Assembly (NCBI RefSeq): GCF_000025865.1
Contig: NC_014002.1
Coordinates: forward strand, 1,178,001 to 1,242,000
Length of the DNA stretch: 64,000 nt
Source of the DNA: Methanohalophilus mahii DSM 5219
GTDB lineage: Archaea; Halobacteriota; Methanosarcinia; Methanosarcinales; Methanosarcinaceae
Direction: 5' to 3'
The notes under the pieces are model-generated. The model had not been told where the DNA came from. It saw nothing but the letters and a program-made list of their open reading frames with translations, and did no database searches. The position numbers and the translations under genes are program-made. This document shows, in pieces, positions 1 through 64,000 of the stretch (positions within the stretch are counted from its first letter, which is position 1; each line of letters opens with the position of its first letter).

Positions 1-356
1 AGCAGGAGCTCCAGGAAAAAGGAAAATATACATATAATTATTATGGCCATCGAAGGGCTAGCATAAAAGGAGCGTTTAGTCCTGTTAAATGCACTCCCAG
101 CCGCACCCTTTGCAGCATTTTTGGTGGCTTCTTTTAAAAAATCCTTCACAATTTTATCTGAACCGGAAGTACTGCGGTCTCTACTACCACCACTTCCTGC
201 TGCACCTTGTGGAGAGTGGAAACGTGTTCCATCGTCCAATCCTTCACATCCGTGTCTTTCAGGAAGGCGGTGGTCAGAACAGAAGGTTTTGCCACAATAG
301 CGGCAGTTATACATCACAGGCTCTTTCTTACCGCATATCCAGCATTGATTATCCAA
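1..356 (-). CDS. AN1-type zinc finger rhomboid-like intramembrane protease, N-terminal part (cut by window edge)
   Basis: Reading the minus strand from a TTG at 356 gives an open frame of 118 codons running off the left edge. A GGAGGA ribosome-binding site at 361-366 lies 4 bases before the TTG and decides the start. Residues 5-37 carry Cys-x2-Cys-x9-Cys-x2-Cys-x4-Cys-x2-His-x5-His-x-Cys, the exact spacing of an AN1 zinc finger. A Gly/Ser/Lys linker follows, then a hydrophobic segment at about residue 103 onward (SMAIIIICIFSFFLEL). In archaea this order (AN1 finger, linker, first helix) is typical of rhomboid-family serine proteases that cleave membrane proteins. The catalytic Ser/His region is outside the window, so the protease call is inference from architecture; another AN1 membrane protein is possible. 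Confidence 0.7.
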   Translation of the reverse strand, partial: MDNQCWICGKKEPVMYNCRYCGKTFCSDHRLPERHGCEGLDDGTRFHSPQGAAGSGGSRDRSTSGSDKIVKDFLKEATKNAAKGAAGSAFNRTKRSFYASPSMAIIIICIFSFFLELL

Positions 357-487
357 AATATCCTCCTACCTAAACACATATGCAAAAGTAAATAAATCTA
401 TTTCCATAATCAGAAAGCAGTTTGAATTAACGCCGCAAACAAATAAAAAGATTTGTCTATTATAATCATGATAAATACCAGAAAGAC

Positions 488-496
488 TTATATATT
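488..496 (+). promoter_or_regulatory. Probable TATA box of the cdh operon
   Basis: TTATATATT sits in an AT-rich stretch about 130 bases before the cdhA start, which would put transcription start near 515-520 and leave a leader of roughly 100 nt. The leader holds two weak inverted repeats: ACAGT/ACTGT at 517-521 and 528-532, and TTGTCA/TGACAA at 572-577 and 589-594. cdh operons of Methanosarcina are known to have long, regulated leaders. The promoter itself is inferred from sequence only. Confidence 0.5.
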
Positions 497-620
497 GGAT
501 ACACAATAGTTATGTCACAGTCGATTAACTGTATAAATTATTACGAAATGATTTATTTGTAACACTCCCTTTTGTCACCATACATTTATGACAATGGGAT
601 ACCCAGGAGGACATACACAG

Positions 621-3026
621 ATGAGTGAACTAAAAACAGGGACTTTCTCTATCAGTGATCTGGAAAATGTCCAGATCAATATCGGCAGCATTGTAGGTGC
701 TATCGAAAAAACCGCCGCTGAAGAAGGAGAAGTCGGACCCACTGTAAAACCCAATATCTCCGGCCTGAGGGATTGGGACTACAAACTTTTTGAAAGATAT
801 AATGCAGTCTACACACCAATGTGTGACCAGTGCTGCTACTGTACATTCGGTACCTGTGACCTTACCGGGAACAAGGAAGGTGCATGTGGTATCAATATGG
901 AAGGCCATAACGCCAGGGAGTTCATGCTGCGTGTGATCACAGGAGCATCAGCCCACTCCGGTCATGGAAGACACCTGCTTCATCACCTGATAGACAAATA
1001 CGGGGCAGATTACCCGCTTAAAGTTGGGCAAACAAATATAATTGCTCCCAATGTCCAGATGGTAACAGGTAAAAAACCTGAAACCCTCGGCGACCTTGAA
1101 GACGCCTTGAGTTATGTCGAGGAACAGCTCGTCCAGCTTCTTGCATGTGTCCATATGGGGCAGGAAGGAGAAGCAATCGACTTCGAATCCAAGGCAATGC
1201 ATGGTGGTATGCTCGATCATGTGGGAATGGAAGTCTCCGATATCGCTCAGGTTTCCTGTCTGGAAATGCCAAAAGCGGATGAAGAATCACCATTGTCCGA
1301 AATTGGTATGGGAACCATCGACTCCGAAAAACCTGTCCTGCTTGTAATCGGCCATAACGTTGCCGGAGTAACCGACATTATTGACTATATGGAAGATAAT
1401 GACCTGACCGAAAATATGGAACTTTGTGGTCTGTGTTGTACCGCCCTGGACATGACAAGATACAGAACCGAAGGAGGAGACGTTCCAAAGGCCAAGGTTG
1501 TCGGAACCCTTGCCAAGGAACTCAAGATGATACGCTCCGGTGTTCCTGATGTTATTGTTGTTGATGAGCAGTGTGTACGCGCCGACGTGCTAAGGGAAGC
1601 ACGGGAACTGATGATGCCTGTCATCACAACCAATGACAAGATTATGTATGGACTGCCTGACAGGTCCGAAGATGATGTTGAAGATATCATAGATGATCTC
1701 AAATCCGGCAGGGATGACGGTGCCCTAATCCTTGACTTTGAAAAACTTGGTGAAGTTGCCCCCAGACTTGCACAGGAAATGTCAAAAATACGCAAGGAAA
1801 AAGGTGTTGTATCCCTACCTACTGAAGAAGAGTTCAACGAACTTACCTCCAGATGTGTACATTGTCTTGCATGTGAACTCGAATGCCCGACAAACCTGCC
1901 AATCAGCGATGCCATGAACGCCGCTGAAGAAGGTGATCTAAGACCTTTCGAAATACTTCATGATAAATGTGTAGCCTGTGGCAGATGTGAACAGGCGTGT
2001 CCAAAGGATATACCTGTACTCAATGTAATTGAAAAAGCATCCCAGAGAGTAATCCGCGAAGAAAAGGGCAAGGTTCGCGTAGGACGTGGCCAGATCAGTG
2101 ACCCCGAAATCCGTGAGGAAGGTGTCAACCTTGTTATGGGTACCACACCAGGCATCATTGCAATGGTCGGATGTTCAAACTATCCAGATGGAACAAAAGA
2201 CCTGTATAGGATAGCAGACGAGATGCTGCGCCGTAATTACATCGTCCTGATGTCCGGGTGTTCTGCAATGGATCTTGGTATGTACCAGAATGAAGACGGA
2301 GAAACACTTTACGAAAAATATCCGGCAAGGTTCCAGAAAGGAAACCTTATCAACGTGGGCTCATGTGTTTCCAACTCCCACATTACAGCTGCTGCCATAA
2401 AGGTTGCCGCGATATTTGCACAGCGTAATATCACGGGTAATTATGAAGAAATCGCCGATTATATTCTCAACCGTGTTGGGGCTGTTGGTGTTGCATGGGG
2501 TGCATATTCCCAGAAAGCATCTTCAATTGGAACCGGCTGTAACAGGTTGGGAATACCAGTTGTTCTCGGACCACACGGTTCAAAATACCGCAGGGCACTC
2601 ATAGGCAAACCCTATGAGGAAGATAAATGGAAGGTTCTGGATGCAAGAAACGGGGAAACAATGGATATCCCGGCAGCTCCGGAGTTCTTGCTGACAACCG
2701 CAGAAACCATTGAGGAAATGATGCCTATGCTTGCAAAGAACTGTATCCGTCCAAGTGATAACAATATGGGCAGAATGATCAAACTTACGCATTACATCGA
2801 ACTCAGCGAAAAATACCTCGGAATAATCCCTGATGACTGGTATAAGTTTGTCAGAAGTGAAACCGATCTGCCACTTGCAAGACGTGAAGAATTGCTGAAG
2901 AAACTTGAACAAGAGCTGGGATGGGAAATAGACTGGAACAAAAAGAAGATTTTGTCTGGACCCACCAGTAAATTGGATGTTTCGGCCCAACCCACCAACG
3001 TGAAAAGATTGTGCAAGGAGGCTTAA
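621..3026 (+). CDS. cdhA: Acetyl-CoA decarbonylase/synthase complex, alpha subunit (CO dehydrogenase)
   Basis: This is the nickel-iron CO dehydrogenase subunit of the ACDS complex. It interconverts CO and CO2 and passes CO to the beta subunit during acetyl-CoA cleavage or synthesis in the cytoplasm. The 801 residues match the family length. N-terminal Cys clusters ([12 protein letters not shown], then ACGIN) bind the B/D clusters. Two ferredoxin-type motifs follow at about residues 410-470 ([12 protein letters not shown] and [12 protein letters not shown]). The C-cluster ligand region includes [24 protein letters not shown] and GSCVSNSH. I start at ATG 621 rather than the in-frame ATG 588, because AGGAGG at 605-610 is 10 bases upstream and because MSEL.TG.FSI.DLE matches known N-termini. 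It is the first gene of cdhABC-cooC-cdhDE; cdhB follows after 3 bases. Confidence 0.97.
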
Positions 3027-3029
3027 AAA

Positions 3030-3542
3030 ATGGCTGATGTTTCAAAAAACCTGAAGGTCTATACAACATATGGGCCTAAAACTGCCAAGGGTACAAAACC
3101 CTCAATTGTAGCAAAGATGATCGAAAAAGCTAAAAGGCCTCTCTTTGTTGTTGGTTCTGAGGTTTTGGAAGAAGAACTCCTTGCCCGTGCAAAAGCAATA
3201 GCAAAGAAAGGTATACCTGTAGCTGCTACCGGGCATTCCATAAAGGGATTTATCGATGAAGACGGAGTGGATGCAAAATACATCAACATCCATTTCCTCG
3301 GTACTTTTCTTTGTGACCCAAAGTGGGCCGGATTGGATGATAACGGATGTTATGATCTGATAATCCTGCTTGGACATAAAAAATATTATATTAATCAGGT
3401 CCTTTCAGGGCTGAAGAATTTTTCAGACCTGAAAACAATTAACATAGGAAGACATTATACCCAGAATGCTACCCTGTCTTTTGGTAATATTACACCTGAA
3501 GTACATCTGGAAGCACTGGACGAACTTATTGATAACCTTTGA
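3030..3542 (+). CDS. cdhB: Acetyl-CoA decarbonylase/synthase complex, epsilon subunit
   Basis: Small 170-residue subunit that pairs with CdhA in an alpha2-epsilon2 CO dehydrogenase unit and is thought to help electron transfer or FAD binding. It has a Rossmann-like pattern: [17 protein letters not shown] near residue 30, and [13 protein letters not shown] near residue 110. The start ATG follows GGAGG at 3016-3020, which lies inside the last codons of cdhA, so the two genes are translationally close. No cofactor-binding cysteines are seen, as expected for the family. It is always found beside cdhA in methanogens with this complex. Confidence 0.95.
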
Positions 3543-3567
3543 ATTTTAAAGAGGGAGGATATTAAGA

Positions 3568-4965
3568 ATGGCTGAAGATTTTCCTTTTGAAATTTCTCCA
3601 ATGTTTGAAGGAGAAAGAATCAGAAAAAATGATATGTATGTGGAACTTTCAGGTCCCAAATCCATTGGTTTTGAACTTGTAAAGGCAGCTGAGATGGATG
3701 ACGTGGTAGACGGCAAGTTTAACATGATCGGTCCGGACGTCCAAGATATGGAAGAGGGAGGAAGATACCCCTTTGCCATGATATACAAGATTGCCGGGGA
3801 ACTCGTGGAAGAAGACCTTGAATCCATTGTGGAAAGAAGGAACCACGATTTCCAGAATTACATACAGGGGCTTATGCACCTGAACCAGCGTTATGATGTG
3901 TGGGTTCGTTTAAGCAAAGAGGCTGTGGAAAAAGGGGTCACCTCCTTTGAATCCATTGCACAGGCAATAATGATGCTTTTCAAGAACGAACTCCCTTTCA
4001 TAGAGAAGGTGGAAGCAACCTATATCACGGACAAGGACGAGATTGAAAAACTCATGGACGAGGCAAAAGCCAAGTACAAGGCCAGGGATGACAGAACACG
4101 CAACCTCCATGATGAGGATGTCGATACTTTCTATGGATGTACCCTCTGTCAGTCCTTTGCACCATCCAATGTCTGTGTGATAACCCCGGACAGGATATCT
4201 CTATGTGGTGCTATCAACTGGTTTGACGGAAGAGCAGCTGCCAAAGTAGACCCCGAAGGACCACAGTTTGCGATACCAAAAGGTGATGTAATCGATGACG
4301 AGTCGGGTGAATATACCGGTGTTAACGAGACTGCAAAATCCCTTTCAAGCGGGGAATATGACCGGATAAAACTACACTCATTCTTTGACTATCCACATAC
4401 ATCCTGTGGATGTTTCGAAGTTGTAGGGTTCTATATACCCGAGGTTGACGGTATCGGATGGGTAGACAGGGACTTCACAGGAGCCGCACCAAACGGACTC
4501 CCATTCTCCACAATGGCCGGCCAGACAGGAGGAGGTAAACAGATAAGCGGATTTTTGGGAATTGGTATAAATTATTTCCGTTCTCCCAAGTTCATCCAAT
4601 CTGACGGCGGATGGGAACGCGTGGTCTGGATGCCCAAACATCTCAAGGACCGTGTAGCTGATGATATCCCGGATGATATAGCAGACAAGATCGCAACTGA
4701 AGAGGATGTATCGGATCTGGAAACCCTCAGGAACTTCCTGAAGGAAAAGAAACATCCAATTGTCAATAGATGGGAAAAGGAAGAAGAGGAAGAGGCTGCA
4801 GAGGAAGAGGAGACTCCACAACAAACCGCTCCCGCCATGCAGATGCCTGCCTCCATGCCAATGAATATGCCAGCCATGCCAAGTTCTGGAAGTGGCGGTG
4901 TAAAGGTTATTCTCAAAAATGCAAAGGTATCTGTTGATAAGATAATCATTAAGAACAACGAGTAA
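3568..4965 (+). CDS. cdhC: Acetyl-CoA decarbonylase/synthase complex, beta subunit (acetyl-CoA synthase)
   Basis: 465-residue subunit that carries the A cluster (Ni-Ni-[4Fe-4S]) and joins or splits CO, methyl and CoA to give acetyl-CoA. The A-cluster ligands are visible: YGCTLCQSF at about residue 190, LCGAINW at about residue 213 and TSCGCFEV at about residue 275. The C-terminal tail is a long acidic stretch (EEEEEAAEEEE) followed by a Met/Pro-rich linker (near residues 395-440) and a short terminal segment rich in Lys and Ile. This tail is characteristic of archaeal CdhC and absent from bacterial AcsB. GAGGGAGG at 3550-3557 supports ATG 3568. It is cotranscribed with the other cdh genes; cooC starts 15 bases later. 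Confidence 0.96.
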   Translation: MAEDFPFEISPMFEGERIRKNDMYVELSGPKSIGFELVKAAEMDDVVDGKFNMIGPDVQDMEEGGRYPFAMIYKIAGELVEEDLESIVERRNHDFQNYIQGLMHLNQRYDVWVRLSKEAVEKGVTSFESIAQAIMMLFKNELPFIEKVEATYITDKDEIEKLMDEAKAKYKARDDRTRNLHDEDVDTFYGCTLCQSFAPSNVCVITPDRISLCGAINWFDGRAAAKVDPEGPQFAIPKGDVIDDESGEYTGVNETAKSLSSGEYDRIKLHSFFDYPHTSCGCFEVVGFYIPEVDGIGWVDRDFTGAAPNGLPFSTMAGQTGGGKQISGFLGIGINYFRSPKFIQSDGGWERVVWMPKHLKDRVADDIPDDIADKIATEEDVSDLETLRNFLKEKKHPIVNRWEKEEEEEAAEEEETPQQTAPAMQMPASMPMNMPAMPSSGSGGVKVILKNAKVSVDKIIIKNNE

Positions 4966-4980
4966 TACAGAGGTATCTCT

Positions 4981-5736
4981 GTGACAAAAATCATTGCGAT
5001 TACAGGTAAAGGCGGCACCGGGAAGACAGCTATAACGACTCTTCTCATGCGCCAACTGACAAAAAGTGAGAAGGTTATCCTGGCAATCGATGCTGATCCG
5101 GATACCAACCTCCCGGAAACCCTGGGATGTGAAGCAGACCGTACCATCGGTGACATCAAGGAATACATGATGAATGAACGGGACAACATGCCACCCGATA
5201 TCAACAAGGAATCGATATTCGAATCCAAGATATACGAGACACTCAATGAGTTACCTGACTATGACCTGCTGGTTATGGGAAGACCCGAAGGATCAGGTTG
5301 TTACTGCTATGTTAACAATCTGCTGCGTGGAATCATGGACCGCCTGACCGAAAACTATGACGTAGTTATCATGGACATGGAAGCAGGTCTTGAACATTTC
5401 AGCAGGAAGACCATCAGGAATATCGATGATCTTCTTGTGGTTACCGATGGTTCCCGAAGAGGAATGAGGACTGCCGAAAGAATCAGTGAACTTGTCCATG
5501 AGCTGGAAACAGATGTGCGTAATATCCATGTGGTCGCAAACAAAGTCACAGAAGACAATAAAGAACAGATCCAGAAAACTGCGAATGAACTTGGCCTGAA
5601 ATTAATAGGCCTTGTTCCAACGGATGAAAAGATCGCAGAGAGAGATCTCGCAGGGGAAGCTCTCTATGATCTTCCAGAAGATTCAAAAGCCGTTATCGAA
5701 GTTGAAAGAATCGCAGCAAAACTTGGATTGCAATAA
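4981..5736 (+). CDS. cooC: CooC-type nickel-inserting ATPase for CO dehydrogenase/acetyl-CoA synthase
   Basis: MinD/CooC-family P-loop ATPase of 251 residues. It starts at GTG 4981 after GAGGT. A deviant Walker A motif GKGGTGKT lies at residues 9-16, the Asp-rich switch DADPDTNLPE at about 38-47, GRPEGSGCYCYVNNLLR (paired Cys, proposed metal site) at about 100-116, and DMEAGLEHFSR at about 129-139. CooC and AcsF proteins hydrolyse ATP to load nickel into the C and A clusters. Its place between cdhC and cdhD is standard in methanogens. The family is certain; the exact client (CdhA or CdhC) is inferred from context. Confidence 0.92.
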   Translation: MTKIIAITGKGGTGKTAITTLLMRQLTKSEKVILAIDADPDTNLPETLGCEADRTIGDIKEYMMNERDNMPPDINKESIFESKIYETLNELPDYDLLVMGRPEGSGCYCYVNNLLRGIMDRLTENYDVVIMDMEAGLEHFSRKTIRNIDDLLVVTDGSRRGMRTAERISELVHELETDVRNIHVVANKVTEDNKEQIQKTANELGLKLIGLVPTDEKIAERDLAGEALYDLPEDSKAVIEVERIAAKLGLQ

Positions 5737-5758
5737 ATAACCGGATGGTGGAAGTGGA

Positions 5759-7078
5759 ATGTCAGATAAACTCAAACTTTCAGAACTTAACAGTATCTTA
5801 AAAGACCTCGATGTGGAATCCCTGGAAGGGGTTACTATCGAAGGTGACATAGAACTTGATATACAGGGAGGTGGGGGAATGAACCCGGCGATGGCTTATG
5901 CCCTTGGCCATGAAGCCGCCCAGATCTCCCTTCATGTGGCAAACATCGCCAGAATGCTGGGCTATCCTGTAGACCAGCTCTTTGCACAGTGTCTTGGAAC
6001 CGGAGGAGAAACTGCGGCATTACAGACAGAACCTACAATAGAGGAACTGTTGCAGGCTAAATTCGATGTTGCCAGAAGTAGCGAATGGAACACACCTATC
6101 GGGGAAGTAACCCTTGGTGCAACTTCCGCAGATGGAGGAAGCCGAGACCACACCATAACCCTGGGTGGTGAAAAGGCAATGCCATTCTATTTCGATGCAG
6201 AAATGCCCAACCGTAATTATGTCACAATGGATGTTTTTGACATGCCTATCTCAATGGCAAAATCTGTCAAATCCAATTATGAAGACGTTATGGGAGACCC
6301 GGCAGAATGGGCAAAAAAGGTTGTCAATGAGTATAATGCAGATATGGTTACAATTCACCTGATTTCTACAGACCCTCTTATCAATGATACTTCCCCAAAG
6401 GAGGCTGCAAAGGTAGTAGAGGATGTATTACAGGCAGTTGATGTGCCTATCGTAATCGGTGGTTCAGGAAATCCACAGAAAGATCCTGAAGTACTTGAAA
6501 AAGCCGCAGAGGTTGCCCAAGGAGAACGTGCCCTGCTTGCATCCGCAAGTCTTAACCTGGATTATGAAAGAGTGGCAAAGGCGGCAACAGATAACGGTCA
6601 TGCAGTCCTCTCCTGGACCCAGCTTGAGATCAATGCACAGAAGGAACTCAACCGTAAGCTCATGAAGCAGTGTAATGTCCCACGTGACAGCATTGTGATG
6701 GATCCGACAACAGCAGCCCTGGGATACGGTCTTGACTATGCTTACAGTAACATGGAAAGGATTAGATTGTCCGCCCTTATGGGTGACGATGAACTAAACT
6801 TCCCGATGTCCTCCGGTACCACCAATGCCTGGGGTGCACGTGAATCCTGGATGAAAGAATCACCCCTTAAGGAAGATTCTGACTGGGGACCCAGAGAATA
6901 TAGGGGACCCATTTGGGAGATTGTTACTGGACTTTCCCTTGCCCTTGCAGGCAATGACATGTTCATGATGATGCACCCAACATCCGTACAGGTGCTCAAA
7001 GAGATTACACAAACTCTCTATGGCAATATTGAAGCAAAGACTCCCGACATCACCAACTGGATCACTGCGGAGGTATAA
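5759..7078 (+). CDS. cdhD: Acetyl-CoA decarbonylase/synthase complex, delta subunit (corrinoid Fe-S protein small subunit)
   Basis: 439-residue delta subunit of the corrinoid iron-sulfur protein, which with CdhE shuttles the methyl group between tetrahydrosarcinapterin and the A cluster. A Gly-rich stretch ([22 protein letters not shown]) occurs near residue 40. The rest follows the TIM-barrel plan of AcsD/Cdh[13 protein letters not shown] near 200, [19 protein letters not shown] near 230 and [22 protein letters not shown] near 310. GGTGGAA at 5747-5753 precedes ATG 5759. The stop is separated from cdhE by a single base, indicating coupled translation. Confidence 0.95.
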
Positions 7079-7079
7079 A

Positions 7080-8492
7080 ATGAAGATTAATAGCCCCCTT
7101 GATGCTTACAAATACCTGCCGGGAACAAACTGTGGCAGGTGTGGTGAAGATACATGTATGGCCTTTGCCTCACACCTTATAGACCGTTCCAAAAGTGCCA
7201 AAGACTGTCTTCCCATGATCGAGGAAGATAAGTATGCCAAAAAGCTCGAGGAACTGGAAAAACTGCTTGCCCCGGAAATCAGGGAAGTTACCATTGGCAC
7301 TGGTGAAAAATCAGTCAACATTGGCGGAGATGATGTTCTATTCCGTCATAAATTGACCTTTTTCAACAAGACAGCCTATGCATACGATGTCACCGACACC
7401 ATGGATGATAAGGAACTTGAGGAAAGGATCAATACCATCCAGACTTTCAAGAAATTCTATGTGGGAGAATTCCTGACCCTTGATATGGTAGCGGTACGTT
7501 GTGTATCCGGCAAACCCGAAACTTTTGCTAGCACCGTGAAAAAGGTGATCGGACTCACAGAATTACCACTTATACTCTGTTCTTTTGATCCGGCAGTATT
7601 AAAAGCCGCTCTGGAAGTAGCAGCAGACAAAAAGCCACTAATGTATGCGGCCAACCAGGAGAACTGGAAAGAAGTTGCTGGCCTTGCAAAGGAATACGAG
7701 GTGCCTGTAACCCTGTTCGCACCGAATGACCTGGACCTGCTCAAGTCAATGGCAAAGACATTTGCAGAAATGGGAATAGAAGACCTTGTACTTGATCCGG
7801 GAACATTCCCTACAGGCAAGGAACTGAAGACAACGTTCGAGAATTTCCTGAAGATCAGAAGAGCAGGTATCGATGGAGATGGCGAAATCGCCTATCCGAT
7901 AATGGCCGTTCCCCTGACTGCATGGATGGCCTACGATGACGATGTCAGTGCATCCTACTGGGAAACCGTGGTAGCCTCCGTACTCACTGTGAAATACGGC
8001 GACATAATGATCATGCACAGCATTGAGCCTTATGCACTGCTGCCGGAGATGCACCTGAGAGATACCATTTACACAGATCCAAGAAAACCTGTAACTGTGG
8101 ATCCGGGTGTATGGGAAGTCGGTTCACCTACTGCCGATTCACCAATTATAGTGACCACCAATTTCGCTCTCACTTACTACACCGTTGAAAGTGATATTTC
8201 TTCCAACAAGATAGATTGCTACATCGTGGTGGCAGATACCGAGGGTATAGGCGTAGAGGCTGCTGTTGCCGGTGGACAGCTGACCGCAGACAAGATCAAG
8301 AAGACCTTGGAAAATGCCAAGTTTGACCTGAAGGAAAAGACAAACTACAACACCGTCATTCTGCCCGGCCTGTCCGCACGCCTGCAGGGTGATGTCGAGG
8401 ACAAGGTGGGTTCAAAAGTGCTTATTGGACCTGCAGACTCCGGCAGACTTCCTGGATGGCTGGAGAAAAACTGGCCACCGCAGGATAAATAA
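7080..8492 (+). CDS. cdhE: Acetyl-CoA decarbonylase/synthase complex, gamma subunit (corrinoid Fe-S protein large subunit)
   Basis: 470-residue subunit that carries one [4Fe-4S] cluster and the corrinoid. The N-terminal cluster motif NCGRCGEDTCMAF followed by KDC (about residues 17-42) is diagnostic. The TIM-barrel core and a C-terminal corrinoid-binding domain (about residues 330-465) follow. I start at ATG 7080, one base after the cdhD stop, with GGAGGT at 7070-7075; a longer in-frame reading from 7020 would overlap cdhD by 59 bases. It is the last gene of the operon, followed by a strong hairpin at 8501. Confidence 0.96.
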   Translation: MKINSPLDAYKYLPGTNCGRCGEDTCMAFASHLIDRSKSAKDCLPMIEEDKYAKKLEELEKLLAPEIREVTIGTGEKSVNIGGDDVLFRHKLTFFNKTAYAYDVTDTMDDKELEERINTIQTFKKFYVGEFLTLDMVAVRCVSGKPETFASTVKKVIGLTELPLILCSFDPAVLKAALEVAADKKPLMYAANQENWKEVAGLAKEYEVPVTLFAPNDLDLLKSMAKTFAEMGIEDLVLDPGTFPTGKELKTTFENFLKIRRAGIDGDGEIAYPIMAVPLTAWMAYDDDVSASYWETVVASVLTVKYGDIMIMHSIEPYALLPEMHLRDTIYTDPRKPVTVDPGVWEVGSPTADSPIIVTTNFALTYYTVESDISSNKIDCYIVVADTEGIGVEAAVAGGQLTADKIKKTLENAKFDLKEKTNYNTVILPGLSARLQGDVEDKVGSKVLIGPADSGRLPGWLEKNWPPQDK

Positions 8493-8500
8493 ATCAACCA

Positions 8501-8532
8501 GCATCCGCTTAATGCGGATGCACATCTCTTTT
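8501..8532 (+). terminator. Terminator of the cdh operon
   Basis: GCATCCGC (8501-8508), loop TTAAT, GCGGATGC (8514-8521) form an uninterrupted 8-bp stem. The T-rich run CTCTTTTT (8525-8532) follows, just after the cdhE stop and before the next gene. Confidence 0.75.
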
Positions 8533-8572
8533 TGCACCAAATTTATTAGTGCTGAATATAGATTTAGCATTC

Positions 8573-9682
8573 ATGAAAAGCAAAGTATTTTTTGTCGACC
8601 TGAAAGTACGCAGAGATTGTGAAAATACAGTCCAGAAGATCAAAAGGCTTTACGATACGGCAGGTTTTGACAGAATAATCGATGAAGGCGAACTCACCGC
8701 CATTAAACTGCATTTCGGGGAAAAGGGGAATGAAGGCTTCATAAATCCGGTAAACGTTAGACAGGTTGTGGATAAGATCCATTCCTGCGGTGCCAGGGCA
8801 TACCTTACCGACACGAACACCCTCTACTCAGGATCCCGCAGGAATGCAGTGGACCATCTTACAACGGCAATTGAGCACGGTTTTGGCTATGAGGTCACCA
8901 GGGCACCATTGATAATAGCAGATGGATTGCTGGGCAACAGTTTCCGGCAGATACCAATCAAAGGGAAACATTTTGATCATGTTAAGATAGCAACCGAACT
9001 GCTTGAATGCCAGAGTATGATAGTGATGTCCCATTTCAAGGGCCATGAACTTGCAGGGTTTGGAGGCGCTATCAAAAACCTGGCAATGGGCGGAGGATCT
9101 GTGGGAGGCAAAATGGAGCAGCACAAGGGCCTTCATCCGGAAATTGATGCAGAAATTTGTAACGGATGTGCCACCTGTGTGGAAGTATGCCCCTGCGATG
9201 CAATGGAGATTAATAATGACAATATATCCACAATAGACGACGACAAGTGTATAGGCTGCGGAGAATGCATGACAGTATGCCCTGTTGAGGCGATCGGGTT
9301 TAATTATGAAAATATACCGGATTTCATGGAAATGATGACCGAATATGCCCTTGGTACTGTTGCCAGAAGGCAGAATAAAATAGGCTACATGAACTTCCTT
9401 GTCCGTATCACACCGGAATGTGATTGCGTGCCCTGGAGCGATACACCTCTTGTACCGGATATCGGCATCCTGGCCTCCACAGACCCTGTGGCTATCGACC
9501 AGGCAAGCCTGGACCTTGTAAACAAACAGCAAGGATTTACTGCATCCAAACTGGAAGAGAATATGGAGCCCGGAGGGGACAAGTTTACAGGTGTCTGGAA
9601 GAACAGTATGGGAGATATCCAGTTAAGTCACGGAGAAGAAATCGGGCTTGGAAATCGGGATTATGAACTTATCGAAATCTGA
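8573..9682 (+). CDS. DUF362 domain protein with two [4Fe-4S] ferredoxin motifs
   Basis: 369-residue member of the DUF362 family. Residues 1-190 form the DUF362 domain (KLHFGEKGNEGF, LTDTNTLY, SHFKGHELAGFGGAIKNLAMG). A 2x[4Fe-4S] ferredoxin insert follows at about 195-245 (CNGCATCVEVCPCDAM and CIGCGECMTVCPVEAI), and the DUF362 domain then resumes (DIGILASTDPVAIDQASLDLVN). The biochemical role is unknown; the domains suggest a redox or electron-transfer protein in the cytoplasm. I prefer ATG 8573 over GTG 8549 because homologous proteins begin at the MKSKVFFVDL strand; no ribosome-binding site is clear for either, so a short-leader transcript is possible. It lies just beyond the cdh terminator and is probably transcribed separately. 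Confidence 0.85.
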   Translation: MKSKVFFVDLKVRRDCENTVQKIKRLYDTAGFDRIIDEGELTAIKLHFGEKGNEGFINPVNVRQVVDKIHSCGARAYLTDTNTLYSGSRRNAVDHLTTAIEHGFGYEVTRAPLIIADGLLGNSFRQIPIKGKHFDHVKIATELLECQSMIVMSHFKGHELAGFGGAIKNLAMGGGSVGGKMEQHKGLHPEIDAEICNGCATCVEVCPCDAMEINNDNISTIDDDKCIGCGECMTVCPVEAIGFNYENIPDFMEMMTEYALGTVARRQNKIGYMNFLVRITPECDCVPWSDTPLVPDIGILASTDPVAIDQASLDLVNKQQGFTASKLEENMEPGGDKFTGVWKNSMGDIQLSHGEEIGLGNRDYELIEI

Positions 9683-9744
9683 GAAGTAAGGACAAAAAAG
9701 AGGAGTTTTTGCAAATTCTTCTGATGATAATACTATTATTCTAT

Positions 9745-9870
9745 GTATATACTATAATGCAGCAAACATCCTTATGAGTGAATAGCAGATTATTGGTGAA
9801 TACTACAGCTTTCAAAAAATTCACCATTGTTAAAATATCAAAAAAATCGGGACGCATCTGATTGCCCGAC
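9745..9870 (+). promoter_or_regulatory. Promoter and leader region of asd with two inverted repeats
   Basis: A TATA-like run (TATATACTATAA) starts at about 9747. Downstream are a perfect 8-bp inverted repeat, TGGTGAAT/ATTCACCA (9794-9801 and 9819-9826), and a 5-bp one, TCGGG/CCCGA (9847-9851 and 9865-9869), immediately before the asd ribosome-binding site. They could be an operator and a leader hairpin. Function is not known. Confidence 0.4.
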
Positions 9871-9888
9871 AGCTAACGGAAGATGAAA

Positions 9889-10890
9889 ATGAGTTACAAG
9901 ATTGGAATTATGGGTGCTACCGGTGCGGTAGGCAGAGAAATTATCGAAGTATTGAGTAACAGGGATTTTCCAGTAGAAGAATTGAGACTCTACGCATCAC
10001 AGAGAAGCGCCGGTAAGGTAATGGAGACTCCCTTCGGAGAAATTACCATCGAAAATGCAGACATGGTAGACTACTCGGAACTTGATATTGCCTTTTTCGC
10101 AATAAGCGGCTCGTGGAGCAAGGCAAATGCCAGAAAGGCAACGGATGCAGGATGCTACGTGATCGATAACAGCAGTGCGTACAGGTATGATGATAATGTG
10201 CCACTTGTGGTCCCGGAGATCAATGCCCATGCTATCGGGGATTCAAAGCTGATTGCAAATCCCAACTGCACAACCGCAATTGCGGCCATTCCGCTGTATG
10301 CCCTCCATAAAGAGTATGGTCTGAAGAAGGTCATCATCAGTACCTACCAGGCAACCAGCGGTGCAGGAGCCGCTGGAATGAATGAATTGATCAATGAGAC
10401 AAGGAATTATCTGGAGGGCAAGGAGGTCAAAAATGAGGCTTTCGTCCATCCCATTGTTTTCAATACGATCCCTCATATCGACAGTTTCCAGGAGAACGAT
10501 TACACCCGTGAGGAGATGAAGGTTGTCTGGGAAACCCACAAGATATTCGAAGAGCCGGACATCCCCATCAGCTGTACATGCGTGAGGATCCCGACCCTCA
10601 GGGTCCACGGGGAAAGCATTGTTATCGAAACTGAAAAACCAATTTCTCCGGCGTCTGCCAGGAAACTGCTGGCATCAGTTGAAGGTGTTGAATTGAAGGA
10701 CGACATCGAGAATAACGTGTACCCGATGCCCCTGACAGCCACCCAGAAATGCGATGTGGAGGTCGGCAGGATCAGGCAGAACATCGTGTTCGGTGACCAC
10801 GGGCTGGAATTCTTCATCTGTGGGGATCAGATCCTCAAGGGTGCCGCCCTGAATGCAGTACAGATCGCAGAAAAACTTGAGTTGAATTGA
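9889..10890 (+). CDS. asd: Aspartate-semialdehyde dehydrogenase
   Basis: 333-residue NADP-dependent enzyme that reduces aspartyl phosphate to aspartate-4-semialdehyde, the branch point to lysine, threonine, methionine and, in methanogens, other products. The N-terminal Rossmann motif GATGAVGREI is at about residues 8-17. The catalytic Cys is in NPNCTT at about residue 128, with the substrate-binding segment TYQATSGAGAAGMNEL after it. Two ATGs (9883 and 9889) are in frame; GGAAG at 9878-9882 is well spaced only for 9889. The lysine genes dapA and dapB lie about 48 kb away in the same window. A tandem GAGTTGA repetition surrounds the stop codon. Confidence 0.95.
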   Translation: MSYKIGIMGATGAVGREIIEVLSNRDFPVEELRLYASQRSAGKVMETPFGEITIENADMVDYSELDIAFFAISGSWSKANARKATDAGCYVIDNSSAYRYDDNVPLVVPEINAHAIGDSKLIANPNCTTAIAAIPLYALHKEYGLKKVIISTYQATSGAGAAGMNELINETRNYLEGKEVKNEAFVHPIVFNTIPHIDSFQENDYTREEMKVVWETHKIFEEPDIPISCTCVRIPTLRVHGESIVIETEKPISPASARKLLASVEGVELKDDIENNVYPMPLTATQKCDVEVGRIRQNIVFGDHGLEFFICGDQILKGAALNAVQIAEKLELN

Positions 10891-10913
10891 GTTGAGTTGA
10901 ATATAAAAATAGA

Positions 10914-10956
10914 GGGAGATCCTGTGAGTTAAGGATATCCCCATCAGTTCTTTTTT
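10914..10956 (+). terminator. Terminator after asd
   Basis: GGGAGATCCT (10914-10923) pairs with AGGATATCCC (10932-10941), 9 of 10 positions, around an 8-nt loop. A T-rich run at about 10948-10956 follows. Confidence 0.7.
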
Positions 10957-10996
10957 CTGTCTTCAATTCTCCTTCATTAAACAGAAATAAAGGGGA

Positions 10997-11016
10997 GAAA
11001 ACACCCCTAAGGTGCT
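10997..11016 (-). terminator. Hairpin terminator of the first CobN-like gene
   Basis: On the minus strand AGCACC, loop TTAG, GGGTGTTTT follows the stop codon closely. The same design follows all three paralogs. The T-run here is the shortest of the three. Confidence 0.5.
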
Positions 11017-11022
11017 CACAAC

Positions 11023-14000
11023 TTACATCTGTCTTCTCCTGAAACCAATATACATAGCACCTACTGCTGCAAGCACCAGTACGGTTCCAACAATGTCAGC
11101 ACCCGAGAATGATGAGCCACCGGAATTGTCATTTCGCGGGTTTTCCTTGGTCATCTCATAGCCCTCCACGTAATCACTGCTGGATTCTGCTGACTCGGAT
11201 GTTGGTTGTTGTGTAGATTCACCGTAACCCCCATCCGAAGTACTGGTGGTCTGGTTTGAGGCTGAACCGGTGGTTGAAGTGTTCACTATCTGTGCACTGC
11301 CCACACCACCACTGCTGAAGGAGGTTGAAGAAGTAGACGACTTTTCGGATGATCCGATTGCAGCTTCCAACTGTTCCTTGTATTTGTCCATCGTTTCCTG
11401 ATCTACAACATCAGCACCTGGGACAGACATTATTCCATCTACATAATCGTCCAGCAAAGGGTTTCCGCAGGTATGATGACAACATGCAGCACCATTTTCA
11501 GCAACTGATTCTACATATTCACTAACAAGGGTTTCCTTTACTTCATCGGATGGTTCCCAGTAACCTTTTCTTATGGCTTCAATCATTCTTCCGGAGATCG
11601 ACTGATAAGCTTCTGCATTATTAGCATCGAACCACTCATTCATATCTTCATTTACATATAACTCATAGGTCTCCTGCCATACACTATCATCCACAAGTTC
11701 AGGATTGGAAACTTCCCATCCCCACAGGTTGTCCACAAACTCGGCCATCATGCGTCCTCCGGAATAGCCGGATTCCTGCATGCCATCCATCCATTTAGGA
11801 TTCCAGTAACGTGAACGCAGGTTTTTCATCAGGTATTCCTGCATACCCGCCATGGTGGCTGCATCCGGATCACGGGTGTCGGAGACGTACATCTCAGGAG
11901 TAGTACCCGAAACATACCGTGTTGCAAGATTCAATGCACCGAAGTACTGGAAGAAGTCATCATTGTCCAACGTATCATAAAGATTGGATGAATCCGAGTG
12001 GATTGAAGCATCCACATTACGCAGGTTTGATGTGAGCAACTCAGAACTTTTGAAGCCCCAGAGATCGTTTCCGTATACATATCCCATTTTCTCAAGGTAT
12101 ATTTCAGCAATCTCACCTTCATCATTCCAGGAACCGCTTGCGCCAATTGCATTACCAGTTCCGATCTCATAGGTGCCATCCATTACGGCAAAGCATCGCA
12201 TGTTAGCAAGTTGACGTGCAAGCTCATCTGCTTCCTCCTCAGTCATTTCCTTTGAAAACTGTGCATATAGTTCATCATAGATGGCAGATGTACTCTCATT
12301 CACATAGTTTGAATAATTTCCTGCAGGTGCTTCATTTGCCATTGCAACAGCATGGTCAAGCATCTTGATCTTGCCAGGGAAAGCGTCACGCATACCCGCA
12401 GTAGCATAGACAATATCAATTCTGGGTCTTCCCGGATAGTCACCATAGGAAGGCTGAAGTTCTTCTTCAGGTATCACTTCAAACTTACTCAGGTCAATTC
12501 TGCCGTTGGCGTCCCATCCCGGTTTTATACCAAGTAAGTAGAGGGCTTCTGCTTCCAGGGTGCCATGATCCCTTATGAATTCCACACCAAAACGCGAGAA
12601 GGACACTTTACGCGGATATTCACCATGTTTGTCATGATAATCCGTGAGCATCTGTTCTGCAAGGTATTTACCCAATCTCCATGTTGCTTCGGAAGGATAT
12701 AACTGCGGATCCACTCCATAGAAATTCCTGCCTGTAGGCACTGCAGAAGGATTCATCACCGGATCTGTACCTGGCCCGGGTTCAACATAACCAGCCGAAA
12801 GTGCAGACATAACCCTGTCCATCTCAGCTGCCGATCCAATTAGCCTGTCCCTGTAGACAATACCCCTTTCCAGATCACTGGAAACTGAAGCATTTATCGC
12901 ATTGTATACACGCATCTGGGAATCATTCACACTGGTACCATTAGTTACCACTTCCCAGACCAGTTGATTTACCTTAGTATCATTTGAAGGAATGCCAAGA
13001 GGATATTCACTTTCTGGATAGAAGGCTGCACTTACGTTTTCTTCAAACTTGTTACCCATCATGGCCCGAACCATACAGGAAAGTTCATCCTTTTCTGGAT
13101 CAGTCATGTTGGTAGATGGTACCTCTCCCAAAACATGCATGCCATAAGGGATGTTTTCTCCCTCTACTTCTTCCACATATTCATGGAGTACATTCTTGAT
13201 GAAATCCCCAAATTCAGTGGTATTATAATTGTAAAGTTCAGTGACATTCAGTCCCAAATCCACACTCAGGTTCAGATCAACTATTTCATCAATTATATCA
13301 ACCTGATAAGCCTGTTTTGTCTGTTCACTCATTTCCGGTCCATAGTATGCCTGCATGAGCTGGGATAGGTTGGCAATTTCACCATAACTACCGGACCTAA
13401 CAAGGGTAGGTGTCAGGTGGTCGATGATCAGTGCATTGCCCCTGTATTCCGCTGTAAGGCCTTCCCCGACATTAGCAACTATATATGGGTAAATATTGGG
13501 TAAGTCCTGCAACAATATGGGTGCCCATTCTTCAGTCCTGTTGAGACCATATGTCTGCCCTGGCAGCCATTCATGAGTACCGTGTGTTCCGAAATGAATT
13601 ATGGCATCAGGATTCCACTCTTTGTTAAGCCAGAAGTAAAATCCAATATACTGATGGGGCGGTGGTACAAGTGCACTATGATACAGGGTATCATCATTCT
13701 GCATCATTCCACGTGCAGGCTGCGGCATGAGCCAGACATTATCATATTGTACCGCCGGTATAACCAGATATTTGCCGGTCTCATTTTCCCATATCATCAG
13801 GGATTTATTCTGTGGTAAATCTTCTTCCCATGGAGCGCCCCATTCTTCTATCACCTGATTCTGAAGATTTTCAGGAACTTCCTGTTCAAACCATTCATGA
13901 TAGGTTTCCATAGGAATTAACTGCAGTCCCCATTCAGTCCTGTTTTCAACCATCTCATTCATTACTCCGGGTGCCCAGGAACCGGCGTTTATTCCCTGGG

Positions 14001-16290
14001 ATTGTAATTGTTCAAGCAGGACTGAATTATTTTCAGGGATATTAGAAACCGTATAATTATTGGAATCCATTCTTTCAAGCAAAAGTCTCATGCTTGTTAT
14101 GGTATCAAGGTAACTGGCCCCGATATTATCCTTACCTGAAGGATAATTATAGTAAATCACAGCAACTTTCTTGTCCTTATTTTCCTTAAGTTTTAGATTA
14201 GCCCATTTAATGGAACGATTGCTAATCCAGTCAATCTGGGAATCAAGGGGAATATACCGGGTACTCTCACTATCCGGATCATATACAGCATTACCTATCA
14301 ATATGTATTCGAATATCCCATCCACGTTGGGTGCAATGGTCTTATACACCATCTGGGAATTGGGAATACCCCTGTTGGCATCCGCAGGATCAGGATTTGT
14401 GGGAACATCGGCAACTATACCCCGCAGCACTGACACATTAAGGGCTTTAAGTTCCTCAATTCCTTTTTCATTGTCCCAATAATTCAACCTGAAACTTTTT
14501 AGAGATATTACAGATTGAACAAGCGGTGTACCGTTCTCATTACAGTAATATTCGGTAATATTATTGAAGGTATCAAAACCAACCAGCACATTGCAATCCT
14601 TGTTTTCAATATCCTCTATCAGGGCATTTACAACATCCAGTTGTTCCTTTGTGATATCCGATCTATGGAACCACATTCCTATAGTGGGCTTTTCAGGATC
14701 ATAACTATGATTGTCTGCAGAAACATTGGAATACCATTGAATATATTCCTCGGTTGTCTCAAAGAAACGTTTCTCTGAACCAGGATGATAGAGACCTACC
14801 TCAGGGATAATATCACTTTCACCCGAAATTTGCCACCCCTCGGTCAGGAAATTCATTTTTCCATATTCCTTTGAAGAATAGATCAAAAGGTTTTCAGCAT
14901 TAATCCTGCCAGAAGAACTTTCACCCATATTAGCATAATACAGAGCAATCGTATCATTTTCCGACCCATTGGATACATAATCAAAAAAGGCAGGGGCGTT
15001 TCCTGAGTTTATGTCAAGCAGGGAAGAGCCGTTGTCATGTGCCTTAAGGAAAGTGCTGTTAAATTCACTGTCATAACCTATCATGTCACAGAAGATGACA
15101 TCCTGTGTGGAAAGAAAAAAAGAATCAGAAGCATTGTGAAGTTCATCACTCATACCACTCCAGTCAGGTTTATAGGAAGGTATATATGTGAAATTTATGA
15201 ATTCTGCATAGGGATTGGTAAGACTTGCCTGCTCAATGGGTTCATTATGAGTGTAATAGACATAAGTGAAGTTCAGCTGTGGCCACTCATCTGTAATTTC
15301 CGGATGATTACCATAGTTCCTTGAGAGGTGAAGCAAGAAGTTCTCAGCGCTCTTCAATCCGTTTCCTGAAGATTCCATATTGTTATAATAGTTACATATA
15401 GGATCATTGACAGAACCATTTGAGACATAATCAAAATATGCAGGTGTTAAACTAGATTTTACATCAAGCAAAGATGTACCATTTTTATGTGGTCCGTAAA
15501 AAGTATTGTTAAAGTCCTCATCATACATAATCATGTCACAGAATATAACATCCTGAGTAGATAGAAAACCTGAGTCAGAAGCATTGCTAAGTTCATTACT
15601 CATTCCGCTATAATCAGATAGATAAGAGGGAATATAAGTAAAGTTTATAAATTCAGCATAAGAGTTGGTTCTGCTTGCTTTGGAAAGTGGGGTGCTCGAA
15701 GAATCAGCTATATAAGTAATATTGATCATGGGCCAACTGTCAGTGACCTCAGGATGGTTGCCATAATCCCTTGAAAGATGTATCAACAGGTTTTCAGCAC
15801 TTTTCCTTCCTGAATATGAGGAACTATCCATATTATTAAAATATGTGCATATTTTATCTTCTGCCCACATTTCTTCTGTCCCATCAGGTTTGTAATCAAA
15901 GTAAGAAGGAATACTGGATGACCTAATAGCTAGTAAAGAGGTTCCATTCATGTGAGCTGCATATAATGTATCATTTAAAGGTTCCCAGCTAGGTTCCCAC
16001 AACATATCACAGAAAATGACATCCTGAGTCAGCAGAAACTCGTTTAAACCGTTGGTTGAAGCATTTTGAATCTCATCGCTTACCTCCCATTCGTCATATG
16101 CAGGCACGAAAGTATAATTTATCTGGTCAGAATAAGGATTTTCCAAAGAAGCATTTCTCAAAATCGATTTTTGATCTTCAAGACCTATATATGTGATATT
16201 AATCTGTTCATCTGCCGATACCGCCGGCATTGCAACTGCCAGCATAATCAATATGCTTAAAACTAATAGACTCATCTTTGTATGTTGCAT
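11023..16290 (-). CDS. Surface-anchored CobN/BchH-type chelatase-like protein, paralog 1
   Basis: 1755 residues. A Sec signal peptide (MQHTKMSLLVLS... cut after AVSA, about residue 26) is followed by three divergent copies of a module of about 145 residues (roughly 27-460; each reads TYI, then TQDVIFCDM, then FDY, then a Met of NNM, then AENLL). A full CobN/BchH-like region then runs from about 480 to 1650. Visible CobN marks are GKDNIGASYLDT, HFGTHGTHEWLPG at about 897, GEGLTAEYRGNALIIDHLTP and the Cys-rich CCHHTCGNP at about 1603. A Ser/Thr/Gly stalk and a terminal helix ending in RRRQM anchor it. Many N-x-S/T sequons support an extracellular, glycosylated chain. CobN proteins insert cobalt into tetrapyrroles in the cytoplasm with ATP; an exported form must act differently, so substrate and activity are unknown. 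The start at 16290 is set by GAGGCGAT just upstream. Confidence 0.85.
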   Translation of the reverse strand: MQHTKMSLLVLSILIMLAVAMPAVSADEQINITYIGLEDQKSILRNASLENPYSDQINYTFVPAYDEWEVSDEIQNASTNGLNEFLLTQDVIFCDMLWEPSWEPLNDTLYAAHMNGTSLLAIRSSSIPSYFDYKPDGTEEMWAEDKICTYFNNMDSSSYSGRKSAENLLIHLSRDYGNHPEVTDSWPMINITYIADSSSTPLSKASRTNSYAEFINFTYIPSYLSDYSGMSNELSNASDSGFLSTQDVIFCDMIMYDEDFNNTFYGPHKNGTSLLDVKSSLTPAYFDYVSNGSVNDPICNYYNNMESSGNGLKSAENFLLHLSRNYGNHPEITDEWPQLNFTYVYYTHNEPIEQASLTNPYAEFINFTYIPSYKPDWSGMSDELHNASDSFFLSTQDVIFCDMIGYDSEFNSTFLKAHDNGSSLLDINSGNAPAFFDYVSNGSENDTIALYYANMGESSSGRINAENLLIYSSKEYGKMNFLTEGWQISGESDIIPEVGLYHPGSEKRFFETTEEYIQWYSNVSADNHSYDPEKPTIGMWFHRSDITKEQLDVVNALIEDIENKDCNVLVGFDTFNNITEYYCNENGTPLVQSVISLKSFRLNYWDNEKGIEELKALNVSVLRGIVADVPTNPDPADANRGIPNSQMVYKTIAPNVDGIFEYILIGNAVYDPDSESTRYIPLDSQIDWISNRSIKWANLKLKENKDKKVAVIYYNYPSGKDNIGASYLDTITSMRLLLERMDSNNYTVSNIPENNSVLLEQLQSQGINAGSWAPGVMNEMVENRTEWGLQLIPMETYHEWFEQEVPENLQNQVIEEWGAPWEEDLPQNKSLMIWENETGKYLVIPAVQYDNVWLMPQPARGMMQNDDTLYHSALVPPPHQYIGFYFWLNKEWNPDAIIHFGTHGTHEWLPGQTYGLNRTEEWAPILLQDLPNIYPYIVANVGEGLTAEYRGNALIIDHLTPTLVRSGSYGEIANLSQLMQAYYGPEMSEQTKQAYQVDIIDEIVDLNLSVDLGLNVTELYNYNTTEFGDFIKNVLHEYVEEVEGENIPYGMHVLGEVPSTNMTDPEKDELSCMVRAMMGNKFEENVSAAFYPESEYPLGIPSNDTKVNQLVWEVVTNGTSVNDSQMRVYNAINASVSSDLERGIVYRDRLIGSAAEMDRVMSALSAGYVEPGPGTDPVMNPSAVPTGRNFYGVDPQLYPSEATWRLGKYLAEQMLTDYHDKHGEYPRKVSFSRFGVEFIRDHGTLEAEALYLLGIKPGWDANGRIDLSKFEVIPEEELQPSYGDYPGRPRIDIVYATAGMRDAFPGKIKMLDHAVAMANEAPAGNYSNYVNESTSAIYDELYAQFSKEMTEEEADELARQLANMRCFAVMDGTYEIGTGNAIGASGSWNDEGEIAEIYLEKMGYVYGNDLWGFKSSELLTSNLRNVDASIHSDSSNLYDTLDNDDFFQYFGALNLATRYVSGTTPEMYVSDTRDPDAATMAGMQEYLMKNLRSRYWNPKWMDGMQESGYSGGRMMAEFVDNLWGWEVSNPELVDDSVWQETYELYVNEDMNEWFDANNAEAYQSISGRMIEAIRKGYWEPSDEVKETLVSEYVESVAENGAACCHHTCGNPLLDDYVDGIMSVPGADVVDQETMDKYKEQLEAAIGSSEKSSTSSTSFSSGGVGSAQIVNTSTTGSASNQTTSTSDGGYGESTQQPTSESAESSSDYVEGYEMTKENPRNDNSGGSSFSGADIVGTVLVLAAVGAMYIGFRRRQM

Positions 16291-16311
16291 ATTATCGCCT
16301 CGATAGTATGC

Positions 16312-16351
16312 CACATCCCGGGTCCCTGTTTGGTAGCAGAACCGGGATGTG
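16312..16351 (-). promoter_or_regulatory. 10-bp inverted repeat in front of CobN-like paralog 1
   Basis: CACATCCCGG (16312-16321) and CCGGGATGTG (16342-16351) are perfect complements with 20 bases between. The element lies 21 bases upstream of the start codon. The same arms stand in front of the other two paralogs. It could be a leader RNA hairpin or a DNA operator near the transcription start. Confidence 0.6.
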
Positions 16352-16423
16352 TACATTTACTTTATTATAATAAATTTAATTTGTTCTTCGATTCATAGCA
16401 TATTCCATATTTATGAAATAAAG

Positions 16424-16446
16424 AAAAAAACACCCAAAGGGGTGCT
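16424..16446 (-). terminator. Hairpin terminator of the second CobN-like gene
   Basis: On the minus strand AGCACCC, loop CTTT, GGGTG, then a run of seven T follows the stop codon. Confidence 0.7.
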
Positions 16447-16452
16447 CATCAC

Positions 16453-19400
16453 TTACATCTGTCTCCTTCTGAAACCAATATACATGGCACCTACTGCTGC
16501 AAGTACCAGCACGGTTCCCACAATATCAGCACCTGAGAAGGATGAACCACCGGAGTTATCGTTCCTTGGGTTTTCCTTTGTCATTTCATAACCTTCCACG
16601 TAATCACTGCTGGATTCTGTGGAATCGGGTGTTGGATCTTGTGCGGATTCACTATACCCACCATCAGAACTGGAAGTTGTCTGATTAGAAGCAGTGCCTG
16701 TACTTGAAGTGTTCACTATCTGTGCACTGCCCACACCACCACTGCTGAAGGAGGTTGAAGAAGTAGACGATGATTCAGAAGATGTGGTAGCCTCATCCAT
16801 TATCTCTCTGTATTTTTGAGCTGTTTCCTCATCAACGACCCCGGGCATTGAGAGATAACCATCAACATAATCCTGCAGAGCCGGATTTCCACAGGTATGA
16901 TGACAGCAAGTAACATCTCCTGTTTCGGCGATTGATTCCACAAATTCACTAACAAGGGATTTTAATTGTTCATCAGATGCATCCCATCCATTTTTACGGG
17001 CTGTTTCCAGCATCCTGGCATTCATAGACTGGTATTCATATGGATTTGTCTCTTTTATCCATTCACGGTTTTCACCTGTGAAATATGCGTCATACACATC
17101 ATTCCAGACATGATCCGCAATAAGATCGGGATGCAGAGCCTCCCATCCCCAGAGATTCTCAATAAAATTACCCATTTTACCTGCACCCTCAAAGCCATGC
17201 TGTTGCATACCTTCAAACCAGGTTGGGTTCAAATATCTTGTTACTATCTCCCTGGAAAGATAGGTGCTTAGAGTCTCTATCTTTTCAGCATCTGGGTTTT
17301 GCAGATTCATTACGTATGTTTCCGGTGCCATGCCGGAAGCTTCACTGACCACCAGATTCAAACCGCCGAAATACTGGAAGAAATCGTCCGTGTCCATTGC
17401 ACCATAGGTGTTAGAACTACGGCTGTGGACAATCGCCCCGACATCTTCCAGATTGTCATTAAATACATCTTTATTGTCGATTGAATCATCCGCTACATCC
17501 CACTGGCTGGCAATTTCCTCCATACTTTCTCCCCAGACATACTCACCATAAGCATTGCTCATCCTGTCCATGTAGAGGTCAGCAAGTTCTGTGTTGTTTT
17601 CCCAGGTATCACTGGCCGAAACAGCATTGGACATACCCGTTCCGTAAGAACCATCTGCAGGGCCAAATATCCTGAGCAAAGCAATGTTCATTGAGGCAGT
17701 TTCGTTCTGCAATGTAGCATTTAAACCATCATAGATATTGTTGGTGTTCTCTCTCACGTAGTTAGTGTTGTCCGCCGAATCATAGGAAATGTATTCAGCT
17801 GCAGGTCGCTCTTCATCCTTAGTACCATCATAGCCGTTATCCGGTGCGTTGTAGGCGAGATATACCGCCTTGTCTATCAGTTCCACCTTGTGAGGGAAAC
17901 TGTCTCTGTAAAGCCCTGATATCTGGACAAGCACATCTATACGTGGACGATCCAATTCAGAAGATGGAATGAGTTCTACATCCTCCACCTTATCACCACT
18001 GCCCCATACAGGCCTGACACCCAGAAGATAAAGAATTTCTGCTTCCATCACACCCTCATGACGAGTAGATTCTCCGGCCCATAGAATGAATGCTGCTTTA
18101 CTGGGATAAGCATCATCTCCGTGTTTTTCTTGATAAGCATCCATCGTTTCATTGGCCATCTTCTTTCCGAGCTCCCAAGACTGTTTTGTCGGAATTAGCT
18201 GTTCATCAAAAGCATAGAAATTCCGACCGGAAGGTAAAGCATCAGAACGTTGTATTGGGTCTCCACCCAAATTGGGTTCAACATACTTGCCATCCATAGC
18301 CTTGAGTAACTGTTGAAGCTCGTCTTCAGTTAAAGATAATTTATCAGAATATTCGGTTGCTTTGGACAGGTAATTGTCCATTGTATCAGAGTTATTGCCT
18401 TCTCCCAAAATCTGCAATTGGGCGTCAGTTGAAGATGTATTCTGATTCAGAACAAGATCCAGAAGTAAAACCGGAGCTTTTTCTGAAGTATTGTATTGTG
18501 CAACTTCATCTTTGAAATCCTTACCTAACATGGAACAAACCATTTCACTTAGTTGTTCTCCTTTTGGAGCCTTGCCTAATATATGCAAACCATAAGGCAT
18601 TGAAGTTGTTCTCAATTCTCTGAGCACATCATCAAGTTCATCCAGAAAATGATCTCGTAAATCTTCATCTTCTGCCTCTGCATATGTCATGTTTATTCGT
18701 TCATCAAGATGTAACTCATAAGTCAGATTCACGATTTCTTCAAAACGTGTTTCCTGTGTATCTGGATCCGAGTCAAGTGCATGGTATTGTGAGATTTTTT
18801 CATTCAAATCTGTATAGTTACCATAACTCCCAGACATTACAACAGGCGGTATCAGATGGTCTATTACAACTGCACTACCCCTGCGTTTGGCTTGCATACC
18901 TTCTCCCATTCCATCCATTACATAAGGATAGACAACCGGGATATCACCGACCATAAGAGCCGGCCATTCTTCGCTGAAAAGACCGAACTCCTTACCCGGC
19001 AACCATTCAACCGTGCCATGTCTGCCCATATTAACCATTACATCGGCATCAAAATCATTCTGCAACCAAAGGTAGAAAGCAATGTACTGATGATGGGGCG
19101 GAAGATCAGCATCATGATAAAGGGCATCAAGATCATCAAACCATCCACGTGTGGGTTGTGGGGCAAGAATTACATTGTCACTTATCTCTATTTTGGGAAT
19201 TACCACGAATCGGTCACCTGAATCATCTTCATAGACCATTATTTCACCGGGAGCTTCACCCCATCTATCCGTTACTTCCTTTCTTCGTTCTTCAGGAAGA
19301 GTGTCAAACCATTTTCTGTAGGTATGCTCGGGAATTAGTTCCACCTTGTTAGTTTCCACAAGATCTTCCAGTTCGCCGGGTGCCCATGTACCTATATTCG

Positions 19401-21696
19401 TACCCTGTTTCACGAAAAGGTCTACAAGTTCGGTTTTGTTGGGAATGCTCGAACTTTGTACATCGTAACTTTCGTTTGCCATTGCCCCAAGTAGATTGCC
19501 GATACTTGGTACAACTTCCAGATACGAGGCACCAATGTTATTCTTCCCAGCACCATGGTTATAGTAGAGGACTACGACTTTTTTATCAGAATGGTCTTTT
19601 GCAGAGAGATTTGTCTGAGCTTCTGCCCGATCAACAAGCCACTCAACCTGAGTATCAACAGGTTCATATATTTTATTACCCTGTGAATCGAATTCTGTTG
19701 AGGCAATCATTATCGGATCTATCCAGCCCCAGGTTTCAGGCCTGTATAATCTTATCATATAAGTATTTGGCAATGGTGAGCTTGTCTCTTTCCATTCGGT
19801 CAGATTCATGTAACCATTGGTAACCGTATTCATCACCGGTACACCCAGATTTTCTATATCGAAATACTGACTGCGGTAGGTGGACGATAGAATAAGGTCC
19901 ACTTTGGTTTCAGGAGTATGATTGAAGAAAGGATCCACATAATCACTGCTGGAACCATAACATGCAATGACATTCATATTTCTTGATTCAAGTTCAGCTA
20001 TGAGAGAATCAAATGGGCCCATACGTTCCGGATAATAGGAGCTGTAAAACGTGAGACCAACGGTTGGTGAATTTTCATCAAAGGCATGCCCATCTTCCCT
20101 GTTTCTATACCAGTCAAAATACTCTGTTGAATTTGATGTGAAATTGGATTTCTCCGTCATATTGGGATGATAGATAGCTTTTGGAGAGCCATCCGGCGCT
20201 TTTACGTCAAGATCATTCCTATCCACAAATGTTTTGGCAAGATAATAGATCATATTATCAAAATTGGATTCCTCGGTAGCTCCGTATTTCCAATAAGCTT
20301 CAAGTATTTCTATAATTTCGTCCCTATCATCCAAGAACTCAGCAGGAATGTTTTCCGTCAGAGCAGCATTATCTGTAATAACAATTGTTCCATTGGATAT
20401 TGCCGAATCTACCTCATTTTCAATTTTACTGGCACTATCTGTAAACATTTTTGCATAAATTACATCAACATTACTCAAATCGGTTTCATCATCAATTGTA
20501 GATGGCAAATGGTATGAAACACTTAAATTAAGAGTTGAATCATTGTTGATCCTGCCTACCAAACTTTCTAACTGAGGTTCGTAACTTGAATAACCCGTTA
20601 TTATGGAAACATTGACCAGAGGATATGATGAAGATGTAGCGAGACTTTTTAACAAGACTACATTACTGGATTTATTGTATTCATTCCCCATACCAGTACT
20701 GTAAGTACGACCTGATATGTTATAACCATCAATATAAGAATTGATCCAATTTTCATCAATCATGGAAGATGATGAAATTTCTAGGGATTGATTGGTAAGG
20801 TCGGAACCGTTTACCTCAACATCAATCTTTCCTTTGTACCACTTCCATTCACCCCTGCTTTCAGAATAATTGGCGGCATATAGTTCATATTCACCAAAAG
20901 GAATGTCATCAAGGACAAAATTACCATTCTCATCACTGGTAGTGCTTAAAACAAAATTGGATGATTCACGAGTTAGAAGAACTACATTACTGGATTTATT
21001 GTATTCATTCCCCATACCAGTACTGTAAGTACGACCTGATATGTTATAACCATCAATATAAGAATTGATCCAATTTTCATCAATCATGGAAGATGATGAA
21101 ATTTCTAGGGATTGATTGGTAAGGTCGGAACCGTTTACCTCAACATCAATCTTTCCTTTGTACCACTTCCATTCACCCCTGCTTTCAGAATAATTGGCGG
21201 CATATAGTTCATATTCACCAAAGGGAATGTCATCAAGGACAAAATTACCATTCTCATCACTGGTAGTGCTTAAAACAAAATTGGATGATTCACGAGTTAG
21301 AAGAACTACATTACTGGATTTATTGTATTCATTCCCCATACCAGTACTGTAAGTACGACCTGATATGTTATAACCATCAATATAAGAATTGATCCAATTT
21401 TCATCAATCATGGAAGATGATGAAATTTCTAGGGATTGATTGGTAAGGTCGGAACCGTTTACCTCAACATCAATCTTTCCTTTGTACCACTTCCATTCAC
21501 CCCTGCTTTCAGAATAATTGGCGGCATATAGTTCATATTCACCAAAGGGAATGTCATCAAGGACAAAATTACCATTCTCATCACTGGTAACATTGTTAAT
21601 TTTCATCATATTTTCAGAAGCCGATACCGCCGGCACTGCCACTGCCAGCATAATCAATACACTTAAAACTAATAAACACACTTTTCCATATCGCAT
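16453..21696 (-). CDS. Surface-anchored CobN/BchH-type chelatase-like protein, paralog 2 (altered His motif)
   Basis: 1747 residues with a signal peptide (cut after AVSA), then three nearly identical 108-residue repeats (about 37-355). The repeats look like carboxypeptidase-regulatory/Cna-B-like beta-sandwich modules (DENGNFVLDDIPFGEYELYA). A CobN/BchH-like body follows at about 400-1640, with GAGKNNIGASYLE, GEGMQAKRRGSAVVIDHLIPP, CCHHTCGNP at about 1599, a Ser/Thr stalk and an RRRQM-terminated helix. The segment matching HFGTHGT of its sisters reads NMGRHGT at about residue 892, so the first His is Asn and the first Thr is Arg; metal handling may differ or be lost. The N-terminal module type differs from paralogs 1 and 3 while the last 100 residues are nearly the same. 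The start at 21696 follows GAGGCGAT. Substrate unknown. Confidence 0.85.
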   Translation of the reverse strand: MRYGKVCLLVLSVLIMLAVAVPAVSASENMMKINNVTSDENGNFVLDDIPFGEYELYAANYSESRGEWKWYKGKIDVEVNGSDLTNQSLEISSSSMIDENWINSYIDGYNISGRTYSTGMGNEYNKSSNVVLLTRESSNFVLSTTSDENGNFVLDDIPFGEYELYAANYSESRGEWKWYKGKIDVEVNGSDLTNQSLEISSSSMIDENWINSYIDGYNISGRTYSTGMGNEYNKSSNVVLLTRESSNFVLSTTSDENGNFVLDDIPFGEYELYAANYSESRGEWKWYKGKIDVEVNGSDLTNQSLEISSSSMIDENWINSYIDGYNISGRTYSTGMGNEYNKSSNVVLLKSLATSSSYPLVNVSIITGYSSYEPQLESLVGRINNDSTLNLSVSYHLPSTIDDETDLSNVDVIYAKMFTDSASKIENEVDSAISNGTIVITDNAALTENIPAEFLDDRDEIIEILEAYWKYGATEESNFDNMIYYLAKTFVDRNDLDVKAPDGSPKAIYHPNMTEKSNFTSNSTEYFDWYRNREDGHAFDENSPTVGLTFYSSYYPERMGPFDSLIAELESRNMNVIACYGSSSDYVDPFFNHTPETKVDLILSSTYRSQYFDIENLGVPVMNTVTNGYMNLTEWKETSSPLPNTYMIRLYRPETWGWIDPIMIASTEFDSQGNKIYEPVDTQVEWLVDRAEAQTNLSAKDHSDKKVVVLYYNHGAGKNNIGASYLEVVPSIGNLLGAMANESYDVQSSSIPNKTELVDLFVKQGTNIGTWAPGELEDLVETNKVELIPEHTYRKWFDTLPEERRKEVTDRWGEAPGEIMVYEDDSGDRFVVIPKIEISDNVILAPQPTRGWFDDLDALYHDADLPPHHQYIAFYLWLQNDFDADVMVNMGRHGTVEWLPGKEFGLFSEEWPALMVGDIPVVYPYVMDGMGEGMQAKRRGSAVVIDHLIPPVVMSGSYGNYTDLNEKISQYHALDSDPDTQETRFEEIVNLTYELHLDERINMTYAEAEDEDLRDHFLDELDDVLRELRTTSMPYGLHILGKAPKGEQLSEMVCSMLGKDFKDEVAQYNTSEKAPVLLLDLVLNQNTSSTDAQLQILGEGNNSDTMDNYLSKATEYSDKLSLTEDELQQLLKAMDGKYVEPNLGGDPIQRSDALPSGRNFYAFDEQLIPTKQSWELGKKMANETMDAYQEKHGDDAYPSKAAFILWAGESTRHEGVMEAEILYLLGVRPVWGSGDKVEDVELIPSSELDRPRIDVLVQISGLYRDSFPHKVELIDKAVYLAYNAPDNGYDGTKDEERPAAEYISYDSADNTNYVRENTNNIYDGLNATLQNETASMNIALLRIFGPADGSYGTGMSNAVSASDTWENNTELADLYMDRMSNAYGEYVWGESMEEIASQWDVADDSIDNKDVFNDNLEDVGAIVHSRSSNTYGAMDTDDFFQYFGGLNLVVSEASGMAPETYVMNLQNPDAEKIETLSTYLSREIVTRYLNPTWFEGMQQHGFEGAGKMGNFIENLWGWEALHPDLIADHVWNDVYDAYFTGENREWIKETNPYEYQSMNARMLETARKNGWDASDEQLKSLVSEFVESIAETGDVTCCHHTCGNPALQDYVDGYLSMPGVVDEETAQKYREIMDEATTSSESSSTSSTSFSSGGVGSAQIVNTSSTGTASNQTTSSSDGGYSESAQDPTPDSTESSSDYVEGYEMTKENPRNDNSGGSSFSGADIVGTVLVLAAVGAMYIGFRRRQM
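20657..21588 (-). repeat. In-gene tandem repeat, 324-bp unit, about 2.9 copies
   Basis: Copies end at 20940, 21264 and 21588, exactly 324 bases apart, and differ by only scattered single bases (for example AAAAGG versus AAAGGG near 20897). Each codes 108 residues of the N-terminal module of paralog 2. The repeat keeps the frame. Confidence 0.95.
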
Positions 21697-21717
21697 ATTA
21701 TCGCCTCGATAGTATGC

Positions 21718-21757
21718 CACATCCCGGGTCCCTGTTTGGTAGCAGAACCGGGATGTG
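21718..21757 (-). promoter_or_regulatory. 10-bp inverted repeat in front of CobN-like paralog 2
   Basis: CACATCCCGG (21718-21727) and CCGGGATGTG (21748-21757) with the same 20-base middle as in front of paralog 1. The whole stretch from the start codon through the repeat is identical in the two genes. Confidence 0.6.
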
Positions 21758-21831
21758 TACATTTACTTTATTATTGTCAATTTTACTTGTTTATTTTCAT
21801 ACATTTCTTCTTCTTTGAGTAGAAAATAAAG

Positions 21832-21856
21832 AAAAAAGAACACCCAAGAAGGTGCT
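21832..21856 (-). terminator. Hairpin terminator of the third CobN-like gene
   Basis: On the minus strand AGCACC, loop TTCTTG, GGTGTT, then C and six T follow the stop codon. Confidence 0.65.
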
Positions 21857-21862
21857 CAGAAC

Positions 21863-24800
21863 TTATATCTGTCTTCTTCTGAAACCAACATACATGGCAC
21901 CTACTGCTGCAAGTACCAGTACGGTTCCAACAATGTCAGCACCCGAGAAGGATGAACCACCGGATTCCTCATTTCTGGGGTTTTCCTTGGTCATCTCATA
22001 ACCCTCCACGTAATCGCTGCTGGATTCTGCTGACTCAGATGTTGGTTCCTGCGTAGATTCACCATAGCCCCCATCCGAAGTGGTGGTGGTCTGGTTAGAG
22101 GCTGTACCCGTGGTTGAAGCATTCACGATTTGTGCACTGCCGACACCACCGCTGGTGGAGGAAGAAGACTTGGAAGTCTGTGAATTTGCAGGTTGTGTGG
22201 CCCCATCCATCAACTTCTTATAAGATTCCTGGTCTTCAGCACTAACACCCGCAACAGACATCATACCTTCAACATATCCATCCAGTGTGGGGTTACCACA
22301 TGTGTGGTGGCAACAGGTCACACCATTCTCAACAACTGATTCAGTATATTCCTTTACTAAATTGTTGAGAACCTCATCGGATGCTTCCCAGTAACCTTTC
22401 CTCTCGGCTTCAATCATCCTTTTAATAGTTGACTGATAGGCATAAGCATTATCACCGGATTTCATAAACTCGTCAACACCAAGATCATATTTGTCTTCCA
22501 CATAGACATCATAGACCTCATCCCAGTCGGAATTCTTGACCATATCAGGTGTTGTTACATCCAGTCCCCAGATATGCTCAACGGTCTTCATGAATTCCCT
22601 GGCGCCTGCATAATCGTACTCCATCATACCGGAGATGAATTTGGGATTGAAAAGCGTTGAACGGATATCCTTCCTGTAGGCCTCTTCATATGTGATTACC
22701 TGCGGGTTATCCACATTTTTGAAATCGGCAACATACATCTCGGGAGTATCGCCAGAAAGGGATCTCACAGCAAGCCCGAGTCCTCCAAGATACTGATAGA
22801 AATCGTCGTTATCAATGATTCCGTAGAGGTTGGAAGAATCACTGTGCATCGCAACCTTCACATCCTGGAGATTCATCCTGAAGACATCTTCGTAGCTGTC
22901 TCCCCATACATCCTGTCCGTAGATATTGGACATACGGGAAATATAGAGATCCGCCAGTTCGTCCTCACTGTCCCAGGTGTCACTTGCGGTCACTGCTCCA
23001 GGCAGACCGGTTCCATAGGCTCCAGGTGACTCACTGAAAATTCTGGAGCGGGACAATGCGAGGGCAGTACTTTCATTGTATCCTGCTTCAAGCAATGCCT
23101 CTTCCATTTCCAGGGAATTCGCCCTCACATAATTGGTTTCATTGCTTTCATTAAGAGCTGCAACGGTACGCACCGCCTCATCTATCAACTGAAGATGATT
23201 CGGGAAAGTATCCCTGTAAAGCCCGGAAGGAGTTACAACTACATCAATTCTTGGATGGTCCATCTCATCCTGTGGAATTACCTCGAACCCAGAAATATGG
23301 CCATAGGTTCTGGTCGGTTCAACACCCAGGAGGGAATAGATCTGCGCCTCCATCAAACCCTGATGACGCATTGTCTCAACTGCCCACAGGACGTAGGTTA
23401 CTTTTTTTGGATATGTATCGTTGTGAGTGGATCTATACTGTTCAAGCATTTGGTTGGCAAGAATGCCACCCAACTCTACAGTTTCTTCATCCGGAACGTC
23501 GCGCGGATCAAAACTATAGAAGTTCCTTCCTGTGGGAACTGCATCCGGATTTCTGATAGGATCGTTACCTGGTCCTGCTTCAATGTAGCCTCCATTCAGA
23601 GCACGGAGTGTCTGATCAATTTCACGGGTGGTATTCTGTAGAGCCGCGGAATAATTGAGTGCCGTATTCAGGTCTGCAGTGACGTTGGAATCAGTCTTTC
23701 CCAAAACATCCTCCTGAGCCTGTGATACATTTGTACCGTTGAGCAAGGTGGCATTCAACAGATCAGTAGCGTGGTAATTGGATGCGTTCTCCCAATCCTC
23801 TTCATGCCATTCATCATTAGGATTAGTTTCTTTGATGACATTCACTATGTGGTCGATGAAAGCACTACGTAGCATGGATTTGACCATGAACACAAGTTTG
23901 TCATCCTCAGGTGCAACACCGAAAACATGGAGCCCAAGAGGCATAAGGGTCCCCTGCAGTTCATGAAGGTAGTTATGCACGTCATTTGTGACAAAGTTCT
24001 CAAATTCCGTGTCATTCATGGAACGCATTTCTTCAGGAGTAACACCAAGGTCGTACTCCATTGAAAGGTTTTCATATTTTTCAATTGTACTGTTGCGATA
24101 AAGAGCCATATTCACAGTATCATTAGCAGTTGCTGCCTCTTCATATTCATGTATTTTGTCATGAATCTCGGCAAGTTCCCCATACAGACCTGAATCTGTT
24201 ATCGGAGGGGTCAGATGGTCTATAATTACCGCATTACCCCGGCGTTTGGCCTGAGTACCCTCTCCAACATTGTCCATAATATAGGGGTATACTACAGGTG
24301 TATCAGCTACCATTATGGACGGATAATCATAGCGCCATAACCCCACTTCCTTACCCGGCAACCATTCTTGTGTGCCATGGGTTCCGAAATGGATCATTGC
24401 ATCTGCATCATAGTCCTGATTGATCCAGAAGTATGTGGCCAGATACTGGTGAGTAGGTGGAAGGTCCTTGTCATGATAGGTCACCGATTCATCCGAGAGG
24501 TCTCCTCTGGTGGGCTGGGGTATGAAATTGATATTACCCATCTGGACTGTAGGTATGACAAATTTATTATTATACACCATTATGTCACCCGGAGCTTCAC
24601 CCCATCTGTCTTCAACGTCATCCCTTACGGATTGTGGAAGGGTGTTGTACCATTCCATATACTCGTCGACAGGCACAAGCGTGACATTACCTGATTCAAC
24701 GACCTTTTCAAGCTCACCGGGGGCCCAGGAACCTACATTTCTGCTCTCGATGAACAGATCGATGAACTCACTGCCGTTTGGAATACTGCCATTGCCTGTA

Positions 24801-27800
24801 TCATAACCACTGCTATTCATTTCATCAAGCAACACCTCGAAACTGGAAGCTATATCCAGATAACTGGCACCAATGTTGTTCTTACCACCTTCATGATTGT
24901 AGTAGATGATGCTGATCTTCTTATCCGAATTATCTTCATTGCCAAGTTCTGCCCAGGAGATGGCACGGTCACTAATCCAATCAACCTGCGAATCCAGAGG
25001 TTTGTAGTAATATTGTCCGGTTTCTGAATCCTGTACTCTGCCTGCTACCCATATGTAATCAATCAAACCCTCAAGTTCCGGCATCGTAACCTGGTATGAT
25101 AGGGATGAAGTGCTCAATCCATGCACACTTGCATTGTATTCATCCGGTGTATGGTAACGGTCGAGTAATCCCTTTATTACAGGAACATTATATTCATTCA
25201 TGGACTCAATTCCCAGAGCAGGGTCGTTGTATTGGAAATTGAATCCTTTCAGCGATATCATGGAATCCACAAGAACCGTGCCATTATTGACAAAGTATTC
25301 AGATGTGTCGTCTGTAATTACCTTATAAGTTGAAAAAATTACATTACAACCCTTGGATTCCAGATTCCTGATTAGCTGGTCTTCCGTATTGAAAGCAAGA
25401 GAATTCTTTTCAATATTATAACTGGCTATTATACCAACGGTTGGTGCGGATTCATTGTATCCATGGTATTCATACCATTTAAGATATTCACTACTATTTT
25501 CGAACACCTGCGGGAATGCATCTGGATGATAGATACCATGGTCAGGTATAGATGGCTGGAAGGCTTCAGAATATTCAATATAGGCACCTTCAAGAGTGGA
25601 ACCTACAGAACGTATCCAGTGTTCCATGTTGGAGTAACCATTGTTGTACAAATACTCCTTCATAAAGCTGTAAGGTGGATTTGCCATATCAAAGGTGGCA
25701 ATGCCATAACCATCATCCATACCAAACATTCCTATCTGGGCACCATTGTCCTTGGCATCCAGCAGCACATCTTTGAATTCCGTAATCTGTGTGCCACCTA
25801 TCATGTAAAGGATAATGACATCCTGATCGGAAACATCGGTCAGATTTGCAACCGCTTCCGTTCCGTCCATAACCGTGACATTGAAACGATCGTTTATTAC
25901 AGCCCTCTCCGAAAGGACATTGTTGAGATGGGAGATACTGTTATCGGAGTTAACTATATAAGTCACATTAATTACTGTATGTACTATTTCAGGATCAGAG
26001 ATGGTCTCACCAGCCCATAGCTCACTGAATTCTTGCCCCATGAGCCTGAGCATGGATTCCATATTGGCATCCCCGCCCTGTATCCAGTACCTTTCGATGT
26101 CAGTATATTCATCCGAATACAAGTCGACATTGGGTACGGTTATATTGGATGAAAGGTTGTAACCCATAACCATTGCACCGCCTGCTTTGGCAGATTTTAT
26201 ACTGGAAGTCCATCCGTCTACCACGGATTCATTCTGTGACTCGATGAAAATTACTCCATAGTCGGAGAAATCGAAGTCTGCTGGTGCAGGATTGTCCTTG
26301 GTGAAAATGGTTATGTCCAATTCAGAGGAGATGCTGGCATCCAATGTAGCATTGTTCAGGGCAGCCTCATTAAAGTCGGTACCCAGAACAAACAGGTATT
26401 TACTGCTGTCTACTTTTGCATTATTAAGAATATTTTCCACCAGTTTGGGAGATTCGGTTGCAAGATAAGTCAGCAGGTTTTCCGCATTCTCAAGACCTTC
26501 ACCTTCAGTTCCCATATTGCTGTAATAGGTGGCAACAGGGTCACTGGTAGTACCATCGGAATGATAATCGAAGTAGGAGGGGGGAGTATAAGCTCCCATC
26601 GGGTCTATACTGTAGATGACAGTACCCTTATCATGCGCTGATTTGAGAGTGGTATTTACTGTGGTGTTATCAGTAAATGCATCATATATGCCCTGACAAA
26701 CAATAACATCTTGGGTTTCAAGGAAACCACTCTCTGAGGCATTTATCATTTCCTGGCTTATACCTGAATCTGAATAATCGATGAAGGTATACTCAATCAG
26801 ATCACTGTGATCATTACTCTCACTGGCTGTCTGAAGGGCATCATTTGCACTGTAGGAAATGTAGGTGACCTTTGACTTCATTGTGAGATAGGTCAGCAGG
26901 TTTTCCGCATTCTCAAGACCTTCACCTTCAGTTCCCATATTGCTGTAATAGGTGGCAACAGGGTCACTGGTAGTACCATCGGAATGATAATCGAAGTAGG
27001 AGGGGGGAGTATAAGCTCCCATCGGGTCTATACTGTAGATGACAGTACCCTTATCATGCGCTGATTTGAGAGTGGTATTTACTGTAGTATTATCAGTAAA
27101 TGCATCATATATGCCCTGACAAACAATAACATCTTGGGTTTCAAGGAAACCACTCTCTGAGGCATTTATCATTTCCTGGCTTATACCTGAATCTGAATAA
27201 TCGATGAAGGTATACTCAATCAGATCACTGTGATCATTACTCTCACTGGCTGTCTGAAGGGCATCATTTGCACTGTAGGAAATGTAGGTGACCTTTGACT
27301 TCATTGTGAGATAGGTCAGCAGGTTTTCCGCATTCTCAAGACCTTCACCTTCAGTTCCCATATTGCTGTAATAGGTGGCAACAGGGTCACTGGTAGTACC
27401 ATCGGAATGATAATCGAAGTAGGAGGGGGGAGTATAAGCTCCCATCGGGTCTATACTGTAGATGACAGTACCCTTATCATGCGCTGATTTGAGAGTGGTA
27501 TTTACTGTAGTATTATCAGTAAATGCATCATATATGCCCTGACAAACAATAACATCCTGAGTTTCAAGGAAACCACTCTCTGAGGCATTTATCATTTCCT
27601 GGCTTATACCTGAATCAGAATAATCGATGAAGGTATACTCAATCAGATCACTGTGATCATTGGTCTCACTGGCTGTCTGAAGGGCATCGTTGGGAGTGTA
27701 AGAGATATAAGTTACTTTTGTTACTTGTTCTTCTGCCGATACCGCCGGCACTGCCACTGCCAGCATAATCAATACACTTAAAACTAATAAACACACTTTT

Positions 27801-27811
27801 CCATATCGCAT
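21863..27811 (-). CDS. Surface-anchored CobN/BchH-type chelatase-like protein, paralog 3
   Basis: 1982 residues, the largest of the three and the nearest to the ExbB gene group. A signal peptide (cut after AVSA) is followed by three almost identical 141-residue modules (about 27-450) related to the divergent ones of paralog 1. An extra alpha/beta region follows (about 450-750), then the CobN/BchH-like body with GGKNNIGASYLD, HFGTHGTQEWLPGK at about 1144, GEGTQAKRRGNAVIIDHLTPP, PTGRNFYSFD and CCHHTCGNP at about 1834. The Ser/Thr-rich stalk and RRRQI-ending helix anchor it in the membrane with the body outside. It keeps all conserved His seen in paralog 1. The start at 27811 is chosen from GAGGCGAT and the signal peptide; a longer reading adds only the leader hairpin. 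A role in cobalt, nickel or corrinoid handling is inference. Confidence 0.85.
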   Translation of the reverse strand: MRYGKVCLLVLSVLIMLAVAVPAVSAEEQVTKVTYISYTPNDALQTASETNDHSDLIEYTFIDYSDSGISQEMINASESGFLETQDVIVCQGIYDAFTDNTTVNTTLKSAHDKGTVIYSIDPMGAYTPPSYFDYHSDGTTSDPVATYYSNMGTEGEGLENAENLLTYLTMKSKVTYISYSANDALQTASESNDHSDLIEYTFIDYSDSGISQEMINASESGFLETQDVIVCQGIYDAFTDNTTVNTTLKSAHDKGTVIYSIDPMGAYTPPSYFDYHSDGTTSDPVATYYSNMGTEGEGLENAENLLTYLTMKSKVTYISYSANDALQTASESNDHSDLIEYTFIDYSDSGISQEMINASESGFLETQDVIVCQGIYDAFTDNTTVNTTLKSAHDKGTVIYSIDPMGAYTPPSYFDYHSDGTTSDPVATYYSNMGTEGEGLENAENLLTYLATESPKLVENILNNAKVDSSKYLFVLGTDFNEAALNNATLDASISSELDITIFTKDNPAPADFDFSDYGVIFIESQNESVVDGWTSSIKSAKAGGAMVMGYNLSSNITVPNVDLYSDEYTDIERYWIQGGDANMESMLRLMGQEFSELWAGETISDPEIVHTVINVTYIVNSDNSISHLNNVLSERAVINDRFNVTVMDGTEAVANLTDVSDQDVIILYMIGGTQITEFKDVLLDAKDNGAQIGMFGMDDGYGIATFDMANPPYSFMKEYLYNNGYSNMEHWIRSVGSTLEGAYIEYSEAFQPSIPDHGIYHPDAFPQVFENSSEYLKWYEYHGYNESAPTVGIIASYNIEKNSLAFNTEDQLIRNLESKGCNVIFSTYKVITDDTSEYFVNNGTVLVDSMISLKGFNFQYNDPALGIESMNEYNVPVIKGLLDRYHTPDEYNASVHGLSTSSLSYQVTMPELEGLIDYIWVAGRVQDSETGQYYYKPLDSQVDWISDRAISWAELGNEDNSDKKISIIYYNHEGGKNNIGASYLDIASSFEVLLDEMNSSGYDTGNGSIPNGSEFIDLFIESRNVGSWAPGELEKVVESGNVTLVPVDEYMEWYNTLPQSVRDDVEDRWGEAPGDIMVYNNKFVIPTVQMGNINFIPQPTRGDLSDESVTYHDKDLPPTHQYLATYFWINQDYDADAMIHFGTHGTQEWLPGKEVGLWRYDYPSIMVADTPVVYPYIMDNVGEGTQAKRRGNAVIIDHLTPPITDSGLYGELAEIHDKIHEYEEAATANDTVNMALYRNSTIEKYENLSMEYDLGVTPEEMRSMNDTEFENFVTNDVHNYLHELQGTLMPLGLHVFGVAPEDDKLVFMVKSMLRSAFIDHIVNVIKETNPNDEWHEEDWENASNYHATDLLNATLLNGTNVSQAQEDVLGKTDSNVTADLNTALNYSAALQNTTREIDQTLRALNGGYIEAGPGNDPIRNPDAVPTGRNFYSFDPRDVPDEETVELGGILANQMLEQYRSTHNDTYPKKVTYVLWAVETMRHQGLMEAQIYSLLGVEPTRTYGHISGFEVIPQDEMDHPRIDVVVTPSGLYRDTFPNHLQLIDEAVRTVAALNESNETNYVRANSLEMEEALLEAGYNESTALALSRSRIFSESPGAYGTGLPGAVTASDTWDSEDELADLYISRMSNIYGQDVWGDSYEDVFRMNLQDVKVAMHSDSSNLYGIIDNDDFYQYLGGLGLAVRSLSGDTPEMYVADFKNVDNPQVITYEEAYRKDIRSTLFNPKFISGMMEYDYAGAREFMKTVEHIWGLDVTTPDMVKNSDWDEVYDVYVEDKYDLGVDEFMKSGDNAYAYQSTIKRMIEAERKGYWEASDEVLNNLVKEYTESVVENGVTCCHHTCGNPTLDGYVEGMMSVAGVSAEDQESYKKLMDGATQPANSQTSKSSSSTSGGVGSAQIVNASTTGTASNQTTTTSDGGYGESTQEPTSESAESSSDYVEGYEMTKENPRNEESGGSSFSGADIVGTVLVLAAVGAMYVGFRRRQI
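26458..27726 (-). repeat. In-gene tandem repeat, 423-bp unit, three copies
   Basis: Units 26458-26880, 26881-27303 and 27304-27726 are exactly 423 bases each and nearly identical (a few substitutions, for example GTGGTGTTA versus GTAGTATTA). Each codes a 141-residue N-terminal module of paralog 3, in frame. Confidence 0.95.
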
Positions 27812-27834
27812 ATTATCGCCTCGATAGTATGCAG

Positions 27835-27877
27835 CACATCCCGGTCCAAAAGCCCGCCAGCCGACGGGTCGGGATGT
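27835..27877 (-). promoter_or_regulatory. Inverted repeat in front of CobN-like paralog 3
   Basis: ACATCCCG (27836-27843) pairs with CGGGATGT (27870-27877). The middle differs from the other two genes and holds its own small stem, CCCG/CGGG (27853-27856 and 27865-27868). The outer arms are kept while the inside changes, as expected if the arms matter. A TATA-like CATATAAAAG at 27941-27950 on the minus strand may be the promoter. Confidence 0.55.
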
Positions 27878-27968
27878 CACCACAATATTTTCAACTGAAA
27901 TTTATCCACAATTTCTCCTTACATATAATCAATAAACTTGCTTTTATATGACAAAAAAATAAAACGGG

Positions 27969-28331
27969 TTATCCTCCCGATTCATTTTTCCCTTCAGGTA
28001 CATACACAACACGCCCGTCTGCCAGCTGATAGGCCGTACCCAGCGCCTCACCGGAACCCCCGCCGATCTGTTCGGTCATATTGAGCACTTTGATTTCCTG
28101 CCCCTCTTTGGTAATGATCTGCATGTCTTCTTGCCCGGGGTTTTTCACAATGGTCACATCATCCGTAGGAGACAGCAGTTCCGGCAACTGGAATGACATC
28201 ACCAGAGCCACCAGCAGAGCCACGGAGAAGACCATGGCTATGTCGAAAAGGTTGGCCACGCCTGTTAAGGGGTTCTGTTCATCTCCTTCATAAAGCAAAC
28301 CGCTTCGCCTGTATTTCTTTTGCTTCCTCAT
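27969..28331 (-). CDS. DUF2149 membrane protein, ExbD-like in topology
   Basis: 120 residues: a basic N-terminus (about 1-13), one membrane helix at about 28-48, and a soluble outer part with a KEGQEIKVLNM strand and a Gly-rich turn. The helix starts NLFDIAMVFSVALLVALVM; an Asp sits at its beginning just as in ExbD/TolR, where that Asp carries protons. Its ATG overlaps the stop of the ExbB-like gene (ATGA), so the two are translated together. DUF2149 has no proven function; an ExbD-like role is my inference from topology, the Asp and the gene pair. A T-rich stretch after the stop (27953-27960) may end transcription. Confidence 0.85.
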   Translation of the reverse strand: MRKQKKYRRSGLLYEGDEQNPLTGVANLFDIAMVFSVALLVALVMSFQLPELLSPTDDVTIVKNPGQEDMQIITKEGQEIKVLNMTEQIGGGSGEALGTAYQLADGRVVYVPEGKNESGG

Positions 28332-28951
28332 TCCTCACCCTCCATACACTCAAGCAGATAATTGATATCAGCCATATCCTGCCAGTACCATCTTTTACGT
28401 ACCACGGTCAGGACATATCCTACGATACCGGCAAACAGACCGAGTACCGTTGTCGCAAAAGCCACCATAAGATTATGAGCCAGCTGGAGGATGTTGCCTT
28501 CTGCAAGTCCTATAAGAGCCGGACCGAGAGGAATAAGGGTACCCATAAGACCAATCATAGGGGCAACCGTGGAAAGGATCTTGGTATACTCGAGGTTCTT
28601 GGTCATTCGCACTTCATACTCCTCGGAAAGCCAATCGATAGATGTGGCAGCACTGCTGCCAAGATGGGCAGCAGCATCCCGGGCAAATGACATTACAAGG
28701 GAATTTTGCTTCAGTTCACCCAGGTGTGTAGCGGCAAAATCAAAATCCGAGGATTTCACGGAATCCTGCACCCTTTTCCCCACATCCTCAAGCTGGGTGA
28801 CATTGCGATGCCTCTTGGAATATTCGGAAATGAACTCACCAATCAGAGCCAGAGATGATACAACTGCTAACAAAAGCAGTATAATAACAGGATACAATAG
28901 TGACGAAGAAACGGTATACATTATCTGGAATAACGAAGAATCTATTGCCAT
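28328..28951 (-). CDS. MotA/TolQ/ExbB-family proton channel protein
   Basis: 207 residues with three membrane helices: one near 15-38, and a pair at about 125-148 (APMIGLMGTLIPLGPAL) and 165-188 (AFATTVLGLFAGIVGYVL). The paired helices carry the family signature with Gly, Pro and Thr lining the ion path. A cytoplasmic loop of about 80 residues lies between helix 1 and helix 2. ExbB-type proteins form a pentamer around an ExbD dimer and turn proton flow into motion. Archaea have no outer membrane, so the TonB-type role is excluded; the likely clients are the neighbouring surface CobN-like proteins. It overlaps the DUF2149 gene and follows DUF2162 by 21 bases. Confidence 0.9.
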   Translation of the reverse strand: MAIDSSLFQIMYTVSSSLLYPVIILLLLAVVSSLALIGEFISEYSKRHRNVTQLEDVGKRVQDSVKSSDFDFAATHLGELKQNSLVMSFARDAAAHLGSSAATSIDWLSEEYEVRMTKNLEYTKILSTVAPMIGLMGTLIPLGPALIGLAEGNILQLAHNLMVAFATTVLGLFAGIVGYVLTVVRKRWYWQDMADINYLLECMEGEE

Positions 28952-28972
28952 TTTTTATTATCACTCCTTAAA

Positions 28973-29650
28973 TTAATACTGGGTTTTGATACGATTAAGT
29001 GCAAAGCCGGCCGTTATGAGGATTGCAAAGCCGATGAAGGGTATGATGTCAAATTCCGGGCCGCTGAAAGTCGGCAGACCCAGCTGTTTTGCCTGCATGT
29101 AGGCAGGGGCAATTACTGCACCCATCAGGTAGAACAGACCCAGAAACGTCATGGCATTTCCAAGGGTTGTAGGGTCTTTTTTGAATCGCCTGAAAACCAG
29201 GGAAGAGGAAATGATGGACACGAAAAAGATGACACCTACCCCAAGTCCCAGAAGTGCACTGCTGATCTCAACAGTATTGGAAAGCAGCATGATTGACATG
29301 AAAAGGGCAGCAAGGCATACCGGACAGGGAAGGGAGATCACAAGGAAGGTCTTATGGGATACATCCACCCCGCAAGTCCATTTTTTGGATGTGTATATAC
29401 CCACACCGAGAAGTAAAAGGGCCATCACAACGTGCAGCCCCATTCCAAGCTGGGAAGCAGTCAGCAGGTAGGATATATCGACATAATTAAGAATAACACC
29501 TATTATTACTGATAATACAAAATACATCCCTGCAATGCCAAACAACTGCCTGCGATTGATAGTCGAACATCCACATCCCACTCCGGCCTTAACTGCAAAT
29601 ACAGCTATTGCCAGAAGGATCCCTACAACCGTTAAATATACTGCACTCAT
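28973..29650 (-). CDS. DUF2162 multi-helix membrane protein, putative transporter
   Basis: 225 residues with about six or seven hydrophobic helices. Cysteines cluster at helix ends: GVGCGCS near residue 26, WTCGVD near 92 and SLPCPVC near 106-112. Such Cys pairs suggest metal or thiol handling. The family is known as a putative transporter found with CobN- and ExbB-like genes in methanogens, without a proven substrate. It is the first gene of a three-gene operon with the proton channel and DUF2149 proteins. A TATA-like sequence lies at 29691-29700 on the minus strand. Confidence 0.8.
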   Translation of the reverse strand: MSAVYLTVVGILLAIAVFAVKAGVGCGCSTINRRQLFGIAGMYFVLSVIIGVILNYVDISYLLTASQLGMGLHVVMALLLLGVGIYTSKKWTCGVDVSHKTFLVISLPCPVCLAALFMSIMLLSNTVEISSALLGLGVGVIFFVSIISSSLVFRRFKKDPTTLGNAMTFLGLFYLMGAVIAPAYMQAKQLGLPTFSGPEFDIIPFIGFAILITAGFALNRIKTQY

Positions 29651-29690
29651 TGATATACAACCACCATTATCGGGAAGATGAAACTTACTT

Positions 29691-29700
29691 CATATATTTA
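29691..29700 (-). promoter_or_regulatory. Probable TATA box for the DUF2162-ExbB-DUF2149 operon
   Basis: TAAATATATG on the minus strand lies about 41 bases before the DUF2162 start, giving a predicted short leader. Confidence 0.4.
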
Positions 29701-29796
29701 CTATGTCTTCTGCGGACCAATAATTAATTCACTTGAACTGTTAACAAATCAATCACACTTGCTATATCGAATATATCCATACCATATAAAAGAAAG

Positions 29797-29871
29797 TTTT
29801 AGGATAACATGTGTAACCCATTTGGGTAACATAGATTGATCATTTATGAGAAAAAAGAGACTATCCTGAAA
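29797..29871. promoter_or_regulatory. Nested inverted repeats between DUF2162 and the NMD3-like gene
   Basis: An 18-base near-palindrome GTAACCCATTTGGGTAAC (29813-29830) is enclosed by arms TTTTAGGATA (29797-29806) and TATCCTGAAA (29862-29871) that pair over 10 positions with one G-T. A plus-strand TATA-like ATATAAAAG (29784-29792) predicts a transcription start inside the palindrome. It is a candidate operator in a 311-base divergent intergenic space; no other gene is seen there. Confidence 0.45.
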
Positions 29872-29961
29872 GCAATTAATATAAAAATAAGGTAATAACT
29901 GGGTATTAAAACAGAAATCTCAACAATATGTCCAAAAGACTAATATACAACACAACATCAA

Positions 29962-31029
29962 ATGCAGCGGCTAATGAAAGAACTTATATGCCCAAAATGT
30001 GGCAGTACTACTCACAATCTTTATGAAAATGTGTGCAAGAACTGTTTTTTCAAACAGTTCAAGCTGGCCGAATTAGACCCGGTCATAAGCACCCAGATCT
30101 GTGCCAGATGTGGCTCCAAATTCGAAAGAGGACAGTGGACAGATACAAAACACGATACAAATACAGTACTCGAGAAAGTCGAAAGCGAATTGTTGCTTCA
30201 TGAAAACGCAGACATAATTGAACTTGGGTTTGAACCTCAAAAACTGACCCCCTACCAGTATATTGTTAATGTTTACATCCAGGCAGAAATCTACGGCATG
30301 CCTCTGGAAGAAAAACTCACCACCGAAGTTCGTGTCCAGCGCAGTGTCTGTGATGCATGCAGCAGAATAGCTGCCGGCTACTATGAAGGAATCATCCAGC
30401 TTAGGGCAAGTAACAGGAACCCTACGGATGATGAAAAGAAAAAATGTGATCACCTGGTCCGCGAAACCCTTACCCGGATGGAGAAAAAGGGAGACAGACT
30501 GGCTTTTATTTCAAACATGTCTTCATCAAAAGAAGGGACAGATTACTATATCGGCTCCTCCGGTGCCTGCAGGCAGATCTGTAAAATTATAACATCCAAA
30601 CTCGGAGGAGAGCATCAGGAATCCCCCTCCCTGTTCAGCCAGCGGGATGGTAAGGAGCTCTATCGTGTATCCTATGCGGTACGCCTGCCAAAATATGTTC
30701 CCGGAGATATCCTCTATTTTAATAATCAGGTATTGCAGATAAAAAATTGTGATAAGAAAGCCAAATGTATAGATCTGCAAACCGGCAAGAAAGTTATCGC
30801 ATCCATAGAAGATATAGAAAAGGCCGAGTTTCTGGGGGTATACAATGATGCAAAACGGGCTGTACTGGTGGCAATTGAAGATAATTCCATAATGGTACTT
30901 GATCCCACAAATTACCAGACAGTGACTCTCAAGAAACCCTTCTTCCTGACTGCCAGCGAGGGAGAGGAAATTCCGGTACTCAAGACCGAATATGGCATGA
31001 TACCCATCCCTGAAGAGCTTAAAGCATGA
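29962..31029 (+). CDS. NMD3-family protein (archaeal, zinc-binding)
   Basis: 355 residues. The N-terminus has two C4 zinc motifs (CPKCG...CKNC at about residues 10-28 and CARCG...CDAC at about 47-124), then a basic core and C-terminal beta-rich domains, as in the N-terminal part of eukaryotic NMD3, the large-subunit export adaptor. In archaea it is presumed to bind the 50S subunit; its role is not proven. ATG 29962 and ATG 29974 are both possible; no clear ribosome-binding site is present and the transcript may have a short leader. It overlaps the next gene by 4 bases (ATGA). Confidence 0.85.
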   Translation: MQRLMKELICPKCGSTTHNLYENVCKNCFFKQFKLAELDPVISTQICARCGSKFERGQWTDTKHDTNTVLEKVESELLLHENADIIELGFEPQKLTPYQYIVNVYIQAEIYGMPLEEKLTTEVRVQRSVCDACSRIAAGYYEGIIQLRASNRNPTDDEKKKCDHLVRETLTRMEKKGDRLAFISNMSSSKEGTDYYIGSSGACRQICKIITSKLGGEHQESPSLFSQRDGKELYRVSYAVRLPKYVPGDILYFNNQVLQIKNCDKKAKCIDLQTGKKVIASIEDIEKAEFLGVYNDAKRAVLVAIEDNSIMVLDPTNYQTVTLKKPFFLTASEGEEIPVLKTEYGMIPIPEELKA

Positions 31030-32165
31030 AAGACATCCTGGTAATTGGATACAGCAGCAGGAATATTGCATGTTCTGCAAGCAAGGCAGGTTATAATGTA
31101 TATGCAATAGATGCTTTTTGTGACCGGGATCTGGAATATAATACCTGTAAATGCCATGCTTTGATGGAAGAAGATATCCATGAAGTGGAAAGGGAAGAAA
31201 TTGTCCGTATAATGGACAATTTCGAAAAGGATTTTGACGGAGTAGTCCTGGGGTCGGGGTTTGAAAAAATTGACAGGGAAATCTTTGACTGCCCCGTCCT
31301 GAATAATTCTGTAAGGCAGATGGAAACCGTATCGGATAAGAAACGTTTTGCAGAAGAATTACAAAAAATTGGTATTCCCCATCCTCAAACCCATGCAGCT
31401 ACGAATCCTCCACAAATAGACACCCCCATGATACTCAAGCCAGCAATTGGAGGCGGTGGGGTCTTCAATAAAATAGTAACCAGTGCAGATGAATTGGAAT
31501 ATCAGATTGACGATATATGCAAAGCCGGAAATTTCAAACCAGAGGAACTTATTCTGCAGGAATTCGTACACGGCACTGGAGCAAGTGTATCCATGACAAG
31601 TAATGGAAAACAGGCTACTGCGATAGCGGCTAATGAGCAACTTATAGGAATTCCCTGGCTTACAAACATGCCATTTGCTTATTGTGGAAATATTACTCCA
31701 ATGCAAACACCCCACGAAAATGAAATGATCGAGATCTGCGTAAAATTATGTAAACACTTTGAACTGAAAGGTTCCAATGGAATGGATTTTATAATTACGG
31801 AGAAGGGACCCATGGTACTGGAAATAAACGCCAGGTTCCAGGGTAGTCTGGATAGTGTGGAAATTGCAACAGGAATCAACTTATTCCAGACACATGTGGA
31901 TGCATTTAAAGGAGTGTTGCCCAAAAAACCGAAATACCAGCGGTGGGGAGGGAGAACTATACTGTATGCATCTCAAAAACCGGTTACTATCAGCAAACAA
32001 ATATCTGAAGTCTTTGGAAGGGGGCGTTTTGCAGACATCCCGAAATCCGGCTATGAGGCATACCCGGATGACCCGGTTGTTTCAATTCTGGCAGAGGGTA
32101 ATTCCAGAAACGATGTACTTGGATATATGAAAGAACAGGCGAAAATGCTGCATAAAATACTGTAA
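31026..32165 (+). CDS. ATP-grasp domain carboxylate-amine ligase-like protein
   Basis: 379 residues: an N-terminal Rossmann-like pre-ATP-grasp domain (ILVIGYSSRNIACSASKAGY, residues 4-23), then an ATP-grasp fold at about 95-300 with MILKPAIGGGGVFNK (nucleotide-binding loop), the EF(V)HG linker and the metal-binding LEINARFQGSLD near residue 262. Such enzymes join a carboxylate to an amine or thiol with ATP. The substrate is not evident; methanofuran-type tyramine-glutamate ligase is a remote possibility. It is translationally coupled to the NMD3-like gene. Confidence 0.8.
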   Translation: MKDILVIGYSSRNIACSASKAGYNVYAIDAFCDRDLEYNTCKCHALMEEDIHEVEREEIVRIMDNFEKDFDGVVLGSGFEKIDREIFDCPVLNNSVRQMETVSDKKRFAEELQKIGIPHPQTHAATNPPQIDTPMILKPAIGGGGVFNKIVTSADELEYQIDDICKAGNFKPEELILQEFVHGTGASVSMTSNGKQATAIAANEQLIGIPWLTNMPFAYCGNITPMQTPHENEMIEICVKLCKHFELKGSNGMDFIITEKGPMVLEINARFQGSLDSVEIATGINLFQTHVDAFKGVLPKKPKYQRWGGRTILYASQKPVTISKQISEVFGRGRFADIPKSGYEAYPDDPVVSILAEGNSRNDVLGYMKEQAKMLHKIL

Positions 32166-32248
32166 TTCAATCCCATAATTATAAATAATATGAAAGGGAG
32201 AAAACGTAAACTCTACTTATTACTAATTCCTTTCCATGAGGCGATCAA

Positions 32249-32743
32249 TTGATAGATTTAAATGACCCTGTAGTACGAGGATACCTGATACAGCTGCTTG
32301 GAGAAGAAGGAATCACAATGATTGAAAACATGCCCGAAGGTGAAGTCACCGACGAGGAAATAGCAGAGGCTACGGGCGTGTTATTGAATATTGTTCGAAG
32401 AAACCTATTCATAATGAACGAGAATAAACTCGCTGTATGTCGCCGGGAAAGGGATTCAAGCAGCGGCTGGTTGACATACCTCTGGCAACTTGACATGGAT
32501 GACATAGACACCCAGCTGACAAAAGAGAAGAAAAAACTCGTTAAGAACCTTCAGGCCCGCCTGGATTTTGAAGAGGATAACGTATTTTATGTCTGCCCGG
32601 AAGGTTGCATCCGGATTCTATTCAACAATGCAGCGGACTGCCATTTCCTTTGTCCGGTATGTGGTGAGGACCTGACATTCCAGGAAAATACGGAAATGGT
32701 TGATACACTAAAAGAAAGACTTACTGCCTTGCAGGAAAGTTGA
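32249..32743 (+). CDS. tfe: Transcription factor E, alpha subunit
   Basis: 164 residues, homologous to the large subunit of TFIIE. A winged-helix domain at about 1-90 (DPVVRGYLIQLLGEEG, EIAEATGVLLNIVRRNLFIMNEN) is followed by a short coiled linker and a C4 zinc ribbon (CPEGCIRI...CPVCGEDL) at about 113-140. It helps RNA polymerase open promoters. The start codon is TTG at 32249, set by GAGGCGATC a few bases before. The HD-domain gene starts 3 bases after the stop, so they form a pair. Confidence 0.95.
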   Translation: MIDLNDPVVRGYLIQLLGEEGITMIENMPEGEVTDEEIAEATGVLLNIVRRNLFIMNENKLAVCRRERDSSSGWLTYLWQLDMDDIDTQLTKEKKKLVKNLQARLDFEEDNVFYVCPEGCIRILFNNAADCHFLCPVCGEDLTFQENTEMVDTLKERLTALQES

Positions 32744-32746
32744 GCA

Positions 32747-33259
32747 ATGATCTCTTATATGGATGCAATACAACTACTGAAAAAAGAAGGGTGCTCCGAA
32801 AAAGTAATCCAGCACTGCATTGAAGTATCAAGGGCATCCGAAGAGATTGCAGAAAGGCTTCAAAAACGAGGCTATGATGTCGATATCGAACTCGTCAGAA
32901 TCGGTGGGCTTTTACATGATATCGGAAGAGGTACCACACACGGCATTATGCACGCAGATACCGGTAGCCGGCGTGCAGCTGAATTGGGCCTCGATGAAAA
33001 ACTAATAGCTATTATAAGAAACCATATTGGTGCAGGTATCCCTGCAGATGAAGCAAAAGAGATGGGGCTTCCACCACAGGATTATATCCCCCTTTCCATG
33101 GAAGAAAAAATAGTTGCTCATGCGGATAACCTTGTGAAGGGAACAAAACGCATATCCACAGAGGGGCGTATCAACCGAATGAAGAAAAAAGGTGTCGGTA
33201 AAAGGGCCATGGAAAGAGTTCATGACCTTGCCAAAGAACTTGGAATAAGGCAACTTTAA
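32747..33259 (+). CDS. HD-domain (HDIG) metal-dependent hydrolase, TIGR00295 type
   Basis: 170 residues. HD-superfamily residues are visible: His in IQHCIEVS at about 25, LLHDIGRG at about 63-70 with the HD pair, HG at about 73 and HADN at about 125. HD proteins of this class are phosphohydrolases; the substrate of this archaeal family is unknown. It is coupled to tfe (3-base gap), and its stop meets the convergent PHP gene after 3 bases. Confidence 0.85.
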   Translation: MISYMDAIQLLKKEGCSEKVIQHCIEVSRASEEIAERLQKRGYDVDIELVRIGGLLHDIGRGTTHGIMHADTGSRRAAELGLDEKLIAIIRNHIGAGIPADEAKEMGLPPQDYIPLSMEEKIVAHADNLVKGTKRISTEGRINRMKKKGVGKRAMERVHDLAKELGIRQL

Positions 33260-33262
33260 ATT

Positions 33263-34123
33263 TTATGGAATACAGGAAAGCAGTGGCCTTACCTGCACAC
33301 TCTGTAACACTTTCTCCTGATCATAACCAAATCCATAAGAATAATACCGACCAAGAGGACATCTACCTTTATGACCCGGTCCATGATAATCCGAACCACC
33401 TGTTTTTAAAAGACCATATCGATCAGCTATTGAATTCATAATAGACACATTAACCATGCTGCTTTGACCGTAAAATGTTTCAAAGCCATCAATACCCATA
33501 TCGACCATATCTGAAGCAATTTTCAAAAGGCTATCAACCTGACCATGTTCTCCAAGTGTTCTCAAAAGATGAGCACAGACTGCTTTACCACCTGCTTTTT
33601 GTATTATGGAAATAGCATCTTTAACAGGCATCGAAGAAGTACCCACAACACAGGGGGAATCCGAACTTAACCATTCATTATGAAAATCAAACGCTGAAAC
33701 CTCCCTGTTTGTTACCGCTTTTGCAATATCATGTGTGGTAACAATACCTTTTGAACAGGAAAGGGAAGATACATCGACTTCCCAACCATGCTTTCCCAGA
33801 AGAGAGGACATCGTTTTTGCCCTCCCAAGCCTTTCACCCGACATCTTTGCAAGCACAGTTTTTAATTTAGTATCTTTAACATCAATGCCCATACCTAGTA
33901 TATGAAAATCCATTCCCGCATATCTGGTTGTCAATTCCACTCCCGGAATTAATTCAACACCATATCTTGACTTAGTGTCACCAATAGAAAGAACACCATC
34001 CAGCGTATCATGGTCTGTAAGACAGATATATTTCAGTCCCACTTCAGCAGCTTCCTTAACCAGATCCTCAGGTGAAAGTGTACCATCAGAATAGAAAGAG
34101 TGTGTATGCATATCAATAATCAT
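33263..34123 (-). CDS. PHP-domain metal-dependent phosphoesterase
   Basis: 286 residues. N-terminal DMHTHSFYSDGTLSPE carries the HxH and D of the PHP trinuclear metal site, with LTDHDTLDGV at about 36-45, GVELTTRY at about 61, CAHLLRT at about 190 and GSDYHGPGH near the end. The family includes 3',5'-nucleoside bisphosphate phosphatases and 5'-3' exonucleases; the substrate here is not decided. ATG 34123 is the first codon of the PHP signature, so the start is well placed. Confidence 0.88.
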   Translation of the reverse strand: MIIDMHTHSFYSDGTLSPEDLVKEAAEVGLKYICLTDHDTLDGVLSIGDTKSRYGVELIPGVELTTRYAGMDFHILGMGIDVKDTKLKTVLAKMSGERLGRAKTMSSLLGKHGWEVDVSSLSCSKGIVTTHDIAKAVTNREVSAFDFHNEWLSSDSPCVVGTSSMPVKDAISIIQKAGGKAVCAHLLRTLGEHGQVDSLLKIASDMVDMGIDGFETFYGQSSMVNVSIMNSIADRYGLLKTGGSDYHGPGHKGRCPLGRYYSYGFGYDQEKVLQSVQVRPLLSCIP

Positions 34124-34240
34124 ATTTTACCCCTTATAGAATCAAATCTTCCCAGAACTCAGATAAACTCATAATCCATATATAATTTGTGGCACATTTA
34201 AATATAGAAGACAATTAATATATACTTAATGTTACCTGGC

Positions 34241-34358
34241 TTTGTAGAAATCCTCATGAGAATACAAATGTAACCACATAGAACACAGTGTTCAAAGAGT
34301 GTCTTCGTTTTTTCTGTTTTCTCTGTGTTTTCTACGTGAAGTATAAATTTTCTACAAA
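34241..34358. mobile_element. MITE-like palindromic element
   Basis: TTTGTAGAAA (34241-34250) and TTTCTACAAA (34349-34358) are perfect 10-bp terminal inverted repeats of a 118-bp segment with no coding capacity. Inside is a second, imperfect pair: CACATAGAACACAG (34275-34288) and CTGTGTTTTCTACGTG (34323-34338). It resembles non-autonomous transposon remnants or large REP palindromes. No target duplication is clear. The rest of the gap 34124-34440 is AT-rich with no gene. Confidence 0.5.
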
Positions 34359-34440
34359 TTCAAATTTATGGAAAGTCATAAATAGTGTTTAAACCGAAAC
34401 ATACTGCTGCATAAGAGAAATGCAACGAAGGTATTTGATA

Positions 34441-34578
34441 ATGGCAATGTCGAAAAAGGATTTAGACAGAAAAAAAGGTGCAAAGAGAGAAAAACTGGCA
34501 AAACTGGAAGAATTAGCATCCAGCGGCGACAAAGATGCCAAAAAGAAACTTGCCAAGGAAAAAAGGAAAGGAAAATAA
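34441..34578 (+). CDS. Small lysine-rich basic protein, unknown function
   Basis: A 45-residue open frame, MAMSKKDLDRKKGAKREK onward, very rich in Lys with regular charged spacing, ending KEKRKGK. AAGG at 34428-34431 is 9 bases before ATG 34441; ATG 34420 and 34447 are in the same frame. The composition suggests a helical nucleic-acid- or ribosome-associated protein. I do not recognise the family. Coding is supported by the ribosome-binding site and an amphipathic, non-random sequence. Confidence 0.6.
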   Translation: MAMSKKDLDRKKGAKREKLAKLEELASSGDKDAKKKLAKEKRKGK

Positions 34579-34626
34579 CTTCCTTTCACTTTGTTGATGT
34601 AAAATGATTAATTTACAATAGATCCT

Positions 34627-34790
34627 TCAAAAAGTTTGTCGCCGTGTAAACATTCCCGACCCGGAAGTATATTGCGTTATACGCAGAGCTTCCATAATTT
34701 CTTCTTTTGTTGCTCCTTTATTCATTGACCCTATTGCAGGGCCCTGTACCCCATTAATAATATAGACAGGACAAATTCTATTTCAGTAAT
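34627..34790 (-). pseudogene. Fragment of a carboxymuconolactone decarboxylase/AhpD-like gene
   Basis: The minus strand reads an in-frame piece ending at a TGA (34627-34629): NKGATKEEIMEALRITQY followed by TSGSGMF is the typical C-terminal helix of AhpD-like carboxymuconolactone decarboxylases. Upstream in the same frame a stop interrupts, and no start or N-terminal half is found. The change to FTRRQTF at the end suggests a frameshifted or truncated tail. Remnant, not expected to work. Confidence 0.6.
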
Positions 34791-34823
34791 TATTCAAATG
34801 AGGAATTCTACAGAGCCTGTTGA

Positions 34824-35624
34824 TTATACTTTTTTAATATCTTCGACCATCAAATCATAATCATCAAAGCCTTTCTCCACGACTACAACCACACAAACCA
34901 GAACACCCAACACAGTAGTTACAAAAATAGCTACCATGATAGTTATCTGGTATTTGATGGCCAATATGGGATTTACACCCCCCAATATCTGACCGGTCAT
35001 CATACCCGGAAGGAATACTATACCCATAGTTGCCATATTAGCAAGAGTCGGTTTTAGGGAGGATAGAATGCTCCTTTGCATATAGGGAAACAGGGCTTCT
35101 TTCCTGGATGCACCAACACAAAGCCTGTACAGGTAACGTTGCTCATTGTTCTTTACATCATGATAAAAATCATTCAATGCAACAATATTTGCACGCAGGG
35201 AGTTGCCCATAAGCATGCCTGCAATGGGTATGAAGTAGCGTGCCTCAAAGATATCATCAAGTTTTATGATAAAACCGGTAAAATAAAACAGAACCAGTAT
35301 GTTTGCAATGGAAAAAAGGATTAGCATTGTGGGAAGAAAAGGGCCCGTCTTGAAATCCGTTCCTTCGAGTATGGTATATGTCGCAAAGAACAGCATTACA
35401 AATACCCACAAAACGTTAATAAGTGGATTATTGATATCAAAAACTACGGTAAGTAGAAGACCTATCAGGAATAACTGGAAAGACATCCGGGATACGATAA
35501 TGATACTTTTCTTTATGATACCCAATTTGAAATAATAACTTACCAGGAAGGGTAGAATGAGCAACAAGGCGCAGAATATGAATCCAGAGATACCGATGTT
35601 TTGAATTACGTTCATTTCTGCCAT
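34824..35624 (-). CDS. ABC transporter permease, FetB/UPF0014 type
   Basis: 266 residues with about seven membrane helices. The UPF0014 signature region is at about 130-230 (PIAGMLMGNSLRANIVALNDF, GASRKEALFPYMQRSILSSLKPTLANMATMGIVFLPGMMTGQILGG). The family includes E. coli FetB, an iron exporter permease acting under oxidative stress. GAGGTGG just before ATG 35624 supports the start. It follows its ATPase gene by 9 bases on the same strand. The iron substrate is inferred from the family. Confidence 0.88.
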   Translation of the reverse strand: MAEMNVIQNIGISGFIFCALLLILPFLVSYYFKLGIIKKSIIIVSRMSFQLFLIGLLLTVVFDINNPLINVLWVFVMLFFATYTILEGTDFKTGPFLPTMLILFSIANILVLFYFTGFIIKLDDIFEARYFIPIAGMLMGNSLRANIVALNDFYHDVKNNEQRYLYRLCVGASRKEALFPYMQRSILSSLKPTLANMATMGIVFLPGMMTGQILGGVNPILAIKYQITIMVAIFVTTVLGVLVCVVVVVEKGFDDYDLMVEDIKKV

Positions 35625-35633
35625 CTACCCACC

Positions 35634-36266
35634 TCATATGTTTGGAATATCTACAAAACGCAAACCTTCCCTTTCCCACTGGGGATCGTGTGAAATAACA
35701 ATTACTGTTAATGAAGGATCATTGACAAAATAGTCAACTACCTTTGATTTTAATGAAGAATCGAGAGAAGAAGTGGGTTCATCAAGCAAAAACACATCTC
35801 TTTCCAGAAGTAGAGACAGAATGAGTACAATACGCTGTTTTTCCCCTCCGGAGAGGGATTTGAATTCTTTTTTGAGAATGGAAGCATCAAGTTCAAACCA
35901 TTCAAGCAATCTTTGCATTTTTTCAAAAGACGGAGAAAAGCCAACCGCATTATAGGAAAATATTGTGTCAAAAAACTCTTCTACACTATCTCTTCCAACA
36001 TCAACATTCTGGGGAACATAGGCTACTTTTGTACGCACAACAGAAACAGAATTACCCGTAACCGGCAAATTCTCAAAATAAACATCCCCGCCAGAAGGGC
36101 GCATCAATCCCAGAAGACACATGAAAAGGGTGGATTTACCGGTCCCCGACTTTCCTCTGATTAGAAGTTTTTCACCTTCTTTTATTGTAAGGTTGAAATT
36201 CTCCAGAACCTTCTGATGCGAATGAATAATGCTAAGATCCCTGAATTCAATAATGTTTTTATCCAT
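35634..36266 (-). CDS. ABC transporter ATP-binding protein, FetA type
   Basis: 210 residues. Walker A GKSGTGKST at about residue 38, Q-loop YVPQNVD at about 82, signature LSGGEKQR at about 138, Walker B VFLLDEPTSSLD at about 160, and switch His in VISHDPQW. It is short, as for FetA/YbbL partners of UPF0014 permeases. I start at ATG 36266 (MDKNIIEFRDL), as family members begin at this strand; a longer reading from 36320 adds an unlikely hydrophobic head. A TATA-like run occurs near 36336-36355. Confidence 0.88.
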   Translation of the reverse strand: MDKNIIEFRDLSIIHSHQKVLENFNLTIKEGEKLLIRGKSGTGKSTLFMCLLGLMRPSGGDVYFENLPVTGNSVSVVRTKVAYVPQNVDVGRDSVEEFFDTIFSYNAVGFSPSFEKMQRLLEWFELDASILKKEFKSLSGGEKQRIVLILSLLLERDVFLLDEPTSSLDSSLKSKVVDYFVNDPSLTVIVISHDPQWEREGLRFVDIPNI

Positions 36267-36494
36267 AGACACCAGCAGATTCCAATTCCATATAGTGAAA
36301 AGTAGATGAGTAAACACCATATTTATGGTTTATCATACATAAAATATATACTCATAATTGGTATATACATAATCAGATTCAAATCGGTAATTAATCCTGT
36401 ATGCACTTATTATTGGGTTTATTGAAAAGGATATACAATAAAGACATAACCAATTTTTATCCACCCTGGCATTATAGATGCTTCAAGTTTCATG

Positions 36495-37205
36495 TTAATG
36501 AAGGATTCTTTCAAAATAAAGATTCCCTGCCCGATAGGTAAACTGAAGTGGATAAAAATCTACTCCTGCCTCCTTGGCCTTTTGATATGACCCGTAGAAT
36601 CCCGGGTCCATTAGCCGGTTGGGGGAGAAATATTTTGCATCAGGCCTGAAAACCAGAAATAAAACCGCTGCATGATCCCCATTCTTCTTTGCCAGTATAA
36701 GTTCATCAAGGTGACGTTTACCCCTTGTTGTAGGAGCATCCGGAAAAAGGGCTACTTCATCCCTAATAAATGTACAACCTTTAATCTCCACCCAAATACG
36801 TTTATTCCCTTTGAAAACAAGAAAATCCAGTCTGCTGTCACCAAGTTTTTGCTCAGGCAAGATTGAATCCACCTGCCCCAGAGGACTAATATCAGGTTCC
36901 GATAATACCCATTCAGCAATCTTGCGATGATATGCAGAATTCACAAGTACCCATTCATTATCCTTTCTTGCAGCAATGAGATCCCACTCTGTTTTGCGAC
37001 CAGGATTTGTAGCCTTTTTCACCAGTAACCGGTTTCCCCTGTAAAGCAGATATACCAGCCTTCCGGGGTCGTGTACATGAACCGCCACATTTTGCATATC
37101 AGGTAACAGAATATCTACAATAGCAACAAATCGATTGGGACGACTGACAAAGACGGCTTCAGCATCCCAACCAATATACATTACTTGTTTTTCTGATTCA
37201 GGCAT
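36495..37205 (-). CDS. sfsA: SfsA family protein (putative DNA-binding/nuclease)
   Basis: 236 residues. SfsA marks: VHVHDPGRLVYLLYRGNRLLVKK (near 42), EWDLIAAR, NSAYHRKIAEWVL, SRLDFLVF, WVEIKGCTF (nuclease-like D...ExK at about 125-140) and FPDAPTTRGKRHLDEL. E. coli SfsA was described as a sugar-fermentation stimulator; the fold has an N-terminal OB-like part and a PD-(D/E)xK nuclease-like core. Its role in archaea is unknown. It lies 26 bases downstream of a small membrane protein gene on the same strand. Confidence 0.92.
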   Translation of the reverse strand: MPESEKQVMYIGWDAEAVFVSRPNRFVAIVDILLPDMQNVAVHVHDPGRLVYLLYRGNRLLVKKATNPGRKTEWDLIAARKDNEWVLVNSAYHRKIAEWVLSEPDISPLGQVDSILPEQKLGDSRLDFLVFKGNKRIWVEIKGCTFIRDEVALFPDAPTTRGKRHLDELILAKKNGDHAAVLFLVFRPDAKYFSPNRLMDPGFYGSYQKAKEAGVDFYPLQFTYRAGNLYFERILH

Positions 37206-37231
37206 ATAAATACCAATAAACCCGGTAGTCC

Positions 37232-37573
37232 TTAATCAGCCAGCAGTCCACCGAGCACTGCACCAATAATACCAATTATACCGGTATGCAACATAATCAG
37301 GAAGAACATGCCTGCACCCAGTCCTGTAACAATTGCCATCAAACCCGGAATATTATGAAAAAGTGAACCCACAAAGCCTGCCAGAATAAAACCGGGAATT
37401 ACCATCAATATGAACATTAATATGCCTACTAAAAGGCCATCCCATGCAGAGCGCACCTCAGAATAAGCTCCTGCAAAGCCGCCTATAAATGGAGAAAGCA
37501 TATTTACAAACGGAACTAAATAAAGCACAAATGTAACTATCAAGCCTATTACGGCACCTTTGATCAAACCCAT
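37232..37573 (-). CDS. Small glycine-rich membrane protein, DUF5518-like
   Basis: 113 residues, almost wholly hydrophobic with four helices rich in Gly (IGGFAGAYSEV, GILMFILMVIPGFILAGFVG, AIVTGLGAGMFF, GIIGAVLGGLLAD). ATG 37573 is chosen because GGAG lies 7 bases upstream; a longer reading would add polar residues unlike a membrane N-terminus. Function unknown. It is transcribed away from the divergent phosphatase gene and probably together with sfsA. Confidence 0.7.
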   Translation of the reverse strand: MGLIKGAVIGLIVTFVLYLVPFVNMLSPFIGGFAGAYSEVRSAWDGLLVGILMFILMVIPGFILAGFVGSLFHNIPGLMAIVTGLGAGMFFLIMLHTGIIGIIGAVLGGLLAD

Positions 37574-37654
37574 TTTTTGTCTCCATAAATATGAGTCCAT
37601 ATCAACCAGAATTAATTTAAATATTCCTCTACAGAAATCTTGAATCGAGTGGAT

Positions 37655-38467
37655 ATGAACCGGAACAAACAATTTCAGGCCAATCTAACACATGCGAGAA
37701 ACTTGTTCAGGGAAGAAGATGCAGTAATAAGAATAGACGAACTTCCCACAATGATAATCGGGGATTTGCATGGAGATCTTGAAGCCCTGACAATGGTAAT
37801 TTCAATCAAAGAAAAGTTAGAGCCTGCAAATATAATATTTCTGGGAGATTATGTGGACCGCGGAAGAAATTCGGTAGAAGTCCTTTCAAGATTGTTGGAA
37901 TTAAAGATTGCCTCACCGAAAAATGTCTTTCTCCTGAGGGGGAACCATGAAACAAAGCAGATGAACGAGAAAAGTGGATTCCTTGATGAGCTGAAAGATA
38001 GTGACCTGTTCAATTTCGCTAATATCGTGTTTGAAGAAATGCCCGTGGCAGCTGTAATAAATAAAAAAATATTCTGTGTCCACGGCGGTATTGAGGACAT
38101 CAGGAAAACAACAGCAATCACAAAACAAAATTCCTTTAATTATCTCTGGAATGACCCCTCAGGGATACAGGGCCTGAACTTCTCCATACGAGGAAGAGAC
38201 ATACGGACCTTTGGCCCCGACATTGTGGAAGGATTTCTGCGCCTTAATGACCTGCAAATGATTATTCGTGCCCATAGTTCACTGGATACAGGATATAGAT
38301 GGTGGTTTGGAAATAAATTACTTTCAATACATTCCACACTGAATAACCATGGCACGCCTGCAAAGGGTGCTGTATGCCTTATTGAAAAGGATCAACTGGA
38401 CATATACACATATGGAAAAACTGGTGATGATACAGGGATCATTGACAAAATCAGGCATGATTTTTGA
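37655..38467 (+). CDS. PPP-family metallophosphoesterase (protein phosphatase-like)
   Basis: 270 residues. The three PPP motifs are complete: GDLHGDLEAL at about 38, GDYVDRGRNS at about 71 and RGNHETKQM at about 104, with VHGG at about 146 and RAHSS at about 208. These match eukaryotic-type Ser/Thr phosphatases PP1/PP2A, which use two metals to remove phosphate from proteins. Archaeal members show the same activity. Possible starts are TTG 37640, GTG 37649 and ATG 37655; I give the ATG. RIO2 and this gene are the signalling-type enzymes of the window. Confidence 0.9.
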   Translation: MNRNKQFQANLTHARNLFREEDAVIRIDELPTMIIGDLHGDLEALTMVISIKEKLEPANIIFLGDYVDRGRNSVEVLSRLLELKIASPKNVFLLRGNHETKQMNEKSGFLDELKDSDLFNFANIVFEEMPVAAVINKKIFCVHGGIEDIRKTTAITKQNSFNYLWNDPSGIQGLNFSIRGRDIRTFGPDIVEGFLRLNDLQMIIRAHSSLDTGYRWWFGNKLLSIHSTLNNHGTPAKGAVCLIEKDQLDIYTYGKTGDDTGIIDKIRHDF

Positions 38468-38568
38468 TTGAAAAACACCCTGGCATCCGAAAAACCCTGA
38501 TTATGCTAAATAGACATCCCAAATATGCAAAAAAGGAAATGGAATTATACAAAGTATTCGCCGTTAAC

Positions 38569-38578
38569 ATTTAAATAA
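38569..38578 (+). promoter_or_regulatory. TATA box of the putative ncRNA
   Basis: ATTTAAATAA lies about 27 bases before the first hairpin base at 38600, the normal archaeal distance from TATA box to transcription start. Confidence 0.55.
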
Positions 38579-38599
38579 TAGAACAACCTCATTTTATAG

Positions 38600-38712
38600 A
38601 GGGACAGATCAGAAAGTCTGCCCGCCCCCGGCACACCCGGGAGCAAAATATCATACAACCACCTTTGTTGATTCTGGCCGGCACGAAACCGGCCGGATCA
38701 CAAGCTTTTTTT
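38600..38712 (+). ncRNA. Probable structured non-coding RNA with three hairpins and a terminator
   Basis: A visibly GC-rich segment stands in an AT-rich gap of 285 bases. Hairpin 1: GGG-A-CAGA pairs TCTG-CCC (38601-38623, one bulge). Hairpin 2: GCCCCCGG/CCGGGAGC with loop CACAC (38624-38644, one mismatch). Hairpin 3: TCTGGCCGG/CCGGCCGGA with loop CACGAAA (38673-38697, 9 bp with one G-T). A run of seven T (38706-38712) follows. A TATA box sits at the right distance. No open frame fits. It is not a tRNA, SRP RNA or RNase P RNA by any mark I know. It could also be part of the leader of the next gene. Confidence 0.65.
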
Positions 38713-38752
38713 GAACAAATAATATGTATCATTAATGAATTATATTGCCTGA

Positions 38753-39259
38753 ATGAAAGATTTCAGGCTCCATATTTATCATGCGCGGCAATGTGACCCC
38801 AAAAAATGCACAGGCAAAAGACTCAAAAAATTTGATCTTGTCCGATTGCATGAAAAAATACATTCACTCCCGAAGGGATCCATCCTACTGGACCCAATGG
38901 CAGAAAAATCTCTTTCACCTGCAGACAGTAAGATTTCAGACATGATTGTCCTTGACTGTTCCTGGAATACCGTGGAAGAAATTTTTCCTAAACTGTTGCG
39001 CCGCAAGTTACAGCACCGTGCATTGCCCTATCTGCTAGCTTCAAATCCGGTGAATTTTGGCAAACCTTTTAAATTGAATTCTGCAGAAGCTTTTGCCGCA
39101 GCTTTGTATATTCTGGGAAATAAAGATCAGGCAGAAAAAATCCTGTCAAAGTTTCGATGGGGGCATACTTTCCTGGAACTTAACAGAGAACCTCTTGAAG
39201 ATTACAGTAAAGCAAACAATAGTGAGGACATAATACAAATCCAGAATGAATACATCTGA
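38753..39259 (+). CDS. tsr3: Tsr3-type rRNA aminocarboxypropyltransferase (DUF367)
   Basis: 168 residues. The Tsr3 pattern is seen: [15 protein letters not shown] at about 9-23, [15 protein letters not shown] at about 44-58, DCSW at about 68, [34 protein letters not shown] at about 87-120 and F.WG..FLELN near 134-145. Tsr3 uses S-adenosylmethionine to add the 3-amino-3-carboxypropyl group to a hypermodified uridine of small-subunit rRNA. It lies 40 bases downstream of the ncRNA terminator. Confidence 0.92.
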
Positions 39260-39273
39260 GGCGGAGACAAAAC

Positions 39274-39726
39274 ATGGAGATACAGATTGGAGTTATAGGG
39301 ACCGGATCCTGCGACAGTGAAATCGACAGCCTTGCAGAAGAGGTTGGAAGAGAGATTGCAAAAAGAGGAGCATGCCTTCTTTGTGGTGGCATGGAAGGTG
39401 TTATGGAAGCTGCCTGCAGGGGATGTAAAGAAGAAGGTGGCAAAACGGTTGGAATACTTCCCGGATCATCTGCAAATGAAGCAAATCCTTATGTTGACAT
39501 CGCCATAGTAACGGACATGGGACACGCAAGAAATGCAATCATTGCATCTTCATGTGATGTGGTTATAGCAGTCGGCGGGGAATATGGTACATTATCAGAA
39601 ATCGCATTGTCTCTTAAAAACTGCAAACCGGTCATCAGACTTTGTTCAAGGTGGAATATTGAAGGAACAATCCCTGCCCGTTCGGCAAAAGAAGCGGTAG
39701 ATATGGCCTTTGAACAAATAAATTGA
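39274..39726 (+). CDS. LOG-like Rossmann protein, TIGR00725 type
   Basis: 150 residues. A nucleotide-binding Rossmann start IGVIGTGSCD and the family motif GGMEGVMEAACRG at about 38-50, then AVGGEYGTLSEIALSL at about 107-122, equal to the PGGxGTxxE of LOG/lysine decarboxylase-like phosphoribohydrolases. Substrate unknown. It follows tsr3 by 14 bases with a GGCGG-like ribosome-binding site, so it is probably co-transcribed. Confidence 0.85.
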   Translation: MEIQIGVIGTGSCDSEIDSLAEEVGREIAKRGACLLCGGMEGVMEAACRGCKEEGGKTVGILPGSSANEANPYVDIAIVTDMGHARNAIIASSCDVVIAVGGEYGTLSEIALSLKNCKPVIRLCSRWNIEGTIPARSAKEAVDMAFEQIN

Positions 39727-39830
39727 GAATATATGATTAATATTTGTTGAAAGATACATTTATATGTAATGACTCTTTTGACAGAAATATTTATAGATAA
39801 TAGAAAAAACAACTTATAACCTGATTCTCA

Positions 39831-42044
39831 ATGCACCTGATAATAGCCGAAAAACAAATTGCAGCAAGACGAATTGCATCTATTCTCAGTCCAAAAAAGC
39901 CGCAGAAAAAAAGGATTAGCGGTATTGACTCCTATGAATTTGGGAACGATGAAAAAACCATAGTTATCGGGCTTAGTGGACATATCGTCCAGCTCGATTT
40001 CCCTCCCGCATATAATAACTGGCAAAAGGTTGAAGCAAAAGAACTCGTAGATGCAGAACTTATTATTACACCTACCCACGCAAAAATAGTGAGCGCCCTG
40101 AAAAAACTTGGCAAAAAAGCAACAAAAGTTACCATTGCCACTGACTACGACAGAGAAGGTGAACTTATTGGTGTTGAAGCTCTCAATATCGTAAAAGGAG
40201 TAAATGAAAGCATTGAATATGAAAGGGCAGTATACAGTGCAATCACACCTGCAGCTATTAAGGAAGCATTCGAAAACACTACAAAAATCGATTTCAATCT
40301 CGCAGATGCAGGACATTCCAGACAGGTGATTGATCTGGTATGGGGAGCCAGTCTCACACGTTTTATTTCCCTGGCATCCAGAAGACTGGGCAAGCAATTC
40401 CTATCAGTTGGACGTGTACAGTCGCCAACCCTTGCCCTCATTGTGGACAGAGAAAAAGAGAGAGAAGCCTTTGTACCAACGCCTTACTGGGAAATATATG
40501 TGGACCTGTCAAAAAACGGAGAAATTTTCAAGATCAGGCATAAGAATACCCGTTTCTGGGAAAAGGAAGAAGCAAACAGAGTATTTAGACTTATCGGCAA
40601 TGAAGCGCTGGTATCCTCCCTGGAAACTTCCACTAAAGAAGACAAGCCACCCACACCGTTCAATACAACTGAATTCATAAGGGCTGCCAACTCGATTGGG
40701 TTTACCCCGGCCAATGCCATGAGAATAGCAGAATCCCTCTATACCAACGGTTATATTTCATACCCCAGGACCGATAATACTGTTTATCCTTCAACAATTG
40801 ACCTGAGGGAACAGATAGAAATGTTCTCTAAAGGCCATTTCAGTGAATATGCAAAAAAGCTGTTGGCAAAAAAAGAACTCAAACCCACAAAGGGAAAGAA
40901 GGAAACTACAGACCATCCGCCAATCTTCCCTGCATCAGTTGCAAAGAAAGCCCAGCTTAAGGAAGATGAATGGAAACTGTATGAACTTGTAGTCAGGCGT
41001 TTCTTTGCCACGTTTGCCGAAAATGCAGAATGGGAAACCATGAAAGTCAGGTTTGATATCAATGAAGAGGAATTCAGGGCAAATGGCTCCCGGCTTGTAA
41101 AGCCAGGATGGAGATGGTATTACCCCTACAATGCTCCTGAAGATCGATTGATCCCTGCTCTGGAAGAAGGGGAGATACTTCCTGTTAATGATAAAGAAAT
41201 ACTTGATAAGGAAACAAACCCGCCGGGCAGATATGGTCAGGGAAGACTCATTAAAATGATGGAAGACATGGCTTTGGGAACAAAAGCCACACGTCATGAG
41301 ATTATAAGCAAACTTTACTCAAGAGCATACGTGCATGGCAATCCTCTCCAGCCGACCCAGACTGCATATGCAGTGGTAGAAGGTCTGGAAAATTATGCTC
41401 CCACTATTACCAGACCAGATATGACCAGTAGCCTTGAAGAAGACATGGACCGCATTGCAGAAGGTAATACATCTGAAGAGAATGTACTGCAGCAATCCAG
41501 GGACATGCTGACAGATGTCTTTAAGGAACTGGAGGATAACCGTGAGAAAATATCCGAATCCCTCAGGGAAGGCCTGAGGAAAGACAAGATCATAGGCAAA
41601 TGTCCGGATTGTGGTTGTGACCTGATAGTACGCCGCTCACGCCGGGGTTCAAGATTTATTGGATGCGAAGGATACCCTGACTGCACATTCTCCCTGCCCC
41701 TCCCAAAAAGCGGACATATCCTTGTTACCGACAAGACATGTGATAAGCACAGCCTGTACCATATAAAAGTAAAGGGCCAGAAGAAGAGAGCATGGGATCT
41801 GGGGTGTCCCTACTGTAATTACCTCGAATGGAAAGAAGAACAAAAGAAAGAAAAAGCTGCAACTCCGCGACCGGAAAAGATCAGTGATATTCCGGGAATC
41901 GGAAAAGTTACCGAAGAAAAGCTAAATTCTGCAGGCATTTCAACTGTCGATGAACTTGAAAATTCAGATGCAAACGAAATTTCAAAAACTACAAATATAC
42001 CTCTGGGTAAAATAATCCGATGGCAGGAAGCAGTTGCATATTAA
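39831..42044 (+). CDS. topA: DNA topoisomerase I (type IA)
   Basis: 737 residues. The Toprim domain (HLIIAEKQIAARRIA; ATDYDREGELIGVEA at about 103-117) is followed by the type IA core with the active Tyr in YISYPRTDNTVYP at about 308. One C4 zinc finger (CPDCGCDLIV...CEGYPDC) lies at about 590-620, a second Cys cluster (CDKH...CPYCNYLEW) after it, and a helix-hairpin-helix domain (IPGIGKVTEEKLNSAGI) ends the protein. It relaxes negative supercoils. Two TATA-like boxes (39759-39767 and 39787-39799) precede it; the second predicts a nearly leaderless transcript, and no ribosome-binding site is visible. Confidence 0.96.
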   Translation: MHLIIAEKQIAARRIASILSPKKPQKKRISGIDSYEFGNDEKTIVIGLSGHIVQLDFPPAYNNWQKVEAKELVDAELIITPTHAKIVSALKKLGKKATKVTIATDYDREGELIGVEALNIVKGVNESIEYERAVYSAITPAAIKEAFENTTKIDFNLADAGHSRQVIDLVWGASLTRFISLASRRLGKQFLSVGRVQSPTLALIVDREKEREAFVPTPYWEIYVDLSKNGEIFKIRHKNTRFWEKEEANRVFRLIGNEALVSSLETSTKEDKPPTPFNTTEFIRAANSIGFTPANAMRIAESLYTNGYISYPRTDNTVYPSTIDLREQIEMFSKGHFSEYAKKLLAKKELKPTKGKKETTDHPPIFPASVAKKAQLKEDEWKLYELVVRRFFATFAENAEWETMKVRFDINEEEFRANGSRLVKPGWRWYYPYNAPEDRLIPALEEGEILPVNDKEILDKETNPPGRYGQGRLIKMMEDMALGTKATRHEIISKLYSRAYVHGNPLQPTQTAYAVVEGLENYAPTITRPDMTSSLEEDMDRIAEGNTSEENVLQQSRDMLTDVFKELEDNREKISESLREGLRKDKIIGKCPDCGCDLIVRRSRRGSRFIGCEGYPDCTFSLPLPKSGHILVTDKTCDKHSLYHIKVKGQKKRAWDLGCPYCNYLEWKEEQKKEKAATPRPEKISDIPGIGKVTEEKLNSAGISTVDELENSDANEISKTTNIPLGKIIRWQEAVAY

Positions 42045-42057
42045 GGGGGAGAAAACC

Positions 42058-43299
42058 ATGCTTATTGATTTTAAAGGGGGTTGCAGGGAGGTAGGACGAT
42101 CTGCAATTCTGGTTAATGAAGATATCCTGATAGATTACGGCATCAAACCGGGAGAAAGACCCGACTATCCTGTAGATGGCATATTTCCGAAAAGCATTTT
42201 TGTCTCCCACGGCCATCTTGACCATTGCGGAGCGGTTCCCAACCTCATGGACCTGAGTCCCGAGGTGTACATGACACATATGACCTCTAGGTTTACTGAA
42301 ATCCTGGGCAGGGACACACTCAAAATATCAGAAAGAAGAGGATTACCCGAACCTTATGATGAAGGAGATTTGCAGAAACTTTCCCAGATCACAAGAAGAA
42401 AGCACTTTGGAGAAGAGGTCAGGACAAACGACTATCTTGCCAGGATCTATAGTGCAGGGCACATACCGGGTGCATCATCGATATACCTCGAGGATAAAAA
42501 AGGGGAAAGCCTGCTTTATACCGGTGATATAAGTACCGATGATTCAAGACTTGTATCAAAAGCTGACACAATGCCTGATGCAGATATATTGATTACAGAA
42601 AGTACCTACTTCGGAGAAGACCACCCACCCCGACAGGAAATAGAGAAAGCATTTATTGAGTCTATTTTTGATACAATTGATATCGGGGGTACGGTCATAA
42701 TCCCTGCTTTTGCCATTGGGCGGACACAGGAAATTATGATGTTACTCCATTCGGAAAAGATACCGTGTTTTGTGGACGGCATGGGAGTGGCAATGACAGA
42801 TGAGATGTTGAACCATCCGGAATATCTAAAAGATCCAAAAAAACTGGAACAGGCATTTGGTTTTGCTACTATTGTAAAGGGAAACAAGAGAAGTAAAATT
42901 CCTCTGGAAGGTTCGGTCATAGTAACAACTGCTGGAATGCTTAATGGCGGTCCTGTACTCTATTATCTGGACAAGAAAGCTGACGACCCGAAAACAAAAG
43001 TAATGCTTACAGGATACCAAGTCGAAGGGACAAATGGCAGACTTGCTCTTGACAGTGGTTTTCTTGAAATAAAAGACCGGATACAACATCTCAGGTGCAA
43101 ACTGGAGCAATACGATTTTTCGGCCCATTGCGGGGATAAAGAGTTAAAAGGACTTGTAAGGGACTTTTGCGACAGGGGAACTGAAACAGTGTACACAATG
43201 CATGGGGATGATGCGGAAGGGTTCGCACAATGGATACGGGAGGAGATCGGTGTTGAGGCGTATGCCCCTGCAACCGGTGAAACCCTCATGACCCGGTGA
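42058..43299 (+). CDS. Beta-CASP metallo-beta-lactamase ribonuclease, aCPSF2 type
   Basis: 413 residues. Metal motif SHGHLDHCGAVP at about 45-56, GHIPGASSIYLED at about 133, YTGDIS at about 152, TESTYF and the beta-CASP part (IPAFAIGRTQEIMMLL) at about 218, ending with SAHCGDKEL and MHGDD. There is no N-terminal KH domain, so it belongs to the short archaeal CPSF2-like group, which processes or degrades RNA, rather than the KH-bearing aCPSF1. GGGGGAG at 42043-42050 supports ATG 42058. It starts 13 bases after topA; its end overlaps the convergent mobA end by 14 bases. Confidence 0.9.
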   Translation: MLIDFKGGCREVGRSAILVNEDILIDYGIKPGERPDYPVDGIFPKSIFVSHGHLDHCGAVPNLMDLSPEVYMTHMTSRFTEILGRDTLKISERRGLPEPYDEGDLQKLSQITRRKHFGEEVRTNDYLARIYSAGHIPGASSIYLEDKKGESLLYTGDISTDDSRLVSKADTMPDADILITESTYFGEDHPPRQEIEKAFIESIFDTIDIGGTVIIPAFAIGRTQEIMMLLHSEKIPCFVDGMGVAMTDEMLNHPEYLKDPKKLEQAFGFATIVKGNKRSKIPLEGSVIVTTAGMLNGGPVLYYLDKKADDPKTKVMLTGYQVEGTNGRLALDSGFLEIKDRIQHLRCKLEQYDFSAHCGDKELKGLVRDFCDRGTETVYTMHGDDAEGFAQWIREEIGVEAYAPATGETLMTR

Positions 43300-43903
43300 A
43301 ATCATTCCTTACTGCCCGGAGGTCATCCAGGGTATTAATATTTTGGAGGCAGGCAAGGGATGGATCTATTTTTTCAATTTCCGCTATATCCACTTCAACC
43401 ATGTCATTCATTTCAAATACGGGTGACAGAATGAAATACCTGTTATCCCGCATCGATTTTTCAATGAGGGGAATCAGCAGGCAAGTCCGGTAAACTGCAC
43501 AAAGGGGCTCATAACTGCCGTTTTTTCTTTTTATGAGAGCACAATCGTGGCCTTGGGACCTTGAGAAGAGCAATTCAACTATTTTCGGGTCAGGAAAGGG
43601 CATATCACAGGCTGTGACAAAAATATATTCATAGGAGGCAGTTTTTAGTCCTGCCAGTATGCCTGCAAGGGGGCCTACACCTTCATACTCGTCAAAAGCT
43701 GTCGGTAATTCTCCAGTAAGCCGAGCAAGCAAATTGTACTGGTGCTTATCCCGCAGGGATATTATTATTTCATCTACAAGCGGCTCAAGTGTATTGATTA
43801 TCCGGCTGATTACAGGCGTCCCTTCAATCTCTATCAGGGCCTTTTCTTTATAACCAAAACGCTTTCCTTTCCCTCCTGCAAGTATCAGGGCCGAACGTGG
43901 CAT
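43286..43903 (-). CDS. mobA: Molybdenum cofactor guanylyltransferase
   Basis: 205 residues. The nucleotidyltransferase signature LILAGGKGKRFGYKEKAL is at residues 5-22, with GPLAGILAGLKTA at about 77-89, TACDMPF at about 96 and PLCAVYR at about 132. MobA transfers GMP from GTP to molybdopterin, needed by formylmethanofuran dehydrogenase and similar enzymes. I start at ATG 43903 (MPRSALILAGG). Related nucleotidyltransferases for other cofactors cannot be fully excluded. Confidence 0.85.
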   Translation of the reverse strand: MPRSALILAGGKGKRFGYKEKALIEIEGTPVISRIINTLEPLVDEIIISLRDKHQYNLLARLTGELPTAFDEYEGVGPLAGILAGLKTASYEYIFVTACDMPFPDPKIVELLFSRSQGHDCALIKRKNGSYEPLCAVYRTCLLIPLIEKSMRDNRYFILSPVFEMNDMVEVDIAEIEKIDPSLACLQNINTLDDLRAVRNDFTGS

Positions 43904-43987
43904 AGTGCCAACAATCCCGGCATTGAATATTACACTTTCGCGCAATATCCGAAACAATTAAAGACCAGTATTATCAATCCATTATGC

Positions 43988-44539
43988 ATGGAACAAAATC
44001 CGGAAAAAAAAGAAGTAGCAGAAATGGCCAGGATAGTATTAGCAGCAGCCAGAACTGCTCCAAAGGGCAAGGGAATTGATGATATAGTAACTGCCCTGGC
44101 CGATAGGAAAGATATGGAAGATATCGCGACCGAGATGGAAAAGATCGCTGATGAAAAGGGTGATGGATTCCAGTTCCTGAAAAGGGATGCAGCAAATGTC
44201 AGACAGGCGGATGCCTTTATAGCTATAGGAGTAAAACATTCCGAGCCACTTAAATTGAACTGTGCTGCCTGCGGCTTTGCAACATGTGCAGATATGAAAT
44301 CTCAAAAACGGACAGAAGGAGATTATGCGGGTCCTAACTGTGCTTTCAAGAACATAGATCTCGGTATTGCTATTGGATCTGCTGTGGCCAAAGCAAAAGA
44401 CCTGTGCATAGATAACCGCATTATGTACTCGGCAGGAAGTGCTGCACGTTCCCTGGGATTGATTGAAGCGGATGTCGTTCTGGGCATTCCATTAAGTGTT
44501 TCAGGCAAGAACCCTTTCTTTGACAGGAAATGGCCCTGA
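43988..44539 (+). CDS. DUF2148 ferredoxin-like domain protein
   Basis: 183 residues. The DUF2148 marks are RIVLAAARTAPKGKGIDDIVTAL (about 13-35), the Cys motif CAACGFATCADM at about 94-105 followed by PNC near 117, and LGIAIGSAVAKAKDLCIDNRIMYSAG. The Cys pattern suggests an iron-sulfur cluster. Function unknown; common in methanogens. Longer in-frame readings go back to 43742 across the mobA promoter and are rejected; ATG 43988 begins the conserved part. It ends 3 bases before the convergent DUF460 gene stop. Confidence 0.85.
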   Translation: MEQNPEKKEVAEMARIVLAAARTAPKGKGIDDIVTALADRKDMEDIATEMEKIADEKGDGFQFLKRDAANVRQADAFIAIGVKHSEPLKLNCAACGFATCADMKSQKRTEGDYAGPNCAFKNIDLGIAIGSAVAKAKDLCIDNRIMYSAGSAARSLGLIEADVVLGIPLSVSGKNPFFDRKWP

Positions 44540-44542
44540 ACA

Positions 44543-46525
44543 TCAGGTTATACCACGACGACGTTCACTGCGATACTCGTCCACAAGGGATTTTAATTTC
44601 TCTTCCTCTTTTTCCTTTTTCCAGTGATCAGCTTTGCCAAACCAGTTTTCAATTGCATTTTTCAGAACTTCAGGAGATACAACTGCAAAATCACCCTCTT
44701 TTTGTATTTCCAGGTCTTCAAGTACTGGAATACTTTTTTCAAAAAATACCTCTTTTGCCGCATAAGATATTCCTGCAGGCACAATAAGCGCCGTAGGGGA
44801 ATAATCGGCAAGCAGGCCAGCAGTTGAAGCACTCCCCCCACTGGGGTCTTGGAAATAAACGACATCTCCTTTTTTTAGGCCATATATATCTGCTACATTC
44901 AAGATGGCTTCACGACTAAAGGAGGAAATAACCTTCACAGGAATGCCTTCACCCCTGCTTTCCATCTTTTTAATACTTTTAAGACGTTTTACCTGAGCCT
45001 TAGAATCATGAAGCCTATTATTCAGACGTTTGATATCCTTTTTAAGGTTTGCAATTTTCTTATTACGGATTGAAATCTCTTTTTCCTTCTGTAGTTTAAT
45101 GCGTTCAGTTTCACGCATTTGCCGAATTTTTGATTCAAGATTGGAGATTGTACTATCCCTTGACCTGCGTTGGTCAATGAGCTCTTTCACATATTCCTGT
45201 AATTCAGCAATCTCCAGGTCCCTGCGTTTGAGCTTTTCTGTCATTTTACGATAGGTTTCATCATCAATCCCGCCAGAAAGGGAGTCAGAGGTTTCTGCTA
45301 CGCTTTTTTGGGCCTTAGTTGGTTGTTTCTTTTCTTTCAAAGAATTAATGGCCTCTTCTATGGATGAACCTTTGATGACTTCGACTTTTATTTTATCGAT
45401 ATCCATGTAAGGAGGAGACTTGCTTTCAATCTTCAGGAAAAGTTGTCTGTATTTTTTGTAAGCTGATATGGCAGCGGAAAGAGAATCCCTTTCATGGTCA
45501 TTGGAGTAACCATGAGGTTTTGCCAGTTCAATCTTTTCTTCCGATGGAATGGGCCCACCGGGAGAATAACTGACAGCACTGAAACTGCGTCTTATTTTTT
45601 CCACTGCTGCAGGCATCGGGTATACATCAGTCGCCACTATTGCTGGTTTACCGTATTCAGAAATAAGTTTCACCACTTCATCATGGGAAATACCCCGATA
45701 GCTGGCACAATGCAGAACATCACCTTCAAGGGAAAGTATGGAGAGACCAACAGTCGTGCCCGGATCAACACCTACGATAGTAGACTTACGTTCCTTGCTT
45801 TTCAAAGGTATGTACTGTATCTTATCCCTCACAAGACTCCTGACATTTACCTGCACATCTGAACCGGATGAGGAATGGATAGGTACATCGCACTTGCGTG
45901 CATTAACAGTAAATTCACACCTAACATAACCTCCAAAGCCCTTGACTACTTTACTTGTGTAATTGAAGTTGCGCTCCTTTGATGCCTCTTTAAGTATCGA
46001 CTCTATCTCACGGCTTTTAACTTTCACAGCTCCGTGAACTTTACGCCGGTAACGATTCTGACTCCACCCTCCCCTGCCAAGAGAACGCGCCCTGCTTACC
46101 TTTATCTTCGTTTTATCCTCAAAAAGGGATACTTCCACTCCTACTCCCATTTCAGCCAGTCTTGCACAGGCTTCTGCTTCATCACCGGGATCACGGGGAT
46201 TTATTGAAATATCATACTTATGGGCAAGAAAGGGCAGGGAAACCTGTTTCAATCCACCTGTGACCTGTACGAGTTTCACACCAGAGGGGAGTCTTTCCAG
46301 GAAATGAATCAGTTCCTTCTTATCTTTTGCCAGTTCATAGATATTGTCTACAGCTATAATCATGGGATGATCATCTTTTATCATCCTGAAAATTCGATGC
46401 ATTTTCAGCATCGAATGCCTGTAAACCGAACCGTCTTTAAGGATAGCAACTGCATAACGTGGAACCTGACCGGAACGTGGCGACCCCCGGGCAACGTCTA
46501 TACCATAAATGGCATTTGATGTCAT
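44543..46525 (-). CDS. DUF460 protein with RuvC/RNase H-like nuclease fold and coiled coil
   Basis: 660 residues, COG2433 type. It begins with IYGIDVARGSPRSG (acidic Asp of an RNase H-like fold). A second, better RNase H-like motif, VGVDPGTTVGLSILSLEGDVL, lies at about 250-270, with an ATDVYPMPAAVEKI strand after it. A long coiled coil covers about 420-540 (KMTEKLKRRDLEIAELQEYVKELID and on). A C-terminal domain follows (VKVISSFSREAILNVADIYGLKKGDVV). The motifs point to a nucleic-acid-cutting or binding enzyme, role unproven. It is the first of several minus-strand genes that are probably transcribed separately. Confidence 0.85.
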   Translation of the reverse strand: MTSNAIYGIDVARGSPRSGQVPRYAVAILKDGSVYRHSMLKMHRIFRMIKDDHPMIIAVDNIYELAKDKKELIHFLERLPSGVKLVQVTGGLKQVSLPFLAHKYDISINPRDPGDEAEACARLAEMGVGVEVSLFEDKTKIKVSRARSLGRGGWSQNRYRRKVHGAVKVKSREIESILKEASKERNFNYTSKVVKGFGGYVRCEFTVNARKCDVPIHSSSGSDVQVNVRSLVRDKIQYIPLKSKERKSTIVGVDPGTTVGLSILSLEGDVLHCASYRGISHDEVVKLISEYGKPAIVATDVYPMPAAVEKIRRSFSAVSYSPGGPIPSEEKIELAKPHGYSNDHERDSLSAAISAYKKYRQLFLKIESKSPPYMDIDKIKVEVIKGSSIEEAINSLKEKKQPTKAQKSVAETSDSLSGGIDDETYRKMTEKLKRRDLEIAELQEYVKELIDQRRSRDSTISNLESKIRQMRETERIKLQKEKEISIRNKKIANLKKDIKRLNNRLHDSKAQVKRLKSIKKMESRGEGIPVKVISSFSREAILNVADIYGLKKGDVVYFQDPSGGSASTAGLLADYSPTALIVPAGISYAAKEVFFEKSIPVLEDLEIQKEGDFAVVSPEVLKNAIENWFGKADHWKKEKEEEKLKSLVDEYRSERRRGIT

Positions 46526-46545
46526 TATCTATATTTTTGTCTGTA

Positions 46546-47451
46546 TTAATCTTTAATATTGTCGGTACTGGATATTATCTGCTCATATAATGCGTCAACA
46601 TCCCTTTTTAGGTTATATTTTTTCTTGAAATGAGCAGCTATGTTCGAAATGTCACGCCTGAGGAACTCCTCTGCATGAGGATGAGAGAGGGTTACATACT
46701 GAGGCCAATCGATAATCTGCACACCTTCGGGATTGACAAAAACATTGTACGCACTAAGGTCGGCATGAATTACATTATGGCAATAGATTTTTTCGATCTG
46801 CTCTATTATCATATCAAAAAATATTTCGGGATCTTGAAGCCTGACCTTGAACAAAAGTTCTCCTTTTGCAGGTTCCATTACTATGGCATGCCTGTTACTG
46901 TCTATGGGTTTGGGAATGCTTATATCAGGATACAGACGGGAAATTACTTCGTACTCACGTCCTGCTGCAAGTCGGGCGGCATATATCCAGGAAAAGTGTT
47001 CCCTATTAACCAGGTGTCCACGCAACCTTTTAACATCCTTGAAACTGGTGCGCCCTTCCCTGTGGAATTTGACTATCACTGTTTCCGGATCACCGATGGG
47101 CAATTCAGGTTCTTTCATACCCTCATGAACAACCGATTCCTTACCCACACCGATTTCATCCCCAAGTGCACAGATACTACCCCGTTTTACCAGTGCATTG
47201 ATAGCCAGAGCATCATAACCATTGAAATACAGCCTGTAACCTTCATAAGGCTGTGTTGTGGCCACAACAAGCTCTTTTTCGATCAATTCACCTAACAGAT
47301 AGGCCAGGTTCTGCTGGTCGATACGTGTATATTTCACAAGTTCATCAAAAGGCACCCATTCATGATCTTGCATGCCTACTTCAATACCTGTAAGAATACG
47401 AAAGTCCCTGGAGGTTATATCAGGAAATAACCTGAGTACATCGGCAATCAT
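46546..47451 (-). CDS. rio2: RIO2-type serine/threonine protein kinase
   Basis: 301 residues. An N-terminal winged helix (about 1-85, RDFRILTGIEVGMQDHEWVP) precedes the RIO kinase domain, with the P-loop-like GKESVVHEG at about 102, the ATP-binding Lys in IVKFHREGRTSF at about 127, the catalytic loop HADLSAYNVFV at about 226 and the metal Asp in QIIDWPQ at about 243. RIO2 acts in late small-subunit ribosome maturation. The combination of winged helix and kinase distinguishes RIO2 from RIO1. Confidence 0.93.
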   Translation of the reverse strand: MIADVLRLFPDITSRDFRILTGIEVGMQDHEWVPFDELVKYTRIDQQNLAYLLGELIEKELVVATTQPYEGYRLYFNGYDALAINALVKRGSICALGDEIGVGKESVVHEGMKEPELPIGDPETVIVKFHREGRTSFKDVKRLRGHLVNREHFSWIYAARLAAGREYEVISRLYPDISIPKPIDSNRHAIVMEPAKGELLFKVRLQDPEIFFDMIIEQIEKIYCHNVIHADLSAYNVFVNPEGVQIIDWPQYVTLSHPHAEEFLRRDISNIAAHFKKKYNLKRDVDALYEQIISSTDNIKD

Positions 47452-47478
47452 TGTATCACAAAATAAAAAAAAAGATAA

Positions 47479-47871
47479 TTAAGTGTGCCTTTTTCTGGCT
47501 TCTTCCACTTCATCTATTATACCAGGGTATTCCCTGAAAACAGAAAGGATATCCAGAGCTGCCACAAGGTCCACAACCCCTAGTGCACCGACAATTTCTC
47601 CATCAGGGGTCTTTATTGGAGTTACTGCAACCGCCTTTCCTTTATATACGCCTTCTTTTGGGACTGTGCGAATGGTGGTCTTTTCCTCCAGGACTTTTTC
47701 AAGTATAGGACCTGTGTAATCCCAATCTACAACTTCCCCTTTTTCCATTCGGATACCTTTACCATTGACACTGCGAATGGTAGTCGGAATGCCCAGAAGA
47801 GAGTGAACCGCAGATGCAATTGGCTCCAGGTCCTCTGCAGTAGAGTCTTTACATATTTTCAAGCATATCAT
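47479..47871 (-). CDS. DUF2111 methanogen protein
   Basis: 130 residues, methanogen-specific family. It shows LEPIASAVHSLLGIPTTIRSVNGKGIRMEKGEVVDWDYTGPIL and a later AVTPIKTPDGEIVGALGVVDLVAALDIL, which recalls a PAS/GAF-type sensing fold (inference). Function unknown. It lies 27 bases downstream of the next upstream space and precedes rio2 on the same strand. Confidence 0.8.
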   Translation of the reverse strand: MICLKICKDSTAEDLEPIASAVHSLLGIPTTIRSVNGKGIRMEKGEVVDWDYTGPILEKVLEEKTTIRTVPKEGVYKGKAVAVTPIKTPDGEIVGALGVVDLVAALDILSVFREYPGIIDEVEEARKRHT

Positions 47872-47941
47872 AATTCCACCTTACCTACTAATAGACTTCA
47901 AAAAATATAATACTTATCGAAAAACAAAGAAAAACATCTCT

Positions 47942-48844
47942 TTAGATGCCTTCGATGTACTTAAAGGCAGAATAAGCCGCAATGGCTCCATCCGAAGCTG
48001 CGGTGATTACCTGATATAGAGGAGATTGTCTGCAATCCCCGGCGGCAAATATGCCCCTGGCAGATGTTGCCATCGATTCATCAGTGATTATGAACCCCTT
48101 ATCGTTCTTTTTAACGTTAACAAAATCGGTATTGGGATTTAAGCCTATATAAATAAAAGCACCGTTTACAGGGATTTTCTTTGTCTCTTCAGTAATTACA
48201 TTATGTATCTGCAGGGATTCAACAACATCTTTTCCTTCTATTGCATCCACAACACTATCCCATACAAATTCAATATTTGGACGGTCAAATGCCCTGTCCT
48301 GAAGTATCTGGGATGCTCTCAATTTATCGCGGCGATGAACTACGTACACCTTTGAAGCAATATCGGAAATGAATATAGCATCTGTAACAGCCGATTCCCC
48401 GCCACCGATAACTGCTACTTCTTTACCGGAAAAAAATGGACCGTCACAGGTAGCACAATAAGAAATACCCCTGCCCAGAAAATCCTTTTCACCCGGTACA
48501 TCCAGTTCCCTGGGAGAAGAACCCGTTGCAACAATAAGTGATTTACTTTTCAGTTCTTCCTCGCTGGAAGAAACAATAAAGTCATCACCTTCTTCAGTCA
48601 CGGATTTGATTTCCATGACCTTAGAGGTGACCCCGGCTTTTTCTGCATGGTCCAGGAATTTTTCCATCAGTTCCATTCCACCAATCGAGGGAAAACCTGT
48701 GTAGTTCTCGACCGTTTTTGCAGTACTTATCAGGCCACTCATGCTGTCCTTATCAACAAGCAGAGTATCCAGTCCGTATCTGACTGCATAGATTGCAGCA
48801 GTAACTCCTGCAGGTCCCGCACCCAGAATTATTAAATCATACAT
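47942..48844 (-). CDS. trxB: Thioredoxin-disulfide reductase
   Basis: 300 residues. FAD motif ILGAGPAGVTAAIYAVRYG at about 6-24, redox pair in YCATCDGPFF at about 130-139, second Rossmann GGGESAVTDAIF at about 148, the NADPH-phosphate motif HRRDKLR at about 172-178, and GIFAAGDCR near 268. The HRRxxxR motif predicts NADPH use rather than the F420 of the deazaflavin-dependent relatives known in methanogens. It reduces the adjacent thioredoxin. ATG 48844 is used; an upstream TTG adds one residue. Confidence 0.94.
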   Translation of the reverse strand: MYDLIILGAGPAGVTAAIYAVRYGLDTLLVDKDSMSGLISTAKTVENYTGFPSIGGMELMEKFLDHAEKAGVTSKVMEIKSVTEEGDDFIVSSSEEELKSKSLIVATGSSPRELDVPGEKDFLGRGISYCATCDGPFFSGKEVAVIGGGESAVTDAIFISDIASKVYVVHRRDKLRASQILQDRAFDRPNIEFVWDSVVDAIEGKDVVESLQIHNVITEETKKIPVNGAFIYIGLNPNTDFVNVKKNDKGFIITDESMATSARGIFAAGDCRQSPLYQVITAASDGAIAAYSAFKYIEGI

Positions 48845-48865
48845 CAATATCCCGACATCTAAAGA

Positions 48866-49108
48866 TTACTTAATGCTTTCAAGAGCTTCATCCTTTGAAG
48901 GTATGCCTATAAAAGCCACCTCTCCATCGATCACAGTCGTTGGCACAGCCATCACAGAATATTCCTGAGCTATCTTTTGCCCCTCTTCAGATTCCACATC
49001 GACCTCTTCATATTCAAACTCATGTTCCTCTTTGAGGTCTCTCCATATCTTTTCAGCCTTGGGACAATTGTGACACCAGCTTGCATATAAAAGAATTACT
49101 TTTGGCAT
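48866..49108 (-). CDS. Small thioredoxin/glutaredoxin-like protein with a CHNC active site
   Basis: 80 residues. Thioredoxin fold start KVILLYASWCHNCPKAEKIW with active Cys-His-Asn-Cys at about 12-15, and the cis-Pro in VPTTVID at about 55. It is short, like the archaeal glutaredoxin-like thioredoxins. The reductase gene lies 21 bases downstream, so they form an operon and a likely functional pair. The active site differs from the common CGPC and CPYC types, which should shift its redox potential. Confidence 0.88.
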   Translation of the reverse strand: MPKVILLYASWCHNCPKAEKIWRDLKEEHEFEYEEVDVESEEGQKIAQEYSVMAVPTTVIDGEVAFIGIPSKDEALESIK

Positions 49109-49291
49109 ATAATCCCCCTTAATTTATTCACTAATAAAGGTTGGTTTCAGAATATATCAATTTAATTGAGGAAAATTGAATCTTCAGATATCAAAAAAGA
49201 GTTATAACAGCTAATTACTCCAGAATAGCACGGAATTCTATTTCAAAGCAAAAAAGACACTTGCAATGATGGACCGTATGCCCTGACAATA

Positions 49292-49340
49292 AATTTAAAT
49301 GCTATGACTCCAATGTACATACAAATACATTAAAGTACAT
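49292..49340 (+). promoter_or_regulatory. trpCBA promoter with TrpY-like TGTACA boxes
   Basis: A TATA-like AATTTAAAT (49292-49300) predicts transcription start near 49321. TGTACA occurs at 49314-49319 and a near copy AGTACA at 49334-49339. TGTACA is the core of the TRP box bound by the archaeal trp repressor TrpY in Methanothermobacter. The rest of 49109-49290 holds no gene. Repression by a TrpY homologue is inference. Confidence 0.5.
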
Positions 49341-49350
49341 AGGTGTCTAA

Positions 49351-50151
49351 ATGCATCCGAAGATCGAACAAATAGTCCAAAAATCAAAAGAAAGGGCAGA
49401 CGCACTTTCTGAAAATAAAACACACACTATATGTAATGATAGAAGGGATATTTTCGAATCTATCGGGCTTGCCTGTAAAAAAGGACACATACCCATAATT
49501 GCCGAAGTAAAGCCTGCTTCACCAACAGGCAAATTTGCTGATGTAAACCCGGAAATAGCCTCACAAATTGCCTGTGATATGGAAAATGCTGGAGCTGTAG
49601 CCTTATCAGTCCTTACGGAACCCTGTTACTTTGAGGGAAGTATAGAAAACCTTGAAAGTGCAAGGAAAAATACTTCCATTCCAGTTTTACGCAAAGATTT
49701 TATTGTGGACAAAAGTCAGATGCATGAAGCAAGCAGTGATCTCATATTGTTGATTGCAGGGGTACTGGGCAAAAAGCTACCGGAATTCATAGAAATAGCT
49801 CGAAGAAGGAACATAGAGCCTCTGGTAGAGGTACACGATGAAAAAGAGCTTGAATATGTACTTGAATGTGATACAAATCTTATAGGGATAAATAACCGCA
49901 GTTTTGAAACCCTTGAAATCGATCTGGAAACCGCTGAAAAGCTCATTCCCCTTGTGAAAGAACATGACCGTAAATACAACCAGAAACACCTGATAATAGG
50001 GGAAAGTGGAGTCAAGGGCACAGATGATGCGACAAGGATGATCAGGGCAGGTGCTGACGCGTTGCTTGTTGGGACCTACCTGATGGAAGGCAATCTTAAA
50101 GAAAAAATGAAACATCTTATTGAAGCGAATAAGAATCAGGAGATAGTATGA
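49351..50151 (+). CDS. trpC: Indole-3-glycerol phosphate synthase
   Basis: 266 residues, TIM barrel. [15 protein letters not shown] carries the catalytic Lys at about residue 53, then [32 protein letters not shown] (second catalytic Lys), [22 protein letters not shown] and IGESGVKG. It makes indole glycerol phosphate for tryptophan. Its stop overlaps the trpB start by 4 bases (ATGA). The other trp genes (trpE, G, D, F) are not in the window. Confidence 0.95.
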
Positions 50152-51320
50152 ACCATTATTATGGAGACTACGGTGGACAATACGTACCGGAAATATTGAT
50201 GCCGCCACTTCAAGAACTTGAAGAAGCGTATGAACAATATAAGGCAGATCCGGAGTTTACCTCCCAGCTTAATGACTACCTTGAAAATTATGCAGGAAGA
50301 AGTACTCCCCTATATTATGCAAAGAACATGAGTGCCAAATACGGCATAAAAATCTACCTCAAACGGGAAGACCTCGTACATGGAGGAGCACACAAACTCA
50401 ACAATACCCTGGGACAGGCCCTTCTTGCAAAATTCATGGGCAAAAAAAGGTTAATCGCAGAAACAGGAGCCGGTCAACACGGTACTGCAACTGCCATGGT
50501 GGGAGCAAAACTGGGATTTGAAACCATGGTATACATGGGATCAAAAGATGTAAAGAGACAGCTCCCAAATGTCTACCGTATGAAACTGATGGGTACTGAG
50601 GTAGTATCAGTTGAAACCGGTTCAAAGACAATGAAAGATGCAATAAATGAAGCATTGAGGGACTGGGTCACAAATGTCGGAGATACACACTACCTCATTG
50701 GTTCGGTAGTCGGCCCATATCCATTCCCTAAGATTGTGAGGGATTTCCAGAGCGTTATCGGCAGGGAAGTAAAGGAGCAGGTCATGAAAGTGGAAGGAAG
50801 GTACCCGGATTCTATCGTGGCCTGTGCAGGCGGCGGAAGTAATGCAATGGGTATTTTCTACCCTTTCCTGGATGGTGAAGTAAATCTCTTTGCAGTAGAA
50901 GCAGGGGGCGAAAAACTCAGGGAAGACGATAAAATCGCCTACCATTCTGCATCCCTGGCAACAGGTGAGGAAGGCATCCTGCATGGAGCCAGAACAAAGG
51001 TCCTGCAGAACAGGGACGGACAGATACTGGAATCCACATCCGTAGCAGCTGGTCTGGATTATGCAGGAGTGGGGCCCGAACTAGCCCGACTCGCAGAAAC
51101 AGGCCGGGTGAAACCCTGTTACATAACTGATATGGAAGCCCTCGAGGCATTCCATGAGCTTAGCCGGCTAGAAGGAATAATCCCTGCACTGGAATCTTCA
51201 CATGCCATTGCATATGTCACCAAAATGGCAGATAGCGGCATACTGGGTGATACAGTAGTTATCAATCTCTCCGGCAGGGGCGATAAGGATCTCCAGACTA
51301 TTATGAATATGGAGGAGTGA
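50148..51320 (+). CDS. trpB: Tryptophan synthase, beta chain
   Basis: 390 residues, TrpB1 type. [18 protein letters not shown] opens the chain; the pyridoxal phosphate Lys is in [14 protein letters not shown] at about residue 86, [14 protein letters not shown] at about 106-119, the phosphate loop [12 protein letters not shown] at about 225, and SGRGDKDL at the end. It joins indole with serine. It overlaps trpC and ends where trpA begins. Confidence 0.96.
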
Positions 51321-51322
51321 AT

Positions 51323-52096
51323 ATGCGCATCAGTCAAAAATTTGAAGAACTTAAGGACAAAAATGAAAAAGCACTGATTGCCTATGTCTGTGCGGGAGAC
51401 CCCGATACGGCCACCACACCTTCTATTGTAAATGCCCTTGTTGAAGCCGGCGCGGATATAATAGAGCTGGGGCTGCCTTTCTCCGATCCTGTGGCAGACG
51501 GGCCAACCATACAGGCCGCAACCTGTCGTGCCATTGAGGCCGGTATGAACACAGAGCGCTATTTTGAGATGATAAAAGGCCTGGAAGTAAATGTTCCCCT
51601 CGTCTGTATGACCTATTACAATCTCATATATCGCCATGGTAGCGAAAATTTCGTAAAGAGGTGTGCAGAAGCAGGAATTTCGGGATTGATAATACCCGAT
51701 CTGCCATTGCATGAAGCAGATGAACTGATAGAAATCTGTAAAGAGGAGGGAATTGATAATATATTCCTTGTCGCACCAAATACCAGTGATCAAAGACTGG
51801 ATGCAATTAGCAGCAAAAGTTCGGGTTTTATCTATGTAGTATCCAAACTAGGGGTTACCGGAGAAGGAAAAAACATCTCGTCCAATGTAGCAGGCCTTCT
51901 GGATAAAATCAATTCAACCCTACCAAAAGCTGTAGGTTTTGGAATATCAAACAGAAAACATGTAGAAGAAATGGTCGCTGCAGGAGCTGATGCAGTGATC
52001 GTGGGTTCTGCCCTTGTAAATATAATAGCCAGCAAAGATGATGTAATTCCCCGGTTAAAAGAAATAACAAAGGACTTAAAAGAAGGATGCAGATAA
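51323..52096 (+). CDS. trpA: Tryptophan synthase, alpha chain
   Basis: 257 residues, TIM barrel. Catalytic Glu in ELGLPFSDPVADGPTIQ at about 47 and the matching Asp of DPVADG. GLIIPDLPLHEA at about 122 and the phosphate-binding part GFGISNRKHVEE follow. It cleaves indole glycerol phosphate and hands indole to TrpB. GGAGG at 51311-51315 favours ATG 51323; a GTG at 51317 overlapping the trpB stop is possible. Convergent ftsY ends 4 bases later. Confidence 0.95.
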   Translation: MRISQKFEELKDKNEKALIAYVCAGDPDTATTPSIVNALVEAGADIIELGLPFSDPVADGPTIQAATCRAIEAGMNTERYFEMIKGLEVNVPLVCMTYYNLIYRHGSENFVKRCAEAGISGLIIPDLPLHEADELIEICKEEGIDNIFLVAPNTSDQRLDAISSKSSGFIYVVSKLGVTGEGKNISSNVAGLLDKINSTLPKAVGFGISNRKHVEEMVAAGADAVIVGSALVNIIASKDDVIPRLKEITKDLKEGCR

Positions 52097-52100
52097 GCTT

Positions 52101-53156
52101 TTAACTGAAAATCTGGTCAACAAACCAGCGAGGATCGAATTTTTTAAGGTCCTCGTATTCCTGACCCAATCCGAGGAAAACAATGGGTTTACCTGTTATA
52201 TATGCAATGGAAATTGCAGCCCCGCCTTTTGAATCGGCATCTGTTTTAGTAAGAATGGAACCGTCAACTGGTACTGCTTCGTTGAACTGTTCAGCCCTTT
52301 CGACAGCATCATTGCCTGCAACCGCCTCGTCTACAAAAAGCACAAGATCCGGGGGGCTTACACGGCATATCTTCTGGAGCTGTGCCATCAAATTGACATT
52401 GGTATGCATCCTGCCGGCAGTATCAGACAAAACCACATCACTATCATGGGCTTTTGCATACTGTACGGCATCATAAACAACAGCTGCAGGGTCGCCTCCT
52501 TCCTGATGTTTAATCAGTTTTACACCGATGCGCTCAGCATGTACCGCGATCTGGTCAATTGCACCTGCACGGAAAGTATCCCCTGCCGCAATTACAACAG
52601 ACTTATTCATGGCTTTAAGGCGATGAGCAATCTTGGCAATCGAAGTCGTTTTACCTGTTCCGTTAATACCAACAAAAACAATGTTTACAGGTTTCTCAAG
52701 ACTATCAATGAATTCATCAAAATCGAATACATTAGCAGACATGACATCATGGATCGACTTTTTCAATGCATCTTCTACGATCTTGCCTGTGTTACTACCT
52801 ATCTTCTTACGGCTGCCTACAAGTTCTTGTTTTACATCAGTAACAATCTTTTCAGAAACCGAAATTGCAATATCACTTTCCAGAAGAGACATCTCCAACT
52901 CCCATAGGATATCTTCGACGTCCGCTTCATCAAGAATAAACTCACGTTCAAAAACCAAAGCTTTGGCTTTATGTGCAAACCCTGTTTTGTTTTCACCCTT
53001 AGTTCCATTTACTGCCTCTTTTTCCTGAAAACTAATACCTTCTGCAACTTCAGGTTCAGTAGAGGATGATTCTTCCACAGGAGTGGCTTTATCTTCAATT
53101 TTGGAACTGAAATTTTGCTTAAATCCTGAAAGTTTGTTTTTAAGCTTATTAAACAA
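52101..53156 (-). CDS. ftsY: Signal recognition particle receptor FtsY
   Basis: 351 residues. A charged, low-complexity N-terminal A region (about 1-65), the NG domain with FVGINGTGKTTSIAKIA at about 160 (G1), DTFRAGAIDQ (G2 region), LSDTAGRMHTN at about 245 (G3), TKTDADSKGG at about 300 (G4), and GLGQEYEDL near the end. It docks the ribosome-SRP complex at the membrane. It is the last gene of the conserved L39e-L31e-eIF6-L18a-prefoldin-FtsY series. Confidence 0.96.
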   Translation of the reverse strand: MFNKLKNKLSGFKQNFSSKIEDKATPVEESSSTEPEVAEGISFQEKEAVNGTKGENKTGFAHKAKALVFEREFILDEADVEDILWELEMSLLESDIAISVSEKIVTDVKQELVGSRKKIGSNTGKIVEDALKKSIHDVMSANVFDFDEFIDSLEKPVNIVFVGINGTGKTTSIAKIAHRLKAMNKSVVIAAGDTFRAGAIDQIAVHAERIGVKLIKHQEGGDPAAVVYDAVQYAKAHDSDVVLSDTAGRMHTNVNLMAQLQKICRVSPPDLVLFVDEAVAGNDAVERAEQFNEAVPVDGSILTKTDADSKGGAAISIAYITGKPIVFLGLGQEYEDLKKFDPRWFVDQIFS

Positions 53157-53174
53157 GGTTATGCCCCATAAAAA

Positions 53175-53606
53175 TTATTGCTGTGGATGTTGTTGCTGTT
53201 GTTGTTGTTTTGCTATAGACTCAATGGACTGGATGCGCTGATTGATCTGTTCGAGGTTCTGGTTCATCTGTTCCAATACCTTCTGCAAATCTTCTTTGCG
53301 CTTATTAAGAGTGACTATGGCTCCATCAACATCCTTTTCGACACTAATCCCGGCACCGACCTCAACAACAACTTTGTTGTCATTGGCTATATTTGCATTT
53401 ACAAAAGAACCTGCACCTATAGGAACAAGTGTATCGGGATTTTTGGAAAATGATTGGAGATCCTCAAGGGTTGTTATTGCCTTTCCACAGTCCTCAATGG
53501 ACATCTGCAACATGTTTGTCTGCTGCTGTATGGTCTGGGCTCGTTTCTGGAGGTCCCTGTGCTGAAGGGCCAGGTTCTGGATATTCTGCTGACCTTCTTC
53601 TGCCAT
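53175..53606 (-). CDS. pfdA: Prefoldin alpha subunit
   Basis: 143 residues. Two long coiled-coil helices (about 1-50 and 95-135) flank a beta-hairpin part (TLVPIGAGSFVNANI, VVVEVGAGISVEKDV), the exact plan of archaeal prefoldin alpha. The tail is rich in Gln. It forms an alpha2-beta4 chaperone that delivers unfolded proteins to the thermosome. AGAGG precedes ATG 53606. It is 4 bases from the L18a stop. Confidence 0.94.
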   Translation of the reverse strand: MAEEGQQNIQNLALQHRDLQKRAQTIQQQTNMLQMSIEDCGKAITTLEDLQSFSKNPDTLVPIGAGSFVNANIANDNKVVVEVGAGISVEKDVDGAIVTLNKRKEDLQKVLEQMNQNLEQINQRIQSIESIAKQQQQQQHPQQ

Positions 53607-53610
53607 ATAA

Positions 53611-53787
53611 TCATGCCTCTTCAACACTGTCTATCTTAATCAAATAGCGTTTGATACCGTTCTTGCTTCCAAAAAGGGAATAAACTTTCTCAACTGCGTT
53701 CTTCTCATTCTGGCTTTCCACATTTTTTGTGAATTTTTCCCAGATATGACCCGCTTTGAATGTGCCTTTTACAACAAAGTCGCTCAT
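53611..53787 (-). CDS. rpl18a: 50S ribosomal protein L18a (LX)
   Basis: 58 residues: [21 protein letters not shown] begins the LX family pattern, then [21 protein letters not shown]. The length is normal for LX. ATG 53787 is used, as an upstream ATG would run into the eIF6 end with no homology. Confidence 0.93.
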
Positions 53788-53812
53788 AAAATCACCCGCA
53801 TAATATGCTAAA

Positions 53813-54463
53813 TCAATCAAACATCAATGCATCTTCAATTCTTCCAAGTTCATGACCTGTGGTTTCCGAACCTGCAACATATCCAGAAGAGTTGGCAAGT
53901 ACACCGGAACCTACTACCTGGGATCCATAATTAACAGTACCTATTTCCACATTAAGTCCAAAAATATCCTCAAGAATGGAAACTTCTTCCTGTTTTATCA
54001 TTGGATGTACAAGCAATCCGTGATTGGTAGCCACACCCGCCATTCCCACAGTTTTGATACCGGCTATCGTGCCACGTTTGACATCAACTGAAAGAGTCTT
54101 TTCGATTATTTCAATCGCTTTGTCAGAGATATCCGGATGGACAAGAGCTGCCGAATCATTGGCAAGCACTATGTTGCCTATTGCCGATAGGTTACCTGGA
54201 ACCTCTGCTACTGGAAGGTCTATTTTTTTAGGAAGAGGGGCTGAGCCTTTGGGCACAAGGATTCCAGATGAATTCCCTTTTGTAAGGGAACCAACGACTA
54301 CGCTCCCATTTACAAGAGTGGAAACTACTTCCACATCAAGTATATCTTCCAGCATACCAGATGTCTTATCGTTCGTACCCGGAGGCACGAGGGCAAAATC
54401 CTCTGTACAGGTTGCAAATACCCCTATTACGGGATTTTCATATATGTTTAGGGTTCGGATCAT
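53813..54463 (-). CDS. eif6: Translation initiation factor 6
   Basis: 216 residues, pentein fold with five-fold internal repeats (VGVFAT-like, [36 protein letters not shown]). It binds the 50S subunit and keeps it from joining 30S early, and aids ribosome assembly. Placed between L31e and L18a as in most archaea. Confidence 0.96.
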
Positions 54464-54500
54464 AAATTATTTCGAACTTGGAATTATATTGGCATTCAAA

Positions 54501-54767
54501 TTATGCCAATTCTGCCTGAACCTCACCGTCTTCGAACATTGCTGCCCGTACCCGGATTGAGGAAGGTGGTTTCTCTGCTCCACGATTCCAGACCAATTCA
54601 TTGATACTGCTATCAATTTTGACCTGACCTGGAGACGCTCTCATGTGCCTGACCAGATATTTCTTTACCAGGGTCATCGCACGAGTTGTACGTTTCCATT
54701 TAGGGGCCAGTTTTGCATCCCTGAGCGGGATGGTATAAACCTGTTCTTTTACTATATCATCTGCCAT
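54501..54767 (-). CDS. rpl31e: 50S ribosomal protein L31e
   Basis: 88 residues. [22 protein letters not shown] and [14 protein letters not shown] with NELVWNRG are typical. Three in-frame ATGs lie within 10 bases; MADDIVKEQ (ATG 54767) has the best-spaced ribosome-binding site (GAGGTGA). The L39e stop is 10 bases upstream. Confidence 0.95.
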
Positions 54768-54777
54768 TGCCATCACC

Positions 54778-54933
54778 TCATTTCACTTTAAGGCTGTTCC
54801 TTCTCCAGTGCCTTCTCTTGGGATGACTGACAACCTTTCTGTTTGACTTGATAATCGCCCATGTAGGAACCCTCTGGTTCTGTACGTGGGCTTTTGCCAA
54901 TCTCATTTTCTGTCCTTTCGTGTTATGGCTCAC
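54778..54933 (-). CDS. rpl39e: 50S ribosomal protein L39e
   Basis: 51 residues, highly basic: [31 protein letters not shown] and [12 protein letters not shown] are the family sequence. It starts with GTG at 54933, set by AGGTGA 5 bases upstream; the usual length excludes longer readings from 54981. Confidence 0.95.
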
Positions 54934-54997
54934 TTGTCTCACCTGATCCACGTTGCTCTCAAATTTACATTTATAAATCAATTAATGATATAAAATT

Positions 54998-55609
54998 TTA
55001 ATTGGTAGTCTTCTCCTTAATTTTCCTCAACACTCTCGATTGAACGTGTGCGGGAAATATGGAAAGGACCTTTTCATCATTGTATTCCTGTCGAATCAGA
55101 TACCTTAATTCGGTTTCATAATCCGCCTTGGAAATTCTGTCACTCAATCCTTCTTCAACTTCAAGATGCTCACAAACCATTAGATCAACCGCAGCACGGC
55201 CAAACCCTTGCAGAGGGGATACACAATGCACCCCATACCGATCCTCAATGCTGCGTAGTCTGGACATATCCATCCTGGGCACCCGGTCATCACGTCTTAT
55301 CCCGTCAACGATCATATCAACACTACCAAATGCCGCTATTTTTTCAAGAGCATGTGAGTGAATGTGATTAATCGCATTTTTTGGGAAATTGTCTTCAACT
55401 GCCATCTCAAGGGCTTCATCCAAGACTGAACGCTCAAGTTCTACAACCGAATGATCAAAACCCAATTCATCAGCCACTTTACGTGCAATTTTTCCTACAT
55501 CAACGAGGGAAAAAGTGCACGTTACAAGTTCAACATCAAAATATGGATCCAGTAAAATGGCGGATAGGGCACTATCCTTCCCGCCACTAAACATAACCCT
55601 TGCTTTCAT
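54998..55609 (-). CDS. PP-loop ATP pyrophosphatase-like protein
   Basis: 203 residues. FSGGKDSALSAILL at residues 8-21 is the PP-loop of N-type ATP pyrophosphatases, followed by a Rossmann-like alpha/beta core (ELVTCTFSLVDVGKIARKVADELGFDHSVVEL, GSVDMIVDGIRRDDRVPRMD). Such enzymes activate a substrate by adenylation, often for tRNA or thiolation chemistry; the substrate here is unknown. It sits between L39e and PDCD5 in a translation gene row. Confidence 0.8.
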   Translation of the reverse strand: MKARVMFSGGKDSALSAILLDPYFDVELVTCTFSLVDVGKIARKVADELGFDHSVVELERSVLDEALEMAVEDNFPKNAINHIHSHALEKIAAFGSVDMIVDGIRRDDRVPRMDMSRLRSIEDRYGVHCVSPLQGFGRAAVDLMVCEHLEVEEGLSDRISKADYETELRYLIRQEYNDEKVLSIFPAHVQSRVLRKIKEKTTN

Positions 55610-55615
55610 GTCCGA

Positions 55616-55966
55616 TTACAGTCTTGTGATCTTGGGATCATGTTTTTTGGGTTGCATCCGGGTAAGCAGGGCTTTCATTTTCTCATCGTCGATGGTGGAT
55701 TGCAACCGACCATTCTGAGCTAGTCCCACAATCTGGGATTCGACCTGTTCTGCCAGTTCTTTGCGAGACATTTTCAACCTTGTAAGGCGTTCCCTTGCTT
55801 CGGGTGTCGTGACCTGGCGAAGGACAGCATGAATCTTTGCTTCCCTTTCTGCCTGTGCTTGTTCCTGCTGGTATGCAGCCTGTGGATTGTTTTCTTGCTG
55901 GGAGGCTTGCTGCCTCTGCATTTCTTCAAGCCTTTTCCTGCGGATTGCTTCGAGATCATCTGCCAT
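55616..55966 (-). CDS. DNA-binding protein of the PDCD5/TFAR19 family
   Basis: 116 residues. N-terminal charged helix DDLEAIRRKRLEEMQRQQ, a Gln-rich linker, a triple-helix core (VLRQVTTPEARERLTRLKMSRKELAEQVESQIVGLAQNGRL) and basic C-terminal end QPKKHDPKITRL. The archaeal members bind DNA without sequence preference. It is cotranscribed with S19e upstream. Confidence 0.93.
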   Translation of the reverse strand: MADDLEAIRRKRLEEMQRQQASQQENNPQAAYQQEQAQAEREAKIHAVLRQVTTPEARERLTRLKMSRKELAEQVESQIVGLAQNGRLQSTIDDEKMKALLTRMQPKKHDPKITRL

Positions 55967-56026
55967 GGTATAAAACCCCTTTTAAAGAAGAACTGGCTTT
56001 ATTAGCCAACCCGGATTACATTACAT

Positions 56027-56476
56027 TTAGTACTTTTGCATCCCGGGAATTTCAGAAACCAGTTCTTTCTTGATTTCATTAGCTGTATTGTCAAGCAAAG
56101 ACTTTCCTGCTGGAGATGCTACTCTGCCTGCCTTCTGTTTCTTTACGAAACCGGCATCTTCAAGCTGCTGGGCTATTGTACGGGCAACTGCACCGCTACC
56201 CTTTGCTTTCTTAGCAGGGGTTACACGCTTTGCTTTCTTTCCTCCGTATATGGAACGAAGCCTCTGTACACCTACCGGGCCGTCAGTATATATCCTTCTG
56301 AGGACCGCAGCACAGCGAGTATACCACCAGTCGTCTTCCACTGGAGGAAGTTCTCTGTGTGCACCGGTCTTCACATAGGCTGCCCATTCCGGAGGTTGGA
56401 TCTTCTCATTTTCTTTAAGTTTCTCTGCTGTCTTTTTGATAATATCATTAGCAGGGACATCATATGCTGTAGTCAT
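56027..56476 (-). CDS. rps19e: 30S ribosomal protein S19e
   Basis: 149 residues. [21 protein letters not shown], the conserved [31 protein letters not shown] and [14 protein letters not shown] are diagnostic. AAGGAGGATAGA just before the ATG at 56476 fixes the start. First gene of the translation row on this strand. Confidence 0.96.
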
Positions 56477-56623
56477 TCTATCCTCCTTCAAATAAAGATA
56501 GCATCAGGCATAACGTTTACGACTGACATTCACTGTGAAATGCGCCTGTATATGCACTGGAATAAGACTCTTAAATCTATCGGTTCATATATATGGCTTT
56601 TGGATCGAAATCGTTGCAAACCT

Positions 56624-57895
56624 TTATTTCATGAACGTTTGTTCCCTTCCTGGCCCCACAGAGATATATTTGACCGGAATTCCCATCAATTTTTCAAGGC
56701 GTTCGACATATACCCGGGCCTTTTGAGGCAGATCCTCATAACCAACCACAGAAGTTAAATCTGCATCCCAGCCTTCCATCTCCTCATAAACAGGTACACA
56801 TCTTGCAAGTTGCGAAGTATCTTCCGGTGGATAATCAATTACTTTACCATCCAATTCGTAACCCACACATATTTTTACAGGATCAAGACCTGTCAGTACA
56901 TCCAATTTTGTAAGAGCAGCAGAAGTATAACCATTAAGATAGACTGACTTTTTGGCAAGAGGCATATCAAACCACCCACAACGCCTAGATCTGCCTGTAG
57001 TGGTTCCAAATTCATGGCCTACATCATGCAGGTGCTGGCCTGCGTCACCTTCCTGTTCAGTAGGGAGCGGACCTGCTCCCACACGTGTAATATAAGCTTT
57101 AACGATGGCAAGTACTTCATTCACACGAGTAGGGCCTACACCAAGATTGGCACATGCTGAACCCGCAATGGTACTTGAAGAAGTTACAAATTTTTGAGTA
57201 CCATGGATTACATCCAGATGACTACCCTGTGCCCCTTCAGCAAGTACACTTTTGCCTTCATCAAGCGATTTATTGATCTCATAGGAAACATCGGCAATAT
57301 AAGGAGCGAGTTCCCTGCCCAGGGAAATATACCTGTCCACAAGAGAACTTTCAGTTACAATGGAAGGATCACCACCAATTGCCTTAATTTCCTCTTCCTT
57401 CTGGGGAGCAATATCTGAAAGACGTTGCATAAGGCGTTTTTCATCGACCAGGTCGGAAAAATGAACTTCATCCCTTGCAATCTTATCAATATAGGCAAAT
57501 CCAATACCCCTTTTGGTAGTACCAATCTTTTCCGAACGGGTAGCTTCCCTGAGACCATCGAGTTCTATATGATAAGGCATAATTATGCTTGTCTTGCCAT
57601 CAATACCCAGTTTTTCAGCAGATACTTTTACCCCAGCCTCTTCAAGCATCCGTATCTCTTCTACCATAATTTCCGGATTCAGGACCGTACCCGGTCCAAT
57701 GAGCACCCGGCTGTCAAGAAGAAAACCAGAGGGGATTAGATGTAATTTATATATCTCATCCTTTACCTTGACAGTGTGGCCTGCATTATCGCCGCCTTGA
57801 AACCTGGCAACAATATTATAGTCACCTGCCATCAGGTCTACTACCTTGCCTTTGCCCTCATCGCCGAATTGGGCACCGGTAATTATCGTGAACAT
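56624..57895 (-). CDS. purA: Adenylosuccinate synthetase
   Basis: 423 residues. TIITGAQFGDEGKGK at residues 3-17 holds the GTP loop and catalytic Asp; GGDNAGHTV at about 34, GTTKRGIGFAY at about 130, EGAQGSHLDV at about 220, TTGRSRRCGWFD at about 295 and LTKLDVLTGLD at about 330. It joins IMP and aspartate in AMP synthesis. No clear ribosome-binding site precedes the ATG; a leaderless transcript is possible. Confidence 0.96.
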   Translation of the reverse strand: MFTIITGAQFGDEGKGKVVDLMAGDYNIVARFQGGDNAGHTVKVKDEIYKLHLIPSGFLLDSRVLIGPGTVLNPEIMVEEIRMLEEAGVKVSAEKLGIDGKTSIIMPYHIELDGLREATRSEKIGTTKRGIGFAYIDKIARDEVHFSDLVDEKRLMQRLSDIAPQKEEEIKAIGGDPSIVTESSLVDRYISLGRELAPYIADVSYEINKSLDEGKSVLAEGAQGSHLDVIHGTQKFVTSSSTIAGSACANLGVGPTRVNEVLAIVKAYITRVGAGPLPTEQEGDAGQHLHDVGHEFGTTTGRSRRCGWFDMPLAKKSVYLNGYTSAALTKLDVLTGLDPVKICVGYELDGKVIDYPPEDTSQLARCVPVYEEMEGWDADLTSVVGYEDLPQKARVYVERLEKLMGIPVKYISVGPGREQTFMK

Positions 57896-58031
57896 ATTTG
57901 GCAGGATTGTATTATATCCATAATAATGTTTTGTTCAGAATGCCATGCCATAGAGGCATATAAATGCAGAACAAAAGCAAATCACCACAGTTAAGAAGAT
58001 TTATAATCAAAAAATTCAATCTAGGTAACAC

Positions 58032-58325
58032 ATGTATGTATATATTGCAATTGCAGCATATTTTGTGGTATTATTCCTTACATTAAGGGATATAAGAATA
58101 TACCGCCGCACTCGCTTCCAATCATACCGAAAAGGAGCTATGAAAGGAATTGCCGCATCCACTATCGTATTGATAGGAGCTCTTATCACACCCCTAAATC
58201 CAAATGCAGGGCTTTTGTTAGTGCTTGTTGGCATGTTCCTGAATAAGAAAGGTACAAGGGAAAAAGTATTCAGTGATGCAAATGCGACCGAAAGAATGCT
58301 GGGTAAAACCGACCTGCAGCAGTGA
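58032..58325 (+). CDS. Small membrane protein of unknown function
   Basis: 97 residues, with helices at about 3-20 (YIAIAAYFVVLFLTL), 40-55 (ASTIVLIGALI) and 60-76 (AGLLLVLVGMFL), separated by a basic loop (RIYRRTRFQSYRK). The charged C-terminus is cytoplasmic by the positive-inside rule. I do not recognise the family. AGGTAACA before ATG 58032 and a TATA-like box near 58001 support expression, divergent from purA. Confidence 0.7.
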   Translation: MYVYIAIAAYFVVLFLTLRDIRIYRRTRFQSYRKGAMKGIAASTIVLIGALITPLNPNAGLLLVLVGMFLNKKGTREKVFSDANATERMLGKTDLQQ

Positions 58326-58353
58326 ACTTATAACACACTACAATATCCAAAAG

Positions 58354-58362
58354 TTATAAATA
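58354..58362 (+). promoter_or_regulatory. Strong promoter for rps17e and dapAB
   Basis: TTATAAATA with a purine-rich BRE (CCAAAAG) directly upstream is a near-ideal archaeal promoter. Predicted start near 58386, about 40 bases before S17e. Confidence 0.65.
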
Positions 58363-58426
58363 CCTAAAGCTGGTTCAAAAAAGAAGAATTAACTACTAAC
58401 TATCCAATTATATGGAGTTATAAATT

Positions 58427-58621
58427 ATGGGAAATATTAGACAAAACAATATTAAGAACATAACCTCACGTCTGCTTACCAACCACGGAAATGTATTCAC
58501 ATCTAATTTCGATGATAACAAGCTTCTTGTTGCGAAATACACCACAATCGAGAGTAAAGTAATAAGAAATCGTGTTGCAGGCTACGTGACAAGAAAGATC
58601 AATCACAAGAGACATGAGTGA
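58427..58621 (+). CDS. rps17e: 30S ribosomal protein S17e
   Basis: 64 residues: [39 protein letters not shown] and the terminal KHKR-like end are the family pattern. GGAGT precedes the ATG. The dapA reading begins at or just after its stop, so ribosomal and lysine genes share a transcript. Confidence 0.95.
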
Positions 58622-58640
58622 AACCGGAGCTGGTTTTTTT

Positions 58641-59516
58641 ATGTTTGAAGGAGTTCTACCGGCTCTTATAACCCCTTTCACAAAAGACAATACCATTGAC
58701 ATCAGTGGTCTTAAACAAAATATAAGATACGCTGAAGAGGGAGGTGTCAGTGGAGTTGTAGCTTGTGGAACTACAGGTGAATCCGCCACCCTTTCTACAG
58801 TTGAACACAAAAAAGTGATCAATACTGCAGTGGAATGTGCCAATGTGCCGGTGATTGCGGGTACCGGATCAAACAATACAGTTGAAGCCGTAGAACTTAC
58901 AAAACATGCTGCTGATGCCGGAGCAGGGGGAGCACTTATTATATCCCCATACTACAACAAGCCCAATAATGCAGGACTGATCCGCCACTTCACTGCAGTC
59001 GCAGAAGCAGCAGACATTCCCATCATATTATACAATGTACCTTCCAGAACCGGGCAGGACATCCCCCTGGAAGTAATTGTCGAACTTGCCAAGATTGACA
59101 ACATAGTTGCGATCAAGGAAGCAAGCGGAAGTATCCCCAAAATCTCAGAAATAATTGAAAACACGACGGATGAAGATTTCAGCGTGATTTCTGGAGAGGA
59201 TGACCTTACATTCCCTGTTGTTGCCCTGGGCGGAGTAGGAGTAATTTCAGTTGTTGCAAATGTAGTTCCAAAGACAGTGTCCGATATGGTAGAAGCTGCT
59301 CTTAAAGGCGATATGGCAGCTGCCAGGAAAAAGCATTATGAACTTGCACCCCTCACTCGTGCCCTGTTTACTGAAACCAACCCTATACCTGTCAAACGTG
59401 CAATGGAAATGATGGGTATGCCAGCAGGTCCACTGAGAGCACCACTGGCACCTATCTTGCCGGAAAATGAAAGGATACTGGAAGAAGCATTAAAAGGGAT
59501 CGGGTGTCTCAAATGA
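58641..59516 (+). CDS. dapA: 4-hydroxy-tetrahydrodipicolinate synthase
   Basis: 291 residues, TIM barrel. VLPALITPFTKDN, CGTTGESATLS (pyruvate site) at about 42, YYNKPNNAGLIRHF at about 107, YNVPSRTG with the proton-relay Tyr at about 134, and the Schiff-base Lys in IVAIKEASG at about 162. It joins pyruvate and aspartate semialdehyde. ATG 58641 gives the usual length; ATG 58614, overlapping rps17e by 8 bases, would add nine residues. It overlaps dapB by 4 bases. Confidence 0.95.
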   Translation: MFEGVLPALITPFTKDNTIDISGLKQNIRYAEEGGVSGVVACGTTGESATLSTVEHKKVINTAVECANVPVIAGTGSNNTVEAVELTKHAADAGAGGALIISPYYNKPNNAGLIRHFTAVAEAADIPIILYNVPSRTGQDIPLEVIVELAKIDNIVAIKEASGSIPKISEIIENTTDEDFSVISGEDDLTFPVVALGGVGVISVVANVVPKTVSDMVEAALKGDMAAARKKHYELAPLTRALFTETNPIPVKRAMEMMGMPAGPLRAPLAPILPENERILEEALKGIGCLK

Positions 59517-60304
59517 TACAGGCAGGAGTAATCGGAGCCTCCGGGAAAATGGGTGGCCTGATTATACAGAATATCGTCAGAAGTGAAGGCATTGAGCTGT
59601 CCACTGCATTTGACCTGAATAAAATCGGTGAAGATGCAGGAGATGTGGCCGGCACTGGAAAACTCGGTGTTCCAATTACCAGCGTAGAAGACCTTGGAGA
59701 AATCCTCAAAGAAAGCAAAACCGACGTCCTAATTGATTTTACCATTGCAGGAGCAACTGCTTCCAATGCACCAATCGTCGCCGCAAGTGGTGTTAATCTT
59801 ATTATAGGGACTACTGGTTTTAGCGAAGAACAAAAGGAAGCAATAGAAGAGAGTATCCTTAAAAACGGTGTATCAGCCGTTATTGCTCCAAATTATGCGG
59901 TTGGCGTCAATGTATTTTTCAAAATTATCGAGGAAGCGGCCAAGTACCTTCCCGATTATGACATAGAGGTAATTGAAGCACACCATAACCGGAAACAGGA
60001 CGCACCTAGTGGAACTGCAATGAGAGCTGCAGAGGTTATCGGTAAAACCGTTGGACGTGAAGATTACATATTTGGCCGCCAGGGCAACGCACCTCGTAAA
60101 AATGAGATTGGCATTCATGCAATACGAGGAGGAGATATTGCCGGTGACCACACCATCCTTTTTGCCGGAGAAGGTGAAAGGATTGAAATTAAACACCAGG
60201 CACATTCTCGCGATGCATTCGCCGCAGGTGCTGTAAAAGCCGCAATGTGGTTAAAAGGCAAAAAATCCGGCATTTATTCCATGGAAGATATCCTGGGACT
60301 GTAA
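59513..60304 (+). CDS. dapB: 4-hydroxy-tetrahydrodipicolinate reductase
   Basis: 263 residues. Rossmann motif AGVIGASGKMGGLI at 4-17, DFTIAGAT at about 76, GTTGF at about 99, VIEAHHNRKQDAPSGTAM with the catalytic His-His and Lys at about 152-169, and GEGERIEIKHQAHSR. It is the second step of lysine synthesis with NAD(P)H. The ATG overlaps the dapA stop (ATGA), so translation is coupled. Confidence 0.95.
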   Translation: MIQAGVIGASGKMGGLIIQNIVRSEGIELSTAFDLNKIGEDAGDVAGTGKLGVPITSVEDLGEILKESKTDVLIDFTIAGATASNAPIVAASGVNLIIGTTGFSEEQKEAIEESILKNGVSAVIAPNYAVGVNVFFKIIEEAAKYLPDYDIEVIEAHHNRKQDAPSGTAMRAAEVIGKTVGREDYIFGRQGNAPRKNEIGIHAIRGGDIAGDHTILFAGEGERIEIKHQAHSRDAFAAGAVKAAMWLKGKKSGIYSMEDILGL

Positions 60305-60305
60305 A

Positions 60306-60779
60306 TTAAAGGAGATGATCTGCAATATTTTCACAGATCACTCTTTCACAATAGCCACAGCGTAATTCGATTTTGCCTTCCCGGGTATCCACATCAAATT
60401 TAGATTCAATGGGTTCATTACTGTTGGAAATACAATTTGGATTGATACATTTTACAACACCTTCTACATGAGAAGGTATACCCACCTGATTCTTTTCCTG
60501 AACATCATAATCCCGGATTATATTGATAGTCGCACCAGGGGAAATAAGAGATATTTTATCCACCTCACTACTCACAAGTTCACGTCCTTCTATTTTGACC
60601 ACATCTTTTCTTCCATATGAACCGGGGGCATTAATCAGGATGCTGACAATTCCCCATGAAGTTCCGGTTATGCCCAGAATCTTGAGAACATTGAGAGCCT
60701 GACCGGCTGTAATATGATCAATGACTGTGCCTGAACATATGGGTTGTACACGAATTTCTTTTTTTGCCACCTCACTCAT
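60306..60779 (-). CDS. pyrI: Aspartate carbamoyltransferase regulatory chain
   Basis: 157 residues. VQPICSGTVIDHITAGQALNVL is the nucleotide-binding domain; the zinc site is CINPNCISN with RCGYCERVI at about 112-147. It binds the catalytic chain and gives feedback control by CTP and ATP. It overlaps the end of pyrB (ATGA). Confidence 0.95.
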   Translation of the reverse strand: MSEVAKKEIRVQPICSGTVIDHITAGQALNVLKILGITGTSWGIVSILINAPGSYGRKDVVKIEGRELVSSEVDKISLISPGATINIIRDYDVQEKNQVGIPSHVEGVVKCINPNCISNSNEPIESKFDVDTREGKIELRCGYCERVICENIADHLL

Positions 60780-61702
60780 TCAAAAACCCCCATTACAAGA
60801 CAAAGTAAAGCCATCCTTATTGGAACACCATAAAATGATTGGTCGAAGTACGAAGCATGGGGTGTCTCGTCAACTTGAGGTGTGATTTCGTTTGTTCGGG
60901 GCAGTGGATGCATAATCCGCAGGTTTTCCTTTGCATTTTTCAATACTTCAGGTGTAATCTGAAGACGATTCGCAACTTTCTGATATTCTGCCGGATCAGG
61001 AAAACGTTCTTTCTGAATCCGCGTCATATAAAGTACCTCCACGTCCTGTATGGCATCTTCAATGGAATCAGCCTCTATTACCTTAATATTTTTCTTTTTG
61101 AGATCCTCGATAATCTCTGAAGGCATTGAAAGTTCCGGTGGGGATACCAGGGTTATCTCAGCACCATAAAAGGAAAGGGCATAGCAAAGCGAATGTACAG
61201 TTCTGCCATATTTGAGATCGCCTGCAAGAGCTATTTTTAAGCCTTCAAGATGGCTTTCGCGCTTGATAGTATAGAGATCGAGAAAAGTCTGTGTCGGATG
61301 ATGGCCAGCACCATCGCCTGCATTGAGTATAGGCACTGCAGAAAATTCCGAAGCCAGCCGAGCGGCACCTTCCATAGGATGGCGAAGGACAATGGCATTA
61401 CTGTAACCAGCTACAACCCTTATGGTATCGGCAAGGGTTTCACCCTTTGCAACAGAACTTGCATCGACCGAACCAAGACTAAGCACTTCCCCGCCAAGCC
61501 GCATCATGGCAGCCTCAAAAGACATCCTTGTACGGGTACTGGGTTCAAAAAAAAGGACACCAAGCACCTTGCCTTTTAAGAGATCTGAACTTGACTTTGA
61601 CCTGGCAATTGGTTCCATTTCTTCGGCGACCTCCAGAACATGGTCAATCATATCACGTGTGAATTCTTTCATAGAAATGATATGCATATCCTCAAATGGC
61701 AT
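60776..61702 (-). CDS. pyrB: Aspartate carbamoyltransferase catalytic chain
   Basis: 308 residues. FEPSTRTRMSFEAAM (carbamoyl-phosphate site) at about 52, VLRHPMEGAARLA at about 103, GAGHHPTQTFLDLYTI at about 130, and HPLPRTNEI at about 263. First committed step of pyrimidine synthesis. ATG 61702 follows GGAG with good spacing; the preceding TTG adds one residue. It shares an operon with pyrI. Confidence 0.96.
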   Translation of the reverse strand: MPFEDMHIISMKEFTRDMIDHVLEVAEEMEPIARSKSSSDLLKGKVLGVLFFEPSTRTRMSFEAAMMRLGGEVLSLGSVDASSVAKGETLADTIRVVAGYSNAIVLRHPMEGAARLASEFSAVPILNAGDGAGHHPTQTFLDLYTIKRESHLEGLKIALAGDLKYGRTVHSLCYALSFYGAEITLVSPPELSMPSEIIEDLKKKNIKVIEADSIEDAIQDVEVLYMTRIQKERFPDPAEYQKVANRLQITPEVLKNAKENLRIMHPLPRTNEITPQVDETPHASYFDQSFYGVPIRMALLCLVMGVFE

Positions 61703-61900
61703 CAAAATGCATCTCCTTGCAGATTAAAACTTTAGAAGTTAGTTTCATAATAATCAACCGCAGGCGTTTTTTATTCCTATGCGAATATTTGCGGATAGCG
61801 TATAAACTTATTGCCAATTATCATGTTATTTAACAATTGATTCTTTCCGATGACCTCGTGATATAGTGCTCACGGCAACATCAAAGACTAATCTGGAAAA

Positions 61901-61938
61901 CTTTATAGTGATCCACTTCTATTCTCCAGCCTGGAGAA
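61901..61938 (+). promoter_or_regulatory. HPS promoter with a palindromic operator-like site
   Basis: A TATA-like CTTTATAGTG (61901-61910) is followed by a 17-base palindrome, TTCTCCAG-C-CTGGAGAA (61922-61938), which lies on the predicted transcription start near 61930. The rest of 61703-61900 shows no gene. Confidence 0.55.
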
Positions 61939-61980
61939 ATCACAACCATAATTCCAAATAAAAATTAACAAGGTGATCCT

Positions 61981-63264
61981 ATTAAAACCATAATCCAGCT
62001 TGCTCTTGATATTTTGGAGATCGATAGAGCTGTGCAGATTGCAAAGGAAGCAGTCAAGGGAGGTATCGACTGGATTGAGATCGGAACCCCTCTGATAAAG
62101 AGTGAGGGAATGGACGCCATTCGTACTCTAAGGAAAAACTTTCCCGAACACACCATCGTGGCAGATATGAAGATTGCAGATACCGGCAGCCTGGAAGTTG
62201 AAATGGCTGCAAAAGCCGGTGCAGATATCGTTATGGTTATGGCAACAGCCGACGACTCAACGATTAAGGATGCACTGCTGGCCGCACAAAAATATGGAGT
62301 TCGACTCATGGCAGATCTAATTAGCACCCCAAAACCTGTTCAAAGGGCTGTGGAATTAGACAGGATAGGCGTGGACATCATCAATATTCACATGGGGATA
62401 GACCAGCAGATGACCGGAAAAACACCGGTAGATCTTGTTTTTGAAGTTGCCTCCAAAACCAGGGCTGATATTGCTGTAGCAGGTGGACTGGATGAGCAGA
62501 CTGCAGCCCGTTCTGTAGAAGCAGGTGCTGACATTGTCATTGTGGGTGGTAATATAATTCGTTCTGATAATGTAACGGAAGCCTCCAAAAAAATTCGCCG
62601 TAGTGTAGATAATCCACAATTAAAACAGGCAAAAACGCCCGATATGGACGAAGAAATACACAAATTATTCATGGAAACTTCCACACCTAATATTTCAGAT
62701 GCCATGCATCGACAGGGTGCCATGAAAAACATCAAACCAATGCTAAATGATACCAAAATGGTCGGACCAGCTATAACGGTGCAGACATTTGAAGGGGACT
62801 GGGCAAAAACAGTGGAAGCGATAGATGAAGCAAAGGAGGGGGATGTTATTGTGATCTACAACGCAAGTCCACATATAGCACCCTGGGGAGGGCTGGCAAC
62901 TCTGAGCAGCCTCAACCGGGGAATTGCAGGGATTGTAATCGATGGTGCGGTAAGAGATATAGAGGAGATACGCAAAATAGGGCTTCCGGTATTTGCCACT
63001 TCCAATGTACCAAACGCAGGCGATCCTAAGGGTTTTGGGGAAGTTAATGCGCTGATTAACTGTGGCGGGCAAAAGGTCAAACCCGGCGATTACATCATCG
63101 GTGATGATAACGGGGTTGTTGTAGTACCTGCAGAAAGAGCATACGAGATTGCAAGGCGAGCAAAGGAAGTCCAAAAAACCGAAGAAAGATTATTTGATGA
63201 AATCCGTAGAGGAAGGACGCTTTCCGAAATTATTAAACTCAAAAAATGGGAGAAGCAAAAATGA
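61981..63264 (+). CDS. 3-hexulose-6-phosphate synthase/RraA-like fusion protein
   Basis: About 427 residues. Residues 1-210 are a HUMPS-family TIM barrel: [55 protein letters not shown] and [25 protein letters not shown]. Residues 220-427 are an RraA-like domain ([48 protein letters not shown]). HPS interconverts ribulose 5-phosphate and formaldehyde with hexulose 6-phosphate, and in archaea supports pentose formation. No ATG, GTG or TTG lies between an in-frame stop (61966) and TTG 62014, yet the first strand with its conserved Asp needs the upstream codons. ATT 61981, behind GGTGATC, aligns with the usual Met. The stop overlaps the next gene by 4 bases. Confidence 0.85.
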
Positions 63265-64000
63265 TAGTTATTGCCAAGATACTGCTATGCCTGGGATTTC
63301 TGTCCTATGCCTCCTACAGGGATATAAAGGAGCGCAGGGTAGGCAACAGGGTATGGGTAATTATGCTGGCAGTCTTTTCCCCTTTTATAATTTATGAGCT
63401 TGCAACTTCATCCAGTCTGGTTACATATCTTATACAAATGGCTATCTCCTTTGGTCTAATTTTTGTTTTTTCCTACGTCCTGTTCTATCTGGGAGCATTC
63501 GGTGGTGCAGATGCCAAATTGTTGATGGTGATATCCATTGTCTTTCCTTTCTATCCGGCATTTACTATGGGAGGGACCTATTTCCCCACAGAAGGTGTTC
63601 CGATCATGAACTTTTTTACTTTTACAGTATTTGGTAATTCAATACTCCTGACAATAATAGTGCCCCTGGGCCTTTTTATCTATAACCTGAGCCGGCCTGA
63701 CGTTAAAACCACCCTCAAAAAACCCTATTTTATGTTTATAGGCTACAGGGCACCTATCGGAGGACTTGAAGGCAGGCATGTAAAGCTAATGCAGCAACAC
63801 GAAAAAGATGAAAATGGCAACGTTCAGACCTATTTCAGGAGAAGTGGAAAAGAAATAGACAGGGAAACCCTTGAAGAACTCAGGGATTATTCAAAGAAGG
63901 AAATTATCGACAATAAAGTATGGGTTACCCCGGGTTTGCCTTTTATAGTCCCGATAACCGCCGGCTTTTTAACAGCTGTATTTTACGGCGACCTTATCTT
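63261..64000 (+). CDS. A24-family preflagellin/prepilin peptidase, partial (cut by window edge)
   Basis: The first 246 codons are open up to the window end. Membrane helices alternate with loops carrying the two A24 aspartates: [11 protein letters not shown] at about residues 18-28 and GGADAKLL at about 75-82. This pair cuts the class III signal peptide of archaellins and pilins at the inner face of the membrane. A long soluble loop (about 165-225) lies before the last helix. ATG 63261 overlaps the HPS stop (ATGA). Whether the protein belongs to an archaellum or a pilus system is not visible here. Confidence 0.85.

Follow-up and report, generated by a model that had tools for sequence, protein, structure and literature searches.

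Within a 64,000-nucleotide window of the Methanohalophilus mahii DSM 5219 genome lies a minus-strand operon in the order DUF2162–ExbB–DUF2149–CobN×3. On re-checking, all six genes were borne out on this strand at the positions originally predicted. The genes and associated features are as follows, numbered from the first letter of the window.

29812..29831, minus strand: operator-like palindrome, TGTTACCC-AAAT-GGGTTACA, lying 161 bp ahead of the DUF2162 start
28973..29650, minus strand: DUF2162 membrane protein, LysE/NicO-like (PF09930, 3e-69)
28328..28951, minus strand: ExbB/TolQ/MotA-type proton channel subunit, HmuU homolog (PF01618, 5e-12)
27969..28331, minus strand: DUF2149, HmuV homolog (PF09919, 4e-36)
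21863..27883, minus strand: CobN3, exported HmuS/CobN-type class I chelatase, likely start 27811, 1982 aa
26463..27688, minus strand: tandem repeat in the CobN3 N-terminal region, 423 bp x 2.9, near-identical (99%)
21992..22012, minus strand: GxxM box YVEGYEM of CobN3, preceding the C-terminal helix
16453..21762, minus strand: CobN2, exported chelatase paralog, likely start 21696, 1747 aa
20657..21589, minus strand: tandem repeat in the CobN2 N-terminal region, 324 bp x 2.9, near-identical (99%)
16582..16602, minus strand: GxxM box YVEGYEM of CobN2
11023..16356, minus strand: CobN1, exported chelatase paralog, likely start 16290, 1755 aa
11152..11172, minus strand: GxxM box YVEGYEM of CobN1
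11041..11106, minus strand: C-terminal membrane helix of CobN1, SGADIVGTVLVLAAVGAMYIGF then RRRQM (from sequence and hydropathy)

The three CobN-like proteins match the CobN-type family PF02514 with E values from 6e-291 to 0 (CobN3 E=0), and the genome encodes no further CobN. Their lengths are counted from an internal start behind a conserved ribosome-site-like GAGGCGAT. They carry 45, 40, and 41 N-X-S/T sequons (CobN1 to CobN3), where shuffled sequence gives 19–21 expected and maxima of 31–32. Seventy-seven CobN sequences fall into two separate populations: exported proteins with 1.0–2.7% sequons, a hydrophobic N-end, and a C-terminal helix, and cytoplasmic proteins with 0–0.32% sequons and neither of the other two features. 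Sequon counts, N-end, and helix thus agree with the original prediction of three exported, sequon-rich giants anchored at the C terminus. CobN1 and CobN2 are paralogs placed in different old subclades of the tree; CobN2 has an NMGRHG variant of the active-site motif, and its tandem repeat consists of carboxypeptidase-regulatory-like domains. An Rfam search returned no riboswitches or other RNAs. The absence of a CobS/CobT partner, also predicted, holds across the M. mahii genome: PF01078 matches are Lon and MCM only, with no ChlI/ChlD/CobS-type ATPase. In the wider collection, a ChlI/ChlD-type ATPase adjoins 16 of about 35 cytoplasmic CobNs versus 0 of 41 exported ones.

The ExbB-like protein matches the ExbB structure 5sv0 (E=0.0012). 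DUF2149 has one helix, an invariant Asp30 ahead of it (56/56 archaeal and 25/25 bacterial copies), and then a small predicted beta domain. The earlier description of DUF2149 as ExbD-like stands for this layout only, and membership in the ExbD family is not supported: the ExbD/TolR family (PF02472) has no match anywhere in the M. mahii genome, and a search of DUF2149 against PDB profiles gave no match and no ExbD chain. The AlphaFold model (pLDDT 55) is too poor for fold comparison. In DUF2162, a PCPxC motif (Cys109, Cys112) and Asp96 are invariant, and Cys26 is nearly so. Similarity to NicO is weak (hhalign 62%). Because of the PCPxC motif, a CcdA-like electron conduit was considered; similarity to CcdA-like proteins does not go beyond shared membership of the broad NicO/DsbD_2 group, and DUF2162 may be a metal permease or act in thiol transfer. 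Identity with HmuT was rejected, with no profile match, hhalign at 1.7%, and no significant match of the DUF2162 profile in three hmu genomes.

Strict co-occurrence of the four families had been put forward as a check, and it was found: when we tabulated 148 genomes from the phylum, exported CobN always came with ExbB, DUF2149, and DUF2162 (38/38 genomes). The Methanosarcina acetivorans genome is one that contains all of these families. Gene order is conserved across seven family groups, and DUF2162–ExbB–DUF2149 lie side by side in almost every archaeal copy. Two findings had been named as counting against the prediction, cytoplasmic CobNs and ExbB–DUF2149 without exported CobN. The CobNs are not cytoplasmic, but 9 of the 48 genomes with DUF2149 have the ExbB–DUF2149 pair and neither DUF2162 nor exported CobN. 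Where exported CobN is lacking, the pair often adjoins other exported proteins with a related juxtamembrane motif. A DUF2149 search across the phylum Bacteroidota matched the centre genome only and gives no bacterial co-occurrence rate.

The closest kin of this module lie in the Bacteroidota, where HmuS, HmuU, and HmuV are held in the heme operon hmuYRSTUV (EMBO J 2025, PMC12583661). Archaeal exported CobNs (n=41) and HmuS (n=12) group in a single clade with SH-aLRT 100, to which neither M. tuberculosis CobN nor any cytoplasmic archaeal CobN belongs. The best PDB match of CobN3 is HmuS 9d26 (E=1e-144), which is also the top Foldseek match of the AF2 body model (E=1e-58). The equivalents of the catalytic His538, His506, and Glu577 (HmuS numbering) are kept in 41/41 archaeal exported CobNs. 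Profiles of archaeal ExbB and DUF2149 match HmuU (1e-40 to 1e-58) and HmuV (about 1e-30 to 1e-39) adjoining HmuS, and DUF2149 is 45–52% identical to Bacteroidota HmuV. By homology, this archaeal module and the HmuS–HmuU–HmuV set are sisters, and the arrangement is therefore not uniquely archaeal.

A juxtamembrane GxxM box, newly described here, is present in 41/41 archaeal exported CobNs scored. In HmuS, the strict GxxM form occurs in 25/35 and a looser [GS]xx[ML][KR][KR] form in 32/35. The median distance from the box to the C-terminal helix is 19 residues in archaeal exported CobNs and HmuS alike. Among non-CobN genes directly upstream of ExbB that encode a C-terminal helix, 5/9 have a box-related motif versus 5/90 in the background (Fisher p=4e-4, with kin genes counted twice and some true neighbours among the background proteins). 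The motif is absent in the other four, which include two S-layer-type proteins. The box resembles the D-box of TonB and hints that the chelatase itself is what the motor pulls, with no TonB involved.

The predicted link to cobalt or nickel gains support from the sequence surroundings. A second genomic copy of the operator-like site lies upstream of the CbiM-NikL-CbiQ-CbiO nickel/cobalt importer operon. The site is seen in two genera only, and the copy shared with CbiM only in Methanohalophilus-group genomes; a third site sits within a coding gene, where it is probably explained by chance together with conservation of the coding sequence. In two other lineages (L098, L100), CbiM/CbiQ/CbiO, CbiD, CobB, or cbi methylase genes adjoin the operon. 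NikR was considered as a candidate regulator; only a frameshifted copy of nikR was seen. Another genus has an ArsR-type gene (PF01022) oriented divergently from the operon.

We give about an even chance to the reading that this is a single-membrane, archaeal form of HmuS–HmuU–HmuV in which the motor docks on the GxxM box and cobalt or nickel is stripped from tetrapyrroles. Starting from what sequence gives (genes, export signals, homology, the HmuS clade, co-occurrence, the box and its spacing, the shared operator, and the cbi context), we infer physical docking, force coupling, removal over insertion, the substrate, and the role of DUF2162 as follows. The three class I chelatases would stand on the cell surface by a Ser/Thr stalk and the C-terminal membrane helix. 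The proton motor of ExbB (HmuU) and DUF2149 (HmuV) would dock on the box just outside this helix and pull the chelatase as ExbBD pulls TonB through the D-box, with the chelatase in TonB's place. Cobalt and/or nickel would be taken from extracellular tetrapyrroles (corrinoids, perhaps F430), and the freed metal would enter via DUF2162 and the co-regulated CbiM-type importer.

The original prediction allowed metal insertion, removal, or capture. Removal is the better guess and insertion less likely, because HmuS, the sole characterised member of the clade, removes metal. The proposal that proton flow replaces ATP in catalysis is weakened. When HmuS lacking its membrane helices is expressed, heme turnover proceeds with NADH in the absence of HmuU/V (PMC12583661). 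The motor may therefore power the capture, release, or hand-over of substrate instead of the chemistry. That purified HmuS and NADH suffice also counts against the docking reading as a whole, as do the shortness of the box and the looser form needed for HmuS, the lack of a tie between DUF2149 and ExbD by sequence or fold, and the restriction of the operator-like site to two genera.

The shared clade and the retained His538 would also fit archaeal heme-iron salvage, with the exported CobNs acting as HmuS-like heme dechelatases that release Fe(II) for FeoB. The CobN-like 'BtuS' proteins of M. barkeri presumably belong to the same archaeal family. PMC10846266 reports that they rise with the iron/sulfur source and proposes them as metalloporphyrin salvage enzymes in heme-iron turnover; this response fits iron as well, to the detriment of a cobalt/nickel reading. 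Heme-iron salvage is nevertheless unlikely, given that the HmuS heme residues are not kept in the archaeal proteins. At heme site 1, Met79 is Val/Ile/Leu in 34/41 (Met in 3), and His254 (His254-Gly-Arg) is His in only 3/41; the second axial His1209/Glu1212 (LSLDHxxEFMGG) is replaced, with Asp in 37/41 and Gln in 34/41. The DDxFQY signature found in place of the HmuS DHxxE agrees with cobalt-inserting CobN, and gene context and operator-like site point to cobalt/nickel importers.

It is improbable that the exported CobNs only bind, as a surface corrinoid or cobalt receptor opened by the motor that passes its ligand to a BtuCD-type ABC importer. FecCD/BtuF-type genes do lie near two exported copies (L116, L117), a PF01497 binding protein with the box motif stands beside ExbB–DUF2149 at L113, and HmuS has a separate head/neck site where heme is bound, but the catalytic His/Glu kept in 41/41 would be needless for a pure receptor, and most operons are without ABC genes. 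About as improbable is the originally predicted insertion of cobalt into metal-free corrinoids, or their remodelling, with proton flow replacing the ATPase. A CobN-like DDxFQY active site, adjoining cbi genes, and the missing ATPase partner are in its favour, but in anaerobic corrin synthesis cobalt enters at an early step, through cytoplasmic CbiX/CbiK-type enzymes (PMC8305020, PMC7689651), metal-free corrins are not expected free outside the cell, and the closest characterised relative removes metal. That ExbB–DUF2149 instead serves DUF2162 as a proton-coupled permease, with CobN merely co-expressed, is very improbable despite the near-constant adjacency of the three genes and a locus (L106) where they stand beside a beta-helix protein and not CobN, since the Bacteroidota pair accompanies HmuS without DUF2162 and several archaea have the pair without DUF2162.

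In the current literature, HmuU/HmuV are taken either to energise the outer-membrane heme receptor or to serve transport across the inner membrane. The same ExbB–DUF2149 pair accompanies the same chelatase in cells that have no outer membrane, and the chelatase is therefore more likely the motor's partner. As a tentative generalization, held with less than even confidence, ExbB–DUF2149 would be a TonB-independent proton motor of single-membrane archaea and Bacteroidota that directly grips exported proteins by a GxxM-type box adjoining their C-terminal membrane helix, with surface dechelatases that take cobalt, nickel, or iron from tetrapyrroles as its main cargo and re-use for other exported proteins. 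If the docking reading is true, it offers a mechanism for energy to reach an enzyme outside the cell, explains the role of many 'CobN' genes that archaea carry in the absence of cob genes, and suggests a route to cobalt and nickel, metals on which methanogens depend. The GxxM box is a small, directly testable target.

Compared with known motors, the operon has the MotA_ExbB channel subunit of ExbBD, TolQR, and MotAB, and DUF2149, with its single helix that begins at a conserved, protonatable Asp, would be the partner. As in the ExbB–ExbD–TonB system with its D-box (PMC10907165), an ExbB homolog and a small one-helix partner with an invariant Asp are joined by an effector carrying a short motif close to its membrane helix. 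The archaeal system differs in having no ExbD family member, TonB context, or outer membrane, and its effector is the enzyme itself, with the helix at the C terminus. Cobaltochelatase CobN (M. tuberculosis 7c6o) and ChlH share the fold and the HxGxHG motif, and CobN also the DDYFQY signature, but they are cytoplasmic, driven by ATPases (CobS/CobT, ChlI/ChlD), and in a different clade. For M. barkeri 'BtuS', a salvage role is already proposed in the part of PMC10846266 considered here, which describes the operon as lacking and does not discuss export, ExbB/DUF2149, or cobalt/nickel context. The nearest system is hmu, where B. fragilis BtuS is the named counterpart within the Bacteroidota (PMC6460266). 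Archaeal exported CobNs and HmuS share the class I chelatase fold, HFG(T/A)HG with the catalytic His538, export and membrane anchoring (published for HmuS; PMC13227078), and adjoining ExbB (hmuU) and DUF2149 (hmuV) genes. By Pfam, the six archaeal genes all belong to families other than hmuY, hmuR, and hmuT; the operon is without HmuY, HmuR, HmuT, and a TonB context and has DUF2162 instead, together with up to three paralogs, a cobalt/nickel context, dense sequons, and a Ser/Thr stalk.

Six genes on the minus strand form an operon in Methanohalophilus mahii, whose genome is a single contig of 2,012,424 bases that contains the window. In order, they are:

28973-29650, minus strand: DUF2162 protein
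28328-28951, minus strand: ExbB/MotA protein
27969-28331, minus strand: DUF2149 protein
21863-27883, minus strand: CobN3, CobN-type protein, likely length 1982 residues
16453-21762, minus strand: CobN2, CobN-type protein, likely length 1747 residues
11023-16356, minus strand: CobN1, CobN-type protein, likely length 1755 residues

The CobN lengths are counted from the inner ATG after GAGGCGAT, the likely start; the open reading frames begin further 5'. The original prediction, in which exported CobN-like proteins and ExbB- and ExbD-like partners make up a proton-driven surface chelatase, had named this gene set with nearly the same lengths. It had also described dense N-glycosylation sequons, and CobN3, CobN2, and CobN1 carry 41, 40, and 45, about double the shuffled expectation and more than in every shuffle. 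A search of the genome found no further CobN, and a search for the ChlI-type ATPase (PF01078) matched only the Lon protease and the MCM helicase. The genes, lengths, sequons, single CobN set, and lack of a ChlI-type ATPase therefore confirm the underlying observation.

The three paralogs have uniform ends (DNA identity of 78-90% over the first 150 bases and 80-86% over the last 330), whereas their bodies are 41-46% identical, as if one common anchor were held uniform. In-frame tandem arrays in the N-terminal parts of CobN2 (20657-21589, 324 bp x 2.9) and CobN3 (26463-27688, 423 bp x 2.9), each 99% alike, are recent domain multiplications. Near the locus on the opposite strand (588-8492) are genes that by eye resemble a CODH/ACS (cdh) operon, a candidate assignment. 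CODH/ACS is a nickel and corrinoid enzyme system.

Judged by sequence, archaeal CobNs are two populations, exported and cytoplasmic. Across 77 sequences, sequon content is 1.0-2.7% with a hydrophobic N terminus and C-terminal helix and 0-0.32% without them. A ChlI/ChlD-type AAA+/VWA gene lies near 16 of about 35 cytoplasmic CobNs, compared with none of the 41 exported ones (Fisher p=4e-7), the cytoplasmic flanks being much shorter (1.5 kb). Among 148 genomes of the phylum, DUF2149 was found in 48, DUF2162 over the cut-off in 39, and CobN in at least 89. The expected co-occurrence was borne out: among the CobN matches listed, every genome with an exported CobN also has DUF2149 and DUF2162 (38/38), and an exported CobN is present in 38 of the 39 DUF2162 genomes; only G035, a fragmented assembly, departs from this. 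These counts are our own tabulation with contig-edge cases checked, and weaker CobNs may have been missed. Unusually long CobN frames from three genomes lacking DUF2149 (L051, L199, L200) had no export marks. The order DUF2162-ExbB-DUF2149-CobN is conserved over seven family groups, with CobN convergent in one.

Among solved structures, the best relative is 9d26, the heme dechelatase HmuS of Bacteroides. When the body of CobN3 was modeled with AlphaFold (pLDDT 75) and compared by Foldseek, HmuS ranked first, followed by CobN and ChlH. In the Bacteroidota hmuYRSTUV operon, HmuS is CobN-like, HmuU is ExbB-like, and HmuV has DUF2149, according to the literature. Across 38 Bacteroidota hmu loci, profiles built from archaeal sequences picked up HmuU (1e-40 to 1e-58) as well as HmuV (about 1e-30 to 1e-39); the window DUF2149 is 45-52% identical to HmuV. 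HmuT, tried as a counterpart of DUF2162, was rejected as unrelated. With homologs of ExbB and DUF2149 beside HmuS, the common core is therefore the chelatase, ExbB, and DUF2149. A maximum-likelihood analysis of 1009 columns (quick search, LG+G4) placed 12 HmuS proteins together with the 41 archaeal exported CobNs in a single clade (SH-aLRT 100), within which each group is a clade (100 each), separate from Mycobacterium tuberculosis CobN and all cytoplasmic archaeal CobNs. CobN1, CobN2, and CobN3 fall one each in three old subclades. Long-branch effects are possible, given the length of the HmuS stem (1.2).

A short juxtamembrane motif, the GxxM box, precedes the C-terminal helix in 41/41 archaeal exported CobNs scored (YVEGYEM, VRGYVM, VSGFVM, RGRVMKEE, VGKVMEE), 14-21 residues off (median 19). 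In 32/35 Bacteroidota HmuS proteins, [GS]xx[ML][KR][KR] (GVVMKKEE, GMVMKKEE) lies 17-21 residues from the helix (median 19). At ExbB-DUF2149 loci without an exported CobN, other exported, C-terminally anchored proteins adjoin ExbB, some with a related motif:

L113 and L115, directly upstream of ExbB: periplasmic-binding-type protein (PF01497), VAGHPM
L108, directly upstream of ExbB: CARDB protein, VSGFPF
L106, directly upstream of ExbB: exported C-terminally anchored protein, ISGYRI
L107, directly upstream of ExbB: exported C-terminally anchored protein, VTGHPF
L105, ExbB neighbor: CARDB/PQQ protein, VNGYPM
L106, ExbB neighbor: NosD-type beta helix, VEGKRM

The last two are not directly adjacent to ExbB and were put in the background set. 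The motif occurs in 5/9 genes directly upstream of ExbB vs 5/90 background proteins (p=4e-4, with kin counted separately, so that the true strength is lower). It was absent from two S-layer-type ExbB neighbors, and a 3036-residue exported CARDB-like protein directly ahead of ExbB-DUF2149 (L114:9-10264) lacks a clear box. The binding-type protein of L113 (7644-10291) and L115, with its C-terminal helix and box directly ahead of ExbB-DUF2149, is possibly a motor-driven binding protein; its gene adjoins cytoplasmic CobNs and a ChlI/ChlD-type ATPase. At L106 (9863-14021), the beta-helix protein is followed by a 401-residue DUF2162 protein, ExbB, and DUF2149, and a second ExbB-DUF2149 pair lies upstream. 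The Asp at the start of the DUF2149 helix is invariant (56/56 archaeal, 25/25 bacterial), and ExbD and MotB have a proton-binding Asp at the corresponding helix start. We infer that the motor takes hold of the chelatase itself.

The surface chelatase would bind a corrinoid or F430. From homology and the box, proton flow through ExbB would move DUF2149, which would tug the CobN tail at the GxxM box and open or reset the chelatase. Metal would be freed at the His/Asp site, as conserved catalytic residues and HmuS chemistry suggest, and from its context DUF2162 or CbiMQO may take it in. HmuS without its helices turns over heme with NADH and does not need HmuU/V (PMC12583661); therefore, the motor step may serve loading and release, not chemistry.

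A palindromic operator-like site, TGTTACCC-AAAT-GGGTTACA (29812-29831), lies upstream of the DUF2162 operon. With ≤1 mismatch, the genome has one other match, immediately ahead of the CbiM operon: the first gene there codes a His-rich PGF-CTERM surface protein, and genes for CbiM, a NikL-type subunit, CbiQ, and CbiO come after it. At L174:5536-9595, such a His-rich protein shares one operon with these four transporter genes, which makes it a candidate for Ni/Co binding at the surface. Two more Methanohalophilus-group genomes also have both operator sites; three genomes of a different genus have the DUF2162-operon site, with an ArsR-type regulator (PF01022) divergent from it. A third perfect palindrome within a conserved coding gene of three related genomes (L180, L190, L191) is probably coding conservation. 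A nikR gene is apparently split by a frameshift (G000:C1:281681-281909; L177, L178). In two other lineages the operon directly adjoins cobalt-related genes: CbiO, CbiQ, CbiM, and CbiD in L098 (CobB lies beyond CobN on the far side), and CbiM plus an ABC gene, cbiF, cbiL, and cbiG in L100. The common operator, these cbi neighbors, and the weak similarity of DUF2162 to NicO-type transporters point to Co/Ni, with cobalt indicated more strongly in L098 and L100. Counting against Co/Ni, CobN-like proteins of Methanosarcina barkeri vary with iron/sulfur source, according to one study (PMC10846266), which also proposed metalloporphyrin salvage for M. barkeri proteins in 2024.

The HmuS enzyme was already known, archaeal homologs being called unclear in function and archaea said to be without complete hmu operons in a 2025 paper (PMC12583661). 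Among the open-licence papers searched, none was found to describe the GxxM box, the Co/Ni link, or an archaeal operon of exported CobN, ExbB, DUF2149, and DUF2162.

The catalytic His538, His506, and Glu577 positions of HmuS are conserved in 41/41 archaeal exported CobNs. Met79 and His254 of its heme site are not conserved, and in place of His1209/Glu1212, the second axial ligand, there is Asp (37/41) and Gln (34/41), as in the SDDYFQYHGG of cobalt-inserting CobN. Judged by the residues published as defining HmuS, the archaeal proteins thus fall outside it; they are nevertheless members of the same clade and probably have a similar mode of action. For the GxxM box, the precedent is the TonB D-box, which ExbD captures via strand recruitment (PMC10907165).

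Follow-up and report, generated by a model that had tools for sequence, protein, structure and literature searches.

DUF2149 as a candidate partner subunit of a distinct ExbB-type membrane motor in archaea

A small gene of Methanohalophilus mahii DSM 5219 encodes a DUF2149 protein that is probably the B subunit (the role of ExbD, TolR and MotB) of a distinct, ion-driven membrane motor of the ExbB type. The gene lies at positions 27969-28331 on the minus strand of the 64,000-nucleotide stretch of DNA analyzed here (hereafter, the window). The cargo of this motor may be a set of three exported CobN/HmuS-like chelatases with C-terminal anchors, which are encoded just downstream; we make this assignment more tentatively. 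The proposal gives a DUF one specific function that can be probed by mutation, since it concerns one residue and one partner. In addition, the ExbB-DUF2149 pair would be the only ExbB-type motor in archaea that have neither TonB nor ExbD, and its job there should therefore be something other than outer-membrane transport.

The gene is an open reading frame of 120 aa with an ATG start, and its assignment is supported by a profile match, by conservation and by a predicted fold of low confidence. The match to PF09919 (E = 3.9e-36, 123.7 bits against a curated cut-off of 27.1) places the protein in the DUF2149 family. The protein consists of a basic N-terminal head (MRKQKKYRR), a single hydrophobic stretch with LFDIAMVFS, and an outer part of about 70 residues that carries KNPG and GTAY..DGR..YVP motifs. 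Thus, the basic head and the single membrane helix described in the initial annotation are both present, and the ATGA overlap that it noted between the DUF2149 and ExbB-like reading frames was confirmed as a 4-base overlap at 28328-28331. The same annotation had the helix begin with the Asp. This detail needs correction, because AlphaFold predicted a helix at residues 21-46 (with a pLDDT of up to 91 in the helix block of an otherwise low-confidence fold), which would put Asp30 about nine residues inside it. The outer domain was predicted in two AlphaFold runs as five short strands without a helix, with pLDDT mostly under 70, and only the helix was confident in both models. A Foldseek search with the first model gave 188 matches at E<=10, none of them at E<=0.001, and a structure search for a solved DUF2149 protein gave 0 matches. 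The M. mahii genome (2.01 Mb, one contig), whose gene content and relatives point to a methanogen, contains one DUF2149, and among 14 named control genomes the family was found only in Methanosarcina acetivorans.

We counted the residues in the Asp30 column by source in an alignment of 190 DUF2149 members. Among the 105 members from sets that had not been chosen by motif (those found by HMM or tblastn, plus the window itself, which has Asp), 103 carry Asp, one carries Glu and one, a truncated sequence, lacks the position. Asp occurs in 53 of 53 archaeal profile-search loci, in 40 of 41 bacterial profile-search loci (it is missing from the truncated frame of L215) and in nine of 10 plasmid records, the Glu being that of Runella. 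All 85 genes of the motif-found set (the best 80 of 547 confirmed loci) also have Asp, but they were left out of the count because the search motif contains this residue. The Asp had been expected to be invariant; the acid is indeed conserved, with a single Glu among the 105 members. One subfamily (L046-L049) has kept the helix motif intact, and its outer domain is rebuilt without the KNPG and YVP motifs. The conserved helix acid, together with the recurring pairing with ExbB in archaea and several bacterial phyla, is more than chance.

DUF2149 might instead have no motor function and serve the ExbB-like channel passively, as an assembly or plug subunit. This reading is compatible with the literature surveyed, part of it seen in extracts, in which biochemical data on any DUF2149 were not found. 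However, the membrane acid persists in the members with the most divergent outer domain (L046-L049 versus the rest), as expected for an ion-binding site, and we consider a purely passive role highly improbable.

The ExbB-like channel subunit (207 aa; 28328-28951, minus strand) matches PF01618 with an E-value of 5e-12, contains GLMGTLIP and ATTVLGL motifs and has ExbB (5sv0, E = 0.0012) as its best PDB match. ExbB and DUF2149 are near-obligate partners. Profile searches of 294 genomes from the phylum identified DUF2149 in 92 and an ExbB/MotA/TolQ-type protein likewise in 92, in 90 of them over the cut-off; 89 of these 90 also have DUF2149. The genomes with DUF2149 and no ExbB-like match (G165, G204 and G268) are all incomplete assemblies (82-85% complete), and two genomes (G005 and G178) have ExbB matches below the cut-off only. 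An over-cut-off ExbB without DUF2149 was found only in G203, where a true ExbD directly follows the ExbB gene. This is also the one genome of the 294 with an over-cut-off ExbD; the same search gave no ExbD match in any DUF2149-bearing genome, and TonB (TonB_C) was found in 0 of 294. The sole true ExbB-ExbD among these genomes lies on contig C139 of G203 (L174, L177), and may represent contamination or transfer because the assembly is fragmented.

The ExbB proteins of the two kinds of pairs also form separate groups. From 227 ExbB-like ORFs, 19 without a partner in reach were dropped, and the 208 remaining ones, labeled by their neighbor gene, were reduced to 182 distinct sequences of sufficient length and then to 111 at 75% identity. 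In the resulting tree, made by a quick method and with its root unknown, the 88 DUF2149-partnered and 23 ExbD-partnered rows were split by one change on a branch with an SH-aLRT of 100, whereas shuffled partner labels required 21 changes on average and none of 500 shuffles was as low as one. Both groups have kept GLxGT in TM2 and TTxxGL in TM3, the motifs in which the pore threonines of ExbB/TolQ lie. DUF2149-partnered ExbBs carry the signature GLmGTLIPmgpaL, where ExbD-partnered ones have GllGTVxGM...F. In-frame ExbB-DUF2149 fusions were not found among the collected ORFs. Mutual information across 145 pairs placed 12 of the top 25 couplings between the DUF2149 helix and TM2/TM3 of ExbB, against a background of 7.5%. 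However, an 85-row subset gave only two of 25, and an ExbB-DUF2162 control met the same ExbB helices; therefore, we did not use coevolution as evidence.

The initial annotation had regarded DUF2149 as a replacement of ExbD/TolR and had suggested a profile comparison of the two. The window protein gave no ExbD (PF02472) match at E<=1, and it lies below the curated cut-off of that family. The suggested comparison was not significant: hhalign of DUF2149 against ExbD profiles gave a probability of 1%, and scores as good were reached by 15 of 150 ExbD profiles with all columns permuted and by 57 of 150 in which the membrane columns alone had been permuted. Other searches point the opposite way. A Pfam search with the ExbD of L218 returned DUF2149 as the second-best family (E = 4e-5, 24.3 bits, below the cut-off of 27.1). 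We also ran the DUF2149 model against six-frame translations of 23 bacterial genomes without an over-cut-off DUF2149, taken from a phylum sample around a Desulfospira, and assigned ExbD identity to the matches by an ExbD profile. ExbDs made up 16 of the 24 matches at E<=10, including the top 13, in a set that includes three genomes (G754, G792 and G834) picked for earlier matches that proved to be ExbD; without these three, ExbDs made up 12 of 19 matches and all of the top 10. In 16 of 16 alignments, inspected by eye, the Asp of ExbD is aligned under that of DUF2149.

These results bear on the possibility that DUF2149 and ExbD share no ancestor and that the helix motif of DUF2149 arrived by convergence at the same solution, an acid at the pore. 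The non-significant profile comparison is consistent with convergence, as is the predicted outer domain, which differs, at low confidence, from that of ExbD. On the other hand, ExbDs head the list of sub-cut-off matches from whole six-frame genomes, all in one register, and with an ExbD as query DUF2149 ranks second among the Pfam families; both results count against convergence. We therefore think convergence rather unlikely; from the sequences compared, common descent of DUF2149 and ExbD is plausible as far as the helix goes, and is not proven for the entire protein. As a statement about role, 'ExbD replacement' is well supported, and it stands for archaea, where ExbD is absent from the genomes with the pair. 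It does not hold for bacteria. True ExbD coexists with DUF2149 in nine of the nine bacterial genomes examined, so that DUF2149 is there an addition and not a replacement.

ExbD and TolR are present in two copies, with their helices inside the pentameric ExbB pore. In the motor that we propose, the DUF2149 helix would sit in the pore of the ExbB-like protein in a 5:2 assembly of ExbB and DUF2149, with Asp30 as the proton- or ion-binding acid through which the ions would pass. The outer domain of DUF2149 would then transmit motion to a cargo at the outside of the membrane, moving or pulling an exported partner, and DUF2162 may form a third membrane part of the motor.

The DUF2162 gene (28973-29650, minus strand) heads the operon and encodes a multi-span membrane protein of 225 aa (PF09930, E = 3.1e-69). 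It is followed on the minus strand by the genes for the ExbB-like protein, for DUF2149 and for the three CobN-like giants downstream. Cysteines in GCG and PCPVC motifs of DUF2162 are kept across the members compared and could be redox or metal-binding residues. An inverted repeat, TGTAACCCATTTGGGTAACA, lies upstream of DUF2162 at 29812-29831, and 162 bp separate its near end from the start of that gene. The repeat also occurs in three genus mates, perfectly in L251 and L252 and with one arm changed in L250, and GTTACCC- or GTTATCC-type repeats are found upstream of DUF2162 in L260, L261 and L263 as well. By its sequence the repeat appears operator-like, and it may act in this way. A riboswitch or other RNA was not found at positions 10500-31500 at Rfam gathering scores.

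To describe gene neighborhoods, we used the set from the motif search, that is, the 85 DUF2149 genes in the best 80 of 547 confirmed loci, and counted neighbors for the 37 genes that had 7 kb or more of flanking sequence on each side (20 bacterial and 17 archaeal). Within these long-flanked loci of the best 80, ExbB adjoins DUF2149 in 36 of 37, CobN is present in 33 of 37 (20 of 20 bacterial and 13 of 17 archaeal), and DUF2162 lies close to the pair in 17 of 17 archaeal and five of 20 bacterial loci. Such a distribution raises the possibility that the motor drives DUF2162, or HmuT in its place, so that freed metal, tetrapyrrole or electrons would be moved through the membrane, the chelatase being merely an upstream enzyme. 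The archaeal loci counted under DUF2162 include those without CobN, its GCG and PCPVC cysteines are kept, and the Runella protein at the place of DUF2162 has weak DsbD_2 and NicO matches, all of which favor this idea. However, a DUF2162 recognizable by sequence is lacking in most of the bacterial loci counted, and none is annotated in the loci of Azospirillum and Comamonadaceae. HmuT of Bacteroidota lacks these cysteines and is at best a distant relative of DUF2162 (hhalign probability 33%, P = 4.6e-4). We consider it unlikely, on balance, that DUF2162 is the driven part. In one locus (L101), DUF2162 lies behind a SNAP-like (TPR-type) stretch within a single ORF.

The chelatases that we prefer as cargo belong to the CobN family (NF004645, PF02514), and the genome has exactly three such proteins, all in this cluster. 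Chelatase 1, which is CobN/HmuS-like (21863-27883, minus strand), has a listed GTG start, yet its signal-peptide-like segment, MRYGKVCLLVLSVLIMLAVA, begins at an inner ATG. It has a C-terminal membrane anchor and DD in place of the DH of HmuS, and its best PDB match is the HmuS heme dechelatase (9d26, E = 1.2e-144). The CobN-like chelatases 2 (16453-21762) and 3 (11023-16356), both exported and on the minus strand, have the same layout. In chelatases 1 and 2, near-identical N-terminal tandem repeats of roughly 100-150 residues occur in three copies each. When the three window proteins were taken together with seven from plasmids, 10 of 10 CobN proteins started with a signal- or anchor-like sequence and had a hydrophobic segment in the C-terminal part, as judged by eye and without a predictor. 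DD replaces DH in six of these 10 (the three window proteins and those of T. lovleyi, Runella and Comamonadaceae). The DH of HmuS contains His-1209, according to the accessible text of PMC12583661; given the DD in its place, the substrate here may not be heme.

There is no ATP outside the membrane, where these chelatases would work. A PF01078 search of the genome found no ChlI/ChlD; its matches were of only two kinds, which we take from their sequences to be a protease of the LonB-like kind and a helicase resembling MCM. Trichlorobacter lovleyi has likewise been reported to lack CobS/CobT (PMC3403914, consulted in part). In the available portions of PMC12583661, de-chelation by HmuS requires NADH and not ATP, the recombinant protein performs 1-2 turnovers, and HmuS removes the metal from heme both in lysates and in membranes, no proton-motive force (PMF) being stated there. 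HmuS of P. gingivalis was stimulated more by its own inner membranes than by those of E. coli, and the authors write, in the part accessible, that a part for HmuTUV cannot be excluded (PMC13227078). In Methanosarcina barkeri, two CobN-like proteins respond to the iron and sulfur source, as stated in the sections available of PMC10846266.

We speculate, with low confidence, that the ExbB-DUF2149 pair is a PMF-driven motor that replaces, outside the membrane, the ATP-driven AAA+ motor (ChlID/CobST) of class I chelatases. Exported CobN/HmuS proteins would draw on it for turnover, product release or substrate gating, and in ANME-1-type archaea the same motor would have been put to use for other surface proteins. 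Against this speculation, the conversion of heme by HmuS proceeds in lysates and membranes for which no PMF is described; the motor, if it acts on the chelatase, may therefore drive release, gating or repeated turnover and not the chemistry. The proposal would offer an answer for exported CobN/HmuS chelatases, which have no ATP motor and which, purified alone, achieve only those 1-2 turnovers (PMC12583661, as far as its text is accessible).

Against CobN as the cargo, four of the 17 archaeal long-flanked loci of the best 80 have no CobN, and ANME-1-type loci carry surface proteins. Loci with the pair and without CobN are L067, L069, L089 and L094, together with the shorter-flanked L088, L101 and L104, and around several of these lie genes for exported-looking proteins in which cohesin, dockerin, beta-helix/NosD or propeller domains occur. 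Such proteins may be either other cargo or, as adjacency alone would allow, merely other genes. The ANME-1-type loci (L088, L101, L104 and L089) have one or more ExbB-DUF2149 pairs with no CobN in reach. They also encode exported-looking proteins of large size that have beta-helix/NosD, cohesin or DUF11 domains.

The pair (HmuU-HmuV in Bacteroides) could also energize a TonB-dependent outer-membrane receptor, with DUF2149 as the ExbD of a TonB system. This role has been proposed for Bacteroides HmuU/HmuV (PMC10100974, in the text available), and at least 15 of the 20 bacterial long-flanked loci of the best 80 have a TonB-dependent receptor, a lower bound because the receptor search used five seeds. 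However, the same five-seed search found a receptor in 0 of the 17 archaeal ones, and the phylum search found no TonB. In addition, on a plasmid of T. lovleyi, a complete exbB-exbD-tonB set stands right beside DUF2162-ExbB-DUF2149-CobN, so that the DUF2149 pair is not the TonB energizer there, and the coexistence of true ExbD with DUF2149 in all bacterial genomes examined argues in the same direction. Therefore, we dropped this role for the archaeon and regard it as improbable in general. The T. lovleyi module lies in a B12 cluster, and nine other plasmid relatives were examined out of 11 plasmid matches in total. The module is in heme operons in Bacteroides, Prevotella and Aureibacter, inside a hyp nickel-hydrogenase cluster in Runella and near nikR in Azospirillum. 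A Comamonadaceae plasmid has the bare ExbB-DUF2149-CobN set, and a Diaphorobacter plasmid has CobN and a receptor nearby. The Pseudoalteromonas record is without annotation, and the annotation table of the Paracoccus plasmid has no related gene.

The idea of ExbD-likeness is not new, because HmuV, the DUF2149 protein of Bacteroidota, was likened to ExbD in 2023: in the accessible text of PMC10100974, HmuU is described as similar to ExbB and HmuV as similar to ExbD. A report of 2026, in the part available, describes HmuV as without homology to any known family (PMC13227078). The partnership with a separate ExbB clade, the archaeal distribution and a PMF motor for exported chelatases were not found in the literature surveyed, which was partly accessible and had most subscription papers outside its range.

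Finally, we compared the proposed motor with three known systems. Like ExbD/TolR, DUF2149 is small, with a basic head and one N-terminal helix that carries an acid (NLFDvAM in DUF2149 and TPLvDVML in ExbD/TolR), and its gene directly follows an exbB-type gene, as exbD does. The outer domain of ExbD has a mixed alpha/beta fold. Unlike it, the outer part of DUF2149 is shorter and, in a low-confidence model, apparently all-beta; DUF2149 is also paired with a separate ExbB clade and occurs without TonB. The second system is the hmuYRSTUV heme operon of Bacteroidota, in which HmuV belongs to the same family, directly follows an ExbB-like gene and shares its operon with a CobN-type protein, HmuS. 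Proteins like S, U and V are encoded in the window, and only the distant hhalign likeness noted above links DUF2162 to HmuT. Bacteroidota possess an outer membrane, and their system includes HmuY and a TonB receptor, all of which the archaeal loci lack; these loci have DUF2162 by sequence, and the window CobN proteins have DD against the DH of HmuS. Third, the window proteins are of the same family (CobN) as the class I chelatases CobN/ChlH, which work with the ATP motor CobST/ChlID, but differ from them in being exported and anchored, in a genome where ChlI/ChlD were not among the PF01078 matches.
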